NCBI GenBank assembly: GCA_016192425.1
Contig: JACPUE010000055.1
Span: forward strand, 1-56,361
Direction of reading: 5' to 3'
Origin: Burkholderiales bacterium
GTDB taxonomy: Bacteria; Pseudomonadota; Gammaproteobacteria; Burkholderiales; Burkholderiaceae_C
DNA: 56,361 bases
The position numbers were made by a program, and so were the translations under genes. The notes beneath the pieces were generated by a model. That model saw only the letters and a program-made list of their open reading frames with translations, did not search any database and was not told the origin of the DNA. Positions 1 to 56,361 of the stretch are shown in pieces (the stretch's first letter is position 1; each line of letters starts with the position of its first letter).

Positions 1-560
1 ACGTGGGCCGAGACCCGGGTGATGTTGATCTTGGGCGCCTCCACGCGCCAGCCCAGGTGGCGGCCCAGGATGTCCACGGGAATGGTGCGGCCCGCGTCCG
101 ATGCGGTGGTGAGCACCGGCGTGGCACCCAGCAGGTCGGCCACACGTTCACTCCAGGCATTGGCACCGCCCACATGGCCCGAGAGCACCGGGATGACGAA
201 CTGCGCCGCGTCGTCCACCACGATCACGCCGGGGTCTTCGTCCTTGCTTTTGAGGTGCGGGGCGATCAGGCGCACCACGGCACCCAGCGAGACGAAAAAC
301 ACCAGTTGGTCGAAACGCTGCATCAGCGCAGCCATCTGCGCGCTCAAGGCGCCCTCATAAATGTGCAGCGGGTTGGCCGCACCTTGCACCTGAGTGGCGA
401 ATTTGTCCGAGGTACACAGGTGCGCCTGTGGCAGGTCCGCGGCCAGGCGCAGGGCCTGGGCCACACCGTGGCGCGTGATGGCCACCAGGCCCACACGCAC
501 CTCCTGCTCGGGCGTGGCGGGTGCGGACAGCACCACGGTGGATGAGGGTTCTGCACTCAT
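1..560 (-). CDS. cbiG: Cobalt-precorrin-5A hydrolase CbiG, N-terminal part (runs off the window)
   Basis: Partial gene reading leftwards off the window; 186 codons are visible without a stop. CbiG opens the delta-lactone ring of cobalt-precorrin-5A and releases acetaldehyde, the ring-contraction step specific to the early-cobalt pathway. The visible protein has the CbiG core: the hydrophobic strand 'LVFFVSLGAVVRLIAP' (residues 86-101) followed by 'SGHVGGAN' (127-134), typical of the family. Its ATG overlaps the TGA of cbiL by 4 bp (ATGA), so translation is probably coupled. The C-terminal domain lies outside the window, so intactness or fusion to CbiH/CobJ cannot be judged. Confidence 0.88.
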   Translation of the reverse strand, partial: MSAEPSSTVVLSAPATPEQEVRVGLVAITRHGVAQALRLAADLPQAHLCTSDKFATQVQGAANPLHIYEGALSAQMAALMQRFDQLVFFVSLGAVVRLIAPHLKSKDEDPGVIVVDDAAQFVIPVLSGHVGGANAWSERVADLLGATPVLTTASDAGRTIPVDILGRHLGWRVEAPKINITRVSAH

Positions 561-1363
561 TCTTCGCCCTCCAGTGCCAAGGCCGGGGTTTTCTTCAAAC
601 AGCCCTTGATGCGCTCACCGCGCACGCGCTGCGGGTTGCGCACCAGCAGCAGCGACAGGTAGCTGACCTTGGTGCCCAGCAATTGCAGTAACTCGCTTCC
701 GGCAAAACTGCGCTCGTCGGGCGCACCCACGCGCTCGATGAACAGGGCCTGCTCCAGCAAGCCGCGCGCCTGCAACCAGGCGATGAGCTGGTCCAGCAAG
801 GGCTTGACCTTCATCAGCACCAGGGTGTCGAACTCGGGCAGCAGCCGATCCACCGCCTCCACCCCATAGGCGGCGGGGACGATGGCCACGGTGTCGTCCT
901 GCTCCGAGAACGGCACGTTGCGGCTGGCGCAGGCGGCGGTAAAGGAGTTGACCCCGGCAATGGTGCGCACGCCCACCGCCGGTTCGAGTGCGCGCAGCGT
1001 GCGCGCCAGGTGGCCGAAGGTAGCGTAGGTGCTGGCGTCGCCCTCCACCAGAAAGAGCACGTCGCGCCCCTGCTGCAGCCAGGGCAGCACGGTGGCGGCG
1101 GCCTTGCCCCAGGCGCGGGCCAGCTTTTCGCCGTCGTGCGTCATGGGGAACAGCAGCACGCTGTGCTCGAAGGGCGGCGCCAGATCGGCGCGCTGCGTGA
1201 TCTCAAAGGCGTAGCTGGGCGTCTTGCCGCTGCGCGCGGGGTAGACCCACACGGCGTCGCGGCGCTGCAACTGGGCCCAGGCCGCGCGCGTGATCAGGCC
1301 CGGATCGCCGGGGCCCAGGGAGACGCCAATGAGTTGGCCCATGCGGCCGGTTTCCTGCGTCAT
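557..1363 (-). CDS. cbiL: Precorrin-2 / cobalt-factor II C20-methyltransferase
   Basis: A 268-residue SAM-dependent methyltransferase that methylates C20 of cobalt-factor II (precorrin-2 in the aerobic route, where it is called CobI). The tetrapyrrole-methylase signature is at the N-terminus ('IGVSLGPGDPGLIT', near residue 10), followed by 'FLVEGDASTYATF' and 'TIAGVNSFTAACA', both typical of CbiL/CobI. The start was chosen because its ATG overlaps the cbiET stop by 4 bp and gives the usual family length; a longer open frame upstream is antisense-type noise inside cbiET. The CbiD, CbiG and CbiX neighbours point to the cobalt-containing substrate. Specificity is inferred from context. Confidence 0.93.
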   Translation of the reverse strand: MTQETGRMGQLIGVSLGPGDPGLITRAAWAQLQRRDAVWVYPARSGKTPSYAFEITQRADLAPPFEHSVLLFPMTHDGEKLARAWGKAAATVLPWLQQGRDVLFLVEGDASTYATFGHLARTLRALEPAVGVRTIAGVNSFTAACASRNVPFSEQDDTVAIVPAAYGVEAVDRLLPEFDTLVLMKVKPLLDQLIAWLQARGLLEQALFIERVGAPDERSFAGSELLQLLGTKVSYLSLLLVRNPQRVRGERIKGCLKKTPALALEGEE

Positions 1364-2685
1364 ACGCCCTCCCCTGGCACGCTCTGCCCGGCCACCGGCG
1401 CTTGCGCGCACACCACCCACACCGGGTTTTCCGCCGCCATGCGGTGCATGTGCAAAATCGGTTTGGAGCGCGCGGCCTGCAGTTGCACCACGTCCCAGTC
1501 GGCACCCAGGGCCTTGAGGCATTCCACGGCGGTGCTGAGGTTTTCCAGGGTGACGAAGTTCATCACCAGCCAGCCCTGCGGGCGCAGGCGGCGCAACACC
1601 AGGGCGATCAGCTCGGCCAGTTCGCCGCCCGAGCCGCCGATGAACACAGCGTCCGGATCCATCCAGGCGTCCAGCCCTTCGGGCGCCTTGCCGTGCACCA
1701 CGGTGACGTTGCCCACGCCCCAGGCGGCGCGGTTGGTGCGCACGTTCTCCACATCGTCGGCGTTCTTTTCGATGGCATAGACATGGCCCTGGCGGCACAG
1801 GCGCGCCGCCTCCAGCCCGACCGAGCCGGAACCGGCGCCAATGTCCCAGACCACGCTGTTTTCGCGCAGCTGCATGCGCGCCAAGGACACGGCGCGCACC
1901 TCGTTTTTGGTAATCAAACCCTTTTCCGGGGAGCGTTGCGCGAACTGGTCGTCCGCCACGCCAAACAGCACCGGCAGCGCGCGCGCCGTGCGCCGCCACA
2001 GCAGCACCACGTTGGGGTCGGCAAAGCGCGCCTGGGCCAGCACGCGCACCGGCAGGCCCTGCACCACACGCTCATCCTCCAGGCACAGGCGCTCGGCCAC
2101 GGCCATCTCGAAGTCTTCGTCCAGCCCTTCCGCCACCAGCATGCGGGCGATGCGCTCGGGGGTGTTGTCCGGGCTGGTGAGCACGGCCAGGCGGTCGTAC
2201 TGGCGGATGTCGCGCAACAGCGCGTACAGGCCGTGGCTGGGCGCGCTGCCCACCACCCATTCGCCCGCGTCCTTGGCGTGCACCGAGGCCAGGCGCATGT
2301 CTTGCCAGGGCAGTTGCAGACGCGCGCAGGCCAGTTGCAGGGTGGACACGTTGGGCAGCACCTCGATGGCCTCCACGCACAGGCGTGCGGCCAGAAAGGG
2401 GGCGATGCCGTAGCACAGCGGGTCGCCCGTGGCCAACACCACCACGCGCAGGCCGTCGGCGCGGGCCTGGCGCACCCATTCGGCCACTTGGCCCAAAGCC
2501 CCGCCCATGTCGCGCTGCAGCGCGTCGGCGGCTATTGTCTGCGCAAACAGCGCCAGGGTGCGCTGCGCGCCAATCACCACCTGGGCCTGGCGCAGGTGCT
2601 GCAAGGCCTGCGCGCCCAGGCTGGCGGCGCCGTCGTCGAGCACGCCGATGATGCGGCAAGGGGGGGTCATAGGTTCCTGGCTCAA
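1360..2685 (-). CDS. cbiET: Bifunctional cobalt-precorrin-7 C5-methyltransferase / C15-methyltransferase (decarboxylating), CbiE-CbiT fusion
   Basis: A 441-residue fusion equivalent to CobL. Residues 1 to about 205 are the CbiE tetrapyrrole methylase, with 'VVLATGDPLCYGIA' and 'EVLPNVSTLQLACA'. The C-terminal part is a class I Rossmann methyltransferase (CbiT) with SAM motif I 'VWDIGAGSGSVGLEAAR' and 'PDAVFIGGSGGELAELI'. Together they methylate C5 and C15 and decarboxylate the C12 acetate side chain. The gene overlaps cbiD upstream and cbiL downstream by 4 bp each. It is full length with no frame problem. The symbol cobL would be equally valid. Confidence 0.95.
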   Translation of the reverse strand: MSQEPMTPPCRIIGVLDDGAASLGAQALQHLRQAQVVIGAQRTLALFAQTIAADALQRDMGGALGQVAEWVRQARADGLRVVVLATGDPLCYGIAPFLAARLCVEAIEVLPNVSTLQLACARLQLPWQDMRLASVHAKDAGEWVVGSAPSHGLYALLRDIRQYDRLAVLTSPDNTPERIARMLVAEGLDEDFEMAVAERLCLEDERVVQGLPVRVLAQARFADPNVVLLWRRTARALPVLFGVADDQFAQRSPEKGLITKNEVRAVSLARMQLRENSVVWDIGAGSGSVGLEAARLCRQGHVYAIEKNADDVENVRTNRAAWGVGNVTVVHGKAPEGLDAWMDPDAVFIGGSGGELAELIALVLRRLRPQGWLVMNFVTLENLSTAVECLKALGADWDVVQLQAARSKPILHMHRMAAENPVWVVCAQAPVAGQSVPGEGV

Positions 2686-3782
2686 GAAGAGGCCTCCGTG
2701 ATTTTGTTGCCGTCAAAGTCGCACACCAGCACCCGCAGGGTGAAGGCGTCTTCATAGCGCTGGCGCAGCACCTGCACCACGCGCTGGGCCAGCGCGGTAT
2801 GGAAGGCCAATCCCAGGCCCACCCCGGCCATGCGGTCGCCCGCGTAGCGCGCGGTCTTGGCCGCGCGGATGTCGTCGCACACATCGGGCGGCGCGCCCAG
2901 CTCGGCGGCCAGATCGGCCAGCAGGCCGGTGTTCACGTCCGCCCGGCCCGCGTGGGTGATGGTCTCGCCCTGGGCAATTTTGCTGAGCTTGCCCACCATG
3001 CCGCCAATGACGACATGGCGTATGCCCGCCTTCACCGCCGCGCCCAACGCGTAGCGCAGAAAGTCGCCCATCTGCACAAAGGCGGCTTCGGGCAGGTCGG
3101 GAAATTCGCGCATCACAAAGGCCTCGGTGCGCCCGCCGGTGGTCAGCACCACGGTGCTGTGCGCCAGGGTGCCGGCCACGTGCACGCCCTGCACCACGCT
3201 AGTACGGTAGGCGGCGGTGGAATAGGGTTTGACGATGCCGGTGGTGCCCAGGATGGAGATGCCGCCCAAGATCCCTAGGCGCGCGTTGGTGGTCTTCTTG
3301 GCCATTTCCGGGCCCTGCGGCACGGAAATGGTCACGCGCAGGCCCGCATGTTCCAGCAAGCTGCCAGCCGCCGCGCGCACATTGGCCTCGATGTTGCGCC
3401 GGGGCATGGGGTTGATGGCGTGCTTGCCCACCTCCAGGCCCAGCCCTGGCATGGTGACCACGCCCACCCCCACGCCCCCGGCCAGCAGCACCACGCCGGG
3501 CTGCTCGGGGAGGAGTTCCACGTCGGCGGTCAGGTGCGCCTTGTCGGTGCAGTCGGGGTCGTCGCCCGCATCCTTGATGACCATGGCGTGCGCCTGCGGG
3601 CCCTGGCAGCGCCCGTCGTGCACGGCAAAGCAGTGCGTCTGGCCGTTGGGCAGTTGGCACTCCACCTGCGCAGGCACCGCGCCCTGCACCAGGCCCAGCG
3701 TGGCGGCGCGCGCAGCCGCCGCCGAGCAGGCCCCGGTGGTAAAGCCGGTGCGGGTGCCGCGTGCGGGGCGCTCTTCGCTCAT
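2682..3782 (-). CDS. cbiD: Cobalt-precorrin-5B C1-methyltransferase
   Basis: A 366-residue CbiD protein. The N-terminal 'GFTTGACSAAAARAA' (residues 13-27) is the hallmark of the family, and 'VVIGGMVGKLSKIAQG' with 'THAGRADVNTG' in the second half also fit. CbiD methylates C1 of cobalt-precorrin-5B and belongs to the early-cobalt pathway, so together with cbiG and cbiX it assigns the pathway type here. The ATG overlaps the cbiC stop by 4 bp, and its own stop overlaps the cbiET start. Length is normal for CbiD. Confidence 0.96.
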   Translation of the reverse strand: MSEERPARGTRTGFTTGACSAAAARAATLGLVQGAVPAQVECQLPNGQTHCFAVHDGRCQGPQAHAMVIKDAGDDPDCTDKAHLTADVELLPEQPGVVLLAGGVGVGVVTMPGLGLEVGKHAINPMPRRNIEANVRAAAGSLLEHAGLRVTISVPQGPEMAKKTTNARLGILGGISILGTTGIVKPYSTAAYRTSVVQGVHVAGTLAHSTVVLTTGGRTEAFVMREFPDLPEAAFVQMGDFLRYALGAAVKAGIRHVVIGGMVGKLSKIAQGETITHAGRADVNTGLLADLAAELGAPPDVCDDIRAAKTARYAGDRMAGVGLGLAFHTALAQRVVQVLRQRYEDAFTLRVLVCDFDGNKITEASS

Positions 3783-4480
3783 GCGGCCTGGGCCTCGCGT
3801 TCGCGGGCTTCGGCCAGGCCCAGCAGGGCGTGCAGCGCCGCCACCACCAGGGTGGAGCCGCCCTTGCGCCCGTCGATCACGATCCAGGGCACCTCCGTCA
3901 CCTCGGCCATCAGGGCCTTGGACTCGGCGGCGGAGACAAAGCCCACCGGCATGCCCAGCACCAGGGCCGGGCGCGCGCCTTCTTCGCGGATCAGGCGCAC
4001 CACCTCGATCAGGGCCGTGGGCGCGTTGCCGATGCCGACGATGGCGCCATCGAGCAGGCCCAGGCGCTGCGCCTTGCGCATGGCCTGCACGGCGCGGGTG
4101 GTGCCCTCGGCCTGGGCGCGCTCAATGACGTCGGCATCGCTGATGAACTGGTGCGTGCCCAGGCCAAAGTGGCGCAGGCGCGGCTGCGACAGGCCGACGC
4201 AGATCATCTCGACATCGGCCACCAGGCGGGTGGAATGCGCCAGGATGGCGCGCAGGGCGGCTCCCACGGCGTCGGGGTGAAAGCGGGTGAGGCCGTTGAA
4301 CTCGAAGTCGGCGTTGGCGTGGATCATGCGGCGCACCACGGGCCACTGCTCCGGGGCGTAGGTGTGCGGGCCGACTTCGCGGTCGATGATGGAAAACGAG
4401 TCGTGCTCGATGGCACGGCCTGCGGCGGTGAGCTGCTCGGTCACCACGTTGGCGTGGGAGGTTGCGGTGGGGGTCGTCAC
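3779..4480 (-). CDS. cbiC: Precorrin-8X / cobalt-precorrin-8 methylmutase
   Basis: A 233-residue CbiC/CobH protein that migrates the C11 methyl group to C12, giving (cobalt-)hydrogenobyrinate/cobyrinate. Family motifs visible are 'REVGPHTYAPEQWPVVRRMI', 'VGIGNAPTALIEV', 'PVGFVSAAESK' and 'GRKGGSTLVVAALHALL'. A GTG at 4480 was chosen over the in-frame ATG at 4519 because AAGGAGA sits 4 nt before the GTG, while the longer form has no ribosome-binding site and overlaps the cbiX tail. Downstream it overlaps cbiD by 4 bp. Also known as cobH. Confidence 0.94.
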   Translation of the reverse strand: MTTPTATSHANVVTEQLTAAGRAIEHDSFSIIDREVGPHTYAPEQWPVVRRMIHANADFEFNGLTRFHPDAVGAALRAILAHSTRLVADVEMICVGLSQPRLRHFGLGTHQFISDADVIERAQAEGTTRAVQAMRKAQRLGLLDGAIVGIGNAPTALIEVVRLIREEGARPALVLGMPVGFVSAAESKALMAEVTEVPWIVIDGRKGGSTLVVAALHALLGLAEAREREAQAA

Positions 4481-4497
4481 AAAGTCTCCTTCAGGTC

Positions 4498-5475
4498 TCA
4501 AGCGGGTTGGCGGGTGCACGCGGCGGCGGTGTGCGCATGGACGCAGCGCTTGGGCGCGGGCGTGTGGAGGTGCTCATGATCGTGGTCATGGTGGTGGTCA
4601 TGTTCATGGTCATGCCCGCCGTGCGGGTGGTCATGGTCGTCGTGGGTGTGCCCGCCCAGGCCGTTCGCCTGGGCAAAGGCGCGGTAGCTGCAGCCGTCGC
4701 AGGCAATCAGGGCCTGCGCGTGGCCGTGCAGGGCGTCGAACACACGCTGTTCCAGCACCGCCAGCACTTCGGGCTCAAAGCCAAAGTAGCGCGTGGACAC
4801 CACGCGCAGCGTGGGGTACTGCGTGCGCAGGTGCTGCACCTGGCGTTCGATGCGCTGCACCAGCGTGCCGTCGAACAGGTAGTACACCAGCACCACCACC
4901 TGCGTCACGCCCAAGCGCACCTGGCGCTGCACCACGCCCTCCAGGCGCGGGTGGGTGATACCGGTAAAGGCCAGGTCGACCAGCGGGTGGCCGCTTTCTT
5001 CCTGCACCCAGCGGGCCATCTTGGCCATTTCGCCATTGGCCTGCCGGTCGGACGAACCGCGCCCGAGCAGCACCACGCCGGTGGTGTGCGGATCGGGCAT
5101 GTCCAGCGCCTGCATGGCCGTTTGCAGGCGGCGCAGCATCACCGCCAGCAGCGGGTCGCAGGCGCTCAAGGGCGGCACGTATTGAAAGCGCACCGCACCG
5201 TGCCGGGCCCGGGCCGCCTCCAGCGCCTGCGGAATGTCCATCTTGGCGTGCCCGGCGGCGTTCAAGATCAGCGGCAGCACCAGCACGCGCTGGGCGCCCT
5301 GCGCGGCCGCATCGAGCCCACGCTCCAGCGTGGTCGCAGAAAACTCGATGAAGCACACCTCGATGCGCCACTGCGGCCGCTGCGCACGCCAGGCCTGGGC
5401 GAAGTCTTCGATTTCCTGGTTGCCGGAGGGCTCGCGCGAGCCGTGGCCGACGAGCAAAAGGGTGGTCTGGTTCAT
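4498..5475 (-). CDS. cbiX: Sirohydrochlorin cobaltochelatase, long CbiX with His-rich tail
   Basis: A 325-residue two-domain CbiX_L-type chelatase that inserts cobalt into sirohydrochlorin, the entry step of the early-cobalt pathway. The N-terminal chelatase domain begins 'TLLLVGHGSREP', with the catalytic His in VGHGSR; a second half carries 'VVLLGRGSSD'. Near the C-terminus is a Cys pair (C259-D-G-C262, probable Fe-S or metal ligand), followed by an extreme His/Asp run at residues 276-304 and a further His/Cys tail to 325. The tail probably buffers or delivers cobalt. A strong GGAGGAG-type site precedes the ATG at 5475, which overlaps the cbiF stop by 4 bp. Confidence 0.93.
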   Translation of the reverse strand: MNQTTLLLVGHGSREPSGNQEIEDFAQAWRAQRPQWRIEVCFIEFSATTLERGLDAAAQGAQRVLVLPLILNAAGHAKMDIPQALEAARARHGAVRFQYVPPLSACDPLLAVMLRRLQTAMQALDMPDPHTTGVVLLGRGSSDRQANGEMAKMARWVQEESGHPLVDLAFTGITHPRLEGVVQRQVRLGVTQVVVLVYYLFDGTLVQRIERQVQHLRTQYPTLRVVSTRYFGFEPEVLAVLEQRVFDALHGHAQALIACDGCSYRAFAQANGLGGHTHDDHDHPHGGHDHEHDHHHDHDHEHLHTPAPKRCVHAHTAAACTRQPA

Positions 5476-6278
5476 GTGGGGTTCTCCTCCTCGGCAGGGG
5501 CACTGGCGCGGCGAAAGCGGTGGGTAAAACTGGCGTCGTAGAGCTTGGATTTGGCCAACGTGGGCCACTGGCGCGCGCCCAGCGTGGGGCTGGCCACGAT
5601 CATGGCCTGGCTGACGATCTTGGCTTCGCGGCACAGGGCCTGGATGGTGGCCAGCGTGCCGCGCACGATCTGTTGCTCACCCGGCCAGCTGGCCTTGTGC
5701 ACCACCAGCATGGGGGCGTCTTCGGCCCAACCGGCGGCGCGCAATTCACTGGTCACGCGCCCCAGCAGGGTGATGCTCAAGAACACGCACACGGTGCAGT
5801 GGTGGGCGGCGAGTTCGCGCAGGGACTCGCCCTCGGGCATGGGGGTGCGCCCCTCCACGCGCGTGAGCACCACGGTCTGGGTCACTTCCGGCAAGGTCAT
5901 GCTCTCCACCGCCGCGGCCATGCTGGCCATGGCCGAAGACACACCCGGCACCACCTGCACCGGCACGCCTGCGGCGTCCAGCGGCTGCACCAGCTCGATG
6001 AGCGCGCCGTACAGGCCCGGGTCGCCGGTCTGCAGGCGCACCACGGTGGCGCAGCGCGCCGCCTGGGCGATGAGCCAGGCCGACATCTGCTCCAGCGTCA
6101 TGTCCTTGCTGTCGGCAATCTCGCAGCCCGGCGGTGCCCAGCGCGTGGCGGCCTCGCTCACCAGCGAACCGGCAAACAAAATGGCGCCCGCACGCTCGAT
6201 CAGACCGCGCCCCTTGACGGTGATGAGGTCCGGGTCGCCCGGCCCCGCGCCCACAAACCAGACTGTGCCCATGGCCAT
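5472..6278 (-). CDS. cbiF: Cobalt-precorrin-4 / precorrin-4 C11-methyltransferase
   Basis: A 268-residue SAM-dependent tetrapyrrole methylase. Motifs in order are 'VWFVGAGPGDPDLITVKG' at the N-terminus, 'FAGSLVSEAA', 'VVRLQTGDPGLYGALIE' and 'VVPGVSSAMASMAAA', which identify CbiF/CobM. The start at 6278 was chosen because AAGGAG lies 6 nt upstream; a longer open frame to 6488 has no support and would overlap cbiM. The gene follows cbiM after 11 nt and overlaps cbiX by 4 bp. Enzyme role is from family knowledge; substrate form (with cobalt) is inferred from the neighbours. Confidence 0.94.
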   Translation of the reverse strand: MAMGTVWFVGAGPGDPDLITVKGRGLIERAGAILFAGSLVSEAATRWAPPGCEIADSKDMTLEQMSAWLIAQAARCATVVRLQTGDPGLYGALIELVQPLDAAGVPVQVVPGVSSAMASMAAAVESMTLPEVTQTVVLTRVEGRTPMPEGESLRELAAHHCTVCVFLSITLLGRVTSELRAAGWAEDAPMLVVHKASWPGEQQIVRGTLATIQALCREAKIVSQAMIVASPTLGARQWPTLAKSKLYDASFTHRFRRASAPAEEENPT

Positions 6279-6289
6279 GCGCCGCTCCT

Positions 6290-6967
6290 TCAGGCGGCGT
6301 GGTGCAGGCGGTGCTGCACCCACAGGCTGCCTTGCAGGCCGCGCAGGTGCTTGGCCAGGGCCAGCACGGCCAGGTCGATCAGCGGCTCGGCCAGCACCAC
6401 GCCCATGTAGGCGGCGCCAAAGCTGGAGATCTGCGCCAGGTTGTCCGCCCCCACGCCGCGGCCGTACAAGGCCCAGAACCCCACCCACAGCACGATGCCG
6501 CCCTGGTACGCCACCGAGAGCTTGAACGCCTGGGCGTAGCTGATGTCCACATAGGCCGTGGCAGCGGGAATGATGCGGCGCGCCAGGGCCGCCATGGCAA
6601 ACAGCGGCACCAGCAGCGTGGTGACGTTCATGCCGTACTGCGGCAGGTCGTGCGGGGCAAAGAACAGGCCCTGCACCAGCAGGCCAGCCGCCAGGCCCAG
6701 GGCTGCGGGTGCGGCGCCCAGCAGCAGCAGCAGCGTGGTGCCCAGAATCAGGTGCACCTCCGACACGCCGATGGGGTGGTGGGGCAGCACTTCAAAGCAG
6801 CAAAACACCAAGGCCGTGGCCAGCAGCGTGCGCACCGCCAGCGCGGCCACGCCGTCCTTGCGGATGGCCTGCAGCGCGAGTGCGGCTGCGTAGCCCAGGC
6901 TCGCTGCTGCCGTGGCAAAACCAAGCGCGACTTTCGCGCCTTCGACCAATCCGGGTTCAATATGCAT
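6290..6967 (-). CDS. cbiM: CbiM-type cobalt transport membrane protein
   Basis: A 225-residue integral membrane protein with about six hydrophobic segments. It has the CbiM-type N-terminus Met-His (MHIEPG); in characterised CbiM proteins the free amino terminus and His2 take part in metal binding. The 'HHPIGVSEVHLILG' stretch is also typical of CbiM/NikM. AAGGAG precedes the ATG at 6967. In standard ECF-type importers CbiM works with CbiN, CbiQ and CbiO, but none of those is adjacent: the neighbours are the B12 ABC transporter and cbiF. It either works alone, uses components elsewhere, or is a divergent solo carrier. Confidence 0.82.
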   Translation of the reverse strand: MHIEPGLVEGAKVALGFATAAASLGYAAALALQAIRKDGVAALAVRTLLATALVFCCFEVLPHHPIGVSEVHLILGTTLLLLLGAAPAALGLAAGLLVQGLFFAPHDLPQYGMNVTTLLVPLFAMAALARRIIPAATAYVDISYAQAFKLSVAYQGGIVLWVGFWALYGRGVGADNLAQISSFGAAYMGVVLAEPLIDLAVLALAKHLRGLQGSLWVQHRLHHAA

Positions 6968-7006
6968 GGTGAAGCTCCTTGAAAAATGCGCTGCTGGCAA
7001 CGCGGG

Positions 7007-7816
7007 TTAAAAATGGGGGACGGGCAGGCTGGCGGGCCGCACACAAGGCAGCGCAACCCATTGCTGGCCGACTGCCTGGATGGCGATGCGCCGGTCAAAA
7101 ACTTCTTCCACAGCACGGTGCGTGGCGCCATCGCTGCAGGCGCCCTGGTAGGTCACCGTGCCCTGGGCCATGACCACCACAGCGTCTGCATGCAGGGCCA
7201 TGCCCACCTCGTGCAGCACGCTGACCACGGTGCAGCCGTGCGCCACCAGGTCGCGCACCAGTTGCAGCCAGTCGGCCTGGTGCGGAGGGTCGAGGTTGGC
7301 CAGGGGTTCGTCCATGAGCAGCACCTGGGCCTGCACGGCCAGCAGGCGCGCCAGCAGCACGCGCTGGCGCTCGCCGCCCGAGAGCTGGCCCAGCGGCCGC
7401 GCACGCCAGACCCAGGCCTGGGTGCTGCGCAGGGCCTGTTCGACGGCGGCATGGTCGGCGGCGCTGGGCGGCTGCATCCAGCCCTGGTGCGGCAGGCGGC
7501 CCAGCATGGCGACGTCGTACACGGTCAGGTCATCGGCGGCGGCTTCGTTCTGGCCCAGCCAGGCCAGGTGCTGGGCACGCTCGCGCCGGGGCCAGGCGTG
7601 CAGGTCGCGCCCCTGCAGCAGCACCTGCCCGCTGCACACCGGCAGCAGGCCCGCCAGCACCCGCAGCAGCGTGGACTTGCCCGCGCCATTGGGGCCGACG
7701 ATGCTGGTCCAGCGCCCCGCCGCCAGCGCCAGCGTGACGCCGTGCAGTATGGGATGTTTTCCGATTCCAGCGCTTATCTGATGGGCGCTGATAGCTATCA
7801 ATTCAGTAGCAATCAC
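7007..7816 (-). CDS. btuD: ABC transporter ATP-binding protein, BtuD/FecE type (vitamin B12 import)
   Basis: A 269-residue ATPase with Walker A 'GPNGAGKST', signature 'LSGGERQR', Walker B 'VLLMDEPLANLD' and a switch His in 'VLHEVG'. It energises the BtuCDF importer encoded with it. The GTG at 7816 was chosen because it overlaps the btuC stop as GTGA and no ATG lies before the first beta strand. The first ~20 codons coincide with an R1 repeat (7752-7813), and the strand leading to Walker A ('ISAHQISAGIGKHPILHGV') is written partly by the repeat. The ligand is inferred as cobalamin from the operon; a siderophore is possible from sequence alone. Confidence 0.9.
   Translation of the reverse strand: MIATELIAISAHQISAGIGKHPILHGVTLALAAGRWTSIVGPNGAGKSTLLRVLAGLLPVCSGQVLLQGRDLHAWPRRERAQHLAWLGQNEAAADDLTVYDVAMLGRLPHQGWMQPPSAADHAAVEQALRSTQAWVWRARPLGQLSGGERQRVLLARLLAVQAQVLLMDEPLANLDPPHQADWLQLVRDLVAHGCTVVSVLHEVGMALHADAVVVMAQGTVTYQGACSDGATHRAVEEVFDRRIAIQAVGQQWVALPCVRPASLPVPHF
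7752..7813 (-). repeat. R1 double-hairpin repeat, copy D (5' end of btuD)
   Basis: Read on the minus strand it begins TTGCTACTGAATTGATAGC, then TATCAGCGCCCATCAG and ATAAGCGCTGGAATCGG. It matches the R1 layout: TTGCTA/ATAGC arms, then AGCGC and GCGCTGG arms. It starts directly at the btuC stop codon and provides the N-terminal codons of btuD. Confidence 0.65.
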
Positions 7817-8922
7817 AGCAACCCCCTGGTGGCCGTACGCCGATGCATCAACCACAGCAGATACCCCCCGCCGAGCACGGCGGTGAGCACACCCACGGGC
7901 AGCTCCTGCGGCGCCAGCAGGCCGCGCGCCAGCAGGTCGGCGCCCGCCAGCAGCGCGCCACCCATCAGGCTGGCCAGCAGCATGAGGCGGCCATGCGTCA
8001 CGCTCACGGCGGCGCGCACCAGGTGCGGCGCGGCCAGGCCGACAAAGGCAATCAGCCCGGTCTGCGCCACCGCCGTGCCGGTGGCCAGCGCCAGCACGGC
8101 CACCAGCGCGGCGCGCAGCGGCGCCAGCGGCAAGCCCAGGCTTTGGGCCGTGGATTCGCCCAACGCCAGCGCATCAAGCGCACGAGACAGCCCCCAGGCC
8201 GCCGCCAGGCAGGGCAGCCACACCGCCAGCATGAGCAGGCAGGACGTCCAGCCCACAAAGCCGGTGGAGCCCAGCAAAAAGGCCTGCATGGCCTGCAGCG
8301 AGTCGGGCGACAGGAGCAGGATGAGCGAGGTGCACGCCCCCAGCACCACACCCACCACCACGCCCGCCAGCAGCAGGCGCAGCGTGTGCTGCACCCCGCG
8401 CGCCAGCACCAGCGTGAGCAGCACGGCCAGCACCGCACCCGCAAAGGCGGCGCCCGTGAGCCCCAGGCGCACCAGCCAGTGGCTGGAATACACCGACACC
8501 GCCATGGCCGCGCTGGCCCCGCCCACCATGCCTGCGCCGCCGCCCATCAGCGCCAGCACGGTGGCCACGCCCAGCGACGCGCCCGAGGCGCTGCCCAGCA
8601 GGTAGGGGTCGGCCAGCGGGTTGCGGAACAAGCCCTGCGCCACGGCGCCCGCCAGGCCCAGCAGCGCACCGGCGGCCCAGGCACCCAGGGTGCGCGGCAG
8701 GCGGATGTCCCAGACGATCTGCAAGGCCATGGCGCGCTCGGCGGCGTCGCCCTGCCCGCCCCGCAGCAGGGGCCAGAGGTTCTCCAGCCCGGTGCTGCCC
8801 ACGCCCGTGCCCAGCAGCACCAGCAGCGCGCCCAGCAGTGCCAGCAACACGGCCAGCCCGTGCGCCCAGCCGGGGCCGCGTGCGGGGGATGCGGGGGTGC
8901 CCAGGGCCATGGCGGTGCTCAC
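7813..8922 (-). CDS. btuC: Vitamin B12 ABC transporter permease BtuC (FecCD family)
   Basis: A 369-residue FecCD-family permease with about ten hydrophobic segments. Family motifs are 'RLPRTLGAWAAGALLGLAGA', 'FRNPLADPYLLGSASGASLG' and, near the C-terminus, 'IAFVGLAAPHLVR' and 'LPVGVLTAVLGGGYLLWLM'. It forms the inner-membrane channel of the BtuCDF importer. A GTG at 8922 overlaps the btuF stop as GTGA and gives the normal family length; an ATG five codons later is an alternative. The stop overlaps the btuD GTG. The longer open frame to 9801 is shadow coding inside btuF. Confidence 0.92.
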   Translation of the reverse strand: MSTAMALGTPASPARGPGWAHGLAVLLALLGALLVLLGTGVGSTGLENLWPLLRGGQGDAAERAMALQIVWDIRLPRTLGAWAAGALLGLAGAVAQGLFRNPLADPYLLGSASGASLGVATVLALMGGGAGMVGGASAAMAVSVYSSHWLVRLGLTGAAFAGAVLAVLLTLVLARGVQHTLRLLLAGVVVGVVLGACTSLILLLSPDSLQAMQAFLLGSTGFVGWTSCLLMLAVWLPCLAAAWGLSRALDALALGESTAQSLGLPLAPLRAALVAVLALATGTAVAQTGLIAFVGLAAPHLVRAAVSVTHGRLMLLASLMGGALLAGADLLARGLLAPQELPVGVLTAVLGGGYLLWLMHRRTATRGLL

Positions 8923-9869
8923 CGCGCGCCTCCGCGCGCTGGCTGGCCCTGGGCCCTGGGCGAGCCCTTGGCCGCCGCCCCGCCCGCATGGCGCTCCAGG
9001 CAGGCGGCCATCAGGCGCGCGGCCTCGGCCATGCGCGGGCCGGGGCGGATCAGCACGTCGGACTCTTCGGGCGAGAACACGCACAGGCGCTGCCCGCGCA
9101 GCGCGCGCATCTGGCCCCAGCCGGGGCGCGCGGCCAGGCCTTCGGCGCTGCGCGCGCCGACCATGATGAGGTCGGGGTCGGCGCGCACCACGTATTCGGG
9201 GTTGAGCTTGGGGAACGGCCCCAGCGCATCCGGCAGGATGTTGCGCGCACCCAGGCGCGTGAGCGTTTCGCCAATGAAGGAGCCCGGCCCGGCGCCAAAC
9301 GGGCCGGGGTTGACCTCGAAGTACACGCGCGCGCCGCGCGCCTGCGGGCTGAGCGACTGCGCCGCCGCCTGCACGCCCGCATCGGTGGCGCGCCACACGC
9401 GCTGCGCATCGGGCACGCCCAGCAACTGGCCGACCTTGCCCAGCACGCGCTGCATGTCGGCGTAGGTTTTGGGCTCGAGTGCGACCACGGGAATGCCCAG
9501 GGCTTCGAGCCGCGCCGCCGCGCGCGAAGAGGTGGCCATGAGCACCACGTCGGGCCGCAGCGCGACGATGGCTTCGATGTTCGGATCCAGCCCGCCGCCC
9601 ACCTGGGGGAGCTTGCGCACGCTGTCGGGCCAGTTGGTGTAGCGGTCCACGCCCACCAGGCGCTGGCATTGATCCAGCGCGCACACGGTTTCTGCCAGCG
9701 AGGGCAGCAGGCTCACGATGCGCTGCGGCGTGCGCGCCAGCTGCACGGCATGGCCCCGGTCGTCGGTGAGCTGCACGCCCTGTGCGCGCGCCGTGCCCCA
9801 CATCAGCAGCAGCAGCGCCAGCAGCACGGCCACCACGATCACGATGCGTTTGACAGGGGTGGGTTTCAT
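8919..9869 (-). CDS. btuF: Periplasmic cobalamin-binding protein BtuF
   Basis: A 316-residue periplasmic binding protein. The N-terminus is basic, then a long hydrophobic core (about residues 8-27) and a likely signal cleavage near 'ARAQG'. The mature part starts with the usual 'RIVSLLPSLAETVCALD', followed by 'VGVDRYTNWPDSVRKLPQVG' and 'ALRPDVVL', a standard BtuF/FhuD-like layout. It passes B12 from BtuB/TonB to BtuCD. The ATG at 9869 overlaps the cobU stop by 4 bp. A Pro/Ala/Gly-rich tail of about 20 residues follows the folded domain. Confidence 0.9.
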   Translation of the reverse strand: MKPTPVKRIVIVVAVLLALLLLMWGTARAQGVQLTDDRGHAVQLARTPQRIVSLLPSLAETVCALDQCQRLVGVDRYTNWPDSVRKLPQVGGGLDPNIEAIVALRPDVVLMATSSRAAARLEALGIPVVALEPKTYADMQRVLGKVGQLLGVPDAQRVWRATDAGVQAAAQSLSPQARGARVYFEVNPGPFGAGPGSFIGETLTRLGARNILPDALGPFPKLNPEYVVRADPDLIMVGARSAEGLAARPGWGQMRALRGQRLCVFSPEESDVLIRPGPRMAEAARLMAACLERHAGGAAAKGSPRAQGQPARGGAR

Positions 9870-10465
9870 GCTGCGGATTCTTTCAGGGTCAGCGGCAGCC
9901 CTGCCGCCATGAAGGTGACGCGCTGGCACGCCCGTGCCACCTGCTGGTTGAGCTGGCCCAGCGCATCGACGAAGGCGCGCACCTCGCGCCCCATCGGGAT
10001 GACGCCCAGGCCGATCTCGTTGCCCACCAGCACCACGGGGCCGGGGGCTTGCTCGATTGCTATCAAAAACATAGCTGCTTGCGCTTGCCAGTTGTGCGCT
10101 AGAGCCTGTTTTTTTTCAAAATCCAGAGCCTCGGCACCTGCGGGCATGGCCCAGTTCGTGAGCCACAGCGTGAGGCAGTCCACCACCAGCAGGGTGTGCG
10201 GTGCGCTCTCGCGCTGCAGCGCGGCAGCCAGGTCGCGCGGCTCCTCCAGCGTGGCCAGGCCGGGCACGCGCTCGGCGCGGTCGCGCTGGTGGCGTGCGAT
10301 GCGTGCGCGCATTTCCTCGTCCCAGGGCTGGGCCGTGGCCACCAGCAGCGCGCGGTGCTGCGGCGCCTGCGCCAGCCAGTGGGCGGCGAGCAGCTCGGCG
10401 CGGCGCGACTTGCCGCTCTTTTGCCCGCCCAGGATGAGTTCGCTGCGCGCGATGTTGGCGTTCAT
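9866..10465 (-). CDS. cobU: Adenosylcobinamide kinase / adenosylcobinamide-phosphate guanylyltransferase (with R1-encoded insert)
   Basis: A 199-residue CobU/CobP protein. It has a P-loop 'GGQKSGKSRRAE' (residues 13-24), 'VATAQPWDEEM' with the 'RIARHQRDR' helix carrying the guanylylated His, then 'VVDCLTLWLTNWA' and 'VGNEIGLGVIPMGR'. It phosphorylates adenosylcobinamide and attaches GMP during lower-ligand assembly. The segment between the TLWLTN and GNEIG motifs (about residues 112-136) is encoded by an R1 repeat (10057-10123) kept in frame; it replaces a surface loop that varies in the family. The key motifs are intact, so activity is likely kept. It overlaps cobB upstream and btuF downstream by 4 bp. 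Confidence 0.93.
   Translation of the reverse strand: MNANIARSELILGGQKSGKSRRAELLAAHWLAQAPQHRALLVATAQPWDEEMRARIARHQRDRAERVPGLATLEEPRDLAAALQRESAPHTLLVVDCLTLWLTNWAMPAGAEALDFEKKQALAHNWQAQAAMFLIAIEQAPGPVVLVGNEIGLGVIPMGREVRAFVDALGQLNQQVARACQRVTFMAAGLPLTLKESAA
10057..10123 (+). repeat. R1 double-hairpin repeat, copy C (inside cobU)
   Basis: On the plus strand it begins TTGCTATCAAAAACATAGC, then TGCTTGCGCTTGCCAG and TTGTGCGCTAGAGCC, ending in a T-rich tail. It lies antisense to cobU and is read through in frame as an Ala/Gln/Lys-rich segment without a stop. Confidence 0.85.
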
Positions 10466-11796
10466 GCGCCCTCCCCGCCCAGCAGGTGCGCCACGGCCCG
10501 CGGGCTGGAGGCAAACCAGGCATGGAAGTAGCTGGCGTGCAGGCGGCCGCTGCGGTACAGCGCCTCGCCCGCGCCGGGCGCCGGGGCTTCGCCGGGGCGG
10601 CTGCTGCGCGCGATGGCCGGTGCGCTGCTGGCCAGCGTGGAGTAATGGAAGGTATGGCCGCGCAGCACCTGCCCCGCCACCGCAAGCTGTTGCGGCCCCA
10701 GCCCCGCCAGGCGTTTGTTGAGCGTGGCCTGGCCGGGCAGCAGGCCCCACAGGGGCTGCACCGTGCCGTTCTGCAGCTGCACCGATTCACACAGCGCCAC
10801 CATGCCGCCGCATTCGGCCCACAGGGGGCGGCCCGCCTCCAGGTGCTGCTGCAGGCCGGCGCGCAGGCCGGTGTTGGCGGCAATGCGCGCGGCGTGCAGC
10901 TCGGGGTAGCCGCCGGGCAGCCACACGGCGTCGCAGGGCGGGAGGCCATCGCCTGCCAGCGGCGAGAAGAAGCGCACCTGCGCGCCGAGCTGCTCCAGCG
11001 TCTGCAGGTTGGCAGCGTAGATGAAGCTGAAAGCCGCATCGCGCGCCACGGCCACGGTGCGCCCGGCCAGCAGAGGGGGTATGGGCTCCAGGTCTTGCGC
11101 TGCGGGGAATGGCACGGCCCAGCGTTGCAGGTCGTCAGCCCCCATCCGGCCCAGGGGCGTGGCGGCCAGCGCATCGGCGGCGGCGTCCAGGCGCTGCAGG
11201 GCGTCGGGCAGCTCGTGCGCGGCGACCAGGCCCAGGTGGCGCTCGGGCAGCAGCGCCGGGCCCTCGCCCAGCGTGATGCGTGCCAGCGCGCCCTGCCAGT
11301 CCTGCGGATCGCGCAGGCCGGCGCGCAGCATGTCGGCATGGCGCGCACTGCCCACGCGGTTGGCCAGCACGCCCGCCCAGGGCAGGCCGGGCCGGTAGTC
11401 GCGCAGCCCATGGGCCAGCGCACCAAAGGTGCCCGCCATGGCCGAGGCGTCGATCACCGCCAGCACCGGCACGCCAAAGCGCTGCGCCAGGTCGGCGGCA
11501 CTGGGGTCGCCGTCGAACAGGCCCATCACGCCTTCGATGAGGATCAGATCCGCCTGCAGCGCTGCGTCGTGCAGGCGCTGGACGCAGTCCTGCGCTCCGT
11601 TGATCCACAGGTCCAGCGAATGCACCGGTGCGCCGCTGGCGAGTTCATGCCAGTGCGGGTCCAGAAAGTCCGGCCCGCACTTGAACACGCGCACGCGCCG
11701 CCCCTGCCGCGCATGCAGGCGCGCCAGCGCGGCCGTGACCGTAGTCTTGCCCTGGCCCGAGGCCGGGGCGGCAATCAGCAATGCGGGGCAACTCAT
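10462..11796 (-). CDS. cobB: Cobyrinate a,c-diamide synthase
   Basis: A 444-residue CbiA/CobB amidotransferase that uses glutamine and ATP to amidate the a and c carboxylates of (cobalt-)cobyrinate. The N-terminal P-loop-like ATPase domain opens with 'APASGQGKTTVTAALARLHA' and has 'FKCGPDFLDPHWHELASG' and 'LIEGVMGLFDG'. The C-terminal glutaminase domain has the nucleophile Cys in 'LWAECGGMVAL', 'WLPGGYPELHA' and a catalytic-type His in 'HTFHYS'. CAGGAG lies 8 nt before the ATG at 11796. Given the early-cobalt neighbours, cbiA is the better pathway name; cobB is the common annotation. It overlaps cobU by 4 bp. Confidence 0.95.
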   Translation of the reverse strand: MSCPALLIAAPASGQGKTTVTAALARLHARQGRRVRVFKCGPDFLDPHWHELASGAPVHSLDLWINGAQDCVQRLHDAALQADLILIEGVMGLFDGDPSAADLAQRFGVPVLAVIDASAMAGTFGALAHGLRDYRPGLPWAGVLANRVGSARHADMLRAGLRDPQDWQGALARITLGEGPALLPERHLGLVAAHELPDALQRLDAAADALAATPLGRMGADDLQRWAVPFPAAQDLEPIPPLLAGRTVAVARDAAFSFIYAANLQTLEQLGAQVRFFSPLAGDGLPPCDAVWLPGGYPELHAARIAANTGLRAGLQQHLEAGRPLWAECGGMVALCESVQLQNGTVQPLWGLLPGQATLNKRLAGLGPQQLAVAGQVLRGHTFHYSTLASSAPAIARSSRPGEAPAPGAGEALYRSGRLHASYFHAWFASSPRAVAHLLGGEGA

Positions 11797-11842
11797 CGCA
11801 CACACTCCTGGAGCTGGATAACACCCACAACGCTGGAATCCA

Positions 11843-11954
11843 GCCCGCCCCAAGCGCGAGCCGCCGTGCAAGGGCCGCCCCGCCGCACTGGCGGCGTCCC
11901 CCTTCCCACGCGAAGCGTGAGAGAAGGGGGAAGGCGCGAAGCGCCACAGGGGGT
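11843..11954 (-). repeat. R2 dispersed repeat, copy a (with internal hairpin)
   Basis: Read on the minus strand it starts ACCCCCTGTGGCGCTTCGCG, continues CCTTCCCCCTTCTC, then an internal hairpin around ACGC-TTC-GCGT flanked by CCCCTTC/GAAGGGG arms, and ends GGCGGGGCGGCCCTTGCACGG. The beginning and end match the copy at 55931-56016. It fills the btuB-cobB gap (11797-11959) and may act as a transcription or RNA-stability element. Confidence 0.7.
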
Positions 11955-11959
11955 TGGTC

Positions 11960-13873
11960 TCACAACGGTGCCCACTTGAGGCCGACGTAGAGCGTACGGC
12001 CTGGGGTGGCGTAGGTACGCGCCAGCTCGTAGGCCTTGTCGCCCAGGTTGTCGATGCGCGCCAGCAGCGTGTAGTCGCGCGCCAGGCGGGTGCTGGCATA
12101 CAGGTTGACGAGCGTGTAGCCGCCCAGCACCTGGGTGTTGGCATCGTTCTCAAAGCGCCGACCCGAGGCCTGCAGCTCTGCACCCAGCGTCCAGCCCGCA
12201 ATCTGCGTGTCAGCCCCAAAGGTGGCGTGGCGCTTGGCGCGGCGGCGCAACTGCTTTCCACTGTCCAGGTCGCGCGGGTTCTGCAGGTCGATGGAGCCGT
12301 TCCACTGCACACCCGCCCAGTGGTGCGAGGCCGCCAGCGTGAGTCCTTCGTACTGCGCGCGCGCCACGTTGGCGTAGCAGCCAAAAGTAGAGGCGCAGGC
12401 GCCCGCGCCGCTGAACAGGATCAGGTTGCTGAGCCGGTTGCGGTACACGGTGGCCGAGAAGCTGCTGCGGCCCTGGACGTAGCGCAGGCCCAGTTCGGCG
12501 TTGTGGCTGGTTTCAGGCAGCAGGCTGGCCACGCCGTATTGGCTGAAGCGCTGGTACAGCGTGGGCGCACGGAAGGCTGTGCCCACCGACGCCGTCGCGC
12601 GCCATTGCGGCGTGATGGCGTAGCCGTAAGCCAGGCTGCCGGTGCCCTTGCCGCCGAATTCGCTGTCGTCGTCGTGCCGCACATTGAGCTGCACCGTATG
12701 GCCGCCCGCGTTGTAACCGTAGCCCAGCGCCAGCGCGTCTTGCGAACGGCTTCGGTCCAGCGTGGTGCTCCAGGCGTCCAGGGCGGGGTTGTACAGGTGG
12801 TCTTCGCGGCGCTCCAGCGCAGCGCTGAAGCGGTGCGCGCCCAGGCGGTATTCGTTCTGCCACAGGTAGCCGCGCAGGTCGGTTTCGGTACGGTAGGGCG
12901 AGGGCGTGGTTTCGTAGTGGGTGGACGAATCCGTGACCGACACGCGGGTGCTGTAGGCCTCGGTCCACTGCGCGGCCCAGTTCAGGCCCGCGGTGCGCAG
13001 GCGGCTGTGGTTGCGGTCGTCTACCGGGCTGGCGGGCTTGTAGCCCGAATTGTCGTAGCCCGAGTTCAGCTGGCTGGCCAGCAGCGTGGCGTCAAGCTTG
13101 TGGTGCGCGTTGATCTGGTAGCCCAGGCGCGCGTGGGCCGAGGTGTTGCGGTAGCCGTCGCGGTCGGGGTTGTGCGCGCCGCTGGTCTTGGCATCAAAGC
13201 CGTCGCTGCGCGCATGGGCCAGGCCCAGGGAGTAGTCCAGCGCTTTGTCCACGCCGGCTGCGCCGCTGATACCGGCCTCCAGCTTGCGTGTGCCCTGGCT
13301 GCCCAGGCCCACGCCCACATACGGCGCCGCCGCGCCCTCGCCCTTACGCGTGAAGAGCTGGATCACGCCGCCAATGGCGTCCGAGCCGTACACCGCAGCG
13401 GCGGGGCCGCGCAGCACTTCGATGCGTTCGATCTGCGCCAGCGGGATCTGCTCCCACTGCGCGCCGCCGGTGGATTGCGAGTCCACGCGCACCCCGTCGA
13501 TATAGACGGCGGTGAAGCGCGTCTCGGCCCCACGCAGGTACACGCTGGTAGTACTGCCCATGCCGCCGTTGCGCGCCATCTCCACGCCAGGCAGGCGCGC
13601 GAGCAGGTCGGCCATGCCAGTAGCGCCGCTGGCCTCGATGGTTTCGCGGTCCACGATGGACACGTCGGCCACCAGGTCAGACAGGGGTTGTTCGGTGCGC
13701 GTGGCGGTCACCACCATGTCCTGCAGCGAGGGGACGCGCGCACTGCGTGCCAGCAGCAGGGGTTGCATGGGCTGCTCTGCATGGGCTGCGCAGGCGGCAG
13801 CAAGGGACAGCACGGCGAGGGCGCAAGGGCGCAGCGGCAGCGCACGGCGCACGCAATGAGAGGGCTTGTTCAT
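11960..13873 (-). CDS. btuB: TonB-dependent vitamin B12 receptor BtuB
   Basis: A 637-residue outer-membrane receptor. It has a signal peptide (cleavage near 'AAHAEQ', about residue 32), a TonB box-like 'DMVVTATRTEQ', a plug domain ('SVYLRGAETRFTAVYIDGVR', 'RIEVLRGPAAAVYGSDAIGG') and a 22-strand barrel ending '...LYVGLKWAPL'. The final residue is Leu rather than the usual Phe. The ATG at 13873 fits the signal peptide; an upstream open frame is riboswitch sequence, and the ribosome-binding site is weak. It takes up cobalamin, driven by TonB-ExbB-ExbD. A cobalamin riboswitch upstream controls it, and cobB follows after 163 nt containing an R2 repeat. Confidence 0.93.
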   Translation of the reverse strand: MNKPSHCVRRALPLRPCALAVLSLAAACAAHAEQPMQPLLLARSARVPSLQDMVVTATRTEQPLSDLVADVSIVDRETIEASGATGMADLLARLPGVEMARNGGMGSTTSVYLRGAETRFTAVYIDGVRVDSQSTGGAQWEQIPLAQIERIEVLRGPAAAVYGSDAIGGVIQLFTRKGEGAAAPYVGVGLGSQGTRKLEAGISGAAGVDKALDYSLGLAHARSDGFDAKTSGAHNPDRDGYRNTSAHARLGYQINAHHKLDATLLASQLNSGYDNSGYKPASPVDDRNHSRLRTAGLNWAAQWTEAYSTRVSVTDSSTHYETTPSPYRTETDLRGYLWQNEYRLGAHRFSAALERREDHLYNPALDAWSTTLDRSRSQDALALGYGYNAGGHTVQLNVRHDDDSEFGGKGTGSLAYGYAITPQWRATASVGTAFRAPTLYQRFSQYGVASLLPETSHNAELGLRYVQGRSSFSATVYRNRLSNLILFSGAGACASTFGCYANVARAQYEGLTLAASHHWAGVQWNGSIDLQNPRDLDSGKQLRRRAKRHATFGADTQIAGWTLGAELQASGRRFENDANTQVLGGYTLVNLYASTRLARDYTLLARIDNLGDKAYELARTYATPGRTLYVGLKWAPL

Positions 13874-13964
13874 GGAAATACAGCGAAATCGGAAAACTAC
13901 CTGCGCCGGCTTCCCCGCCGGCAAATAGGCGATACGGCCATGCAGCGCCTGGGGCGCGCACAAC

Positions 13965-14165
13965 CACCGTGTTGGCCGGTATCCGGGCTGGCGGCACGCT
14001 CTCCAACGCCTTCCCAGGCGCTTGTTCAAGGCGCCCAGTGGCTATGTGCTGGAGAGGGAATCGGGTGATTCGTCCGCTGACCGTTGCGGGGGCAGCGCAG
14101 GCTCGGTGCCGCCCCTGGTGGGCGGCAACCTCCCTGCTTCCCGTTGAACTGCGGCATGTGAACCA
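13965..14165 (-). promoter_or_regulatory. Cobalamin riboswitch upstream of btuB
   Basis: On the minus strand the leader contains the expected parts in order: an AACGGGAAGCAGG segment near 14140, GCCTGCGCTGCCCCCGCAAC, 'GGTCAGC', 'CACTGGGCG', 'TGGGAAGGCG', and the B12 box AGCCCGGATACCGGCC at 13974-13989. Below the box lies a CCGGCGGGG-AA-GCCGG-type hairpin that could mask the btuB start region. A TAAAAT -10-like hexamer (complement of 14188-14193) lies just upstream. The gap 13874-14231 is otherwise non-coding. Cobalamin binding should turn btuB, and perhaps the whole cluster, down. Confidence 0.92.
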
Positions 14166-14231
14166 CACCGCGAGCACCAACCTGCTGATTTTACGGCGCT
14201 TTGCCGGGCAACTGCCTACAATCCGGCGGGT

Positions 14232-14453
14232 ATGGCCGCACCGTCCCCCCAAGACCTGATCGCCGAGCGCGTGGAACGCCTGCTGGTGCGCTACGAGCAG
14301 TTGCAGCACACCAATGCGCTGATGGCCCAGCAGATTGCCACGCTCACGCAGGAGCGCGACTCGCTGCGTTCGCGCCTGCAGGCCGCACGCCACCGCATTG
14401 ACGTGCTCATCGAGCGCCTGCCCACCACGCCCGCCCCCGAGGACAAAGCATGA
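14232..14453 (+). CDS. Small ZapB-like coiled-coil protein
   Basis: A 73-residue protein that is almost entirely one coiled-coil helix ('LVRYEQLQHTNALMAQQIAT' followed by heptad-like Leu/Arg spacing to about residue 62). Short coiled-coil proteins of this type commonly precede zapA in Betaproteobacteria and are thought to work with ZapA at the FtsZ ring, like ZapB in E. coli. A TACAAT -10-like box (14217-14222) is only about 10 nt from the ATG, so the 5' UTR would be very short. The stop overlaps the zapA start (ATGA). The function is inferred from neighbour and shape. Confidence 0.75.
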   Translation: MAAPSPQDLIAERVERLLVRYEQLQHTNALMAQQIATLTQERDSLRSRLQAARHRIDVLIERLPTTPAPEDKA

Positions 14454-14815
14454 AGCAGCTCGAAGTGCAAATCATGCAGCAGAGCTATCTGCTGGGCTGC
14501 CCCGAGGGCCGCGAGGCCCGCCTGCTGGACGCCGTGGAGCGCGTGGACACCGCCATGACCCGCATCCGCGACGCAGGCAAGGTGCGCGCACGCGAGCGCA
14601 TCGCGGTGCTGGCGGCGCTGAACCTGGCCTTTGAGCTGGCCGACCGCGAAGCCGCAGAGCTGGCCACCGCAGCCTCGCAAAGCCAGCCCCCGGCGGCGGC
14701 AGGCACCGAAGCCCCTGCCACCGATGCAGCTTTGGCCCCCCAGGGCAACGAGCGCCTGCAGGCGCTGGTGCAGCGCATCGACGAGGTGCTGGGCAGCGAC
14801 GGCCACCTCCTCTGA
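14450..14815 (+). CDS. zapA: Cell division protein ZapA
   Basis: A 121-residue ZapA-family protein that crosslinks FtsZ protofilaments. The N-terminal globular part has 'VQIMQQSYLLGCPEGREARL' and 'AVERVDTAMTRIRDAGKVRA', followed by 'ERIAVLAALNLAFELAD', the family pattern. The middle (about residues 68-98) is a Pro/Ala/Thr-rich linker, longer than in E. coli ZapA. The start overlaps the preceding coiled-coil gene by 4 bp. The 6S RNA gene follows about 40 nt downstream, a conserved arrangement in Proteobacteria. Confidence 0.9.
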   Translation: MKQLEVQIMQQSYLLGCPEGREARLLDAVERVDTAMTRIRDAGKVRARERIAVLAALNLAFELADREAAELATAASQSQPPAAAGTEAPATDAALAPQGNERLQALVQRIDEVLGSDGHLL

Positions 14816-14854
14816 ACGCCACTGCTCGCCACCCAAACCCTCTACAATGGGTGC

Positions 14855-15024
14855 GTCTGCAGTGCCGCCGGGTTTAATTTCCTTGAACCAATGCTCTTAG
14901 AGCCCGGGCTTGGTACATTGCCTGGTGAGCGTGATCGTCTCGCGTCAGATGAACCCAACGCCAGGTTGCCCTCGCCCCCCTGAACCCCCGGTTCAGGATG
15001 ACGGCCCGGCGGCATTTGCAGACA
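14855..15024 (+). ncRNA. ssrS: 6S RNA
   Basis: About 170 nt whose two ends pair: GTCTGCAGTGCCGCCGGG at the start and CCCGGCGGCATTTGCAGAC at the end. Internal arms such as GAGCCCGGGCTTGG and GATGAACCCAACGCCAGG give the long hairpin with a central open bubble typical of 6S RNA. A -10 box TACAAT (14843-14848) sits 7 nt before the first base. It lies directly after zapA, the usual place. 6S RNA sequesters the housekeeping sigma factor holoenzyme in stationary phase. No ygfA homologue follows; the next gene is a TauE permease. Confidence 0.92.
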
Positions 15025-15079
15025 CCTATTCCTGCGGCGCGCAGCCCTTGCGCGCGCACCCACCTCCCGCCGCATCTCC

Positions 15080-15889
15080 ATGGACTTGCTCTTGATTGCC
15101 GAACTGGCCCTGCTGGGCCTGGGCACGGGTTTTCTGGCCGGGCTGCTGGGCATTGGCGGCGGCATGGTGCTGGTGCCCTTTCTGACCCACATCCTGGGCA
15201 AGCAGGGCGTGGCGCCGGGCCTGGCCGTCAAGATGGCGATCGCCACCTCCATGGCCACCATCGTGTTCACCTCCCTCTCCAGCGTACGCGCCCACCACCA
15301 GCGCGGAGCCGTGCGCTGGGACATCGTGCAGCGCCTGGCACCCGGCATCGTGCTGGGCGGCCTGGCCGCAAGCCTGGGGGTGTTCGCCCTGCTCAAGGGC
15401 GGTTTTCTGGCGGCGTTCTTTGCGTTGTTCGTAGGCTTTTCGGCCTGGCAGATGCTGCGCAACAAAAAGCCCGCCCCATCGCGCCAGATGCCCGGCACCG
15501 CAGGCCAGTTGGCAGCGGGCGGCACCATCGGTTTCCTGTCGGGCATGGTGGGTGCGGGCGGCGGCTTTGTCAGCGTGCCCTTCATGGTGTGGTGCAACGT
15601 ACCCATCCACCAGGCCGTGGCGACCAGCGCTGCGCTGGGATTTCCGATCGCGCTGGCCAACGCCTCGGGCTATGTGCTGGGCGGCATGGGGCTGGCGGGG
15701 CTGCCCCCAGCATCGCTGGGCTATGTGTGGCTTCCGGCGCTGGGTGTGATTGCCGCGTGCAGCGTGCTCACCGCGCCGCTGGGCGCACGCGCCGCACACC
15801 AGTGGCCGGTGGATCGCCTGCGCCGCGTCTTTGCGCTGCTGCTCGTGGCGCTGGCAAGCTACATGCTCTGGAAGGGGCTCACGGCCTGA
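15080..15889 (+). CDS. TauE/SafE family sulfite/anion exporter-like permease
   Basis: A 269-residue membrane protein with seven or eight hydrophobic segments and two internal repeats carrying the family glycine motifs 'GFLAGLLGIGGGMVLVP' (near residue 18) and 'GFLSGMVGAGGGFVSVPFM' (near 150). TauE-type proteins export sulfite, sulfoacetate or related anions; the substrate here is unknown. No sulfur-metabolism gene is adjacent. The last 31 bp overlap the convergent 3' end of the GGDEF-EAL gene. Confidence 0.85.
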   Translation: MDLLLIAELALLGLGTGFLAGLLGIGGGMVLVPFLTHILGKQGVAPGLAVKMAIATSMATIVFTSLSSVRAHHQRGAVRWDIVQRLAPGIVLGGLAASLGVFALLKGGFLAAFFALFVGFSAWQMLRNKKPAPSRQMPGTAGQLAAGGTIGFLSGMVGAGGGFVSVPFMVWCNVPIHQAVATSAALGFPIALANASGYVLGGMGLAGLPPASLGYVWLPALGVIAACSVLTAPLGARAAHQWPVDRLRRVFALLLVALASYMLWKGLTA

Positions 15890-18324
15890 CTGCGCGGCAC
15901 CGGCGGCCGCAAGGTGGCCTCGGACAGCAGTACGCTGAAGTCGTCGGCAGGCAGCGCCGCAGAGCACAGATAGCCTTGATAAAAATCGCAGGCCATGGCC
16001 TGCAGGGCTTCGCGCTGCGCGCGGGTTTCCACGCCCTCTGCCACCACGCTCAGGTGCAGTGCCTTCCCAAGGTGGACGATGGCACTGACGATCGCGCTGT
16101 CGCCCTCGTCACCCGGGATTCCGCGCACAAAGGACTGGTCGATCTTGAGCTTGTGGATGGGCAGGTTCTTCAGGTACGCCAAGCTCGAATAACCGGTGCC
16201 GAAATCGTCGATCGCCAGGGCCACGCCCAGGGCGGCTGCCTTGTCCAGCCTTTGCGCGGCTTCCTGCGCGTCCTGCAGAAGGATGGATTCGGTCAGCTCC
16301 AGTTCCAGCAGATGCGGCGGCAGGCCATAGTCGTGCAACAGCCGGGTGAGCCGCTCGATGAAATCAGGCTGGCGCATTTCCAGCGCCGAGATGTTGACCG
16401 ATACCATGACGGGCAGGCCCGCCCGCATCCAGCGCGCAGCCTGCGCCACCGATTGCTCCAGCACCCAGGCGCCCAGCGTGACGATGTAGCCCGTCTCTTC
16501 GGCCAGGGGAATGAACACCGCAGGCGAGACCTTGCCCCACTGCGGATCGGTCCAGCGCAGCAAGGCCTCGGCCCCCACGATGCAGCCCGTGGCCAGATCC
16601 ACCTGGGGCTGGTAATGCACGCTCAGGCGCTCGTTGGCCAGCGCCTGGCGCAAGGCATGTTCCATCTGCATGCGTTCGAGCAGATGGGTGCTCATTTGCG
16701 GCTGGTAGAACCCGAAGTTGCCCCGCCCGCGCTCCTTGACCTGGTACATGGCCGTATCGGCCTGCTTGATCAGCTCGTCCAGCGTGCGCCCATTCTGCGG
16801 ATACAGCGCCAAGCCAATGCTGCACTGTATGGAAAAGCCCATGTCGTCCAAGGTGAAGGGACGCAGCATGACGTCGAGCATGCGGCGCGCCACCTGCTCG
16901 GCCACCTTGGCGTCGCCACCGTGGATGTACATGGCGAACTCGTCGCCCCCGATGCGGCACAGCATGTCGCTCTGGCGCAAGCAGGTTTGCAGGCGTGCGG
17001 CCACTTCCTGCAGCACGCGGTCGCCAAAGGGGTGCCCCAGCGAGTCGTTGACGAGCTTGAAGCGGTCCAGGTCCATGAACAAGATGGCAAAACCGGGGTC
17101 TGAGGCCTGCGCCGTGCGGATGGCGGTCTCCACCCGCTGGGACAGCAGCAGACGGTTGGGCAGGCCGGTCAGGGTATCGCTGTAGGCCAGTTCGTCGATG
17201 CGCTTTTGCGCAGCGTGCTGCTGCGTCAGGTCGCGCACGAAGCCAATGCTTTGTTCGAACTGGCCTTCGGTTCCGCGTAGCGCAACCCAGGACAGGTGCA
17301 CGGCACAGCCGCTCTCGCCCTCCCGGGGCAGCCAAAGCTCACCGTTCCAGACACCGCCATGCCCCCAGTCGCGCTGCACGCATTCCATGAACTGGCGTGC
17401 CACGCCCAGGCCCAACAGGGTCGTGACCTCGGTGCCCAGCACCTCCTGGGACTGGCGGCCCAGCAGCCGCTCGCAGGCCGGATTGACGCGCACCAGCCGG
17501 TGCAGCCCGTCGGCCACGAAAATGGGATAGGGGCTGGCCTCGAACACGCGCCCAGCCAGGCGCAGTGCCGCCTGGGACTGCACCTCGCGCGTGATGTCGC
17601 GGAAGGAATACACACGCCCCACCACCACCCCATGGCTGCGCTGGGGCACGCTGCGCCGCTCCAGCAAGCGGCCGTCGCAGAGTTCGAGCATGTCGCAAGT
17701 CTCTGCCTGGGCATCGTCCGCCAGGGCCTGGAGCCGGGCGCGGTAAACCTGCGGCTCACGCACCCGCTCGGCCATGTGTGCATGCAAGGCGGCGTCGTTG
17801 CGCTGCACCAGCAAGGCCTGAGGTACGGCCCACAGGTGCACAAAGCGCTGGTTGAAGGCGCGGATCTGCCCGCTCAGGGTGCACACCAGCATGCCGTCGG
17901 CGGCAGAGTCCAGCGTCGCACGCAGTTCCGACAGCAGGGTTTCCAACTCTCTCTCGGTGGCCTGGCGGGCGGTGCAGTCGGTCAGGGTGACGAGCAGTGC
18001 CTGCGCATGCAGATCCTTCGGGCACGCCACCACCCGCTGCTCCACCGGCACCAGGGAGCCATCACGCCGCAGCAGCTGCGTCTGGCACCGGGTGCCTTGG
18101 GCCAGCGCCTGTGCGCCATCGGCCCAGAAGCACTGGTCCTGCGGAGTGGCGGCAAACCGGAGCACGGGCTCGCCCACCAGTTGGTCAGGCGCCATGCCCA
18201 CGAGCGCTGCGGCCACGGCATTCGAAAAGAGGATGGTGCGCTGCTGCAGGTCCACCAGCCAGACCCCCTCCTGCAGGCCGTCAAAAGCAGCCAGCATGGG
18301 CACCTGAGGGCGTGCGCGCGTCAC
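15859..18324 (-). CDS. PAS-PAS-PAS-GGDEF-EAL cyclic-di-GMP signalling protein
   Basis: An 821-residue protein without obvious membrane segments. It has three PAS-like sensor modules (about residues 10-120, 130-250 and 255-375), then a diguanylate cyclase domain with intact 'RIGGDEF' and an inhibitory RxxD site ('RQSD') five residues before it, then a phosphodiesterase domain with 'GAEALLRW', 'ELTESILL' and 'IDDFGTGYSSL'. Both catalytic signatures look intact, so it could make or degrade c-di-GMP depending on the PAS input. The GTG start overlaps the stop of the HD-GYP gene (GTGA), giving a coupled operon; an ATG at codon 10 is an alternative. Confidence 0.9.
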   Translation of the reverse strand: MTRARPQVPMLAAFDGLQEGVWLVDLQQRTILFSNAVAAALVGMAPDQLVGEPVLRFAATPQDQCFWADGAQALAQGTRCQTQLLRRDGSLVPVEQRVVACPKDLHAQALLVTLTDCTARQATERELETLLSELRATLDSAADGMLVCTLSGQIRAFNQRFVHLWAVPQALLVQRNDAALHAHMAERVREPQVYRARLQALADDAQAETCDMLELCDGRLLERRSVPQRSHGVVVGRVYSFRDITREVQSQAALRLAGRVFEASPYPIFVADGLHRLVRVNPACERLLGRQSQEVLGTEVTTLLGLGVARQFMECVQRDWGHGGVWNGELWLPREGESGCAVHLSWVALRGTEGQFEQSIGFVRDLTQQHAAQKRIDELAYSDTLTGLPNRLLLSQRVETAIRTAQASDPGFAILFMDLDRFKLVNDSLGHPFGDRVLQEVAARLQTCLRQSDMLCRIGGDEFAMYIHGGDAKVAEQVARRMLDVMLRPFTLDDMGFSIQCSIGLALYPQNGRTLDELIKQADTAMYQVKERGRGNFGFYQPQMSTHLLERMQMEHALRQALANERLSVHYQPQVDLATGCIVGAEALLRWTDPQWGKVSPAVFIPLAEETGYIVTLGAWVLEQSVAQAARWMRAGLPVMVSVNISALEMRQPDFIERLTRLLHDYGLPPHLLELELTESILLQDAQEAAQRLDKAAALGVALAIDDFGTGYSSLAYLKNLPIHKLKIDQSFVRGIPGDEGDSAIVSAIVHLGKALHLSVVAEGVETRAQREALQAMACDFYQGYLCSAALPADDFSVLLSEATLRPPVPRSQAVSPFQSM

Positions 18325-19622
18325 ACGACCGCCTCCAGGCGCTGGGAGTCCACTGCGCGTTCAAAGAAGTAGCAGATGCGTTGGCGCGGCGACAGGTATT
18401 CCAGCGCCTCCCGGGGCAATTGCGAAGGCCGCAGGCTGCGCCGGATGCCCAGCTCTGGCTGCGTTTCCAGGTCGAGCACAAGCGCCCTTTCGCGGGGCAC
18501 CAGGGGGTCGTAGACAATGACCCTGGGCCGCAACGGGCGCGAGGAATTGACCGACACCACCAGGGCATACCGGTTGTTGGCCAGTTGCACCACCGAGCCT
18601 GGGGGGTATACGCCCATCATCCGGATGAACAGCCCCAGCACCATGGGATCGAACAACTCTTTTTGCTGGGCAAACATGACCGACAGGGCCTCGTGGGGCG
18701 TTATGCCCATGGACGGCCGCGCCGGGTTGCACAGGCGCTCGTAATGGTTGACCAAGGCCAGGATGCGCCCGGCCATGCACTGGTCTTCACCACGCATGCA
18801 CAGGGGGAAGCCGCTGCCATTGGCCATCTCATGGTGCTGCGCAATGGCCAGCAGCACCGAACTGGGCAGGCCCATGGCCTTGCCCAGCAGCACGGATTCG
18901 CCCACATGCCCCCGGTAGCGGGCCAGATCCATGGGCTGGATGCCGGGAAACGGCAGCATCAGGGAGGCAGGGAGCTTGAGCTTGCCAATGTCATGCAGGA
19001 GCGCCGCCAGCCCCAGGTCCTGCAAGGCCTGTGGATCCAGGCCCTGGGCTTTGCCCATCAGCAGGCTCAGCACCATGACGTTGACGGGGTGCAGCGCGTT
19101 GCGTTCGCCCACCCCCTCGGACAGCAGCACGATCGTCGATTCACTGCATTGCAGCAACTCCTGCACGCAGCAGCTGACCAGGTTTTCGCTTTCCATGCGT
19201 GCCAGGGCCGGACTGCCCTGGACGTTTTCAGCCAGTTTGCGGAACTGGCGGGTTGTATCAACAAAGCGCCGGTCGCAAGCCTCCAGGCGTTCGCGCTGCT
19301 GCTGCAGCCGTTCATCGATTTGCGCGATGTCTGGCGCGGCAGTGGCGCGGCCCTTGCCATTGGGAACCTCACCCGGACCGGGCGGCGCAGCTTGGCCATT
19401 CACCGGGGACGGCACGCCCTCCAGCACTTCATGATCGCTCAACGACGGAATGCAGCGGACTTTGCCCAGTCCGAGTTCACGCAGGATCTCCAGTTGCGAA
19501 TCGGAGGCGATGCGAAAGCGGTTGACCGGAAACGGATGGCTGAGCCAACCCAGATCGAGCACGATATACATGCCGATGCGCAATTGGTGGACGTCCACCA
19601 GGATGGAGGGCTCTTCTTCCAT
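18321..19622 (-). CDS. HD-GYP domain phosphodiesterase with N-terminal DUF3391-type domain
   Basis: A 433-residue protein. Residues about 5-65 resemble the DUF3391 domain found before HD-GYP domains; a Pro/Gly-rich linker and a short coiled coil follow. The HD-GYP domain has 'LLHDIGKLKLP' and 'AQHHEMANGSGFP'. The last motif differs from the usual HHExxDGxGYP (Asp to Asn, Tyr to Phe), so partial loss of activity is possible although all visible His ligands remain. The ATG at 19622 was chosen because the protein then starts at the folded domain. Upstream DNA to 19736 is AT-rich and holds a perfect 7-bp hairpin (19687-19703), perhaps promoter or terminator. Confidence 0.86.
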   Translation of the reverse strand: MEEEPSILVDVHQLRIGMYIVLDLGWLSHPFPVNRFRIASDSQLEILRELGLGKVRCIPSLSDHEVLEGVPSPVNGQAAPPGPGEVPNGKGRATAAPDIAQIDERLQQQRERLEACDRRFVDTTRQFRKLAENVQGSPALARMESENLVSCCVQELLQCSESTIVLLSEGVGERNALHPVNVMVLSLLMGKAQGLDPQALQDLGLAALLHDIGKLKLPASLMLPFPGIQPMDLARYRGHVGESVLLGKAMGLPSSVLLAIAQHHEMANGSGFPLCMRGEDQCMAGRILALVNHYERLCNPARPSMGITPHEALSVMFAQQKELFDPMVLGLFIRMMGVYPPGSVVQLANNRYALVVSVNSSRPLRPRVIVYDPLVPRERALVLDLETQPELGIRRSLRPSQLPREALEYLSPRQRICYFFERAVDSQRLEAVV

Positions 19623-19736
19623 TGCAGAGGCGTGGCGTTTCCGTAAGTCACAAAACCATCGCCTTGCATTATCAAGCGCTGGAACAGCCGAATAAGATTC
19701 GGCCAGCCAAATGCTGCAATATAGCAACAACAGTAT

Positions 19737-20456
19737 CTATTCGCAGATCAGCGAGGGCCGGTAGATCAGGTCGTGCCACAGGGCCCAGGCAGCCACGCCG
19801 CACAGCATGAGCCCCGCCAGCCGGGAGCCCCAGTCGCTCCTCCAGGCGTTGACGCGGGTGCGCAACTGCAGCCAGGCCCAGGGCCCCAACCACAGCCACA
19901 GCCCGCTGCCCAGGGCAAAAAGTGCCATGGCCAACGCGCCTTGGAGCGCGCCACCCGTCAGCGCAGCCACCAGCAAGGCCGAATACAGCAGGCCACAAGG
20001 CATCAGCGACCAGAGCATGCCCGCAGCGAACACCCCGGTCTGCGACCGCACCAGCGGCTGAACCCGTTTCCAGACCGAACGCCCGGCACGCTCCACCCAG
20101 GCGGGCTGGCGCGCCTGCAGCAACAGCAAGACTCCCCAGGCCAGCGCAGCCACGTGGAAAAAGGTCCACACGGGACGCAGTGCAGACGCATGCTGGGTCA
20201 GCCATGCCAGGCTCTGCAGGGCCACAGCGGCCAGTGCGCCCACCAGGCTATAGCCTAGGATGCGCCCCAGATGGTAGGCCCCCCATCGGCGCCACTCGGG
20301 CGCGCGGCCCGCCCAGTGCACGGTCTGAACGGCCTGCACTGATTGCGCATCAGCGCCCGAAACCACGGCACTGCAGGGCGCCGCGCACATGACCAGGCAG
20401 TGCGACCCGCCCGCAAGCCCCATGATGAACGCGGTCCAGGCCAGGGAGGAAAGCAT
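19737..20456 (-). CDS. SafE/COG2836-type membrane protein near hemN-fnr
   Basis: A 239-residue membrane protein with about six hydrophobic segments. The first segment has 'LAGGSHCLVMCAAPC' and the middle 'MLWSLMPCGLLYSALLVAAL', a Cys-containing pattern of the COG2836 (sulfite exporter TauE/SafE-like) group. Relatives sit next to cbb3 oxidase, hemN and fnr genes in many Proteobacteria and are suspected to help metal supply or assembly of cbb3 oxidase. Here it lies 29 nt downstream of hemN on the same strand, but no cco genes are in the window. The substrate is unknown. Confidence 0.78.
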   Translation of the reverse strand: MLSSLAWTAFIMGLAGGSHCLVMCAAPCSAVVSGADAQSVQAVQTVHWAGRAPEWRRWGAYHLGRILGYSLVGALAAVALQSLAWLTQHASALRPVWTFFHVAALAWGVLLLLQARQPAWVERAGRSVWKRVQPLVRSQTGVFAAGMLWSLMPCGLLYSALLVAALTGGALQGALAMALFALGSGLWLWLGPWAWLQLRTRVNAWRSDWGSRLAGLMLCGVAAWALWHDLIYRPSLICE

Positions 20457-20485
20457 GCAGGAGGATCAGATCGGGAAACACTACA

Positions 20486-21868
20486 CTAAATGATGCGTGA
20501 AAACCGCGCGCGGTTCTTGTCAGCCTGGAAATACCTGTCGAACACCATGGCAATGGCACGCACGAAGTACCAGCCCATGGCGGTGACTTCCAGGCCTTCG
20601 TCGTTGACGGTGACAAGGCCCTGCTGCTCCAGGTCCTTGAGCTGCTCCAGCTCCGACGCGAAGTAGTCCCGCACGTTGATCAGCCAGGCCTGTTCCAGCG
20701 GCTCGAACAGCAATTCACCCTGGCACATGATGGCCATGATGACGGCGCGGCGCACCAGATCATCGCGGGTGAGGGCCAGGCCGCGCACCACGGGCAGGCG
20801 GCCCTGGTTGAGCAGGTCGTAGTAGTCTTCCAGCGTCTTGGCGTTCTGGCTGTAGGTGGCGCCCACACGGCCGATGGCGGATACGCCCAGGCCGATGAGG
20901 TCACAGTCCGGCTGCGTGCTGTAGCCCTGGAAGTTGCGGTGCAGCCGCCCCTGGCGCTTGGCAACGGCCAGCGCGTCCTCAGGCAGGGCAAAGTGGTCCA
21001 TGCCCACATACACATAGCCCGCGGTGCTGAAGGCTTCCAGCGAGCGCGCCAGCATCGACACTTTGGATGAAGCCATGGGCAGATCGGCCCACACGATGCG
21101 CCGCTGCGCCTTGAAGCGCTCGGGCAGGTGGGCGTAGGCGTACAAGGCAATGCGGTCTGGCCGCAACTGGGCCACCTGGGCCAGCGTGCGGTCAAAGGAT
21201 TCCGGCGTCTGCTTTGGCAGGCCATAGATCAGGTCGACGTTGATGGAGTCAAAGCCGATGCGGCGCGCGGATTCGACCAGGGCGAACACCTGCTCAGCAG
21301 GCTGGATGCGGTGCACTGCCTTTTGCACCTCGGGGTCAAAGTCCTGTACGCCGAAGCTCAGGCGGTTGAAGCCCAGTTCGGCCAACAGCGCCAGGCGGTC
21401 GGCATCGACGGTGCGCGGATCGACCTCGATGGAATACTCCCCCCCCGAAACCAGCGTGAAGCTGCTGCGCAACATGCCCATGAGGTCGCGCAGGCCCTCG
21501 TCCGACAGGAAGGTGGGTGTGCCCCCGCCGAAATGCACCTGGCTGACCGTCTGGCCCACGCCGCAATGCGCGGTGTGCAGATCGATCTCGCGCTGCAGGT
21601 AGCGCAGGTACACATCGGCACGGTCGTGGTGCTTGGTGATGATCTTGTTGCAGGCGCAGTAGTAGCACAGCGATTCGCAGAACGGAATGTGCACGTAGAT
21701 GGACAGCGGCAAGGCCTTGCCCACGGGGCTTTGGCGGCGCTGTCCCAGGGCGAGCACATAGTCCTGCTCGCCAAATGCGTCCACAAAGCGGTCGGCCGTG
21801 GGATAAGAGGTGTAGCGCGGACCGGAGACGTCGTAGCGGGTCAGTAATTCGGGGGTGACAATTGTCAT
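20486..21868 (-). CDS. hemN: Oxygen-independent coproporphyrinogen III oxidase HemN
   Basis: A 460-residue radical-SAM enzyme that decarboxylates coproporphyrinogen III to protoporphyrinogen IX without oxygen. It starts with the HemN signature 'YDVSGPRYTSYPTADRF' and has the Fe-S binding motif CxxxCxxC in 'PFCESLCYYCACNK', then 'VHFGGGTPTFLSD' and 'YSIEVDPRTVDADRL'. AGGAAC precedes the ATG at 21868. It is divergent from fnr, and the intergenic FNR box (21920-21933) suggests induction under low oxygen. Full length for the family. Confidence 0.96.
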   Translation of the reverse strand: MTIVTPELLTRYDVSGPRYTSYPTADRFVDAFGEQDYVLALGQRRQSPVGKALPLSIYVHIPFCESLCYYCACNKIITKHHDRADVYLRYLQREIDLHTAHCGVGQTVSQVHFGGGTPTFLSDEGLRDLMGMLRSSFTLVSGGEYSIEVDPRTVDADRLALLAELGFNRLSFGVQDFDPEVQKAVHRIQPAEQVFALVESARRIGFDSINVDLIYGLPKQTPESFDRTLAQVAQLRPDRIALYAYAHLPERFKAQRRIVWADLPMASSKVSMLARSLEAFSTAGYVYVGMDHFALPEDALAVAKRQGRLHRNFQGYSTQPDCDLIGLGVSAIGRVGATYSQNAKTLEDYYDLLNQGRLPVVRGLALTRDDLVRRAVIMAIMCQGELLFEPLEQAWLINVRDYFASELEQLKDLEQQGLVTVNDEGLEVTAMGWYFVRAIAMVFDRYFQADKNRARFSRII

Positions 21869-21919
21869 TGTTGTTCCTGGCTAGCCTGGCTAATGTGCAC
21901 CAGATTGCCGCCCCGCCTC

Positions 21920-21933
21920 TTGATTCCCGTCAA
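21920..21933. promoter_or_regulatory. FNR box between hemN and fnr
   Basis: TTGAT-TCCC-GTCAA matches the FNR consensus TTGAT-N4-ATCAA with one mismatch. It lies 52 bp from the hemN start and 62 bp from the longer fnr start, so it could serve either promoter or both, giving FNR control of hemN and of fnr itself. Confidence 0.75.
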
Positions 21934-21994
21934 GCATCCGACAGGCGAGTGCTGGTTTGAAGGCCCAGCGGGCGAATCGGTCATAATTTGACCT

Positions 21995-22810
21995 ATGTCA
22001 CCCCCCCATCGCATTCCCATTGCCCGGTCACCATCTGACACAGATGCGGCAGGCCCGGCATGCGAGGATCCTCAGGTTCCCTTGCACATGAATCCGCAGA
22101 CCATCAAGGTGGCCTGCTCCAACTGCAATTTGCGCGAACTGTGCATGCCCGTGGGGCTGACCGACGACCAGTTGCGCCGCATCGACGACGTGGTGGCTGT
22201 GCGCCGAAAGATCAAGCGCGGCAGCACTTTGTTCCGCAACGGCGAAGCCTTTACCTCACTGTTTGCCATACGCACGGGCTTTTTCAAGACCTGCGTAGCC
22301 ACCGAGGACGGGCGCGACCAGGTCACCGGGTTCCAGATGGCGGGCGAGATCATCGGCCTGGATGGCATCGTGAACGACCACCACACCTGCGACGCCGTGG
22401 CCCTGGAAGACGCCGAGGTGTGCGTGATGCCGTTCGAGCGCATCGAGGAGCTTTCGCGCGAGGTCAACGCCCTGCAGCACCATGTGCACAAGATCATGAG
22501 CCGCGAGATCGTGCGCGAGCATGGCGTGATGCTGCTGCTGGGAAGCATGCGCGCCGAAGAACGCCTGGCCGCCTTTTTGCTCAACCTGGTGCAGCGCCTG
22601 CACGCACGCGGCTTTTCCCAGTCTGAACTGGTGCTGCGCATGACGCGCGAGGAAATCGGCAGCTACCTCGGCCTCAAGCTCGAAACCGTGAGCCGCACCT
22701 TCTCCAAGTTCGTGGACGACGGCATTGTCGAAGTCAAGCAGCGCCACGTGCGCATCCTCAGTCCCGATGCGCTGCGCCGCATCGTCAACAACCAGGCGGC
22801 TTGCCACTGA
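21995..22810 (+). CDS. fnr: FNR-type oxygen-sensing transcriptional regulator
   Basis: A Crp/Fnr-family regulator of 271 residues from the first ATG. Four Cys fit a [4Fe-4S] cluster: C41, C44 and C50 in 'ACSNCNLRELCM' and C132 in 'DHHTCD'. A cyclic-nucleotide-like domain, a dimer helix and a DNA-binding helix-turn-helix 'TREEIGSYLGLKLETVSRTF' follow. The HTH 'ETVSR' matches FNR specificity for TTGAT half-sites, consistent with the upstream box. An internal ATG at 22088 (MNPQTIKVAC) gives 240 residues, closer to usual FNR length, and may be the true start. Neither start has a strong ribosome-binding site. Confidence 0.94.
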   Translation: MSPPHRIPIARSPSDTDAAGPACEDPQVPLHMNPQTIKVACSNCNLRELCMPVGLTDDQLRRIDDVVAVRRKIKRGSTLFRNGEAFTSLFAIRTGFFKTCVATEDGRDQVTGFQMAGEIIGLDGIVNDHHTCDAVALEDAEVCVMPFERIEELSREVNALQHHVHKIMSREIVREHGVMLLLGSMRAEERLAAFLLNLVQRLHARGFSQSELVLRMTREEIGSYLGLKLETVSRTFSKFVDDGIVEVKQRHVRILSPDALRRIVNNQAACH

Positions 22811-22912
22811 GCCCCTCCGCGCTGCACCTGCCCCGCCCCCGCAGGACGCCAGCCACCCCCTCCCTCTCCGCACTGAACCGCCCCTGCCATGGCGCCACAG
22901 CAACAAGCCGAA

Positions 22913-22953
22913 GCAAAAAAACTGTCTGCTCGCTTGGAAAGCAGTTTTTTTGC
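22913..22953 (+). terminator. Likely intrinsic terminator after fnr
   Basis: GCAAAAAAACTG and CAGTTTTTTTGC form a perfect 12-bp inverted repeat around a 17-nt loop. The A-tract/T-tract arms allow it to work in both directions. The rest of 22811-23030 shows nothing coding. Confidence 0.65.
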
Positions 22954-23030
22954 CGTTAGCATCGACCTGCCAGTGGACATGCAGGTTTTCGCTGGCGCTA
23001 TTGACCAATCCCAAGAAGGAAAATCCGAAC

Positions 23031-23345
23031 ATGGCAACTGCTAAGAAAGCCCCGGCCAAGAGCGCCGCAGCCAAGACCGCTGCTCCCGCCAAGAAGCGCA
23101 CCCCCAACGCCGCGTTCATGAAGGCGCTCACCCCCAGCCCGGCGCTGGCCGCCGTGGTAGGCGCAAGCCCTCTGCCGCGCACCGAGATCATCAGCAAGCT
23201 ATGGGTCTACATCAAGGCCCAGAAGCTGCAAGACAGCGCCAACAAGCGCATGATCAATGCCGACGCCAAGCTCAAGCCCATTTTCGGCAAAGACCAGGTG
23301 TCCATGTTCGAAATGGCCGGCCTGATCGGCAAGCACGTCCAGTAA
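23031..23345 (+). CDS. SWIB/MDM2 domain protein with Lys/Ala-rich N-terminus
   Basis: A 104-residue protein. The first ~25 residues are a histone H1-like Lys/Ala/Pro segment ('AKKAPAKSAAAKTAAPAKKR'); the rest is a SWIB domain ('PLPRTEIISKLWVYIKAQKL', then 'ADAKLKPIFGKDQVSMFEMA'). SWIB proteins of this size occur in Burkholderiales, Chlamydiae and plants; a role in nucleoid or chromatin-like binding is suspected but not shown. AAGAAGG lies about 12 nt before the ATG at 23031. A terminator follows directly, so it is probably monocistronic. Confidence 0.85.
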   Translation: MATAKKAPAKSAAAKTAAPAKKRTPNAAFMKALTPSPALAAVVGASPLPRTEIISKLWVYIKAQKLQDSANKRMINADAKLKPIFGKDQVSMFEMAGLIGKHVQ

Positions 23346-23364
23346 GCGACGGCGCACCCACCCC

Positions 23365-23390
23365 AAAAGCCGGCCCCGCCGGCTTTTTTG
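23365..23390 (+). terminator. Intrinsic terminator after the SWIB gene
   Basis: AAAGCCGGC-CCC-GCCGGCTTTTTT: a perfect GC-rich stem with a 3' T-tract, 19 nt after the stop codon. Confidence 0.88.
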
Positions 23391-23418
23391 TTGCCCGTAG
23401 GCAACGAAATACCCTTGA

Positions 23419-23460
23419 GTTAAGTCAATTTGAACAGAAATCAATCTTGTTCAGCTTAAC
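23419..23460. promoter_or_regulatory. Nested inverted repeat upstream of the siderophore receptor gene
   Basis: Outer arms GTTAAG (23419-23424) and CTTAAC (23455-23460) enclose inner arms GAACA (23432-23436) and TGTTC (23448-23452). The region is AT-rich compared with its surroundings and sits where the receptor promoter should be. No good Fur box is visible here, so a dedicated regulator is possible. Confidence 0.35.
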
Positions 23461-23570
23461 ATTTGAAAGCGAGCTCCTGCATAGCCAAACCTCCGCGTCA
23501 GCCATTGCCCACTCGCCTCTTTTGCAGCATGCGCCGTGGCGCGCATGCCGCCTGTGCATTGCTCTTTCCC

Positions 23571-25853
23571 ATGGAGGCCCGATTGGCATACCCCCCCGCG
23601 CAGCGCAATCTGAGCGCGCAGCAGTTTTCTCACACCCCTCCGTCCACCATCCGGCTGCTGCCAATGGCCATCCTTATGCTGGCCGCCTCCCTGGATGTAC
23701 AGGCGCAAGCGCAGGACAACAGCGCAGACCGCAGCCTGGCACCAGTCACGGTGCGCGAGCGCGCCGAAACGGCCGAGGGCAAGGACAGCGTGCGCGCCAC
23801 CGAAACCACCATCGGCAAGGGCAAGCAGAAGCTGCGCGACATTCCGCAATCCGTCACGGTGGTGACCGAACGCCTGATTGATGACCGCAACCTCGACACC
23901 GTCAAGGAGGCGCTCAAGAACACCGCAGGTGTGACCTTCCTGGCGGCCGAAGGTGGCGAAGAGGACATCCGCCTGCGCGGCTTTGCCCTGCAAAGCACAG
24001 GCGACATGTTCATCGACGGCATGCGCGACCCCGCCTTCTACGAGCGCGACACCTTCAACCTCGATCGCATGGAGGTGCTGCGTGGCTCTGCATCCATGCT
24101 GTTTGGCCGGGGATCGACCGGCGGCGCCGTCAACCAGGTGAGCAAGGCGCCGCGCCTGATCGATGCCCACCAGGTGGACGTGACGCTGGGAAGCCATGCC
24201 TACCGCCGCGTGACGGGCGATTTCAACCTGCACACCGGCGAGAACGCGGCCCTGCGCATCAACACCATGGCCACCGAAGCCAAGAACAACGGCGCCGGCA
24301 GCAGCCTGGACAAGAACGGCATTGCGGGCACCTACGCCTGGGGCATTGGCACGCGCGACGAATTTTCCCTCGGCCTGTACCACCTCAACAACAACAACGG
24401 CATGAACTATGGCCTGCCATGGATCCGCCGCACCGCATCGTCCAGCGCGGCAGATACGACCATGCTGCCGCTGGATCCGACCGCTTATTACGGGATGAAG
24501 AGCGACTACAACGACGGCAGCGCCAGCATGGCCACCTTGGCCCATGTACACCGCTTCGATGGCAGCGCAGAACTCAAGACGCAACTGCGTGCCGGAAAAT
24601 TCGAGCGCGACCAGCGCGCAGGCGCCATCCGCCTGGCGGCAGCAGAACTGCAGCCCGGCGGTGTGGCTGCCAATCTGGGAAATTTCGGCCCCAACACGGT
24701 CTTGCGGCGCGGCGCCAACCTGAAGATCCAGGACATGGACACGGTGCACTTGCAAAGCGATTTCAGCAACAAGTTCGAAGCACTGGGTGTGCGCCACGAA
24801 CTTCTCACGGGAGCCGACTTTGCCCACGAGAAGAAACAGGTGTACGGCGCACGCAGCGCCGCGCAAGGTGGCGCAGTTCCCAACAAGCCCACCACCACGG
24901 TTGGCTCGCCCAACGACGGCGCCTGGGCGGATGAAAGCAGCCGCGTGCTGCGCACCACCAGCGACTTCGATGCCAAGGGCTGGGGAATGTATGCACAGGA
25001 TCTGGTGCAGGTAGCCCCAGACTGGAAGCTGCTGGGCGGCCTGCGCTACGACAGCATGGACGGCAGCTACAACACCTACGCCATTCCGAACACGGCGGCC
25101 GGTCCGGTCACGACCACGGCCTACCGCCAGAAAATCTCGGAATGGAGCAAGCGCCTTGGCGTGCTGTACCAGCCTTCGCCGCTGCAGTCGTACCACTTCT
25201 CCTATGGCACTTCGTTCAACACCTCGGGGGACACGTATTCGTACAGCGCCGCCACGGTCAACACGCCGCCTGAATCCAGCCGCAACATCGAGATCGGCGC
25301 CAAGATCGACTCTGCAGACAAGCGCTTCACCACACGCCTGGCGGTGTTCCACTCCACCAAGCTGCACGAACGCAACACAGACCCCGAGCTGAACATTGCC
25401 GTGCTCTCGGGTAAGCGCCATGCGGCTGGTGCCGAGATCGATTTCTCCGGCCTTCTCACCTCCAAATGGGAAGTCTATGGCTCCTACATGTGGATGCCCA
25501 GTGCAAAAATCGACATCGGCGCCGAAGGTGCTGAAGGCCAGGGAACCCGCCCCTCGCTCACCCCGCGCCACAGCGGCACGGTCTGGACGACCTACCAGAT
25601 CACACCCCAGTTGCGTGTGGGTGGCGGCCTGAACTTCCGCAGTTCGCAAACACCCAACCGCAACCCAGGCTGGTCTGCTCCTGGCTACGTGACGGGCGAC
25701 CTGATGGCCGAATACACCATCAACGAACGTTACAGCCTCAAGGCCAACCTCACCAACGTGACCAACAAGCTGTACGCCGATGCGCTGTACACGGGCCACT
25801 ACATACCCGGGGCTGGCCGCCTGTTCCAGCTCACCGCGACGATGAAATTCTGA
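23571..25853 (+). CDS. TonB-dependent siderophore receptor (Fiu/FhuE-like)
   Basis: About 760 residues. It has a long N-terminal region ending in a signal-like core 'MAILMLAASLDVQAQAQ', then the plug domain with 'KGKQKLRDIPQSVTVVTERL', 'RLRGFALQSTGDMFIDGMRD' and 'RMEVLRGSASMLFGRGSTGG', followed by a barrel ending in the typical C-terminal Phe ('LTATMKF'). The family imports ferric siderophores, often catecholates; the ligand is not identifiable. Start choice is uncertain: ATG 23571 and ATG 23664 are candidates (TTG 23463 and ATG 23529 are in frame too), and none has a clear ribosome-binding site. A strong terminator separates it from bfd-tonB-exbBD, which would power it. Confidence 0.88.
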   Translation: MEARLAYPPAQRNLSAQQFSHTPPSTIRLLPMAILMLAASLDVQAQAQDNSADRSLAPVTVRERAETAEGKDSVRATETTIGKGKQKLRDIPQSVTVVTERLIDDRNLDTVKEALKNTAGVTFLAAEGGEEDIRLRGFALQSTGDMFIDGMRDPAFYERDTFNLDRMEVLRGSASMLFGRGSTGGAVNQVSKAPRLIDAHQVDVTLGSHAYRRVTGDFNLHTGENAALRINTMATEAKNNGAGSSLDKNGIAGTYAWGIGTRDEFSLGLYHLNNNNGMNYGLPWIRRTASSSAADTTMLPLDPTAYYGMKSDYNDGSASMATLAHVHRFDGSAELKTQLRAGKFERDQRAGAIRLAAAELQPGGVAANLGNFGPNTVLRRGANLKIQDMDTVHLQSDFSNKFEALGVRHELLTGADFAHEKKQVYGARSAAQGGAVPNKPTTTVGSPNDGAWADESSRVLRTTSDFDAKGWGMYAQDLVQVAPDWKLLGGLRYDSMDGSYNTYAIPNTAAGPVTTTAYRQKISEWSKRLGVLYQPSPLQSYHFSYGTSFNTSGDTYSYSAATVNTPPESSRNIEIGAKIDSADKRFTTRLAVFHSTKLHERNTDPELNIAVLSGKRHAAGAEIDFSGLLTSKWEVYGSYMWMPSAKIDIGAEGAEGQGTRPSLTPRHSGTVWTTYQITPQLRVGGGLNFRSSQTPNRNPGWSAPGYVTGDLMAEYTINERYSLKANLTNVTNKLYADALYTGHYIPGAGRLFQLTATMKF

Positions 25854-25870
25854 ACGCCTGCAGAATTCCA

Positions 25871-25902
25871 GACAACCGCCCACCTTGGGCGGTTGTCTTT
25901 TT
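25871..25902 (+). terminator. Intrinsic terminator after the siderophore receptor gene
   Basis: GACAACCGCCC-ACCTT-GGGCGGTTGTC followed by TTTTT; a perfect 11-bp stem 17 nt after the stop. Confidence 0.92.
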
Positions 25903-26005
25903 GGGGTGCCGCAACGCTGTGTGCCGCCGGACGGCTTGTGCCTCCCTCCTGCACGGGTGATGGGCCAAGCATGCGAAAAAACTGGTAATGCGACCAATTC
26001 GTATT

Positions 26006-26011
26006 TATAAT
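26006..26011 (+). promoter_or_regulatory. -10 box of the bfd-tonB-exbBD unit
   Basis: A perfect TATAAT 31 nt before the bfd ATG. The surrounding AATTCGTATTTATAATCGC is AT-rich and weakly Fur-box-like, which would fit iron control, but the match is poor. Confidence 0.5.
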
Positions 26012-26041
26012 CGCTACGTCACCAACCCCTCCCTGCCCACC

Positions 26042-26266
26042 ATGATCGTCTGCGTCTGCCACCGCATCTCCGACCGCGAGATTGCACGTTTTGCCAGGGC
26101 AGGCATGGGTTTTGACGAAATCCAACTGGAACTGGGCGTTGCCACCCAGTGTGGCAACTGCGAAGGCTGTGCGCGCGACCTGGTAGCCCAATGCCATGCA
26201 AGCGCTCCCGTCGCGGCAGTGCACAATGACGCTTTTGCCATGCAGGCCTGCGCCTGCGCTGGATGA
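26042..26266 (+). CDS. bfd: Bacterioferritin-associated ferredoxin-like [2Fe-2S] protein
   Basis: A 74-residue BFD-like protein. It opens 'MIVCVCHRISDREIARFARA' with the paired Cys CxC and has 'QCGNCEGCARDL' with CxxC, the four-Cys set expected for [2Fe-2S] BFD domains. Bfd reduces bacterioferritin iron during iron starvation. The start at 26042 was chosen over 25988 because the latter begins inside the promoter. It heads a unit running into tonB-exbB-exbD. Two extra Cys near the C-terminus ('QACACAG') are unusual. Confidence 0.88.
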   Translation: MIVCVCHRISDREIARFARAGMGFDEIQLELGVATQCGNCEGCARDLVAQCHASAPVAAVHNDAFAMQACACAG

Positions 26267-26269
26267 CCC

Positions 26270-26344
26270 ATGGCACCGGTATCTGCCCTTGGCATTTGCC
26301 TGTTGCTGGTGGTGTTGGGCTCCTTCTGGATACTGCGCCCCTAG
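26270..26344 (+). CDS. Possible 24-residue single-span membrane peptide between bfd and tonB
   Basis: An ATG three nt after the bfd stop opens a 24-codon frame ending TAG. The predicted peptide is almost one hydrophobic span (starts MAPVSALGIC, then Leu/Val-rich, ends WILRP), like other tiny membrane proteins. There is no clear ribosome-binding site, so it would depend on coupling to bfd. Nothing identifies a function, and it could be chance in a GC-rich gap (26267-26417). Confidence 0.3.
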   Translation: MAPVSALGICLLLVVLGSFWILRP

Positions 26345-26417
26345 CCCTCGGTTGGGTACCCTCCAACGCAAGGCGTGTGTGCATCGCGCGCGCCAAGCCG
26401 ACTCCTTGCTTCCATCC

Positions 26418-27101
26418 ATGACCATGACCTACGAAGAAGCGCAACCCAGAGGCCTGGGACGCAACGCACTGATCGCCATTGCCGTGGTGCTGCTGCATGT
26501 GGTGGCACTGTGGGCACTGCACACCGGCCTGCTGCGGCGCGCGGTGGAAGTGATTGTCCCGGCGGCCTTGCTGACCGAGTTCGTCACCCCGCCTGCGCCT
26601 GTGGTGGCGCCCGAGCCCCCGCCCCCCACACCGCCCAAACCACAACCCAAGACGGTGCGCACACCCACGCCACGCCCTGCGCCACAGCCGCTGCCAGTGA
26701 CCAACGCCCCGCCCTCGGACAATGCACCGGTGGTGCCAGCCGAGCCCCCGGCCCCCAGCAATGCGCCCATCACGGCCGCCCCCGTGGCCACGCCCGAAGC
26801 GCCCCCGGCGCCCCCGCGCATCGAACTGCCGTCAAGCAACGCCGCCTACCTGCAGAACCCCGCACCCGCCTACCCCGCCATCAGCAAACGCATGGGCGAG
26901 CAGGGCAAGGTGGTGCTGCGCGTGTTCATCAGCACCGATGGCCAGCCGCAAAAAATCGAAATCAACCGCTCCAGCGGCTTTGAACGCCTGGACCGCCAGG
27001 CCCAGGAAACCGTCTCGCGCTGGAAGTTCGTGCCCGGCAAGCGCAACGGCGTGCCCGAAGCCATGTGGTACCTCGTCCCCATCAATTTTGTTCTCGAATA
27101 A
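26418..27101 (+). CDS. tonB: Energy transducer TonB
   Basis: A 227-residue TonB. A cytoplasmic start and one N-terminal membrane anchor (about residues 15-33, 'LIAIAVVLLHVVALWALH') are followed by a Pro-rich periplasmic spacer (about 50-135, many PxP and PKP units) and a C-terminal domain with 'YPAISKRMGEQGKVVLRVFI' and 'KFVPGKRNGVPEAMWYLVPI'. It couples the proton motive force harvested by ExbBD to receptors such as the siderophore receptor and BtuB. It is followed by exbB after 15 nt with a CAGGAG site. The ATG at 26418 places the anchor normally. Confidence 0.93.
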   Translation: MTMTYEEAQPRGLGRNALIAIAVVLLHVVALWALHTGLLRRAVEVIVPAALLTEFVTPPAPVVAPEPPPPTPPKPQPKTVRTPTPRPAPQPLPVTNAPPSDNAPVVPAEPPAPSNAPITAAPVATPEAPPAPPRIELPSSNAAYLQNPAPAYPAISKRMGEQGKVVLRVFISTDGQPQKIEINRSSGFERLDRQAQETVSRWKFVPGKRNGVPEAMWYLVPINFVLE

Positions 27102-27116
27102 ATCTCAGGAGTTTTC

Positions 27117-27836
27117 ATGGAAACACAATTCGGCATCGCCAACGTCTGGATCCAGGGCGATTTTGTGACCCGCACCGTGGCAGTGCTGCTGCTGTGCATG
27201 TCGCTGGCATCCTGGGTCGTCATCCTTATCAAGGCGCTGGACATCATGCGCTTCAAAAAGCATGCGCAGTCGGTATCCTCCTTCTGGCACAGCGACGACC
27301 TGGCCGACGGGCTCAACCGCCTGGGCAATGACCCCAGCAACCCTTTCCGCCAACTGGCCATCGAAGGGCGCGAGGCCACGGCCCACCACCGCAACACCAA
27401 GGCCCAGTTGCACGACAGCCTGGATGTGAGCGATTGGGTCACCGGGTGCATGCGCAACTACATCGACGGCTTTACTGCCCGGCTGCAGGCGGGCTTGGCC
27501 ATCCTGGCCTCGGTGGGCTCCACCGCCCCCTTCATCGGCCTGTTCGGCACCGTGTGGGGCATCTACCACGCACTGCTGGCCATTGGCGTATCGGGGCAGT
27601 CAACGATCGACAAGGTGGCGGGCCCCATCGGCGAAGCACTGATCATGACCGCGCTGGGCCTGGCGGTGGCCATTCCAGCCGTGCTGGGCTACAACGCACT
27701 GGTGCGCGGCAACAAGCACATCCTCACGCGCCTGAACAGCTTTGCCCATGACCTTCACGCCTACTTCATCACGGGCGCCCGCGTGGGTGCCGCTGGCGAG
27801 GCTGGCAACGTGCGCACGCTCAAGAAGGGGAACTGA
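27117..27836 (+). CDS. exbB: Biopolymer transport protein ExbB
   Basis: A 239-residue MotA/TolQ/ExbB proton-channel subunit with three membrane segments, the last two flanking 'STAPFIGLFGTVWGIYHALL' and 'GPIGEALIMTALGLAVAIPA', the family signatures. It forms the inner-membrane motor with ExbD that energises TonB. CAGGAG lies 7 nt before the ATG. exbD follows after 2 nt. Length and motifs are complete. Confidence 0.95.
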   Translation: METQFGIANVWIQGDFVTRTVAVLLLCMSLASWVVILIKALDIMRFKKHAQSVSSFWHSDDLADGLNRLGNDPSNPFRQLAIEGREATAHHRNTKAQLHDSLDVSDWVTGCMRNYIDGFTARLQAGLAILASVGSTAPFIGLFGTVWGIYHALLAIGVSGQSTIDKVAGPIGEALIMTALGLAVAIPAVLGYNALVRGNKHILTRLNSFAHDLHAYFITGARVGAAGEAGNVRTLKKGN

Positions 27837-27838
27837 AC

Positions 27839-28246
27839 ATGGCCTTCGGTACCCAGGACGATACCGACGACGTGATGAACGAGATCAACATGACGCCCCT
27901 GGTGGACGTGATGCTGGTGCTGCTCATCATCTTCATCATCACCGTGCCCGTGATGAAGCACTCGGTGCAGGTGGACTTGCCCCGCGCCGCCAACCAGCCC
28001 GAAGACGTGAAGCCCGAAACCATCCGCCTGAGCGTGACGGCCGATGGCCGGTACTTCTGGAACGGCGAGGAAATGGACGAAACCAGGCTGTCTGCCATGA
28101 TGCAGGCCGAAGCCGCCAAGGAGCCCCAGCCCGACCTGCACATCCGCGGCGACCGCGAGGTGCGCTACGAGCGCGTGGCAGTGGCCATGGCCAGCGCCCA
28201 GCGCGCGGGCCTGCGCAAGATTGGTTTTGTGACCGATCCGCAGTAA
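27839..28246 (+). CDS. exbD: Biopolymer transport protein ExbD
   Basis: A 135-residue ExbD/TolR protein. One N-terminal membrane segment carries the essential Asp in 'NMTPLVDVMLVLLIIFIITV', and the periplasmic domain ends 'VAMASAQRAGLRKIGFVTDP'. It completes the TonB motor. An AAGAAGGGGAA purine run precedes the ATG. A Fur-like box and hemP follow. Confidence 0.95.
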   Translation: MAFGTQDDTDDVMNEINMTPLVDVMLVLLIIFIITVPVMKHSVQVDLPRAANQPEDVKPETIRLSVTADGRYFWNGEEMDETRLSAMMQAEAAKEPQPDLHIRGDREVRYERVAVAMASAQRAGLRKIGFVTDPQ

Positions 28247-28294
28247 TAACCACAAATTTTGCACTGGTACTCTGAAAAGCCCTAGACAAGTAAT

Positions 28295-28313
28295 TGCGAA
28301 TCGTTATCATTAC
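28295..28313 (+). promoter_or_regulatory. Fur-like box upstream of hemP
   Basis: TGCGAATCGTTATCATTAC resembles the Fur boxes of Burkholderiales (TGCGAATn-type left half with a TTATCATT right half). It lies about 30 nt before the hemP ATG, so repression by iron-loaded Fur is likely. Confidence 0.65.
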
Positions 28314-28343
28314 TGCATCGAACAGCTTTTCAGACACTCCACC

Positions 28344-28571
28344 ATGCAAGCCGCCATGCCCCATTCTTCTGCGCTCCATGCCTCCCAGGTTGCCGCACTT
28401 GCCCAAGGCCTTCTGCCTGCAGCCCTGGAAGCCGGGGCCGATGCTCTCAAGCTGCCCGCCGTAGACAGCCACAGCCTGCTGCGCGGACACAAGGCGGTCA
28501 CCATCCACCACAACGGCGCGCTGTACCGCCTGCAGGCCACGCGCCTGGGCAAGCTGATCCTGACCAAATAG
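28344..28571 (+). CDS. hemP: Hemin uptake protein HemP
   Basis: A 75-residue protein whose C-terminal half ('LLRGHKAVTIHHNGALYRLQ' then 'ATRLGKLILTK') is the HemP domain. HemP is a small cytoplasmic protein required for heme uptake gene expression or activity in Burkholderia. The N-terminal half is Ala/Leu-rich and not conserved. A Fur-like box upstream supports iron control. It is followed by a bidirectional terminator; no heme transporter genes are adjacent in this window. Confidence 0.87.
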   Translation: MQAAMPHSSALHASQVAALAQGLLPAALEAGADALKLPAVDSHSLLRGHKAVTIHHNGALYRLQATRLGKLILTK

Positions 28572-28679
28572 TTTCATCGTGGGGCGACTCCCGGACCGGT
28601 TCTCCGGTTCATAAGGGTCGTTTTAGCCAGCCAACGGTTTACCTCCGCGTAGCCAGGCTTTTTTTCCCGCACCCCGCAC

Positions 28680-28707
28680 AAAAAACCGGCAAATGCCGGT
28701 TTTTTTT
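28680..28707. terminator. Bidirectional terminator between hemP and the GlcG-family gene
   Basis: AAAAAACCGGC-AAAT-GCCGGTTTTTTTT: a symmetrical stem with A and T tracts that can end transcription from both converging genes. A second T-tract after AGCCAGGC (28651-28665) may add to hemP termination. Confidence 0.88.
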
Positions 28708-28713
28708 ATGGTT

Positions 28714-28776
28714 CAAATTCTGCTCTACCGCAATGAATATGAGCGTAAGCAGCTATTATTTTCATAGCATTCAAAG
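28714..28776 (-). repeat. R1 double-hairpin repeat, copy B
   Basis: On the minus strand it begins ATGCTATGAAAATAATAGC, then TGCTTACGCTCATATTC and ATTGCGGTAGAGC. It starts at the stop codon of the GlcG-family gene and runs to the terminator. The CATATTCATTGCG core is shared exactly with copy A at 53340. Confidence 0.85.
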
Positions 28777-29178
28777 CCCCAAGGATGCGATTCCTGCCTT
28801 GGCGATCTGCGCATCCTCGGTGGACTTCACGCCGCTCACGCCCACGGCGCCCAAGCACTGGCCGCCCTGCAGGATGGGGACACCGCCCTCCAACAGGCCA
28901 TCGATCTCGGGTGCACTCAGGAATGCGGTGCGGCCATTGTTGATGATGTCTTCGTACACCTTGCTCTCGCGCCGCCCCAGCGCTGCCGTGCGTGCCTTGG
29001 CGGGTGCAATGTGCGCTGAGACAGGCGCCGCGCCGTCCAGGCGTTGCAGCCACAGCAGATGGCCGCCAGCATCGACGATGGCGATGGTCACGGCCCACTG
29101 GTGCTGCAAGGCCTCGGCTTCGGCCGCTGCGGCGATTGTCTTGATGTCTGCCAGTTCGAGGGTAGAGATGGTCTTCAT
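28771..29178 (-). CDS. GlcG/HbpS family heme-binding-like protein
   Basis: A 135-residue single-domain protein of the GlcG/HbpS (DUF336) family. It has 'AIVDAGGHLLWLQRLDGA', 'PAKARTAALGRRESKVYE' and 'GGVPILQGGQCLGAVGVSG', the usual motifs. Members bind heme or serve as small partners of oxidative enzymes, but for most the function is unknown. The placement near hemP and tonB fits heme but is not proof. The ATG at 29178 gives the normal family length; a longer frame to 29286 is unsupported. The stop codon lies at the edge of R1 copy B. Confidence 0.82.
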   Translation of the reverse strand: MKTISTLELADIKTIAAAAEAEALQHQWAVTIAIVDAGGHLLWLQRLDGAAPVSAHIAPAKARTAALGRRESKVYEDIINNGRTAFLSAPEIDGLLEGGVPILQGGQCLGAVGVSGVKSTEDAQIAKAGIASLGL

Positions 29179-29397
29179 GGAGTGCGGGGCCTTGTGGGCC
29201 GCGTTGAAATCGACCGCAAGGGCCGGGAAAGGGTGAGCGCCCAGCATAGCCACCACACGCAAGCACGTCACCTGCCTGCCGGTCAAAAGAACCTTGACCG
29301 AAAGCAGGGTATTGCCCCCCCGGTGGGGCAGGCGCTGTCTGTACCCCCACCTACAATGCGCCCACCTGCGCTGTGCAGGTCACTCAGGAAAGCAACG

Positions 29398-30114
29398 ATG
29401 AACGAACGGGTCACCACCCTCCCCTCTGCGGACTATGGCTACGGCATTTCGCAGGAGCAGCGCCACAAGGTACTGCGCAACACCTACTGGCTGCTGGCGC
29501 TGAGCCTGCTGCCCACCGTGCTGGGCGCCTGGATCGGCGTGGCCACGGGCATCACCCAGGCCCTGCGCGGCGGCGTCGGCATGGTGGTGTTCCTGGGTGG
29601 GGCCTTCGGCTTCATGTTCGCCATCGAGAAGACCAAGCATTCAGCCGCTGGCGTGCCCGTGCTGCTGGGCTTCACCTTCTTCATGGGCCTGATGCTCTCA
29701 CGCCTGATCGGCATGGTGCTGGGCTTCAAGAACGGCTCGGACCTCATCATGACGGCCTTTGCCGGCACGGCGGGCGTGTTCTTCGTCATGGCCAGCCTGG
29801 CCACCACCATCAAGCGCGACCTCTCGGGCATGGGCAAGTGGCTGTTCGTGGGCGCCATGGTGCTCATGGTGCTCATGGTGCTCATGGTGGGCAGCATCAT
29901 CAACGTGTTCGTGGGCTCGTCTGCGGGCATGATGGCCGTCTCGGTGGCGGCCATCGGCATCTTCAGCGCCTACATGCTGTACGACCTCAAGCAGATCCTG
30001 GACGGCGGCGAGACCAACTACATCAGCGCCACGCTGGCCCTGTACCTGGATCTCTTCAACGTGTTCCAGAGCCTGCTGGCCCTGCTGGGTATCCTGGGGG
30101 GCGAGCGCGACTGA
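29398..30114 (+). CDS. Bax inhibitor-1 / YccA family membrane protein
   Basis: A 238-residue protein with seven hydrophobic segments and the BI-1 C-terminal motif 'FSAYMLYDLKQILDGGETNY' and 'ALYLDLFNVFQSLLALLGI'. In E. coli YccA restrains the FtsH protease; other members affect calcium leak or stress. CAGGAAAG precedes the ATG at 29398. Inside one membrane segment the DNA has a threefold 9-bp tandem repeat (29857-29889), adding Val-Leu-Met units. A terminator follows. Confidence 0.9.
   Translation: MNERVTTLPSADYGYGISQEQRHKVLRNTYWLLALSLLPTVLGAWIGVATGITQALRGGVGMVVFLGGAFGFMFAIEKTKHSAAGVPVLLGFTFFMGLMLSRLIGMVLGFKNGSDLIMTAFAGTAGVFFVMASLATTIKRDLSGMGKWLFVGAMVLMVLMVLMVGSIINVFVGSSAGMMAVSVAAIGIFSAYMLYDLKQILDGGETNYISATLALYLDLFNVFQSLLALLGILGGERD
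29857..29889 (+). repeat. Tandem 9-bp repeat (ATGGTGCTC) inside the BI-1 gene
   Basis: Three full copies of ATGGTGCTC plus a partial fourth (ATGGTG), in frame, encoding Met-Val-Leu repeats within a predicted membrane helix. Each gain or loss would add or remove three residues without a frameshift. Confidence 0.9.
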
Positions 30115-30152
30115 GAGGCTGAGCGTCTTTTGCCCATGCCCACCCTGCCGCC

Positions 30153-30179
30153 AAGGCCCCAGCTTCGGGGCCTTTTTTT
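30153..30179 (+). terminator. Intrinsic terminator after the BI-1 gene
   Basis: AAGGCCCC-AGCTT-CGGGGCCTTTTTTT: a strong stem with a T-tract, 38 nt after the stop codon. Confidence 0.92.
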
Positions 30180-30261
30180 GCGCCTGACCGGCACCCAACG
30201 CTCAAACCAGGGGCGCGGCTGCCGATAATGGGTGCAGAACCCCGTTGAAAGCCCTTGCGAC

Positions 30262-30597
30262 ATGCGTCTTCGCGCTCTCTCCGCCACCGCCCTGGCCCTG
30301 CTGCTGGCCGGGTGCGACCAGTTGGCCGCCATCCCTGGCCTGGGCCCTGATCCGCGCATTGCCCAGCGCGAGGAAGAAGCCAAGGCCATAGGCGGCGCAT
30401 GCCGCCACGCCCTGCGCGGCCCGGAGGATTGCTATGCCCTGAACCCCAAGGCCAGCAAGTCCGCCATCTTTGCGGGCTGGAAGGAAATGGACCAGTACAT
30501 GCGCGAGAACAAGATCGAAGGCAGCCCTTCGGTCATTCCTCCCCCGGCCCCCAAGCCCGCCGCCTCGGAAAAACGCGAGGCCAGCGGCGAGAAGTGA
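30262..30597 (+). CDS. Small predicted lipoprotein of unknown function
   Basis: A 111-residue protein beginning 'MRLRALSATALALLLAGC', a lipoprotein signal with the lipobox Cys at residue 18. The mature part has a conserved-looking stretch 'ACRHALRGPEDCYALNPKAS' with two Cys, followed by 'FAGWKEMDQYMRENKIEG' and a Pro/Ala/Lys/Glu-rich tail. I do not recognise the family; similar short lipoproteins are common in Comamonadaceae. It ends 1 bp before the convergent rlmD stop, with no terminator between. Confidence 0.75.
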   Translation: MRLRALSATALALLLAGCDQLAAIPGLGPDPRIAQREEEAKAIGGACRHALRGPEDCYALNPKASKSAIFAGWKEMDQYMRENKIEGSPSVIPPPAPKPAASEKREASGEK

Positions 30598-32058
30598 TCA
30601 CCCGCGCTCGAACACAGCCATGCTTTCGACGTGTGCCGTGTGCGGGAACATGTTGACCACCCCCGCCGCCGTGCAGCGGTAGCCCGCCTGGTGCACCAGC
30701 AGGCCCGCATCGCGTGCCAGCGTGGCGGGGTTGCAGCTCACATAGACGATGCGCCGCGGCGGTGTCCAGTGCTGCGCCGCTGCCGGCAGCACCAGCGCGC
30801 CTTCGGCCCCGCGCCGCGCCTGTTCGATGTCGGCCAGCGCCTTGGCCAATGCAAAGGCCCCTTCGCGCGGCGGATCAACCAGCCATTTGTCGGCCTGGCC
30901 GTCGGCCACCAGCATCTCGGGCGTCATGTCAAACAGGTTGCGCGCTACAAATTTTGTAGCTGCCAGCGCTTTATGGGCGGGCGCCAGGGCCTTGTTTTTC
31001 TCATAATTTTCGCGCGAGCGGGCCACCAGCGTCTCGCTGCCTTCTATGCCCAGCACCTCGCACGCCTGCGTGGCCAGCGGCAGGGTGAAGTTGCCCAGGC
31101 CGCAGAACCAGTCGATGACGCGCTCGTGGGGCTGCACCTCCAAAAGGCGCAGCGCGCGCGAGACCAGCACGCGGTTGATGTGCGGGTTGACCTGCGTGAA
31201 ATCGGTGGGCCGAAAAGGCATGGTGATGCCAAAGTCGGGCAGGTCATACGCCAAGGGCTCGGAGGCTTCGTCGAGCAGGTGCACCGTGTCCGGCCCCTTG
31301 GGCTGCAGCCACCATTGCACGCCACGGGCCTGGGCAAAGATACGCAGCCGCTGCTTGTCGGCATCGGACAGAGGCTCCAGATGGCGCAGCACCAGGGCGG
31401 TGACGGTATCGCCACACGCCAGTTCGATCTGCGGGCAGGTGTCGCGTGCGTCCAGGCTGCCAATGAGTGCCCGCAGCGGCATGAGCAGGGCATCGACATG
31501 CGGCGGCAGGATCTTGCAGGTCTGCATGTCCGCGATGTAGCGGCTCTTGCGCTCGTGAAAACCCACCAGCACCATGCCCTTTTTCAGCACATGGCGCACC
31601 GACAGGCGCGCACGGTAGCGGTAGCCCCACGAAGGCCCTTCGATGGGGCGCAGCAGGGTCTCGGCCCGCACCTTGCCCAGGTGCCACAGGTTGTCCTCCA
31701 GCACACGCTGTTTGACGGCAACCTGCGCCGCCATGTCCAGGTGCTGCATCTTGCAGCCGCCACAGGCTCCGGCGTGCAGGCCGAAGTGCGGACAGGCAGG
31801 CCGCACACGCTGAGACGATTCGCGGTGGATGGCCGTCAGGCTGGCCTGTTCCCAGTTGTTCTTCTTGCGGTGGGTGTTGGCGCTGACCACCTCGGTGGGC
31901 AATGCGCCATCAATGAACACCACCTTGCCATCAGGCTTGCGGGCCACGCCCTGGGCATCCAGGTCCAGGGCCTGCACCAGCAAATGGCCGTCAGGGAGTT
32001 CGGGGGCCGCGCTCAGGCCCGAGGGGGTATCGGGGGATTGGTCTTTGGATTCGCTCAT
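30598..32058 (-). CDS. rlmD: 23S rRNA (uracil-1939-C5)-methyltransferase RlmD (with R1-encoded insert)
   Basis: A 486-residue RlmD/RumA protein. It has an N-terminal TRAM-like domain, an Fe-S cluster region with Cys in '[18 protein letters not shown]', a SAM-binding '[16 protein letters not shown]' and the nucleophile Cys in '[14 protein letters not shown]'; the conserved Glu is in '[11 protein letters not shown]'. It methylates U1939 in 23S rRNA using SAM. Between '[17 protein letters not shown]' and 'FVARNLFDM' the protein carries an extra Ala/Lys-rich segment encoded by an R1 repeat (30942-31010) read in the same frame as the one in cobU. The core motifs are intact. Confidence 0.94.
30942..31010 (+). 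repeat. R1 double-hairpin repeat, copy E (inside rlmD)
   Basis: On the plus strand it begins GCTACAAATTTTGTAGC (perfect arms GCTACAAA/TTTGTAGC), then TGCCAGCGCTTTATGGG and CGGGCGCCAGGGCCTTG. It is antisense to rlmD and read through without a stop as an Ala-Leu-Ala-rich segment. Confidence 0.85.
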
Positions 32059-32071
32059 GCCCCCGATTGTC

Positions 32072-32377
32072 TCAGCCTTGCGGGTCGGGGCTGGCTTTGG
32101 GGATGGGGGGTTGGGTTGGCGCGGGCAAGGCCATCTTGGGGGTCAGGCGGTTGACTTCGGCATCGCAACCGTAGTTGTCCAGCGAGAACACCAACTTTCC
32201 GCCCGGCGCCACCTTGGGCAGGGTCTGGTGCAGTGGCAAGGACAGATCGACCGGTGGCTCCGTCGAACGGTACAGCACCTGGTCATCCGGGCCATAGACC
32301 ACATAGCAGGTGGCCAGTGCCTGCTGGGCACCCAGCACCCCGCACAGGGCCAGGGCAGCACAACGGAACGCGCGCAT
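32072..32377 (-). CDS. Small exported protein of unknown function upstream of rlmD
   Basis: A 101-residue protein with a signal peptide (about residues 1-22, '[18 protein letters not shown]'). The mature part begins [20 protein letters not shown] and has a second Cys in '[12 protein letters not shown]', so one disulfide is possible. A Pro-rich C-terminus follows. I do not recognise the family. It ends 13 nt before the rlmD start on the same strand, so the two are probably co-transcribed. Confidence 0.7.
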
Positions 32378-32449
32378 GGTTCTTCTCCTCGGTTTGCTTA
32401 GAACTTAGTCTGGCGCGATTATGCCGGGCCACACTGGCCAGGCAAGCCC

Positions 32450-32923
32450 TCACAGCGGCAAGCGGGTGCTGTGCTTGACTTCCTCCATCACCGCATAGGT
32501 GCGCGTCTCACGCACACCCGGCAGTTGCCACAGCACGGCGCCCGCAAATTCGCGGTAGGCATTCATGTCGGCCGTGCGCGTCTTGAGCAGGTAGTCAAAG
32601 CCGCCCGCCACCATGTGGCATTCCATGATCTCGGGGCGCACCTGCACAGCGGCCTTGAACTGCTCGAACACATTGGGCGTGGTGCGGTCGAGGAGCACTT
32701 CCACAAACACCAGCATCCCGGCGCCAAGCTTGAGCGGATTGAGCCGCGCCTCGTAGCCCACGATGTAGTCCTCGCGCGTCAGGCGCTGTACGCGCGCCAG
32801 CACGGCCGTGGGTGAGAGCGCCACGCTCTCGGCGAGCTTGAGGTTGGATATGCGACCGTCTTCCTGCAGGATCGCCAGAATCTTGCGGTCGATACGGTCC
32901 AGATCATCGGGGTGTTTTTCCAT
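32450..32923 (-). CDS. Lrp/AsnC family regulator, probable proline-responsive activator of putA
   Basis: A 157-residue Lrp-type protein. The N-terminal HTH is 'LDRIDRKILAILQEDGRISN' with 'LAESVALSPTAVLARVQRL'; the C-terminal ligand-binding domain has 'MECHMVAGGFDYLLKTRTAD' and 'LPGVRETRTYAVMEEVK'. It is divergent from putA, the layout of PutR/BkdR-type regulators that activate proline degradation in Proteobacteria whose PutA lacks a DNA-binding domain. The shared intergenic region carries AT-rich repeats (32931-32970) that could be its operator. The target is inferred. Confidence 0.88.
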   Translation of the reverse strand: MEKHPDDLDRIDRKILAILQEDGRISNLKLAESVALSPTAVLARVQRLTREDYIVGYEARLNPLKLGAGMLVFVEVLLDRTTPNVFEQFKAAVQVRPEIMECHMVAGGFDYLLKTRTADMNAYREFAGAVLWQLPGVRETRTYAVMEEVKHSTRLPL

Positions 32924-32930
32924 TGGTAGT

Positions 32931-32970
32931 GAATTATTTGTTTTCGATGCAATTATTTGGATATTAATTC
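32931..32970. promoter_or_regulatory. Probable Lrp-type operator between the regulator gene and putA
   Basis: AATTATTTG occurs twice (32932-32940 and 32951-32959), 19 bp apart, and GAATTA (32931-32936) is mirrored by TAATTC (32965-32970). This AT-rich patch in a GC-rich genome sits between the divergent starts. Confidence 0.55.
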
Positions 32971-33042
32971 ATCCCTCTTCGAAGGATGATGCGCACATTC
33001 CGGGCCACAGGTGCCTGGATCCACCACATCCCCACCTCCGCC

Positions 33043-36000
33043 ATGACCACAGCCTTTGCCGCCTTCGCCCCCCGCCCAGCCGACACGAGCCCGCTGCGCG
33101 CCGCCATCACTGCCGCCACCCGCGTGCCCGAACCCGTGGCCCTGGCCCCTCTGCTGGAACAGGCCCGCCTTCCGCAGGACAAGGACCAGGCCACCCAGGC
33201 ACTGGCCCTGCGCATCGCGGGCACACTGCGCCAGCGCAAGGCCTCGGCAGGCCGCGCCGGCATCGTGCAGGGGCTGCTGCAGGAATTTGCACTCTCCTCG
33301 CAAGAAGGGGTGGCGCTGATGTGCCTGGCCGAAGCCCTGCTGCGCATTCCCGACGCCGCCACGCGCGACGCACTGATCCGCGACAAGATCAGCAACGGTC
33401 AGTGGGAACATCACCTGGGCAAGAGCCCCTCGCTCTTCGTCAATGCTGCCACCTGGGGCTTGCTGCTGACCGGCAAGCTCACGGCCACGCACAGCGAGGG
33501 CAGCCTCTCTGCATCGCTGGGGCGGCTCATTGGCAAAGGCGGCGAGCCGCTGATCCGCAAGGGCGTGGACATGGCCATGCGCATGATGGGCGAGCAGTTC
33601 GTGACCGGCGAAACCATTGCCGATGCGCTGACCAACGCCCGCACCATGGAAGCCGAAGGCTTCCGCTACTCCTACGACATGCTGGGCGAGGCCGCGCTCA
33701 CCAGCGAAGACGCCGCGCGCTACTACCAGTCCTACGAACAGGCCATCCACGCCATCGGCAAGGCATCCAACGGGCGCGGCATTTACGAAGGGCCCGGCAT
33801 CTCCATCAAGCTGTCGGCCCTGCACCCACGCTACAGCCGCGCCCAATGGCAGCGCGTGATGGACGAGCTGTTCCCGCGCGTGCTGCGCCTGGCCGAGCTG
33901 GCGCGCCAGTACGACATCGGCCTGAACATCGACGCCGAAGAGACCGAGCGCCTGGAGACCTCGCTCGACCTGCTCGAACGCCTGTGCCACGCTCCCAGCC
34001 TGCAGGGCTGGAACGGCATTGGCTTCGTGATCCAGGCCTACCAGAAGCGCTGCCCCTTCGTCATCGACTTCTGCGTGGACCTGGCCCGCCGCACGCAGCG
34101 CCGCCTCATGGTGCGCCTGGTCAAGGGCGCGTACTGGGACAGCGAGATCAAGCGCGCCCAGGTCGATGGCCTGACCGACTACCCCGTGTACACGCGCAAG
34201 GTGCATACCGACGTGTCCTACCTCGCCTGCGCGCGCAAGCTGCTGGCCGCACCCGAAGCCATCTACCCCCAATTTGCCACGCACAACGCACACACGCTGG
34301 CGGCCATCTACCACATGGCGGGCCACAACTACTACGCGGGCCAGTACGAGTTCCAGTGCCTGCACGGCATGGGCGAGCCGCTGTACGAGCAGGTGGTGGG
34401 CGCCGTCACCGCAGGCAAGCTGGGCCGCCCCTGCCGCATCTACGCCCCCGTGGGCACGCACGAAACCCTGCTGGCCTATTTGGTGCGCCGCCTGCTGGAA
34501 AACGGCGCCAATACGTCCTTCGTCAACCGCATTGCCGACCCCGCCGTGGCATTGGAAGACCTGGTACAAAACCCGGTGGCTGCCGTGCTGCAAGCGGCCC
34601 AGATGGAGGGTGCCGCCGGCCTGCCCCACCCACGCATTCCGCTGCCGGTGCGGCTGTATGGCTCGGAGCGCAACAACTCGCAAGGGCTGGATCTGGCCAA
34701 TGAGCAGGTGCTGACCGACCTGTCCACCACCTTGCGCCAAAGCGCGCTGCAGCCCTGGCACGCCGGGCCGCTGCTGGTCCAAGACACCGCCCCCGGCACC
34801 ACCCAGCCGGTGCGCAACCCAGCAGACTACCAGGATGTGGTCGGCCAGGTGCAGGAAGCGACGCTGGCCGAGGTGGACCAGGCCCTGGCCTGGGCCAGCG
34901 AGGCGGCTGCCCCCTGGGCAGCCACTGCCCCGGCGGAGCGTGCCAACGCCCTGCTGCGCGCCGCCGACCTGCTCGAAGCGCAGATGCCGCAGCTCCTGGG
35001 CCTGCTGATGCGCGAGGCAGGCAAGACCTGCGCCAACGGCGTGGCCGAGGTGCGCGAAGCGGTGGACTTCCTGCGCTACTACGCCGCACAGGTGAAGGCC
35101 GACTTCCACAACGACACCCACCTCCCCCTGGGCCCGGTGGTCTGCATCAGCCCGTGGAACTTTCCGCTGGCCATTTTTGTGGGTCAGGTGGCTGCGGCTC
35201 TGGCCGCAGGCAACACGGTGCTGGCCAAGCCCGCCGAGCAGACACCGCTGATCGCCGCGCAAGCCGTGCGCGCCTTGTGGCAGGCAGGCGTGCCCAGGGC
35301 CGCCGTACAGCTGCTGCCCGGCCAGGGCGAGACCGTGGGCGCACGCCTGGTGGGCGATGCACGCACCATGGGCGTGGTGTTCACTGGCTCCACGGAAGTG
35401 GCGCGCATTCTGCAGCGCACGCTGGCCGGACGGCTGGACGCACGCGGCAACCCGGTCACGCTGATCGCCGAAACCGGCGGACAGAACGCCATGGTGGTGG
35501 ACTCGTCCGCGCTGGCCGAGCAGGTGGTGGGCGACGCCGTGGCCTCGGCCTTCGACAGCGCCGGGCAGCGCTGCTCGGCCCTGCGTGTGCTGTGCGTGCA
35601 GGAGGAAGCGGCCGACCGCATCGTGGCCATGCTCCAGGGCGCCATGGCCGAACTGCGCCTGGGCAGGCCCGACGCCCTGCGCGTGGACGTGGGGCCGGTG
35701 ATCGACCGCGAAGCGCAGGCAGGCATCCTGGCCCACATCGAAGCCCTGCGCACCAAGGGCAACCGGGTTTTCCAGGCGGACGAACACCGGCCCTCGGATG
35801 CCGGCACCTTCGTGCCCCCCACACTGATCGAAATCGACAGCCTGGCCCAACTGCAGCGCGAAGTGTTCGGCCCCGTGCTGCACGTGGTGCGCTACGCCCG
35901 CAAGGACCTGGCGCGCCTGATGCAGCAGATTGCCGCCACCGGCTATGGGCTTACGCTGGGCCTGCACACCCGCATTGACGAAACCATCGCACAAGTGCTG

Positions 36001-36744
36001 GCGCTGGCCCATGCCGGGAACATCTACGTGAACCGCAACATGGTGGGCGCTGTGGTGGGCGTGCAACCTTTTGGCGGAGAAGGCCTGTCGGGCACCGGCC
36101 CCAAGGCCGGAGGCCCGCTGTACCTGCTGCGCATGCTCTCGCGCCATCCTGCGGGCGCACTGGCCCTGTCCCTGCGCGGCGAGCAGCCGCAGGGGCACGC
36201 GCCCACGGCACTCATGGCATTGCAGGCCTGGGCCAGCCAGCGCCACACCGCATGCGCGAGCGCTTGCGAACGCATGGCCCGCCTGTCGCCCGCCCACATC
36301 ACCCAGGCCCTGCCCGGCCCCACGGGCGAAAGCAACACCTACAGCATCCTGCCGCGTGCACGGGTGCTGTGCCTGGCCTCCAGCGATGCCGACCGCCTGA
36401 CCCAGCTGGCAGCGGTACTGGCGGCAGGCGGACAGGCCCTGTGGCCCGCGGAATGCGAGGCCCTGCACCAGCAACTGCCTGAAGCCGTGCAGGAACATGT
36501 GTCGCTGGTCGCCCAATGGCAGGCCGAAAGCGTGTGGTTCGACGCGGTGCTGCACCATGGCGATGCCGATGCGCTGCGCGCAGTCTGCCAGGCGGTAGCG
36601 CAGCGCCCTGGCCCCATCGTCGGTGTGACGGGCCTGCCGACAGGCGCCACCGACGTTCCCCTGGAGCGCCTGGTGCACGAGCGCTCGGTGAGCGTGAACA
36701 CCGCAGCCGCCGGAGGCAATGCGAGCCTGATGACCATCGGCTGA
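33043..36744 (+). CDS. putA: Bifunctional proline dehydrogenase / glutamate-semialdehyde dehydrogenase PutA
   Basis: A 1233-residue PutA that oxidises proline to glutamate in two steps. The proline dehydrogenase barrel has 'GRGIYEGPGISIKLSALHPR' and 'RLVKGAYWDSEIKRAQVDG'; the aldehyde dehydrogenase half has 'ISPWNFPLAIFVGQ', 'ETGGQNAMVVDSSA' and the catalytic Cys in 'DSAGQRCSALRVL'. A C-terminal domain follows. There is no N-terminal ribbon-helix-helix DNA-binding domain, so it cannot self-repress as E. coli PutA does, which fits the divergent Lrp-type regulator. An in-frame ATG at 32986 adds 19 residues and overlaps a GAAGGA site; either start is possible. Confidence 0.95.
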   Translation: MTTAFAAFAPRPADTSPLRAAITAATRVPEPVALAPLLEQARLPQDKDQATQALALRIAGTLRQRKASAGRAGIVQGLLQEFALSSQEGVALMCLAEALLRIPDAATRDALIRDKISNGQWEHHLGKSPSLFVNAATWGLLLTGKLTATHSEGSLSASLGRLIGKGGEPLIRKGVDMAMRMMGEQFVTGETIADALTNARTMEAEGFRYSYDMLGEAALTSEDAARYYQSYEQAIHAIGKASNGRGIYEGPGISIKLSALHPRYSRAQWQRVMDELFPRVLRLAELARQYDIGLNIDAEETERLETSLDLLERLCHAPSLQGWNGIGFVIQAYQKRCPFVIDFCVDLARRTQRRLMVRLVKGAYWDSEIKRAQVDGLTDYPVYTRKVHTDVSYLACARKLLAAPEAIYPQFATHNAHTLAAIYHMAGHNYYAGQYEFQCLHGMGEPLYEQVVGAVTAGKLGRPCRIYAPVGTHETLLAYLVRRLLENGANTSFVNRIADPAVALEDLVQNPVAAVLQAAQMEGAAGLPHPRIPLPVRLYGSERNNSQGLDLANEQVLTDLSTTLRQSALQPWHAGPLLVQDTAPGTTQPVRNPADYQDVVGQVQEATLAEVDQALAWASEAAAPWAATAPAERANALLRAADLLEAQMPQLLGLLMREAGKTCANGVAEVREAVDFLRYYAAQVKADFHNDTHLPLGPVVCISPWNFPLAIFVGQVAAALAAGNTVLAKPAEQTPLIAAQAVRALWQAGVPRAAVQLLPGQGETVGARLVGDARTMGVVFTGSTEVARILQRTLAGRLDARGNPVTLIAETGGQNAMVVDSSALAEQVVGDAVASAFDSAGQRCSALRVLCVQEEAADRIVAMLQGAMAELRLGRPDALRVDVGPVIDREAQAGILAHIEALRTKGNRVFQADEHRPSDAGTFVPPTLIEIDSLAQLQREVFGPVLHVVRYARKDLARLMQQIAATGYGLTLGLHTRIDETIAQVLALAHAGNIYVNRNMVGAVVGVQPFGGEGLSGTGPKAGGPLYLLRMLSRHPAGALALSLRGEQPQGHAPTALMALQAWASQRHTACASACERMARLSPAHITQALPGPTGESNTYSILPRARVLCLASSDADRLTQLAAVLAAGGQALWPAECEALHQQLPEAVQEHVSLVAQWQAESVWFDAVLHHGDADALRAVCQAVAQRPGPIVGVTGLPTGATDVPLERLVHERSVSVNTAAAGGNASLMTIG

Positions 36745-36762
36745 TCCCCTCCCTTGACCACA

Positions 36763-36782
36763 GTTCTGCGCCCTTGGGCGCA
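36763..36782 (+). terminator. Hairpin after putA
   Basis: CTGCGCCC-TT-GGGCGCAG is a perfect 8-bp stem about 20 nt after the putA stop. No T-tract follows, so it may stabilise the mRNA end rather than terminate. Confidence 0.45.
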
Positions 36783-36849
36783 GGGCCTGTAGCATGGGCG
36801 GTAGCGGCTGGCTGCTCCCAGGAAGGGGTTGCTTGCCAACAGTAACCAT

Positions 36850-36876
36850 GGAACTTTCATGCCCCTGGTTCGTTGA
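36850..36876 (+). promoter_or_regulatory. ECF-type promoter P1, upstream of the sigma factor gene
   Basis: GGAAC (36850-36854), 16 nt, then CGTTGA (36871-36876). The same two boxes with the same spacing occur at 38411-38437. The expected start of transcription is only about 8 nt before the sigma factor ATG, so the mRNA would be nearly leaderless. Confidence 0.7.
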
Positions 36877-36890
36877 CATGGTCGTCCACC

Positions 36891-37445
36891 ATGAAATCCT
36901 TCCGCCATCTTGACGAAAGCGAATGCATCGCCCGTGCCCAGCACGGCGATGCCCTGGCTTTTTCAGAGCTGGTGTCGCGCCATCAAGACCGCATCTACCG
37001 CTTTCTCGCAAGGCTGACGCGATCACCGGACGACGCGCTGGATTTGACGCAGGAAACCTTCCTCAGCGCCTACCAGGCGCTGGGCCGCTGGCGCCCGCAA
37101 GCCCGCTTTTCCACCTGGTTGTTCCAGATTGCGCGAAACCTGGCATTCGATCAGCTGCGCCGAACCCGGCGCGTCGAATTCGTCGCGCTGCAAGAGGAGC
37201 AGGAATCCGCAATTCAGGATACCGCGCCCACCCCTGATGCGGCCTTGCAGACTACGCAGCGCCTGCGCGCATTGGAGCAGGCGCTGGCCAGGCTCCCTGC
37301 CGAGCACCGGGAAATCCTGCTGCTTCGGGAGATTGAGGATCTGGCCTATGACGATATTGCCGAGGTGCTCGGCATCAGCCTGGGCACAGTGAAGTCACGC
37401 CTGGCACGCGCCCGCGCTGGGCTCTTGGAGCGCATGCCGCACTGA
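36891..37445 (+). CDS. ECF (sigma-70 family, RpoE-like) RNA polymerase sigma factor
   Basis: A 184-residue sigma factor. Region 2 has 'FSELVSRHQDRIYRFLARLT' and 'LDLTQETFLSAYQALGRW', region 2.4 'FSTWLFQIARNLAFDQLRR', and region 4 'LAYDDIAEVLGISLGTVKSR'. It directs RNA polymerase to a small stress regulon, presumably from promoters of the GGAAC-N16-CGTTGA type seen before this operon and before the gene at 38496. It is followed by its likely anti-sigma factor after 14 nt. The ATG at 36891 was chosen; a TTG at 36873 is in frame but lies within the -10 box. No clear ribosome-binding site is present. Confidence 0.9.
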   Translation: MKSFRHLDESECIARAQHGDALAFSELVSRHQDRIYRFLARLTRSPDDALDLTQETFLSAYQALGRWRPQARFSTWLFQIARNLAFDQLRRTRRVEFVALQEEQESAIQDTAPTPDAALQTTQRLRALEQALARLPAEHREILLLREIEDLAYDDIAEVLGISLGTVKSRLARARAGLLERMPH

Positions 37446-37459
37446 CCGGAGACACCACC

Positions 37460-37915
37460 ATGACCTGCCCCTGCACCGACGATCTTTCTGCCTATTCCGA
37501 CGGCGTCCTGGCGGCCTCGGAGCAGCGCGCCATCGAGCTCCATCTGCAGACCTGCATGCATTGCCAGCAGCAACTCGATGGCTTTCTTGCGCTGCGGCAG
37601 GGACTGCGTACCTTGCCTTCGCCCCAGCTCAAGTTTGACTTGGCCCGCCATCTGGAAGAACGCCTGGCACACCCCGCCCCCAGCCGACGCAAGCCCTGGC
37701 GCCCGCAGGCTGGGGACTGGATCCGCTGGATGCCTGCCGGTCTTGCGGCCGGCATGGCGCTGGCCTCGGGCCTATGGCTCGGGGGGCTGCTGGTCGGCGG
37801 CGGGTCAGCGGCTGTTGCCCGCCCATCTGTGTCGGCGCGGGTTTTCGATCCCGTGCCCCCGGGCGGACTCTGCACTGCCAGCGAAATCTGCCGCCTTTCG
37901 AAAGGACTGCCATGA
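37460..37915 (+). CDS. Transmembrane anti-sigma factor with zinc-finger (ZAS) domain
   Basis: A 151-residue membrane anti-sigma factor. The cytoplasmic N-terminus has the ZAS motif H28-x3-C32-x2-C35 ('ELHLQTCMHCQQQL'), followed by a basic linker, one membrane span (about residues 91-113) and a short periplasmic tail of about 35 residues with two Cys ('GGLCTASEICRLS'). It should hold the sigma factor at the membrane until a periplasmic signal arrives. GGAGA precedes the ATG. The stop overlaps the next gene by 4 bp, suggesting tight stoichiometry with the periplasmic partner. Confidence 0.85.
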   Translation: MTCPCTDDLSAYSDGVLAASEQRAIELHLQTCMHCQQQLDGFLALRQGLRTLPSPQLKFDLARHLEERLAHPAPSRRKPWRPQAGDWIRWMPAGLAAGMALASGLWLGGLLVGGGSAAVARPSVSARVFDPVPPGGLCTASEICRLSKGLP

Positions 37916-38385
37916 ACCACACCACCTGGCCACGTTATCTGCTGGCAGTATCGCTGGCACTGAATCTGGGCGTCGTTGCAGCCCTGGTCTTGCGCCAGCC
38001 GCCTTCGGCAGACCATGTAGGCACAGCCCCGGAGCAACACGTGAACCTCCAGGACTACCTGGAATTGACCAGCGAACAACGCCAGCAATGGCAGCAGCTG
38101 GAGCCCGGCTTTCTTGCGGAGGTCGCGGCCAACTGGAACGCCATCCGCAAACACCGGGAAGCACTGGTGCGCCACATCTTCGCCGCGGCGCCCGACCGGC
38201 AGGCCATCGACGCCGAGCAAGCCGCCATCGCACGCCTGCAGGCAGAGCAACAGCAGCGGGTGATTGCCCAACTGCTGGCCGAGGGTTCCCTGCTGAATGC
38301 ACCGCAGCGCAACCGCTTGATGGAGTTGCTGCTGCGCCGCTATGCACAGGAGTCTTCCGAGGAAGAACTGCTTCACCGCGAGTGA
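37912..38385 (+). CDS. Membrane-anchored periplasmic sensor of the CnrX/ZraP/Spy (heavy-metal resistance) type
   Basis: A 157-residue protein with an N-terminal anchor or signal (about residues 9-28) and a periplasmic all-helical domain rich in Gln/Glu/Arg ('LTSEQRQQWQQLEPGFLAEV', 'HREALVRHIFAAAPDR', 'EQAAIARLQAEQQQRVIAQL'). This matches the CpxP/ZraP/CnrX superfamily of periplasmic metal or stress sensors. It overlaps the anti-sigma gene (ATGA), the gene set of the CnrYXH/NccYXH metal-sensing systems. Few His or Met residues are visible, so metal binding is not assured; misfolded protein could be the signal. The family is clear; the ligand is unknown. Confidence 0.8.
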   Translation: MNHTTWPRYLLAVSLALNLGVVAALVLRQPPSADHVGTAPEQHVNLQDYLELTSEQRQQWQQLEPGFLAEVAANWNAIRKHREALVRHIFAAAPDRQAIDAEQAAIARLQAEQQQRVIAQLLAEGSLLNAPQRNRLMELLLRRYAQESSEEELLHRE

Positions 38386-38410
38386 AGCCTATGCTGCTGC
38401 GCAAAAGCCT

Positions 38411-38437
38411 GGAACATTTGTCTCCACGGCGCGTTGA
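38411..38437 (+). promoter_or_regulatory. ECF-type promoter P2, upstream of the secreted-protein gene
   Basis: GGAAC (38411-38415), 16 nt, CGTTGA (38432-38437): identical boxes and spacing to P1 at 36850. It lies about 60 nt before the next ATG and marks that gene as a likely target of the sigma factor next door. Confidence 0.7.
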
Positions 38438-38495
38438 AGAAGGCAAGGTCGCACCACATGGTGCCTCTCTTTTGTTCAACCCTCTTCAGGAGTAC

Positions 38496-38975
38496 ATGAT
38501 GAAACCAACCCTGCCCCTGCTTCTTGCACTGGCTCTCGCTGCCCCAGTGGGCGCATTCGCTGCCGACGCACACGACCATGGCAAGGCCGCCCCCCACAAG
38601 CTGGAACTCAATGCAGGCAAGAAATGGAGCACCGACGACGCGCTGCGCCAAGGCATGGCATCCATCCACGCATCGGTGTCGCAGATACTGCCGGCAGCAC
38701 ATTCCGGCAAGGCCCAAGCCGCGGACTACGACGCCTTTGCCCAAGCAGTGTCTGCGCAAATCACCTACATCGTGGAAAACTGCAAGCTCGATCCCAAGGC
38801 CGATGCACAACTCCACACCATCGTGGCAGACATGGCGGAGGGTGCGGAAATCGCCCAGGGCAAGCAAAGCGACAAGAAGCGCGCCTCAGGCGTGGTCAAG
38901 GTAGCCCAGGCGGTGAACGCCTATGGCAAGTACTTTGACCATGCAGGCTGGAAAGCCATCAAGATGCCGCACTGA
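38496..38975 (+). CDS. Secreted helical protein, probable target of the adjacent ECF sigma factor
   Basis: About 158 residues. A signal peptide (cleavage near 'GAFAADAHDHG', about residue 23) exposes a short His/Asp N-terminus (DAHDHGKAAPHK). The rest is mostly helical: 'LRQGMASIHASVSQILPAAH', 'QITYIVENCKLDPKADAQLH' and 'MAEGAEIAQG', suggesting a four-helix bundle. I do not recognise a named function; the His cluster could bind metal. CAGGAG precedes two adjacent ATGs (38496 and 38499); the second has the better spacing. It has its own ECF-type promoter. Confidence 0.75.
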   Translation: MMKPTLPLLLALALAAPVGAFAADAHDHGKAAPHKLELNAGKKWSTDDALRQGMASIHASVSQILPAAHSGKAQAADYDAFAQAVSAQITYIVENCKLDPKADAQLHTIVADMAEGAEIAQGKQSDKKRASGVVKVAQAVNAYGKYFDHAGWKAIKMPH

Positions 38976-39009
38976 CAGGCCAGAGAGGCCGCTTGACCGC
39001 ACGCGCTGT

Positions 39010-41706
39010 TCACAGCGCGTGGGTCACGAGCTTGAACTCCGGGTCGTCCGGGTAGGCCTTGATCGAGAAGCCCAGGTTGCGCATCAGCTTGAGCATGTCC
39101 GGGTTGTTGGCGAGCACCAGGCCTTCGATGGTGGCCAGGCCCTTGTCGCGCGCCACGTCCATGATGCTCAGCATGAGGCGCGAGCCCATGCCCTTGCCGC
39201 TGAAGTCGTCGGCCACCACCAGCGCGAATTCGCAGCTCGTGAGATCGGGGTTGGTCACGTAGCGTGAGACTCCGACGATGCGCTCGGTCTCCTGCACCAT
39301 GCCGTCTTCGTCCACCTGGCGGTTCTTGACCACCGCGACCAGCGCCATTTCGCGGTCATAGTCGATGAGTGTGAAGCGCGCCAGCATGGCCGGCGGCAGC
39401 TTGGCCATGGTGGACACATAGCGGAAGTAGCGGCTCTCTGGCGAGAGGCCTTGCACCAGATCCTGGAGCATTTGCGCATCGTCCGGGCGAACGGGACGCA
39501 CCGTATATTCGCCCCCGCCCCGCAGTGGCCAGACCTGCTCGAAGCGGGCCGGGTACGGCAGGATGGCCAGATGGTTGTAGCGGCTGGACACCCCGCCGAC
39601 GACCTGGGGAGCATGGTCCACCACAATGCGCGCATCCACTGCGACTGCGCCCGATTCATCGACGATGATGGGGTTGATGTCCATTTCGCGCAGTTGCGGC
39701 AGTTCGCACACCATTTCGGAAACGCGCAGCAGCACCTGTTCCAGCGCCTCCAGATCGACCGCACGCGAGCCGCGCCATTCGCCCAGGGTTTCGGCCACAC
39801 GCGAGCGCTGGATCATGCTGCGCGCCAGGAACTGGTTCAGGGGCGGCAGTTCCATGGCGCGGTCGTTGATGAGCTCGATCATGGTGCCACCGGCGCCAAA
39901 GGAGATGACCGGGCCGAAGGGGTCGTCGGTGACCAGGCCGATGCAGACCTCCCGGCCGCGCCGGGTGGGTGCCATGTTCTGCACCGTCACCCCGTTGATG
40001 CGTGCATCAGGCTGCAGGCGGGCCACACGCTGCACCATGTCGGTGTAGGTGTCGCGGGCGCTGGCGCCGTTCATGATGTTCAGGGCAACACCTTGCACGT
40101 CCGATTTGTGCACGATGTCCGGCGAATCGATCTTGAGCGCCACGGGGAAGCCCATTTGCGTGGCGATCATCATGGCCTCGTGCGCCGACCGCGCCAGAAT
40201 GGTGCGCGTGACCGGAATGTGGAACGCCGCCAGCAGCGTCTTGGATTCCATTTCGGTGAGGATCTTGCGGCGCTCGGCCAGCACGCTTTCGATGAGCAGG
40301 CGCGCACCCTCGATGTCGGGCCGGGCCATGGCCGAGAGCGGCGGCGGCGTCTGCTGCAGCAGCTGCTGGTTCTGGTGGAACGATGCAATGTTGCCAAAGG
40401 CCCCCACGGCCGCCTCGGGCGTACGGAAATTGGGGATGGATGCCTCCAGCAGCACGCCGCGTGCGGGGACGACGGTGGCATCGCCCATCCAGCACGAGAG
40501 CAGCGGCTTGCTCATCTGGCGCTTGACCTCGGCCACTGCGCGTGCAATGTCAGCCGGATCGATGCCATGCTTGGGAGAATGGATGACCAGCACCCCGTCG
40601 ATCTGCTTGTCGCGTGATGCGGCCTCAACCGCCAGGCGGTAGTGCTCGGGCGTCGCTTCTTCCGACAGGTCGATGAGGTCGGCCAGCGACGCCAGCGCAG
40701 GCAGCTGCGGCTTGAGCGCAGCCACGCTTTCGGGCGACAAGCGCCCCAGGTCGAGCAGGATTTCGTTCACCCAGTCGGCGGCCAGCACGCCAGGCCCGCC
40801 GCCATTGGTCACGATGGCCAGGCGCTTGCCCACGGGGCGGTAGCGCGATGCCAGGCATTTGGCTGCCGAGAACAAGGCCACAAAGGAGCGCACGCGCACG
40901 GCACCGGCCCTGCGCAGGGCCGAATCGAACACGTCGTCGCTGCCCACGATGGCGCCGCTGTGGGTTTGGGCCGCCTCGTTGCCGGCAGGTTTGCGTCCGG
41001 CCTTGAGCACCACCACAGGCTTGGCGTTGGCCGCAGAGCGCAGTGCACTCATGAAGCGGCGTGCGTTGGAAATGCCCTCCAGGTACACCACGATGCTGTG
41101 GGTCTGCGGGTCGTTGGCCAGGAAGTCAAGCACCTGGGCAATATCGACGGCCGTGTTGGGGCCCACCGACACCACCGAGGAAAAGCCCACCGCATTGTTG
41201 CGCGCCCAGTCCAGGATAGACGCCGTCAGCGCCCCGGACTGCGATACCAGGGCCAACGGGCCCGTGCGCGCCAACGGCCCTGCCACGCTGGCATTGAGCC
41301 CAAGCGCCGGGCGCTGCATGCCCAGGCAGTTGGGGCCCAGCAGCAACATGCCGACGTTTTCGGCAATGGTGCGCAACTGCGCGGCCAGCTCGGTGCCGAT
41401 GCCGCTGGAGATGATCATGGCCGAACGGCAGCCCATGCGCCCAGCCACTTCCAGGGCTGTGCGGATGTCTTCATGGGGCAGCGCGATGATGGCCAGATCG
41501 GCCCGGCTTTGCGCCAGATCGGCCAGGGTACCCGAGGTATGGATGTCCAGAAACACCAGGCGTCCGGTGAAACGCTGGGCACGCAAGGCCTCATGCAAGG
41601 CCTGGGCCTGGGAATGTTGCGCGCCCTCGCCATCGCCCTCGTGGGGCCCGGCAAAGACAGCCACCGTCTGGGGAGCAAACAAGGGGGTCAGATAGTGTTT
41701 GTCCAT
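39010..41706 (-). CDS. PatZ-like protein lysine acetyltransferase (acyl-CoA synthetase-like domain plus GNAT domain)
   Basis: An 898-residue multidomain protein. Domains in order: a CoA-binding Rossmann domain (about 5-130), succinyl-CoA-ligase-like domains with 'LGPNCLGMQRPALGLNAS' and a His in 'AAQTHSGAIVGSDDVF', an ATP-grasp part (about 490-700) with 'GFPVALKIDSPDIVHKSDV', and a C-terminal GNAT acetyltransferase (about 735-898) with acetyl-CoA site 'DDFSGKGMGSRLM'. This is the layout of PatZ/YfiQ, which acetylates metabolic enzymes such as acetyl-CoA synthetase. CGGAG precedes the ATG at 41706. The substrate is inferred by family. Confidence 0.9.
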   Translation of the reverse strand: MDKHYLTPLFAPQTVAVFAGPHEGDGEGAQHSQAQALHEALRAQRFTGRLVFLDIHTSGTLADLAQSRADLAIIALPHEDIRTALEVAGRMGCRSAMIISSGIGTELAAQLRTIAENVGMLLLGPNCLGMQRPALGLNASVAGPLARTGPLALVSQSGALTASILDWARNNAVGFSSVVSVGPNTAVDIAQVLDFLANDPQTHSIVVYLEGISNARRFMSALRSAANAKPVVVLKAGRKPAGNEAAQTHSGAIVGSDDVFDSALRRAGAVRVRSFVALFSAAKCLASRYRPVGKRLAIVTNGGGPGVLAADWVNEILLDLGRLSPESVAALKPQLPALASLADLIDLSEEATPEHYRLAVEAASRDKQIDGVLVIHSPKHGIDPADIARAVAEVKRQMSKPLLSCWMGDATVVPARGVLLEASIPNFRTPEAAVGAFGNIASFHQNQQLLQQTPPPLSAMARPDIEGARLLIESVLAERRKILTEMESKTLLAAFHIPVTRTILARSAHEAMMIATQMGFPVALKIDSPDIVHKSDVQGVALNIMNGASARDTYTDMVQRVARLQPDARINGVTVQNMAPTRRGREVCIGLVTDDPFGPVISFGAGGTMIELINDRAMELPPLNQFLARSMIQRSRVAETLGEWRGSRAVDLEALEQVLLRVSEMVCELPQLREMDINPIIVDESGAVAVDARIVVDHAPQVVGGVSSRYNHLAILPYPARFEQVWPLRGGGEYTVRPVRPDDAQMLQDLVQGLSPESRYFRYVSTMAKLPPAMLARFTLIDYDREMALVAVVKNRQVDEDGMVQETERIVGVSRYVTNPDLTSCEFALVVADDFSGKGMGSRLMLSIMDVARDKGLATIEGLVLANNPDMLKLMRNLGFSIKAYPDDPEFKLVTHAL

Positions 41707-41760
41707 AGCAAACTCCGAAAAACCTCCCTCCGGCCAGGCGTGCAGCGTGCCTGCGAGAGG

Positions 41761-41800
41761 AAAAAAGAAAACGGGCTACAGCATTTCTACTGTAACCCGT
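41761..41800 (-). terminator. Intrinsic terminator after tRNA-Pro
   Basis: On the minus strand ACGGGTTACAG and CTGTAGCCCGT form an 11-bp stem (one mismatch) around TAGAAATG, followed by TTTCTTTTTT, about 17 nt after the tRNA 3' end. Confidence 0.88.
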
Positions 41801-41816
41801 TGTCTTCGGTGAAAAA

Positions 41817-41893
41817 TGGTCGGCGTGGCGGGATTCGAACTCGCGACCCCTTGCACCCCATGCAAGTGCGCTACCAGGCTGCGCTACACGCCG
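41817..41893 (-). tRNA. tRNA-Pro (anticodon GGG)
   Basis: 77 nt including an encoded CCA. The acceptor arms CGGCGTG/CACGCCG pair; the D-arm 'AGCGCAGCCTGGTAGCGC' and T-arm 'GTTCGAATC' are standard; the anticodon stem CTTGC/GCAAG encloses the loop ATGGGGT, giving anticodon GGG. It decodes CCC/CCU proline codons. It lies between the MerR gene and the PatZ-like gene, and a terminator follows. Confidence 0.97.
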
Positions 41894-41919
41894 ACAAGAC
41901 TTAAATTATATACCAATAT

Positions 41920-42345
41920 TCAGCCATCAATCAAAAGCATCTGGCGAATTTCAAGAAGTTCTTGCCGCACCGATGCCATGTCATGCAGCGCCAGGGCTGC
42001 GGATGGCTGCTCAGTGCTGTCCCAGGCCTCTTCCGGCGGCACGCCGCCGTCAAGGCCGACATCCAATGCAGGTGTACTGCGCTGCGCATGGAGCATTTCC
42101 TGCAGCTTGTTGCGCGCACCGCTGATGGTGAAGCCCTGGTCATACAGCAGATCGCGGATGCGGCGGATCATCAGCACCTCGTGGTGCTGGTAGTAGCGCC
42201 GGTTGCCGCGCCGCTTCATAGGACGCAGTTGCGTGAATTCCTGCTCCCAATAGCGCAGCACATGGGGTTTGACGCCGCAGAGCTCCGCCACCTCACCAAT
42301 GGTGAAGTAGCGCTTGGCCGGAATGGAAGGGAGCACAGTACCCAT
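41920..42345 (-). CDS. MerR family transcriptional regulator (downstream of ihfA)
   Basis: A 141-residue MerR-type protein. The N-terminal winged HTH is 'YFTIGEVAELCGVKPHVLRY' followed by 'WEQEF' and 'RRGNRRYYQHHEVLMIRRI', and then a short helical region. The C-terminus lacks Cys or other effector-site residues, as in the MlrA/YcgE-like group often found after ihfA in Betaproteobacteria. The regulated genes are unknown. The ATG at 42345 was preferred over 42363. A perfect 19-bp dyad (42442-42460) lies upstream. Confidence 0.85.
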   Translation of the reverse strand: MGTVLPSIPAKRYFTIGEVAELCGVKPHVLRYWEQEFTQLRPMKRRGNRRYYQHHEVLMIRRIRDLLYDQGFTISGARNKLQEMLHAQRSTPALDVGLDGGVPPEEAWDSTEQPSAALALHDMASVRQELLEIRQMLLIDG

Positions 42346-42441
42346 GGGAAGACAAGGCCACAAAAGGCAGGGAGCGGCGACAACACCGACGCCAAACCGT
42401 TAAGCGTACCGCAGACCCGGACGATACGCCACCGCATTGCT

Positions 42442-42460
42442 GCGAATGAACCACATTCGC
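42442..42460. promoter_or_regulatory. 19-bp palindrome between ihfA and the MerR gene
   Basis: GCGAATG-AACCA-CATTCGC is a perfect 7-5-7 dyad about 100 bp upstream of the MerR gene start and 17 bp after the ihfA stop. There is no T-tract on the minus strand, so an operator is more likely than a terminator. Confidence 0.45.
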
Positions 42461-42476
42461 CACAATGCGCGCAGGA

Positions 42477-42821
42477 TCAGCCAGCGGTGCCCTGGATCTG
42501 CTCTTTCAGCTTGCTGCTGGCGTGGAAGGTCACCACCCGGCGCGCGCCAATGGGAATGGTCTCGCCCGTGCGCGGATTGCGACCGGGACGCGGGGCCTTG
42601 GTGCGGATCTGGAAATTGCCAAAACCTGTGAGCTTGACGTCCTGGCCATCAACCAGGCTCTGGGCGATCAGGTCGAAAAAGGCGTCGATCATGTCCTTGG
42701 ACTCGCGCTTGTTCAGGCCAATGTGCTCGAACAGCAAGTCCGCCAGCTGCGCCTTGGTCAGCGCGGGCGTTTCCAGGCTCTCCACCGCGAATTCGATCAC
42801 CTCATTGCTCCGTTCCAGCAT
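42477..42821 (-). CDS. ihfA: Integration host factor subunit alpha
   Basis: A 114-residue DNA-bending HU/IHF protein. Diagnostic stretches are 'PALTKAQLADLLFEHIGLNK', 'RESKDMIDAFFDLIAQSLVD' and 'GFGNFQIRTKAPRPGRNPRT', with the intercalating Pro in 'RPGRNPRTGE'. The heterodimer partner IhfB is not in the window. It follows pheT in the translation operon, as in many Proteobacteria, and the start lies within the last codons of pheT; the ATG at 42821 is used, and GTG codons at 42824 and 42827 are alternatives. An extended N-terminus of about 20 residues precedes the core fold. Confidence 0.94.
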   Translation of the reverse strand: MLERSNEVIEFAVESLETPALTKAQLADLLFEHIGLNKRESKDMIDAFFDLIAQSLVDGQDVKLTGFGNFQIRTKAPRPGRNPRTGETIPIGARRVVTFHASSKLKEQIQGTAG

Positions 42822-45261
42822 CACCACGCAACCTTGCGCCCACCTGGGCCTTGAGTTGTGCCAGCACGGCCTGCACGGCCGCTTCGATGTCCGCTTCGGT
42901 CAGCGGCGCATGGCCCCCCAGGGTCAGGCGCACCGCCAGGCTCTTTTCACCAGGCTCCAGCCCGGCCGATCCGGCCTGGGTGCCCTTGCCCTGCTGCGGA
43001 CGGAACACGTCGAACAGCACGGCGTGGCGAAGCAAGTCTGCGGGCAGCGCAGCCTGGATCGCGCCCATGATAGCGCCATGGGTGACGGCTTCGGCCACCA
43101 CCACCGCCAGATCGCGCTCCACGGCCTGGTGCTTGGGCACCGGCACAAACCGAGGCACCGGGCGTTGGAGCGCGGCGTCGAGCTCCAGCTCGAAGAGCAC
43201 CGGCGCCTGGGGCAGTTCCCAGGCCTGGCGCCAGCGGGGGTGCAGCTCGCCCACATAGCCGACCACGCGCTCGCCCAGGCACACACGGGCGCAGCGCCCT
43301 GGGTGCATGGCTGGGTGCTCTGCGGGCTCAAAGCGTGCGTTCAGGGGCGCCAGCAGCGCCTCGACATCACCCTTCACGTCAAAGAAATCAACCGCCTGGT
43401 CCTTGCGGCCCCACTGCAGCAGGTCGGCGGCCCCATAGGCCAGCCCGGCCACGCGCATGGGCTGGTGGTAGCCCTGGACCGTGGTGTCGGTGTCGGCCAC
43501 CGACGCATCGCGCAGGAACACCCGGCCCAGCTCGAACACGCGCACGCGCTCGGCGCGGCGGTCGGTGTTGAACTTGAGCACCTGCAGCAGCGACCCCAGC
43601 AGGGTCGAGCGCATCACGCTCATCTGGCTGGCGATGGGGTTGAGCAGGCGGATGGGGTCGGCATTGCCCGCCAGTTCCCGCTCCCAGCGCTCCTCCACAA
43701 AGGAGAAGTTGATGGTCTCCTGGTAGCCCAGCCCGGCCAGCATGCGGCGCACCGCAAACGGGCTGCGCTGGCTTTCCAGCTGCAGCTTGGGCGTGATGGG
43801 GGCCAGCGGCGGCGTGGTGGGCAGGTTGTTGTAGCCCACCATGCGGGCCACTTCCTCGATCAGGTCTTCCTCGATGGCGAGGTCGAAGCGGTATGAGGGC
43901 GGCAGCACTGTGACCGTGCCCTCGCCCTGTGTGACCGGCAGGCCCAGGCCCCGCAGCGCATCCGCGCACTGCGCCTGGGTTAGCGGCATGCCGATGACCT
44001 TGGCCGCGCGCGCCACGCGCAGCGTGACGCTCTGGGGCTGGGGCATGGCCACCTGCTGGTCCACCACCGGGCCGCAGGCGGTTTCGGGCGTACCGCAGAT
44101 CTCGATGACGAGCTGGGTGATGCGCTCGATGTGCTCCACGGTAAGCTGCGGGTCGACGCCGCGCTCGAAGCGGTGGCCCGCGTCGGTGGAGAAGTTGTAG
44201 CGGCGCGAACGCCCCGCCACGGCCTTGGGCCACCAGAAGGCGGCCTCAATGTAGATGTTGCGCGTGTCGTCGGACACCGCCGTGGCGTCGCCGCCCATGA
44301 TGCCTGCGAGCGACTCCACCTGCTGGTCGTCGGCGATCACGCCGACCTTCTCGTCCACTTCGACGGTACTGCCGTTGAGCAGCTTGAGCTGTTCGCCCGC
44401 CTTGCCCCAGCGGACATCCAGGCCGCCGTGGATCTTGTCGAGGTCGAAGATGTGCGAGGGGCGGCCCAGCTCAAACATCACGTAGTTGGAGATGTCCACC
44501 AGAGGCGCCACACTGCGCTGGCCGCAGCGCGCCAGGCGGTCGACCATCCACTGCGGGGTCTTGGCCTGCGTGTTGACCTTGCGCACGATGCGGCCGGAGA
44601 AGCGCCCGCACAGGTCGGGGGCGCTGACCTTGACGGGCAGCTTGTCGTCCAGCGCCACGGCCACCGCGGGGAACGCGGGCGCCTTGAGTGGCGCGCCGGT
44701 CAGGGCCGCCACTTCGCGTGCCACGCCATACACACTGAGGCAGTGCGCCAGATTGGGCGTGAGCTTGAGCGTGAACAGCGTGTCGTCCAGGTTCAAATAC
44801 TGGCGGATGTCCTGGCCCAGCGGGGCATCAAGCGGCAGCTCCAGCAGGCCGCCGTGGTCTTCCGAGAGCTTGAGCTCGCGTGCCGAGCACAGCATGCCCT
44901 GGCTTTCCACGCCGCGCAGCTTGCCCACCTTGATGAGGAAGGGCTTGCCGTCCTCGCCGGGCGGCAGCTCGGCGCCCACCAGGGCGCAGGGCACGCGGAT
45001 GCCCACGCGCGCATTGGGCGCGCCGCAGACGATGTTGAGCAACTCGCCCTGGCCCACGTCCACCTGGCACACGCGCAGGCGGTCGGCGTTGGGGTGCTGC
45101 TGGGCGTCCTTGATCTCGCCCACCACGATTTTGGTGAACGGCGGCGCCACGGGCTGCAGCTCTTCGACCTCCAGCCCCGCCATGGTCAGGGTGTCGGCCA
45201 GTTCTTGGGTGGAAAGCGGCGGGTTGCAGAACTCGCGCAACCAGGATTCAGGAAATTGCAT
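42802..45261 (-). CDS. pheT: Phenylalanine-tRNA ligase beta subunit
   Basis: An 819-residue PheT. It starts 'MQFPESWLREFCNPPLSTQE' with the tRNA-binding (EMAP-like) domain about 40-150 ('IVVGEIKDAQQHPNADRLRV'), then B3/B4 editing ('GRPSHIFDLDKI'), B5 and catalytic-like domains ('RRYNFSTDAGHRFERGVDPQ') and the C-terminal anticodon-binding FDX-ACB domain ending near residue 815. It forms the alpha2-beta2 enzyme with PheS. The ATG at 45261 was chosen for the conserved N-terminus; the upstream extension is R1 repeat sequence. It overlaps ihfA. Confidence 0.97.
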   Translation of the reverse strand: MQFPESWLREFCNPPLSTQELADTLTMAGLEVEELQPVAPPFTKIVVGEIKDAQQHPNADRLRVCQVDVGQGELLNIVCGAPNARVGIRVPCALVGAELPPGEDGKPFLIKVGKLRGVESQGMLCSARELKLSEDHGGLLELPLDAPLGQDIRQYLNLDDTLFTLKLTPNLAHCLSVYGVAREVAALTGAPLKAPAFPAVAVALDDKLPVKVSAPDLCGRFSGRIVRKVNTQAKTPQWMVDRLARCGQRSVAPLVDISNYVMFELGRPSHIFDLDKIHGGLDVRWGKAGEQLKLLNGSTVEVDEKVGVIADDQQVESLAGIMGGDATAVSDDTRNIYIEAAFWWPKAVAGRSRRYNFSTDAGHRFERGVDPQLTVEHIERITQLVIEICGTPETACGPVVDQQVAMPQPQSVTLRVARAAKVIGMPLTQAQCADALRGLGLPVTQGEGTVTVLPPSYRFDLAIEEDLIEEVARMVGYNNLPTTPPLAPITPKLQLESQRSPFAVRRMLAGLGYQETINFSFVEERWERELAGNADPIRLLNPIASQMSVMRSTLLGSLLQVLKFNTDRRAERVRVFELGRVFLRDASVADTDTTVQGYHQPMRVAGLAYGAADLLQWGRKDQAVDFFDVKGDVEALLAPLNARFEPAEHPAMHPGRCARVCLGERVVGYVGELHPRWRQAWELPQAPVLFELELDAALQRPVPRFVPVPKHQAVERDLAVVVAEAVTHGAIMGAIQAALPADLLRHAVLFDVFRPQQGKGTQAGSAGLEPGEKSLAVRLTLGGHAPLTEADIEAAVQAVLAQLKAQVGARLRGDAGTEQ

Positions 45262-45282
45262 AGTCAGACTTCTTTGGCGTGC

Positions 45283-45345
45283 TCTTGGAAAGTGAGCTGC
45301 TGGCGCTTTGCTGAATACAGACAAGCGCAAGGCGCTCACTTTTTT
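45283..45345 (+). repeat. R1-like repeat, copy H (pheS-pheT gap)
   Basis: AGTGAGC and GCTCACT arms enclose AGCTGCTGGCGCTTTG and GACAAGCGCAAGG; the inner AGCTGC(T)GGCGC...GCGC core matches R1, while the outer arms differ. It fills most of the 87-nt gap between pheS and pheT. Confidence 0.6.
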
Positions 45346-45348
45346 GCA

Positions 45349-46401
45349 TTACTGGAACTGCGACAGGAAACGGATGTCGCCGTCGAAGAACAGGCGCAAA
45401 TCGTTCACGCCATAGCGCAGCATGGTGAAGCGGTCCAACCCCATGCCGAAGGCAAAGCCGATGTAGCGCTCGGGGTCCAGCCCCATGTTGCGCACCACGT
45501 TGGGGTGCACCTGGCCCGAGCCCGCCACCTCCAGCCAGCGGCCGGCCAGCGGCCCGTCCTGGAACTGGATGTCGATCTCGGCGCTGGGCTCGGTGAAGGG
45601 AAAGAAGCTGGGCCGGAAGCGCAGCACCAGGTCGTCGCTCTCAAAGAAGGTGCGGCAGAACGCCGTGAAAACCACCTTGAGATCCTTGAAGCTGACGTTC
45701 TCGCCGATCCACAGGCCTTCGCACTGGTGGAACATGGGCGAGTGCGTGGCGTCGCTGTCCACACGGTAGGTGCGGCCGGGCACGATCACGCGGATCTCGG
45801 GCATGGACTGGCCCGCGTCAAGCAAGGCACGGTGCTGCTTGACATGCTGCACCGCATGGCGCACCTGCACCGGGCTGGTGTGGGTGCGCAGCAGGTTGGG
45901 AGCGCCCGGCGTGCCGCCTTCGATGTAGAAGGTGTCGTGCATGGAGCGCGCGGGGTGGTCCTCGGGCGTGTTGAGGGCCGTGAAATTGAACCAGTCGGCC
46001 TCGATCTCGGGGCCCTCGGCCACGTCAAAACCCATGGAGCCGAAGATGCCCTGGATGCGTTCGAGCGTGAGCGACACCGGGTGCAGGCCGCCCTGGCCCT
46101 GCTTTCGGCCCGGCAGGGACACGTCCAGCGCCTCGGCCTTGAGCTGGGCCTGCAACTGGGCATCCTGCAGCGCCTGGCGGCGCTCGTTCAGGGCGGCTTC
46201 GATGGCTTGCTTGGCCAGGTTGATGGCAGCCCCGCGCGATTTCTTCTCTTCGACGGAAAGCTGGGCCATGCCCTTCATCAGTTCGGTCACGCGACCGGCC
46301 TTGCCCAGGAACTGGGCCTTGGCATTTTCCAGATCGGCGGGTGTGGCGCTGTGCGCAAACTGCTCGCGCGCGCTTTCGACCAGCAAGTCCAACTCGTTCA
46401 T
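45349..46401 (-). CDS. pheS: Phenylalanine-tRNA ligase alpha subunit
   Basis: A 350-residue PheS with an N-terminal coiled coil (about 1-90) and a class II catalytic core: motif 1 region '[20 protein letters not shown]' (written '[11 protein letters not shown]'), '[20 protein letters not shown]', motif 2 '[20 protein letters not shown]' and motif 3 '[19 protein letters not shown]'. It charges tRNA-Phe with PheT. A putative intrinsic terminator (46413-46455) with an overlapping R1 repeat lies directly upstream, after rplT, in the position of the E. coli pheS attenuator. Confidence 0.97.
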
Positions 46402-46412
46402 ATGCGTACTTC

Positions 46413-46455
46413 AAAAAAGAAACAAGGGCTAGTGCCTTTCAAAGCCCTAGCCCTT
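46413..46455 (-). terminator. Terminator/attenuator-like hairpin upstream of pheS
   Basis: On the minus strand AAGGGCTAG and CTAGCCCTT form a perfect 9-bp stem with a 14-nt loop, followed by GTTTCTTTTTT, 11 nt before the pheS ATG. It lies between co-directional rplT and pheS, so it must be partial or conditional. The stem is the distal part of R1 copy F. Confidence 0.7.
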
Positions 46456-46493
46456 GTAGTTTGTGCGCTGGCAGCTATCAAAATGATAGTTGC
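46423..46493 (-). repeat. R1 double-hairpin repeat, copy F (rplT-pheS gap)
   Basis: On the minus strand it begins AACTATCATTTTGATAGC, then TGCCAGCGCACAAACTAC and AAGGGCTAGGGC. The left arms ACTATCA/TGATAGC and the GCCAGCGC core match copies A and E. Confidence 0.8.
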
Positions 46494-46504
46494 CTGCCGG
46501 GAAC

Positions 46505-46864
46505 TCAGGCAGCCAGCTTGGCCTTGACCTGCTCCACGATGCTGCCAAAGGCAGCCTTGTCGTGCACTGCGAGGTCGGCCAGCATCTTGCGGTCGATCTC
46601 GATGGCAGCCTTCTTCAGGCCGTTGGCGAACTGGCTGTAGGTCAGGCCCAGTTCACGCACACCGGCGTTGATACGGGCAATCCAGAGGCGGCGGAACACG
46701 CGCTTCTTGGCACGGCGGTCACGGTAGGCATATTGCCCAGCCTTCATTACCGCCTGTTTGGCGACGCGGAAGACATTACCGCGGCGACCGCGAAAACCCT
46801 TGGCAAGGGCCAGAACCTTTTTGTGACGGGCATGGGCCGTAACACCACGTTTGACGCGAGGCAT
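46505..46864 (-). CDS. rplT: 50S ribosomal protein L20
   Basis: A 119-residue L20, beginning '[20 protein letters not shown]' with '[20 protein letters not shown]' next; complete and of normal length. L20 binds 23S rRNA early in assembly and, in E. coli, represses the rpmI-rplT part of its own operon. It follows rpmI by 26 nt. Its C-terminus ends 'EQVKAKLAA'. Confidence 0.98.
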
Positions 46865-46890
46865 GTGAGTACTCCTTGTTCGTCAGTTGA

Positions 46891-47094
46891 TTACAGGCCA
46901 GCAAAGGGCAGCATCTGTGCCATGTGACCCATGTTGGTCTCATGGACAGCAGTGATACCACGCAGTTGGCGCTTGTTCTTGGTGGTCTTCTTGGTCAGGA
47001 TGTGACGCTTGAAGGCTTGACCGCGCTTGACGGTACCACCCGGACGAACGCGGAAGCGCTTCTTGGCGCTGCTCTTGGTCTTCATTTTGGGCAT
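46891..47094 (-). CDS. rpmI: 50S ribosomal protein L35
   Basis: A 67-residue L35 with the usual '[20 protein letters not shown]' start and Lys/Arg-rich body ('[19 protein letters not shown]'). An AGAGGAGCA site precedes the ATG at 47094; upstream extensions are leader sequence. The infC-rpmI gap carries inverted repeats (47127-47148) that could form the regulatory RNA bound by L20 in related operons. Confidence 0.97.
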
Positions 47095-47126
47095 GTGAAT
47101 GCTCCTCTTTTTTGTGCTCGTGAGGC

Positions 47127-47148
47127 GTTTGCAAACCAGCTTGCAAAC
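47127..47148. promoter_or_regulatory. Hairpin in the infC-rpmI leader
   Basis: GTTTGCAA-ACCAGC-TTGCAAAC, a perfect 8-bp stem 32 nt upstream of rpmI. A second hairpin GGCGGG/CCCGCC lies near 47173-47192. Either could be part of an L20-responsive leader. No T-tract follows the first. Confidence 0.45.
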
Positions 47149-47274
47149 TTGTTGGCCCCGAGCCACTTTTCATGGCGGGCTTTCACCCGCCAGGGCCGCA
47201 GCGTCATACGCTGCGGATCTTGGCGACACCGGCTTTGCAGCCACCGACGCCAGATTCAATTCCCGGCAGGCTGC

Positions 47275-47874
47275 TCAGCCTGCCTGCTCCGCACTCCCTG
47301 CCGCCTCGGCCACGGGCTTGGCGCCTGCCTTCTTGCGCGCCGGGGCGATCATCATGATCATCTGGCGGCCTTCGAGCTTGGGAAACTGCTCCACCAGAAT
47401 GGTGTCCGCCAGGTCGTCGCGCAGACGGTTCAGCAAGGCCAGGCCCAGCTCCTGGTGCGTGATCTCGCGGCCACGGAAGCGCAGCGTGATCTTGCACTTG
47501 TCGCCCTCGGCGAGGAACCGGCGGATGTTACGCAACTTGATGTTGTAGTCGCCATCGTCGGTACCCGGACGGAACTTCACTTCCTTGATTTCAATGACCG
47601 TCTGCTTGGCCTTGGCTTCTGCCGCGCGCTTTTGCTCCTGGTACTTGAACTTGCCATAGTCCATGAGCCTGCACACCGGCGGATTGGCCGTGGCGGCGAT
47701 TTCGACCAGATCGACATCCAGGTCGCCCGCCATGCGCAAAGCCTCCATGAGGCTGACCACTCCGATGGGCTCGTTCTCCGGCCCGGACAGGCGCACTTCC
47801 GGCGCGGTGATCTCGCGGTTCAGGCGGTGCTTGCGCTCTTCACGCTGGCGGCGGTCACGAAATTCAGTAGCTAT
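47275..47874 (-). CDS. infC: Translation initiation factor IF-3
   Basis: About 199 residues. The N-domain has '[20 protein letters not shown]' and '[20 protein letters not shown]', followed by '[12 protein letters not shown]', the linker, and the C-domain '[19 protein letters not shown]'. IF-3 proofreads start codons. No ATG lies near the start: a GTG at 47883 directly abuts the AAGGG purine run, while an ATA at 47874 sits 8 nt after it. A rare AUA start, like AUU in E. coli infC, would allow autoregulation by IF-3, so it is used here. The C-terminus has an Ala-rich extension of about 20 residues. Confidence 0.93.
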
Positions 47875-47920
47875 GGCTTTCACCCTTGATCAAAAAAACG
47901 ACAAAACGCAGCGGCACAGG

Positions 47921-47949
47921 AAAACCCGCAAGCGCAGGGCTTACGGGTT
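47921..47949 (-). terminator. Weak hairpin between thrS and infC
   Basis: On the minus strand AACCCGTAAGC-CCTGC-GCTTGCGGGTT makes an 11-bp stem (one G-U pair) followed by TTCC. The T-tract is short, so partial termination or mRNA processing between thrS and infC is more likely than a full stop. Confidence 0.45.
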
Positions 47950-47958
47950 CAATTCCGG

Positions 47959-49878
47959 TCAGGCTTTGGATGCAACGGCCTGGACGACCAATTCGATGAA
48001 TGCATCGACAGGCATGACGCCCAAGTCCTTGTTGCCCCGAGCACGCACTGCGACGGCTCCAGACGCCCGTTCCTTGTCGCCAGCGACCACAATGAAGGGC
48101 AGTTTCTGCATGGAATGCTCCCGTATTTTATACGTAATCTTTTCGTTACGCAGATCGAGGGCCACACGCAGCGGGTGCTGGGGCACGGCTTTTTCGATTT
48201 TTTCGGCAATTTCGCGACAGTAGCCGGCCTGCGCATCGGTGATGTTGAGCACCGCCACCTGCACCGGCGCCAGCCAGGCCGGCAAGGCGCCCGCATGCTG
48301 CTCGATGAGGATGCCGATGAAGCGCTCCAGGCTGCCGACGATGGCGCGGTGCAGCATCACGGGACGATGGCGCGCACCATCCTCGCCCACGTATTCGGCG
48401 TCCAGGCGCTCGGGCATGGAGAAGTCCACCTGCATGGTGCCGCACTGCCACTGGCGGCCGATGGCGTCCTTGAGCGTGTACTCGATCTTGGGTCCGTAGA
48501 AGGCGCCGTCGCCCGGCGCAATCTCGAACTCGCAGCCGGAGGCGCGCAGGCTCTCCATCAGCGCATGCTCGGCCTTGTCCCAGCTTTCGTCAGAGCCAAT
48601 GCGCGCCTCGGGACGCGTGGCCACCTTGTAGATGATGTTCGTGAAGCCGAAGTCCTTGTAGACCTTCTGCAGCAGAGACGTATAGGCCATGCATTCGGGG
48701 AGGATGTGCTCCTCCGTGCAGAAGATGTGGCCATCGTCCTGCGTGAAGCCGCGCACGCGCATGATGCCGTGCAGGCCGCCCGTGGGCTCGTTGCGGTGGC
48801 ACTGGCCGAATTCGCCGTAGCGCAGCGGCAGGTCACGGTAGCTCTTGATGCCCTGCTTGAAGATCAGGATGTGGCCCGGGCAGTTCATGGGCTTGAGGGC
48901 GTAGTCGCGCTTCTCGCTCTCGGTCGTGAACATGTTGTCGCGGTACTTGTCCCAGTGCCCCGTCTTTTCCCACAGGCTCTTGTCCAGGATCTGCGGGCCC
49001 TTGACCTCCTGGTAGCCGTTGTCGCGGTACACGCGGCGCATGTACTGCTCCACTTCCTGCCACAGCGTCCAGCCCTTGGGGTGCCAGAACACGGTGCCGG
49101 GCGAGTGCTCGTCGATGTGGAACAGGTCGAGCTCGCGGCCGAGCTTGCGGTGGTCGCGCTTTTCGGCCTCTTCGAGCAGCGTGAGGTATTGCTGCAGCTC
49201 GTCCTTGCTGGCCCAGGCCGTGCCGTAGATGCGCTGCAGCATCTCGTTGCGGTGGTCGCCGCGCCAGTAGGCACCGGCCACTTTCATCAGCTTGAAATGC
49301 TTGAGCTTGCCGGTGCTGGGCACGTGCGGGCCGCGGCACAGGTCTTCGAAAGCGCCTTCGCGGTACAGGCTCACGTCCTCGTTGGCCGGGATGCTGGCGA
49401 TGATTTCCGCCTTGTAGTGCTCGCCAAGCCCCTTGAAGTACGCCACCGCCTCGTCGCGCGGCAGCACGCGGCGCACCACGGGCTCGTCCTTGGCCGCCAG
49501 TTCGCCCATGCGCTTTTCGATGGCCGCCAGGTCTTCGGGGGTGAAGGGGCGCTTGTACGAGAAGTCGTAGAAGAAGCCGTTTTCGATGACCGGGCCGATG
49601 GTGACCTGCGCATCGGGAAACAGTTCCTTGACCGCGTAGGCCAGCAAGTGCGCCGTGGAGTGGCGGATCACTTCCAGGCCATCAGCATCCTTGGCCGTGA
49701 CGATGGCCAGCGGGCTGTTCTCGGTGAGGGTGTAGCTCGTGTCCACCACCTTGCCGCCGACCTTGCCGGCCAGCGCCGCCTTGGCCAGGCCGGTGCCGAT
49801 CGATGCTGCCACCTCGGCCACGGTGACCGGGCCGGGAAACTCGCGCAGGGAACCATCGGGAAGCGTGATCTGGATCAT
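47959..49878 (-). CDS. thrS: Threonine-tRNA ligase
   Basis: A 639-residue ThrS. Domains: TGS (1-61), editing domain with '[17 protein letters not shown]' (HxxxH zinc-type site) and a downstream Cys/His pair, a class II core with the zinc Cys in '[15 protein letters not shown]' and '[20 protein letters not shown]', motif 3 '[19 protein letters not shown]', and the anticodon-binding domain ending '[12 protein letters not shown]'. All catalytic signatures are intact. It heads the operon with infC, rpmI, rplT, pheS, pheT and ihfA. A strong terminator-like hairpin sits upstream (49935-49963). Confidence 0.97.
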
Positions 49879-49934
49879 GGGTGTCTTTCGAATCGGTCGG
49901 CTCGGGAAATCACTGTGCTTCAGTGCCCCCCAAA

Positions 49935-49963
49935 AACAAAAAAGCGCGGACGGCGTCCGCGCT
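49935..49963 (-). terminator. Terminator-like hairpin in the thrS leader (possible attenuator)
   Basis: On the minus strand AGCGCGGAC-GCC-GTCCGCGCT is a perfect 9-bp GC-rich stem followed by TTTTTTGTTTTT. It lies 57 nt before the thrS ATG and after the separate terminator of the upstream gene, so it would interrupt thrS transcription unless relieved. Confidence 0.75.
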
Positions 49964-50009
49964 ATGCCAGGGTGGAGAAGGACTCACAAACAGGCGCGAA
50001 CAGCCCGCC

Positions 50010-50051
50010 TCAGCGGCTGGTGGCAGGGCTCCTGCAAGTTCGCGGTGTCAT
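50010..50051 (-). CDS. Possible 13-codon leader peptide rich in Thr, upstream of thrS
   Basis: An ATG at 50051 opens MTPRTCRSPATSR and a TGA: Thr at positions 2, 5 and 11. It ends about 47 nt before the terminator-like hairpin, the layout of a ribosome-mediated attenuator sensing charged tRNA-Thr. The ribosome-binding site (AGAAAGG, 11 nt upstream) is weak and three Thr in 13 codons is only suggestive. Confidence 0.3.
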   Translation of the reverse strand: MTPRTCRSPATSR

Positions 50052-50110
50052 AACCAGGGTGCCTTTCTCGCTCTTGTGGGGGCAAAGGAATGGAGGGCCG
50101 ATTTTAGCCC

Positions 50111-50148
50111 CAAAAAAAGAAAACCCGCCCAGCAAGGCCAGGCGGGGG
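50111..50148 (-). terminator. Intrinsic terminator after the TRAP solute-binding protein gene
   Basis: On the minus strand CCCGCCTGGCC-TTG-CTGGGCGGG followed by TTTTCTTTTTTT, about 35 nt after the stop codon. Confidence 0.85.
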
Positions 50149-50182
50149 CACGGCGCAGCACGGTGGCGTGCTGCACGATGGA

Positions 50183-51262
50183 TCAGAGTTTCTGCGATTG
50201 CATGAAGGAGTCGAACCGCGCTTCGGTGAAGCGGAACCAGAGGTTCTGATCGCGGCGGAAGTTGGCCATGTCGGTGTAGACCTTCTTCCAGTTGGGGTTC
50301 TTGCCGTTCAGTTCGTCGTAGATCGCCATGGATTCCTTGAACGCCAGATCCAGAACCGCCTTCGGGAACGGCAGCACCTTGGCTTTCTGGGCCACGAGCT
50401 GCTTGAGCGCATCGGGGTTCTTCACATCGTACTTGGCCTGCATCTCGGAGTGTGCCAGCGCGGCTGCGCACTCGATGATGACCTTGTTCTCTGCAGACAG
50501 GCCCTCGAAAGCGGCCTTGTTGATGTACAGATCCAGTTGCGGGCCACCTTCCCACCAGCCGGGGTAATAGTAAAACGGAGCCACCTTGTTGAAGCCCAGC
50601 TTCTGGTCATCGTAAGGGCCCACCCATTCAGCGGCGTCGATGGTGCCTTTTTCCAGGGCCGTGTAGATCTCGCCACCGGGGATGTTCTGCGGAATGCCGC
50701 CCATGCGCTCGAGCACCCGGCCGGCAAAACCGCCGATGCGCATCTTCAGGCCCTTGATGTCGGCCACGGTCTTGATTTCCTTGCGGTACCAGCCGCCCAT
50801 CTGGGCGCCGGTGTTGCCCATGGGGAAATTGACGATGTTGTACTTGGCGTAGAACTCGCGCATGAGCTTCATGCCATTGCCCTGGTACATCCAGGCGCTC
50901 ATCTGGCGGCTGTTCAGGCCGAAGGGAATGGCGCATCCCAGGGCAAAGGTTTCATCCTTGCCGAAGAAGTAGTAGGGAGCGGTGTGCGCCATTTCGACGG
51001 TACCGTTCTGAACCCCGTCCACCACACCGAACGGAGGCATCAGCTCGCCGCCCGCATGGACCGAGATTTCGAACTTGCCACCCGACATGGCCTTCACGGC
51101 CTTGGTGAAGGTGTCAGCTGCACCAAAAATGGTGTCAAGCGACTTGGGAAAGCTCGAAGCGAGGCGCCAGCGCACTGCAGCCTGCGCATGCACTGCAGGT
51201 GCCACACCTGCCGCCAGCACACCGGCAATGCCTGTCTGCTTGATGAGGGAACGACGATCCAT
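50183..51262 (-). CDS. TRAP transporter solute-binding protein (DctP family)
   Basis: A 359-residue periplasmic protein with a twin-arginine-like signal ('DRRSLIKQTGIAGVLAAG', cleavage near 'VHAQA'). Family stretches are 'WRLASSFPKSLDTIFGAAD', 'FGLNSRQMSAWMYQGNG', the ligand-site Arg in 'GLKMRIGGFAGRVLERMGG' and 'ALEKGTIDAAEWVGPYDDQK'. This subgroup usually binds organic acids (2-oxoacids, lactate or aromatic acids); the ligand is unknown. No DctQ/DctM membrane genes are adjacent: the neighbours are dxs and thrS. GGAGAA lies about 8 nt before the ATG. The gap to dxs (51263-51443) holds a terminator. Confidence 0.9.
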   Translation of the reverse strand: MDRRSLIKQTGIAGVLAAGVAPAVHAQAAVRWRLASSFPKSLDTIFGAADTFTKAVKAMSGGKFEISVHAGGELMPPFGVVDGVQNGTVEMAHTAPYYFFGKDETFALGCAIPFGLNSRQMSAWMYQGNGMKLMREFYAKYNIVNFPMGNTGAQMGGWYRKEIKTVADIKGLKMRIGGFAGRVLERMGGIPQNIPGGEIYTALEKGTIDAAEWVGPYDDQKLGFNKVAPFYYYPGWWEGGPQLDLYINKAAFEGLSAENKVIIECAAALAHSEMQAKYDVKNPDALKQLVAQKAKVLPFPKAVLDLAFKESMAIYDELNGKNPNWKKVYTDMANFRRDQNLWFRFTEARFDSFMQSQKL

Positions 51263-51387
51263 GAGGGAGTTCTCCAAAAGTTGTGGAAAGGCCCGCGCGC
51301 ACAAGCATGAGCCCGACCGCGCGAGGACTCTTAGAAGCCGAGGCCATTGTAGAAACCCCCCCAGGCAATCCCCTGAGGGTTTCCCCG

Positions 51388-51415
51388 CAAAAACGCCTGC
51401 ACAAGGGCAGGCGTT
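51388..51415 (-). terminator. Intrinsic terminator after dxs
   Basis: On the minus strand AACGCCTGC-CCTTGT-GCAGGCGTTTTT: a perfect 9-bp stem with a T-tract, 28 nt after the dxs stop. Confidence 0.88.
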
Positions 51416-51443
51416 CAGGCTTTTGCAAGCAAGTGAAAACGCG

Positions 51444-53339
51444 TCAGGCTGTTGACGTGCGCGGAAAGCGATGCGTAATGGAGCGCAAGATGCCTTCGGC
51501 GTCCAGCCCCTGCAGGGCCAGCAGGCGTGCGGGGTCGCCGTGCTCGATGAACACATCGGGCAGGCCCAGGCACAGCACCGGGCGCTGCACGCCATGCGTC
51601 TGCAGCGCCTCCAGCACGGCGCTGCCTGCGCCGCCCATCAGGGCGCCCTCCTCCACGGTGACCAGGGCATCGTGGCCTTGGGCCACTTCGAGCAGCAGCG
51701 CCTCGTCCAGCGGCTTGGCCCAGCGCATGTTCACCACGGTGGCGTCCAGGGCCTGTGCGGCCTCCAGCGCGGGGTACAGCAGCGTGCCGAAAGCCAGGAT
51801 GGCAATGCGCGGCGCCTTGCCGTCTGCGGCCGCCTGGCGGGTGCGGCCGATTTCGCCCTTGCCGTAGGGCAGTGCATCCAGCCCCGCCAGCGGTGCCGCG
51901 CCCACGCCCGCACCGCGCGGGTAGCGCACGGCCACGGGGTGGTTCTGGGCATAGGCGGTGCTGAGCAGTTGGCGGCATTCGCGCTCGTCGGCCGGGCAGG
52001 CCAGGGCCATGTTCGGAATGCAGCGGATGAAGGGGATGTCGTAGGCGCCGGCGTGCGTGGCGCCGTCGGCACCGACCAGGCCTGCGCGGTCCAGGGCAAA
52101 CACCACGGGCAGGTTCTGCAGCGCCACGTCGTGGATCATCTGGTCGTAGCCGCGTTGCAGAAAGGTGGAGTAGATGGCCACCACGGGCTTGGCGCCTTCG
52201 CAGGCCATGCCCGCGGCAAAGGTGACGGCGTGCTGCTCGGCAATGCCCACGTCGTAGTAGCGCTCGGGGAAGCGCTGGTGGAATTCGACCATGCCCGAGC
52301 CTTCGCGCATGGCGGGCGTGATGCCCACCAGGCGGCTGTCGTGCGCCGCCATGTCGCACAGCCACTGGCCAAACACCTGGGTGAAGGTCTGCTTGGGTGG
52401 CGTGGCGGGCTGCGTCAGGCCCACGCGGGGGTCGAACTTGCCGGGGCCGTGGTAGGCCACGGGGTCGGCCTCGGCCAGCTTGTAGCCCTGGCCCTTTTTG
52501 GTGACCACGTGCAGGAACTGCGGGCCCTGCAGGCTCTTGATGTTTTCCAGCGTGGGGATAAGCGAATCGAGGTCGTGCCCGTCGATGGGGCCGATGTAGT
52601 TGAAGCCGAACTTCTCGAACAGCGTGGCGGGCACGACCATGCCCTTGGCCTGCTGCTCCAGGCGCTTGGCCAGTTCGAACAGGGGCGGCGCGTTCTTGAG
52701 CACGGTCTTGCCCACGTTCTTGGCGGCGGCGTAGAACTGGCCGCTCATGAGCTGGGCCAGGTAGCGGTTGAGCGCGCCCACGGGCGGGCTGATGCTCATG
52801 TCGTTGTCGTTGAGGATGACGAGCAGGTTGCAGTCGGCCACGCCCGCGTTGTTCAGCGCCTCGAAGGCCATGCCTGCGGTCATGGCTCCGTCGCCGATGA
52901 CGGCCACCACCTGGCGCTGCTCGCCCTTGCGCTGGGCCGCCAGCGCCATGCCCAGCGCGGCCGAGATGCTGGTGCTGGAGTGGGCCGTGCCAAAGGTGTC
53001 GTACTCGCTCTCGGCGCGCTGCGGAAAGCCCGAGAGGCCGCCGAGCTGGCGCAGCGTGTGCATGCGCTCGCGCCGGCCAGTCAGGATCTTGTGCGGATAG
53101 GTCTGGTGGCCCACATCCCACACCAGGCGGTCGTAGGGCGTGTTGAACACATGGTGCAAGGCCACGGTCAGCTCCACCGTGCCCAGGTTGGAGCTGAGGT
53201 GTCCGCCGGTCTTGGAGACGCTGTCGAGCAGGAAGGCGCGCAGCTCCGTCGCCAGCGTCTTGAGCTCTGCCCGCGAGAGGCGGCGCAGGTCGGCCGGGTC
53301 ATTCACCAGCGAAAGCAGGGGATAGGTTGTCGTGGACAT
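51444..53339 (-). CDS. dxs: 1-deoxy-D-xylulose-5-phosphate synthase
   Basis: A 631-residue thiamine-diphosphate enzyme making DXP from pyruvate and glyceraldehyde-3-phosphate, the first step of the MEP isoprenoid pathway. It has '[20 protein letters not shown]' (catalytic His), the ThDP/Mg motif '[20 protein letters not shown]' with 'LNDNDMSIS', the transketolase-like '[19 protein letters not shown]' and the C-terminal domain '[20 protein letters not shown]'. It follows ispA on the same strand, but the 69-nt gap is almost wholly an R1 repeat, leaving no visible ribosome-binding site before the ATG at 53339. Confidence 0.97.
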
Positions 53340-53405
53340 TGCTATTATTTTGATAGCTGCTAGCGCACATATTCATTGCGCTGGCGGCATATTTCCTTTG
53401 AAATT
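53340..53405 (+). repeat. R1 double-hairpin repeat, copy A (ispA-dxs gap)
   Basis: On the plus strand it begins TTGCTATTATTTTGATAGC (the first T is position 53339 or 53340), then TGCTAGCGCACATATTC and ATTGCGCTGGCGGC, ending in a T-rich tail. It occupies nearly the whole gap and abuts the dxs start codon. Confidence 0.87.
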
Positions 53406-53408
53406 CAG

Positions 53409-54329
53409 TCAGTGCGACCGGTTCACCACCATCTGGGCCAGCGCCGCCAGGGCGCGGGTGTCGGGCAGCGCCGCAGCATCCAGAGCAGCCAACGCCTGGC
53501 CCAGCAGCTCCTGGGCATAGGCCTGGGCGCGCTCCAGCCCCAGCAGGGACACGTAGGTGGGCTTGCCCTGCTCCGCGTCCTTGCCAGCGGTCTTGCCCAG
53601 GGTGGCCGAGTCCTGCGTCACGTCGAGGATGTCGTCCACCACCTGGAAGGCCAGGCCCAGCGCGGCGCCGTAGTCGGCCAGCGCCTGCAGTGCGGCGGGC
53701 GCCGCATTGCCGCAGTGCGCACCCATCAGCACACTGGCCTGCAGCAGGGCGCCGGTCTTGAGGCGGTGCATGTGGCGCAAGGCGTCTTCGGTCATGCCGC
53801 AGCCCACATGGGCCAGGTCGATGGCCTGGCCGCCGGCCATGCCCTGGGCGCCTGCGGCCCGCGCCAGCAGGCGGCACAGGCGCGCCTGCACCGGCTCGGG
53901 CACGGCCGTGCCTTCGGGCGCCAGCAGCTCGAAGGCCAGGGCCTGCAGCGCATCGCCCGCCAGCAGCGCCTGCGCCTGCCCGAACTGCACATGCACCGTG
54001 GGCTTGCCCCGGCGCAGCACGTCGTTGTCCATGCAGGGCATGTCGTCGTGCACCAGCGAATAGGCGTGGATCAGCTCCACCGCGCAGGCGGCGCGCAGCG
54101 CTGCGTCGTCATAGCCAGCGCACAAGGCCGCGCTGCCATCGGCGCCAGACACGGCCTGGCGCGCCGCCAGCACCAGCAGAGGGCGCAGGCGCTTGCCGCC
54201 ATCGAGCACGGCGTAGCGCATGGCCTCGCCCAGGCCCGCCGGGGCGCCCGCACCCACCCCGTCCGACAACGCCTGCTCCACGCGCTGCAGGCTGGCCTGG
54301 CTCCACGATGCGAAGTCAAAGTTTCCCAT
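53409..54329 (-). CDS. ispA: Farnesyl diphosphate synthase (polyprenyl synthetase family)
   Basis: A 306-residue prenyltransferase that condenses DMAPP/GPP with IPP to make FPP. The first Asp-rich motif is in 'YSLVHDDMPCMDNDVLRRGK', the second in 'LAFQVVDDILDVTQDSATLG'; 'GGKRLRPLLVLAA' and the chain-length region before the first motif ('ELIHAYS') fit short-chain (C15) enzymes. It lies 5 nt after xseB and before dxs, the classic xseB-ispA-dxs order. The ATG at 54329 was chosen for the family N-terminus; the longer frame is xseB shadow. Confidence 0.95.
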   Translation of the reverse strand: MGNFDFASWSQASLQRVEQALSDGVGAGAPAGLGEAMRYAVLDGGKRLRPLLVLAARQAVSGADGSAALCAGYDDAALRAACAVELIHAYSLVHDDMPCMDNDVLRRGKPTVHVQFGQAQALLAGDALQALAFELLAPEGTAVPEPVQARLCRLLARAAGAQGMAGGQAIDLAHVGCGMTEDALRHMHRLKTGALLQASVLMGAHCGNAAPAALQALADYGAALGLAFQVVDDILDVTQDSATLGKTAGKDAEQGKPTYVSLLGLERAQAYAQELLGQALAALDAAALPDTRALAALAQMVVNRSH

Positions 54330-54334
54330 GGCGC

Positions 54335-54562
54335 TCAATCCTGCGTCCACGGCTGCAGCACGCCGTTGTCCAGCACCTGGATCTGGTTCTGCACGGCCTC
54401 CAGCTTGCCGCGGCAATAGGCCAGCAGGGCCGCGCCGCGCTGGTAGCCCGCAAGCAGCTGGTCCAGCGGCATCTGGCCCGACTCGATACGGCCGACCAGT
54501 TGTTCCAGTTCTTCCAGGGCCTGCTCGTAGCTGGCAGGTTCGGCGGCGGGTTTCTTGGGCAT
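54335..54562 (-). CDS. xseB: Exodeoxyribonuclease VII small subunit
   Basis: A 75-residue helical protein with '[20 protein letters not shown]', '[20 protein letters not shown]' and '[15 protein letters not shown]', the XseB pattern. It assembles with XseA (not in the window) into the nuclease that cuts single-stranded DNA to oligonucleotides. The ATG at 54562 was chosen because it begins 'MPKKPAAEP', typical; the 6-codon upstream extension is unlikely. It is first in the unit running to dxs. Confidence 0.93.
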
Positions 54563-54716
54563 GGGGGCAAGGCAACGCACAAGCGCTGAGTGAAAACGCC
54601 GGATTTTAGGCCGATAGCATCAACCCGCGCCCCACCCCACTCTCGCAGCCCGTGCATGTGGCGCCACGCACGCAGATGGAGTGCGGGAATCGATGCCCCC
54701 CTATATCCCTACTGCC

Positions 54717-54722
54717 TATAAT
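54717..54722 (+). promoter_or_regulatory. -10 box upstream of the Rieske oxygenase gene
   Basis: A perfect TATAAT (within CTGCCTATAATCCC) 80 nt before the ATG. No good -35 box is visible 17 nt upstream, so activator help is possible. Confidence 0.55.
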
Positions 54723-54801
54723 CCCTTACCCTTCAAGCCTGCGTCCAGCAGGTTTCTCTTTTTGTGTCTGCGCCCCGGCGCTTGATTTGGTCAGGTCCCC
54801 C

Positions 54802-55929
54802 ATGTCTGATTTAAGTCTTCGACTGCAGCAGGCCCACAGCCAGCTACCCGTTTCCAGCTATTTCGACGAACAGCTCTTCCAGCGTGAGCTGCAGGTGCTG
54901 TTCCAGCGCGGACCGCGCTACGTGGGCCACAGCCGCAGCGTTCCCGAAGTGGGGGACTACCACGTACTGCCCCAGGAACTGGGAGGCCGCGCACTGGTGC
55001 GCACCGCGCCCGACAAAGTGGAGCTGGTCTCCAACATCTGCCGCCACCGCCAGGCCATCATGCTGCAAGGGCGCGGCTCCTTGCAGCAGCAGCAAAAGGG
55101 CAGCGCGGGCGGCAACATCGTGTGCCCCATCCACCGCTGGACCTACAGCCCCAGCGGCACCTTGCTGGGCGCGCCGCATTTTGCCGACGACCCCTGCCTC
55201 AACCTCAGCAACTACCCGCTACGCGAGTGGAACGGCATGCTGTTCGAGGACAACGGCCGCAACATCGACGCCGACCTGGCGGGCATGGGCCCGCGCGCAG
55301 AACTGTCGTTCGACGGCTATGCGCTGGACCGCGTGGAACTGCACGAGTGCAACTACAACTGGAAGACCTTCATCGAGGTCTATCTGGAGGACTACCACGT
55401 CGGCCCCTTCCACCCCGGGCTGGGCAATTTCGTCACCTGCGACGATCTGAAGTGGGAATTCCACCAGGAGTTTTCGGTGCAGACCGTGGGCGTGGCCTCC
55501 ACCTTCGGCAAGCCAGGCTCCGACGTGTACAAGAAGTGGCACGAGGTGCTGCTGCGCTACCGCGAAGGCAAGCTGCCCAAGCGCGGCGCGATCTGGCTGA
55601 CCTACTTCCCCCACATCATGGTGGAGTGGTACCCGCATGTGCTCACGGTGTCCACGCTGCAGCCGCTGAGCCTCACCAAGACGCTGAACATGGTGGAGTT
55701 CTATTACCCCGAGGAAATCGTCGCCTTCGAGCGCGAATTCGTCGAAGCCCAGCAGGCCGCCTACATGGAGACCTGCATCGAGGACGACGAAATCGGCGAG
55801 CGCATGGACGCAGGCCGCAAGGCCCTGCTGGCGCGCGGCGACAACGAGGTCGGCCCCTACCAGAGCCCCATGGAAGACGGCATGCAGCACTTCCACGAGT
55901 GGTACCGCAAAAGGATGGTGGAGATCTGA
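54802..55929 (+). CDS. Rieske non-heme iron oxygenase, alpha subunit type
   Basis: A 375-residue oxygenase. The Rieske centre ligands are C80 and H82 ('NICRHRQAIM') and C108 and H111 ('VCPIHRW'); the 25-residue gap is longer than usual because of a Gln/Gly-rich stretch (QQQQKGSAGG). The catalytic iron site has 'FIEVYLEDYHVGPFHPGLGN', with both His. Relatives hydroxylate aromatic rings or quaternary amines; the substrate is unknown, and no reductase or beta subunit is adjacent. The ATG at 54802 has a weak AGG site. It is divergent from xseB-ispA-dxs. Confidence 0.88.
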   Translation: MSDLSLRLQQAHSQLPVSSYFDEQLFQRELQVLFQRGPRYVGHSRSVPEVGDYHVLPQELGGRALVRTAPDKVELVSNICRHRQAIMLQGRGSLQQQQKGSAGGNIVCPIHRWTYSPSGTLLGAPHFADDPCLNLSNYPLREWNGMLFEDNGRNIDADLAGMGPRAELSFDGYALDRVELHECNYNWKTFIEVYLEDYHVGPFHPGLGNFVTCDDLKWEFHQEFSVQTVGVASTFGKPGSDVYKKWHEVLLRYREGKLPKRGAIWLTYFPHIMVEWYPHVLTVSTLQPLSLTKTLNMVEFYYPEEIVAFEREFVEAQQAAYMETCIEDDEIGERMDAGRKALLARGDNEVGPYQSPMEDGMQHFHEWYRKRMVEI

Positions 55930-55930
55930 C

Positions 55931-56016
55931 ACCCCCCTGAGTCGCCTTCGGCGCCTTCCCCCCGCTCCCGGCGCGGCGGGGCGGCCCTTGCGCGGGAGCC
56001 CTGATGGAAGGGGTGG
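55931..56016 (+). repeat. R2 dispersed repeat, copy b (without internal hairpin)
   Basis: Begins ACCCCCCTGAGTCGCCTTCG, then GCGCCTTCCCCC, and ends GGCGGGGCGGCCCTTGCGCGG plus a GGTGGCGC tail. It matches the ends of R2a (11843-11954) but lacks its central hairpin. It starts at the stop codon of the oxygenase gene. Confidence 0.7.
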
Positions 56017-56032
56017 CGCTCGGATCAACAAA

Positions 56033-56090
56033 GCTTGTAGCCAGTGCGACACGCCGCTGGCGTTTTTTATTTGCTACCATTCAAGTAGCA
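56033..56090 (-). repeat. Divergent R1-like repeat, copy G
   Basis: On the minus strand TGCTACTTGAATGGTAGCA gives the R1-type left hairpin, followed by an A-rich run, CGCCAGCGGCG and CTGGCTAC. The right half differs from other copies, so membership is uncertain. It follows R2b directly. Confidence 0.45.
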
Positions 56091-56093
56091 CAC

Positions 56094-56321
56094 AGCGCCC
56101 GACCCACGGGCGCTGCGGGCAAAGAACTTGTCCGTCAATGATTTGGTGCCACGCAGCGCTCTTCTCGGGATGGGATGCAAGGCGCGGTGCGCAGCCCATA
56201 GCCCCGCTATGGGCAAGCATCGCAACGCCGCAGACCGCCCGAAAAGAGCACTGCCCTTCGGGTTGGGGCGAAATCGGGCGATTTCGCGCCCTTGCCGCTT
56301 GCATGGGCCACCAGCCCATGC
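56094..56321. repeat. Cluster of four perfect hairpins at the right edge; no credible gene
   Basis: Four perfect inverted repeats in 230 bp: AGCGCCCG-ACCCA-CGGGCGCT (56094-56114), GCCCATAGC-CCC-GCTATGGGC (56194-56214), GCGAAATCG-GG-CGATTTCGC (56268-56287) and GCATGGGC-CACCA-GCCCATGC (56301-56321). Open frames cross the region on the minus strand, but they are Arg/Ala-rich, lack family motifs and run out of the window, so I do not call a gene. With R2b and R1-G this explains the gene-free 55930-56361. Confidence 0.7.
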
Positions 56322-56361
56322 GGCGCGCCAAGACCTCGAACTCATCCCGATTGCGCCCCAA

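Follow-up and report, generated by a model that had tools for sequence, protein, structure and literature searches.

The 56,361-nucleotide stretch analysed here (the window), from a Burkholderiales bacterium, raises the question of what the double-palindrome repeat scattered along it is, and how its copies came to lie where they do. We find that the unit is 68–70 bases long, with a first palindrome (GCTAY-N7-RTAGC), a second (TGCYNGCGC-N11-GCGCYNGRG) and an A/T-rich tail, and that its length is nearly fixed: 10 of the 11 uncut copies that the model located away from the anchors measure exactly 70 nt. A scoring matrix derived from 88 genomic copies outside the window holds ~74 bits of information and returns six strong copies (37–85 bits) and a weak one, against a peak of −22.4 bits when the window was simulated 20 times with a first-order Markov model, with almost no intermediate scores between real copies and background (Table 1). 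An unfiltered covariance-model search of the window recovers all seven (E values from 5e-27 to 2e-6) plus a marginal place at E 0.002, and a 51-base gapless alignment is common to seven of these eight places. The dispersed double-hairpin element proposed in an initial annotation is thereby confirmed as a real repeat family. Of its two weaker copies, the one given as 56033 is actually copy H, and the one given as 45283 is marginal (copy G).

Table 1. Repeat copies in the window and the genes that hold them.
Feature	Positions	Strand	Covariance model (bits)	Matrix (bits)	Site
Copy A	7745..7814	-	37.3	47.2	Where two genes resembling cobalamin- or iron-uptake ABC transporter parts meet (named by eye)
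cobU open frame	9866..10750	-			Adenosylcobinamide kinase; holds copy B
Copy B	10055..10124	+	73.2	85.4	In frame within cobU (- strand reading)
Copy C	28703..28772	-	49.1	60.4	Adjoins terminator-like hairpin (spotted by eye)
rlmD gene	30598..32058	-			rlmD/rumA-type 23S rRNA methyltransferase; holds copy D
Copy D	30940..31009	+	62.1	66.6	In frame within rlmD (- strand reading); compared with orthologues
Copy G (marginal)	45277..45353	+	15.5 (E 0.002)	absent among matches	pheS-pheT spacer
Copy E	46425..46494	-	25.5	36.9	rplT-pheS spacer
Copy F	53337..53406	+	59.6	73.0	Between ispA and dxs (named by eye)
Copy H (weak)	56069..56138	+	22.7	9.1	Adjoins repeated contig end

The initial annotation had staked the element on the existence of further copies in the genome, and a pattern search finds at least 214 (none with a reversed-pattern control), divided almost equally between the strands (105 vs 109); pattern searches miss divergent variants, so such totals are undercounts. 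The 90 best pattern matches (0–2 mismatches), a non-random sample, were characterised individually, and comprise 71 intergenic and 19 intragenic copies. Fifty of the intergenic copies lie between tandem genes, 16 between convergent and 3 between divergent ones, with 2 unassigned. Stop codons crowd the edges, lying no more than 5 nt from the left one in 27/46 cases and at −12 to +5 nt of the right one in 20/36. The intragenic copies, which occur on either strand, are all in frame (frame −2, 11; +0, 7; +1, 1), and in one genome open frames hold all 20 copies examined. A second, stricter gene caller, poorly trained and not the basis of the main counts, places 5 of the 90 within genes and 12 at N-termini. 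High-copy palindromes in tandem and convergent gaps, near gene 3′ ends, are what defines a REP-like repeat in the broad sense, and on these grounds, with no control matches, the REP-like label of the initial annotation stands.

Palindromes at gene 3′ ends, few of them in divergent gaps, could also mark a transcribed RNA element, a terminator or 3′-end stabiliser kept through selection on folding. The stems of 50 copies exhibit no covariation clearly above shuffles, the percentage paired being reached in 155 of 500 shuffles and the covariation score in 122, so that RNA pairing under selection is not supported; a weak hint in its favour comes from pair cells changed on both sides (12, compared with 7.4 on average after shuffling, a count that 40 of 500 shuffles attain). 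Between tandem genes, copies face either way (30 and 20); others lie in coding sequence on either strand, and the window copies match no Rfam family, leaving neither a curated match nor stem covariation to place them in a structured RNA family. We therefore consider an RNA element highly improbable. The suggestion that structure is selected is thus unsupported for RNA, while a constraint on DNA sequence or spacing is possible.

The loops behave differently from what selection on the arms alone would give. The initial annotation rightly described varying loops on conserved stems. Some of this variation comes from inversion of a loop: both loops are found in both orientations, with 111 reverse-complement pairs for loop 2 (column-shuffle mean 8.1, maximum 18; plain reversal 0) and 387 for loop 1 (mean 135, maximum 167). 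That the same loop words recur in either orientation points to copying.

How copies enter genes is best seen against homologues. Across 12 proteins, the 23-codon element segment changes length relative to the homologue by −2 to +12 residues and never by +23, which argues that the coding element replaced native codons. The net change is 0 in a Cca-type protein, where the element overlaps a conserved motif, and +2 in FabD, and native residues persist inside the element in both. Five proteins gain 7–12 residues in the segment; the comparison for cobU was by alignment to adenosylcobinamide kinase structures. Some copies make up what are likely whole secretory-type signal peptides, that of SCO among them. 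Copies read as protein, and the replacement of native codons, lay beyond the view of the initial annotation, made from the sequence alone.

These lengths bear on a second explanation, in which an RPE-like or MITE-like element inserts whole into DNA, in frame where it strikes genes, and the native loop is trimmed later. In-frame copies at the same site of orthologues, as described for RPEs in the available text of PMC3767692, and the five segment gains are as expected from it; the lack of any +23 change, the Cca-type and FabD cases and the target-site results are not. Among the 90 copies we find no convincing target-site duplication over 756 boundary and length settings (best excess 6 copies vs 1.95 in the control, at 3 bases), and the consensus ends are not mutual inverted repeats, so the unit does not qualify as a MITE, and whole insertion appears quite improbable. 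Copy D was also considered as a recent insertion into rlmD and rejected: the segment is found in all 80 fetched orthologues, at equal length in 64 and within −3 to +1 residues in 16, and scores above 20 bits in 32 of the 80.

The initial annotation had further suggested a non-autonomous mobile element and proposed looking for a REP-associated tyrosine transposase; neither finds support. Only 2 of 20 carrier loci have the element within ~2 kb of a Y1_Tnp gene, so that the elements do not flank such genes as a RAYT-mobilised REP should; the own genome has only a sub-threshold Y1_Tnp match (E 0.005), and congeners without pattern matches retain Y1_Tnp genes. Y1_Tnp is found in 20/22 genomes with at least 10 pattern matches vs 67/98 others, a weak association on which we do not rely. 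Nor do near-identical pairs or recent twins occur among the 90 copies; target-site duplications, twins and clustering at Y1-type genes all being missing, no maker of the copies was found. Membership of the GTAG/CGTC REP super-families fares no better, as the unpaired end tag is missing in most copies: RTAG lies inside the first palindrome, reading ATAG in 86% of the 90 own copies and with G first in 14%; for five other genomes, at 20 copies apiece, G comes first in 15–40%.

Matches fall almost wholly within one Comamonadaceae-type family, at 0 to 451 copies per genome and with a consensus that varies from genome to genome; a clade nested inside the carriers shows near-complete loss. By parsimony, a single origin near the base of a clade is inferred; the repeat is old. 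At three coding sites, presence or absence goes together with the genome-wide set: a same-site matrix score above 0 is found in 16/16 carrier orthologues of TruB, 16/17 of MiaA and 18/18 of SCO, compared with 0/9, 0/9 and 0/8 from genomes without a pattern match (pooled, 50/51 vs 0/26). Copy F is likewise present in five congeners and missing in two without pattern matches. Copy E partly overlaps a terminator-like rplT/pheS hairpin conserved at each of the seven congener loci read, including two in genomes that lack pattern matches, and the place of copy G is occupied in three relatives by a longer-looped hairpin with similar arms.

Such tracking, together with length-neutral coding copies that keep native residues, near-equal strand use, palindromic arms conserved without clear covariation and a consensus that differs between genomes, would also fit a DNA address used across the genome. 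Such a motif, bound by a protein or resembling an uptake signal, would evolve where it stands, through selection or biased uptake in the manner of DNA uptake sequences, and decay when its reader is lost. At ~74 bits, however, the element is far longer than any known uptake sequence. Stepwise evolution should moreover give many intermediate matrix scores, of which the window has almost none, and the two-way loop words speak for copying. Uptake sequences do occur in reading frames and in dialects, and those of Pasteurellaceae lie preferentially at the ends of genes (PMC3630211, PMC2346458). We judge an in-place address somewhat unlikely overall.

Whether coding copies are maintained at the nucleotide level was approached through codons. 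A first test, with the genes of the window itself as reference, gave an apparently strong contrast (carriers 0.74 vs 0.64, others 0.29 vs 0.57), but it classed as a non-carrier a genome, G020, in which the model finds 134 matches. The symmetric version (0.636 in the element vs 0.596 elsewhere; window ranks 40/291, 141/315 and 68/180) supports such upkeep weakly, and the isoleucine codon ATA, used for 58 of 116 element isoleucines vs 12 of 528 elsewhere, is suggestive only.

Taken together, these results lead us to favour, with some reserve, a REP-like (BIME-like) palindromic repeat family of Comamonadaceae with a single early origin, mainly vertical inheritance and templated overwriting. Its observed parts are copy number, clade range, gene-end position, in-frame copies, near-fixed length, loop orientations and the all-or-none orthologous coding sites. 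The family would have arisen once near the clade base and then passed mainly vertically, its copies persisting where genes end and in coding segments that tolerate them. Copies may be made by templated, hairpin-prone DNA copying, through template switching at the fork or single-strand annealing, which would overwrite a partly similar target and occasionally flip a loop; a factor that makes or keeps copies may have been lost in near-zero lineages. A bolder version, that the repeat spreads by length-neutral overwriting as single-stranded hairpin copies anneal to partly similar DNA at the replication fork and replace it, coding or intergenic, without inserting, we consider unlikely; if true, it would rewrite native protein segments and signal peptides. 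Carriers with nested near-zero congeners make the spread and upkeep of such repeats testable, and a trans-acting factor, if one exists, should be encoded by a gene that carriers have and near-zero lineages have lost.

Among the papers listed from the open-access literature, judged by titles and abstract openings, we recognised none on this repeat; a Rhodoferax paper considered as a description of it (PMC2755013) speaks, in its available text, only of CRISPR. Bacterial MITEs (ERIC, RUP, NEMIS) are likewise small, dispersed and without a gene of their own, but differ in their bounding terminal inverted repeats and target duplications. DNA uptake sequences of Neisseriaceae and Pasteurellaceae share the genome-wide distribution, the presence in genes and at gene ends and the lineage-specific variants, but are much shorter, lack the two palindromes and are more numerous. 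Rickettsia and Wolbachia RPEs and WPEs also lie in frame within genes at sites common to orthologues (PMC3767692, in part), yet RPEs are 100–150 bp long and described as insertions, whereas none of our 12 proteins is longer by the size of the element, and in the window's genome intergenic copies form the majority. The closest likeness is to REPs and BIMEs, which, in the available text of PMC3733652, are palindromic, high in copy, placed in tandem and convergent gaps beside stop codons, and at times in frame in DNA-repair and tRNA-modification genes (uvrA, DNA ligase, truB), with in-gene dimers or groups encoding 20–30 residues, compared with 23 here. Single REP units, given there as 20–40 bp long and bearing an unpaired GTAG or CGTC tag, differ from our 68–70 bp unit of two palindromes, which also shows no sign of a flanking tyrosine transposase. 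Beyond published REPs as reviewed, the present family adds coding sites that track carrier state, two-way loops, likely signal peptides and a genome with all 20 examined copies in open frames; and where in-gene REP-type repeats have so far been described as insertions, orthologue comparison here indicates that native codons were replaced by the coding copies.

We find that the dispersed copies proposed for the window in the initial annotation are real: seven align without a gap over 51 bases, and all seven clear copies are 70 bases long by a covariance model. Scored with a 70-column matrix (~74 bits) built from 88 copies outside the window in the same genome, six window copies reach 37 to 85 bits and the copy at 56069 reaches 9.1 bits, with -22.4 the highest score in 20 Markov simulations of the window; an unfiltered covariance-model search of the window adds the marginal copy at 45277 (E 0.002). 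Further copies in the genome, which the same annotation proposed to look for, are abundant, with a consensus pattern allowing up to 3 mismatches matching 214 sites (3.67 Mb, 68 contigs; 105 on one strand and 109 on the other) and the reversed pattern matching none. Our working set is 90 copies with 0 to 2 mismatches, two of them from the window; because it was drawn from the best 100 of the 214 matches, it represents the better matches and not a random sample.

The unit extends from ~4 bases ahead of GCTAT to ~64 bases past the GCTAT start in own-genome copies, and comprises a first palindrome, GCTAY-N7-RTAGC, a second, TGCYNGCGC-N11-GCGCYNGRG, and a C followed by an A/T-rich tail. Its length is nearly fixed, with 10 of 11 uncut copies exactly 70 bases long and one 69 among model matches away from the anchor copies; the model does not impose this length, since 22 of 33 among the matches listed for G221, a genome of the same family, differ in length. 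Each loop is found in both orientations in the 90 copies: 111 copy pairs agree as reverse complements at ≥9 positions of the 11-base loop 2, compared to a mean of 8.1 and a maximum of 18 in column shuffles and 0 pairs on plain reversal, and loop 1 gives 387 such pairs compared to a shuffle mean of 135 and maximum of 167. All four orientation combinations are seen (38, 13, 18 and 15 copies, with 6 unclear). The earlier proposal was that RNA or DNA structure is selected; RNA pairing is not supported by the stems of 50 copies, which show no clear excess of covariation over shuffles: 92.3% of stem cells are paired vs a shuffled 92.0%, 122 of 500 shuffles reach the covariation score, and the 12 both-side changes (shuffle mean 7.4) are equalled in 40 of 500.

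Among 120 family genomes, one per genus and own genome included, the pattern matches in 32, at least ten times in 22 and at most 451 times, and the reversed control at most twice per genome; these pattern counts are underestimates, since G020 has model matches without pattern matches. An order-wide survey of 150 genomes under stricter filters finds model matches in 11, namely own genome, two others of the same family with at least 33 and 3 matches, and eight from outside this family with one or two each, mostly weak, one at E 2.6e-12. The latter is one of two matches in G254, whose assembly is 78% complete, and these may reflect transfer or contamination. Pattern counts within the genus, own genome first, are 214, 208, 150, 114, 44, 37, 23, 17, 0, 0 and 0; we prefer "near-zero" for the last three (G121, G123, G126) because the model, at E ≤0.01, picks up 4, 7 and 4 matches there, of which one in G123 is the strongest (7.5e-11). 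With element columns removed, a quick tree of TruB, MiaA and SCO groups this trio together (support 1.0), nested within a group of carriers (genomes with at least ten pattern matches) comprising G120, G124, G127, G128 and G129 (0.985), and the nodes setting it beside G128 and G120 have support of 0.76 and 0.77. G005, G007, G011 and G030 fall outside, and G001 and G022, weakly placed (0.01 and 0.19), may represent further losses. The ispA-dxs copy is seen in five congeners and is not seen in G121 and G123. The closest named relative among those fetched is a Giesbergeria assembly, with RlmD 96% identical.

A simple gene caller places 71 of the 90 copies between genes (50 tandem, 16 convergent, 3 divergent, 2 unassigned) and 19 within genes and in frame (frame -2, 11; +0, 7; +1, 1). 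Of 46 cases in which a gene reads in from the left, 27 have its stop codon ending ≤5 nt from the edge of the element; from the right, 20 of 36 have it between -12 and +5 nt. A second, stricter caller scores 5 of the same 90 as intragenic and 12 as N-terminal; its small training set of genes makes it less trustworthy, but the fraction of copies inside genes is uncertain. Coding copies occur in CobU and RlmD in the window, and elsewhere in MutS, a DppD-type transporter, TruB and MiaA (the last two named by eye) and, by Pfam domains, UvrA, DnaX, MetG, a penicillin-binding protein, a lipoyl-bearing dehydrogenase and an acyltransferase. For G019 (2.7 Mb, 26 pattern matches), all 20 fetched copies lie in open frames of 244 to 415 aa, sought within 600 bases on each side, and 18 of 20 submitted frames match Pfam families (L358 via its +0 frame, not the longest; L341 in frame +2); the stricter caller puts 5 of the 20 inside genes, 5 at N-termini and 10 in the intergenic or edge class. 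The G019 consensus is unlike that of own genome, e.g., core column 22 is A in 65% vs 6%.

By eye, the element forms the putative signal-peptide part of SCO1-type lipoprotein genes in 18 of 18 scored carriers, and the SCO genes of G121 and G123 have an equally long N-terminal stretch without it (20 of 30 N-termini located). Further putative signal-peptide copies, also by eye, lie in own-genome genes for a Peripla_BP_6 protein, an ABC auxiliary lipoprotein and a SIMPL protein. At three loci in three genomes (L070, L383, L417), the element on the other strand reads by eye as a signal-peptide-like N-terminus of a cyclophilin-like protein. The REP review PMC3733652 cautions that N-terminal REPs may be non-coding if the true start is downstream.

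Length comparisons suggest that coding copies replace native codons. We compared 12 proteins, 10 from own genome's 19 intragenic copies and two from other genomes, taking the length of the protein with the element minus that of its homologue within the 23-codon segment; whole-unit insertion predicts +23 residues. The FabD copy is without a tail, and native residues recur within the element. The Cca-type protein, named by eye, has a best PDB match titled poly A polymerase; its element, which occupies one position in members of two genera (G003, G095), encodes TINA of an RRDxTINA motif that the PDB protein also has, in a gap-free alignment.

Window features, and change in segment length of proteins with the element
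Feature	Window position	Length change (residues)	Remark
Copies	7745; 28703; 46425; 53337
Weak copy	56069
Marginal copy	45277-45353		pheS-pheT spacer hairpin; versions in relatives (L180, L181, L184) have similar arms, much longer loop
CobU copy	10055	+12	+14 with few flanking residues, the largest value
RlmD copy	30940	+8
MutS		-2
DppD		-1
Hydroxyisobutyryl-CoA hydrolase		0
Enoyl-CoA hydratase		+8
SDR		+12
Acyl-CoA carboxylase		+7
Cca-type protein		0
FabD		+2
TruB		+4; 0	vs G007, G011, G030, G131; vs G001, G005
MiaA		+1 to +5; -3	vs G005, G007, G011, G030, G131, G134; vs G001
Cobalamin riboswitch	13957-14196, - strand		74 bits
Terminator-like hairpin	46423-46457		rplT-pheS spacer; in 7/7 congener loci read, G121 and G123 among them
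G+C-rich repeat, separate, ~41 bases	55963-56003		more copies in own genome and congeners G122, G125
Contig-end sequence	56122-56361		recurs (94-100% identity) where several further contigs of own genome end, the pattern expected if assembly broke at an insertion-sequence end; ~80% identity matches in congeners

Orthologous coding sites were scored with the own-genome matrix in carriers and in genomes with no pattern matches. Scores exceed 0 bits in carriers for TruB (16/16), MiaA (16/17) and SCO (18/18), vs 0/9, 0/9 and 0/8 in genomes without pattern matches (best -30); one SCO site is excluded as unscorable. The only carrier gene that falls short is the MiaA gene of G009, which branches deepest among the carriers. 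Segments of the near-zero trio have the same length as in carriers or, for MiaA of G123, one residue more. G020, with 0 pattern but 134 model matches, scores 5.1, -1.7 and -85.1 at the three sites. At the rlmD site, 37 of 80 named relatives score >0 bits, 32 of these >20, and segment length is the same in 64 of 80 (others -3 to +1). Codon identity at equal residues is 0.636 in the element vs 0.596 in the rest for carrier pairs, and 0.510 vs 0.566 for non-carrier pairs; within genes, element windows are not outstanding by this measure (ranks 40/291, 141/315 and 68/180). The Ile codon ATA accounts for 58 of 116 in the element vs 12 of 528 elsewhere. These figures merely hint at nucleotide-level upkeep of coding copies.

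No convincing target-site duplication is seen in the 90 copies, of which the most similar pair is 87% identical (nearest-neighbour median 75%). The initial annotation proposed to look for a REP-associated tyrosine transposase; such a link is not supported, with the element (≤5 mismatches) within ~2 kb of the Y1-type gene in 2 of 20 carrier loci. Y1-type genes occur in 87 of 120 family genomes, repeat present or not, and own genome has a sub-threshold match only. Many family genomes, irrespective of the repeat, have a conserved Y1-type transposase-like gene (L209-L228), often starting MARLPRLTLPG or similar.

Descriptions of RPEs are given in PMC3767692 and PMC10969869, and of uptake sequences in PMC3630211 and PMC2346458. 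Passages of a stem-loop survey (PMC2267715) give Bordetella and Neisseria as the betaproteobacteria it covers. According to PMC3733652, REPs of the GTAG and CGTC families are arranged around genes in the same way as our element and also occur inside repair and tRNA genes, uvrA, DNA ligase and truB among them. We assign the element to the REP kind, as a variant, because REPs share its gene layout and in-gene sites, and within the literature searched we call it a previously undescribed variant of that kind.
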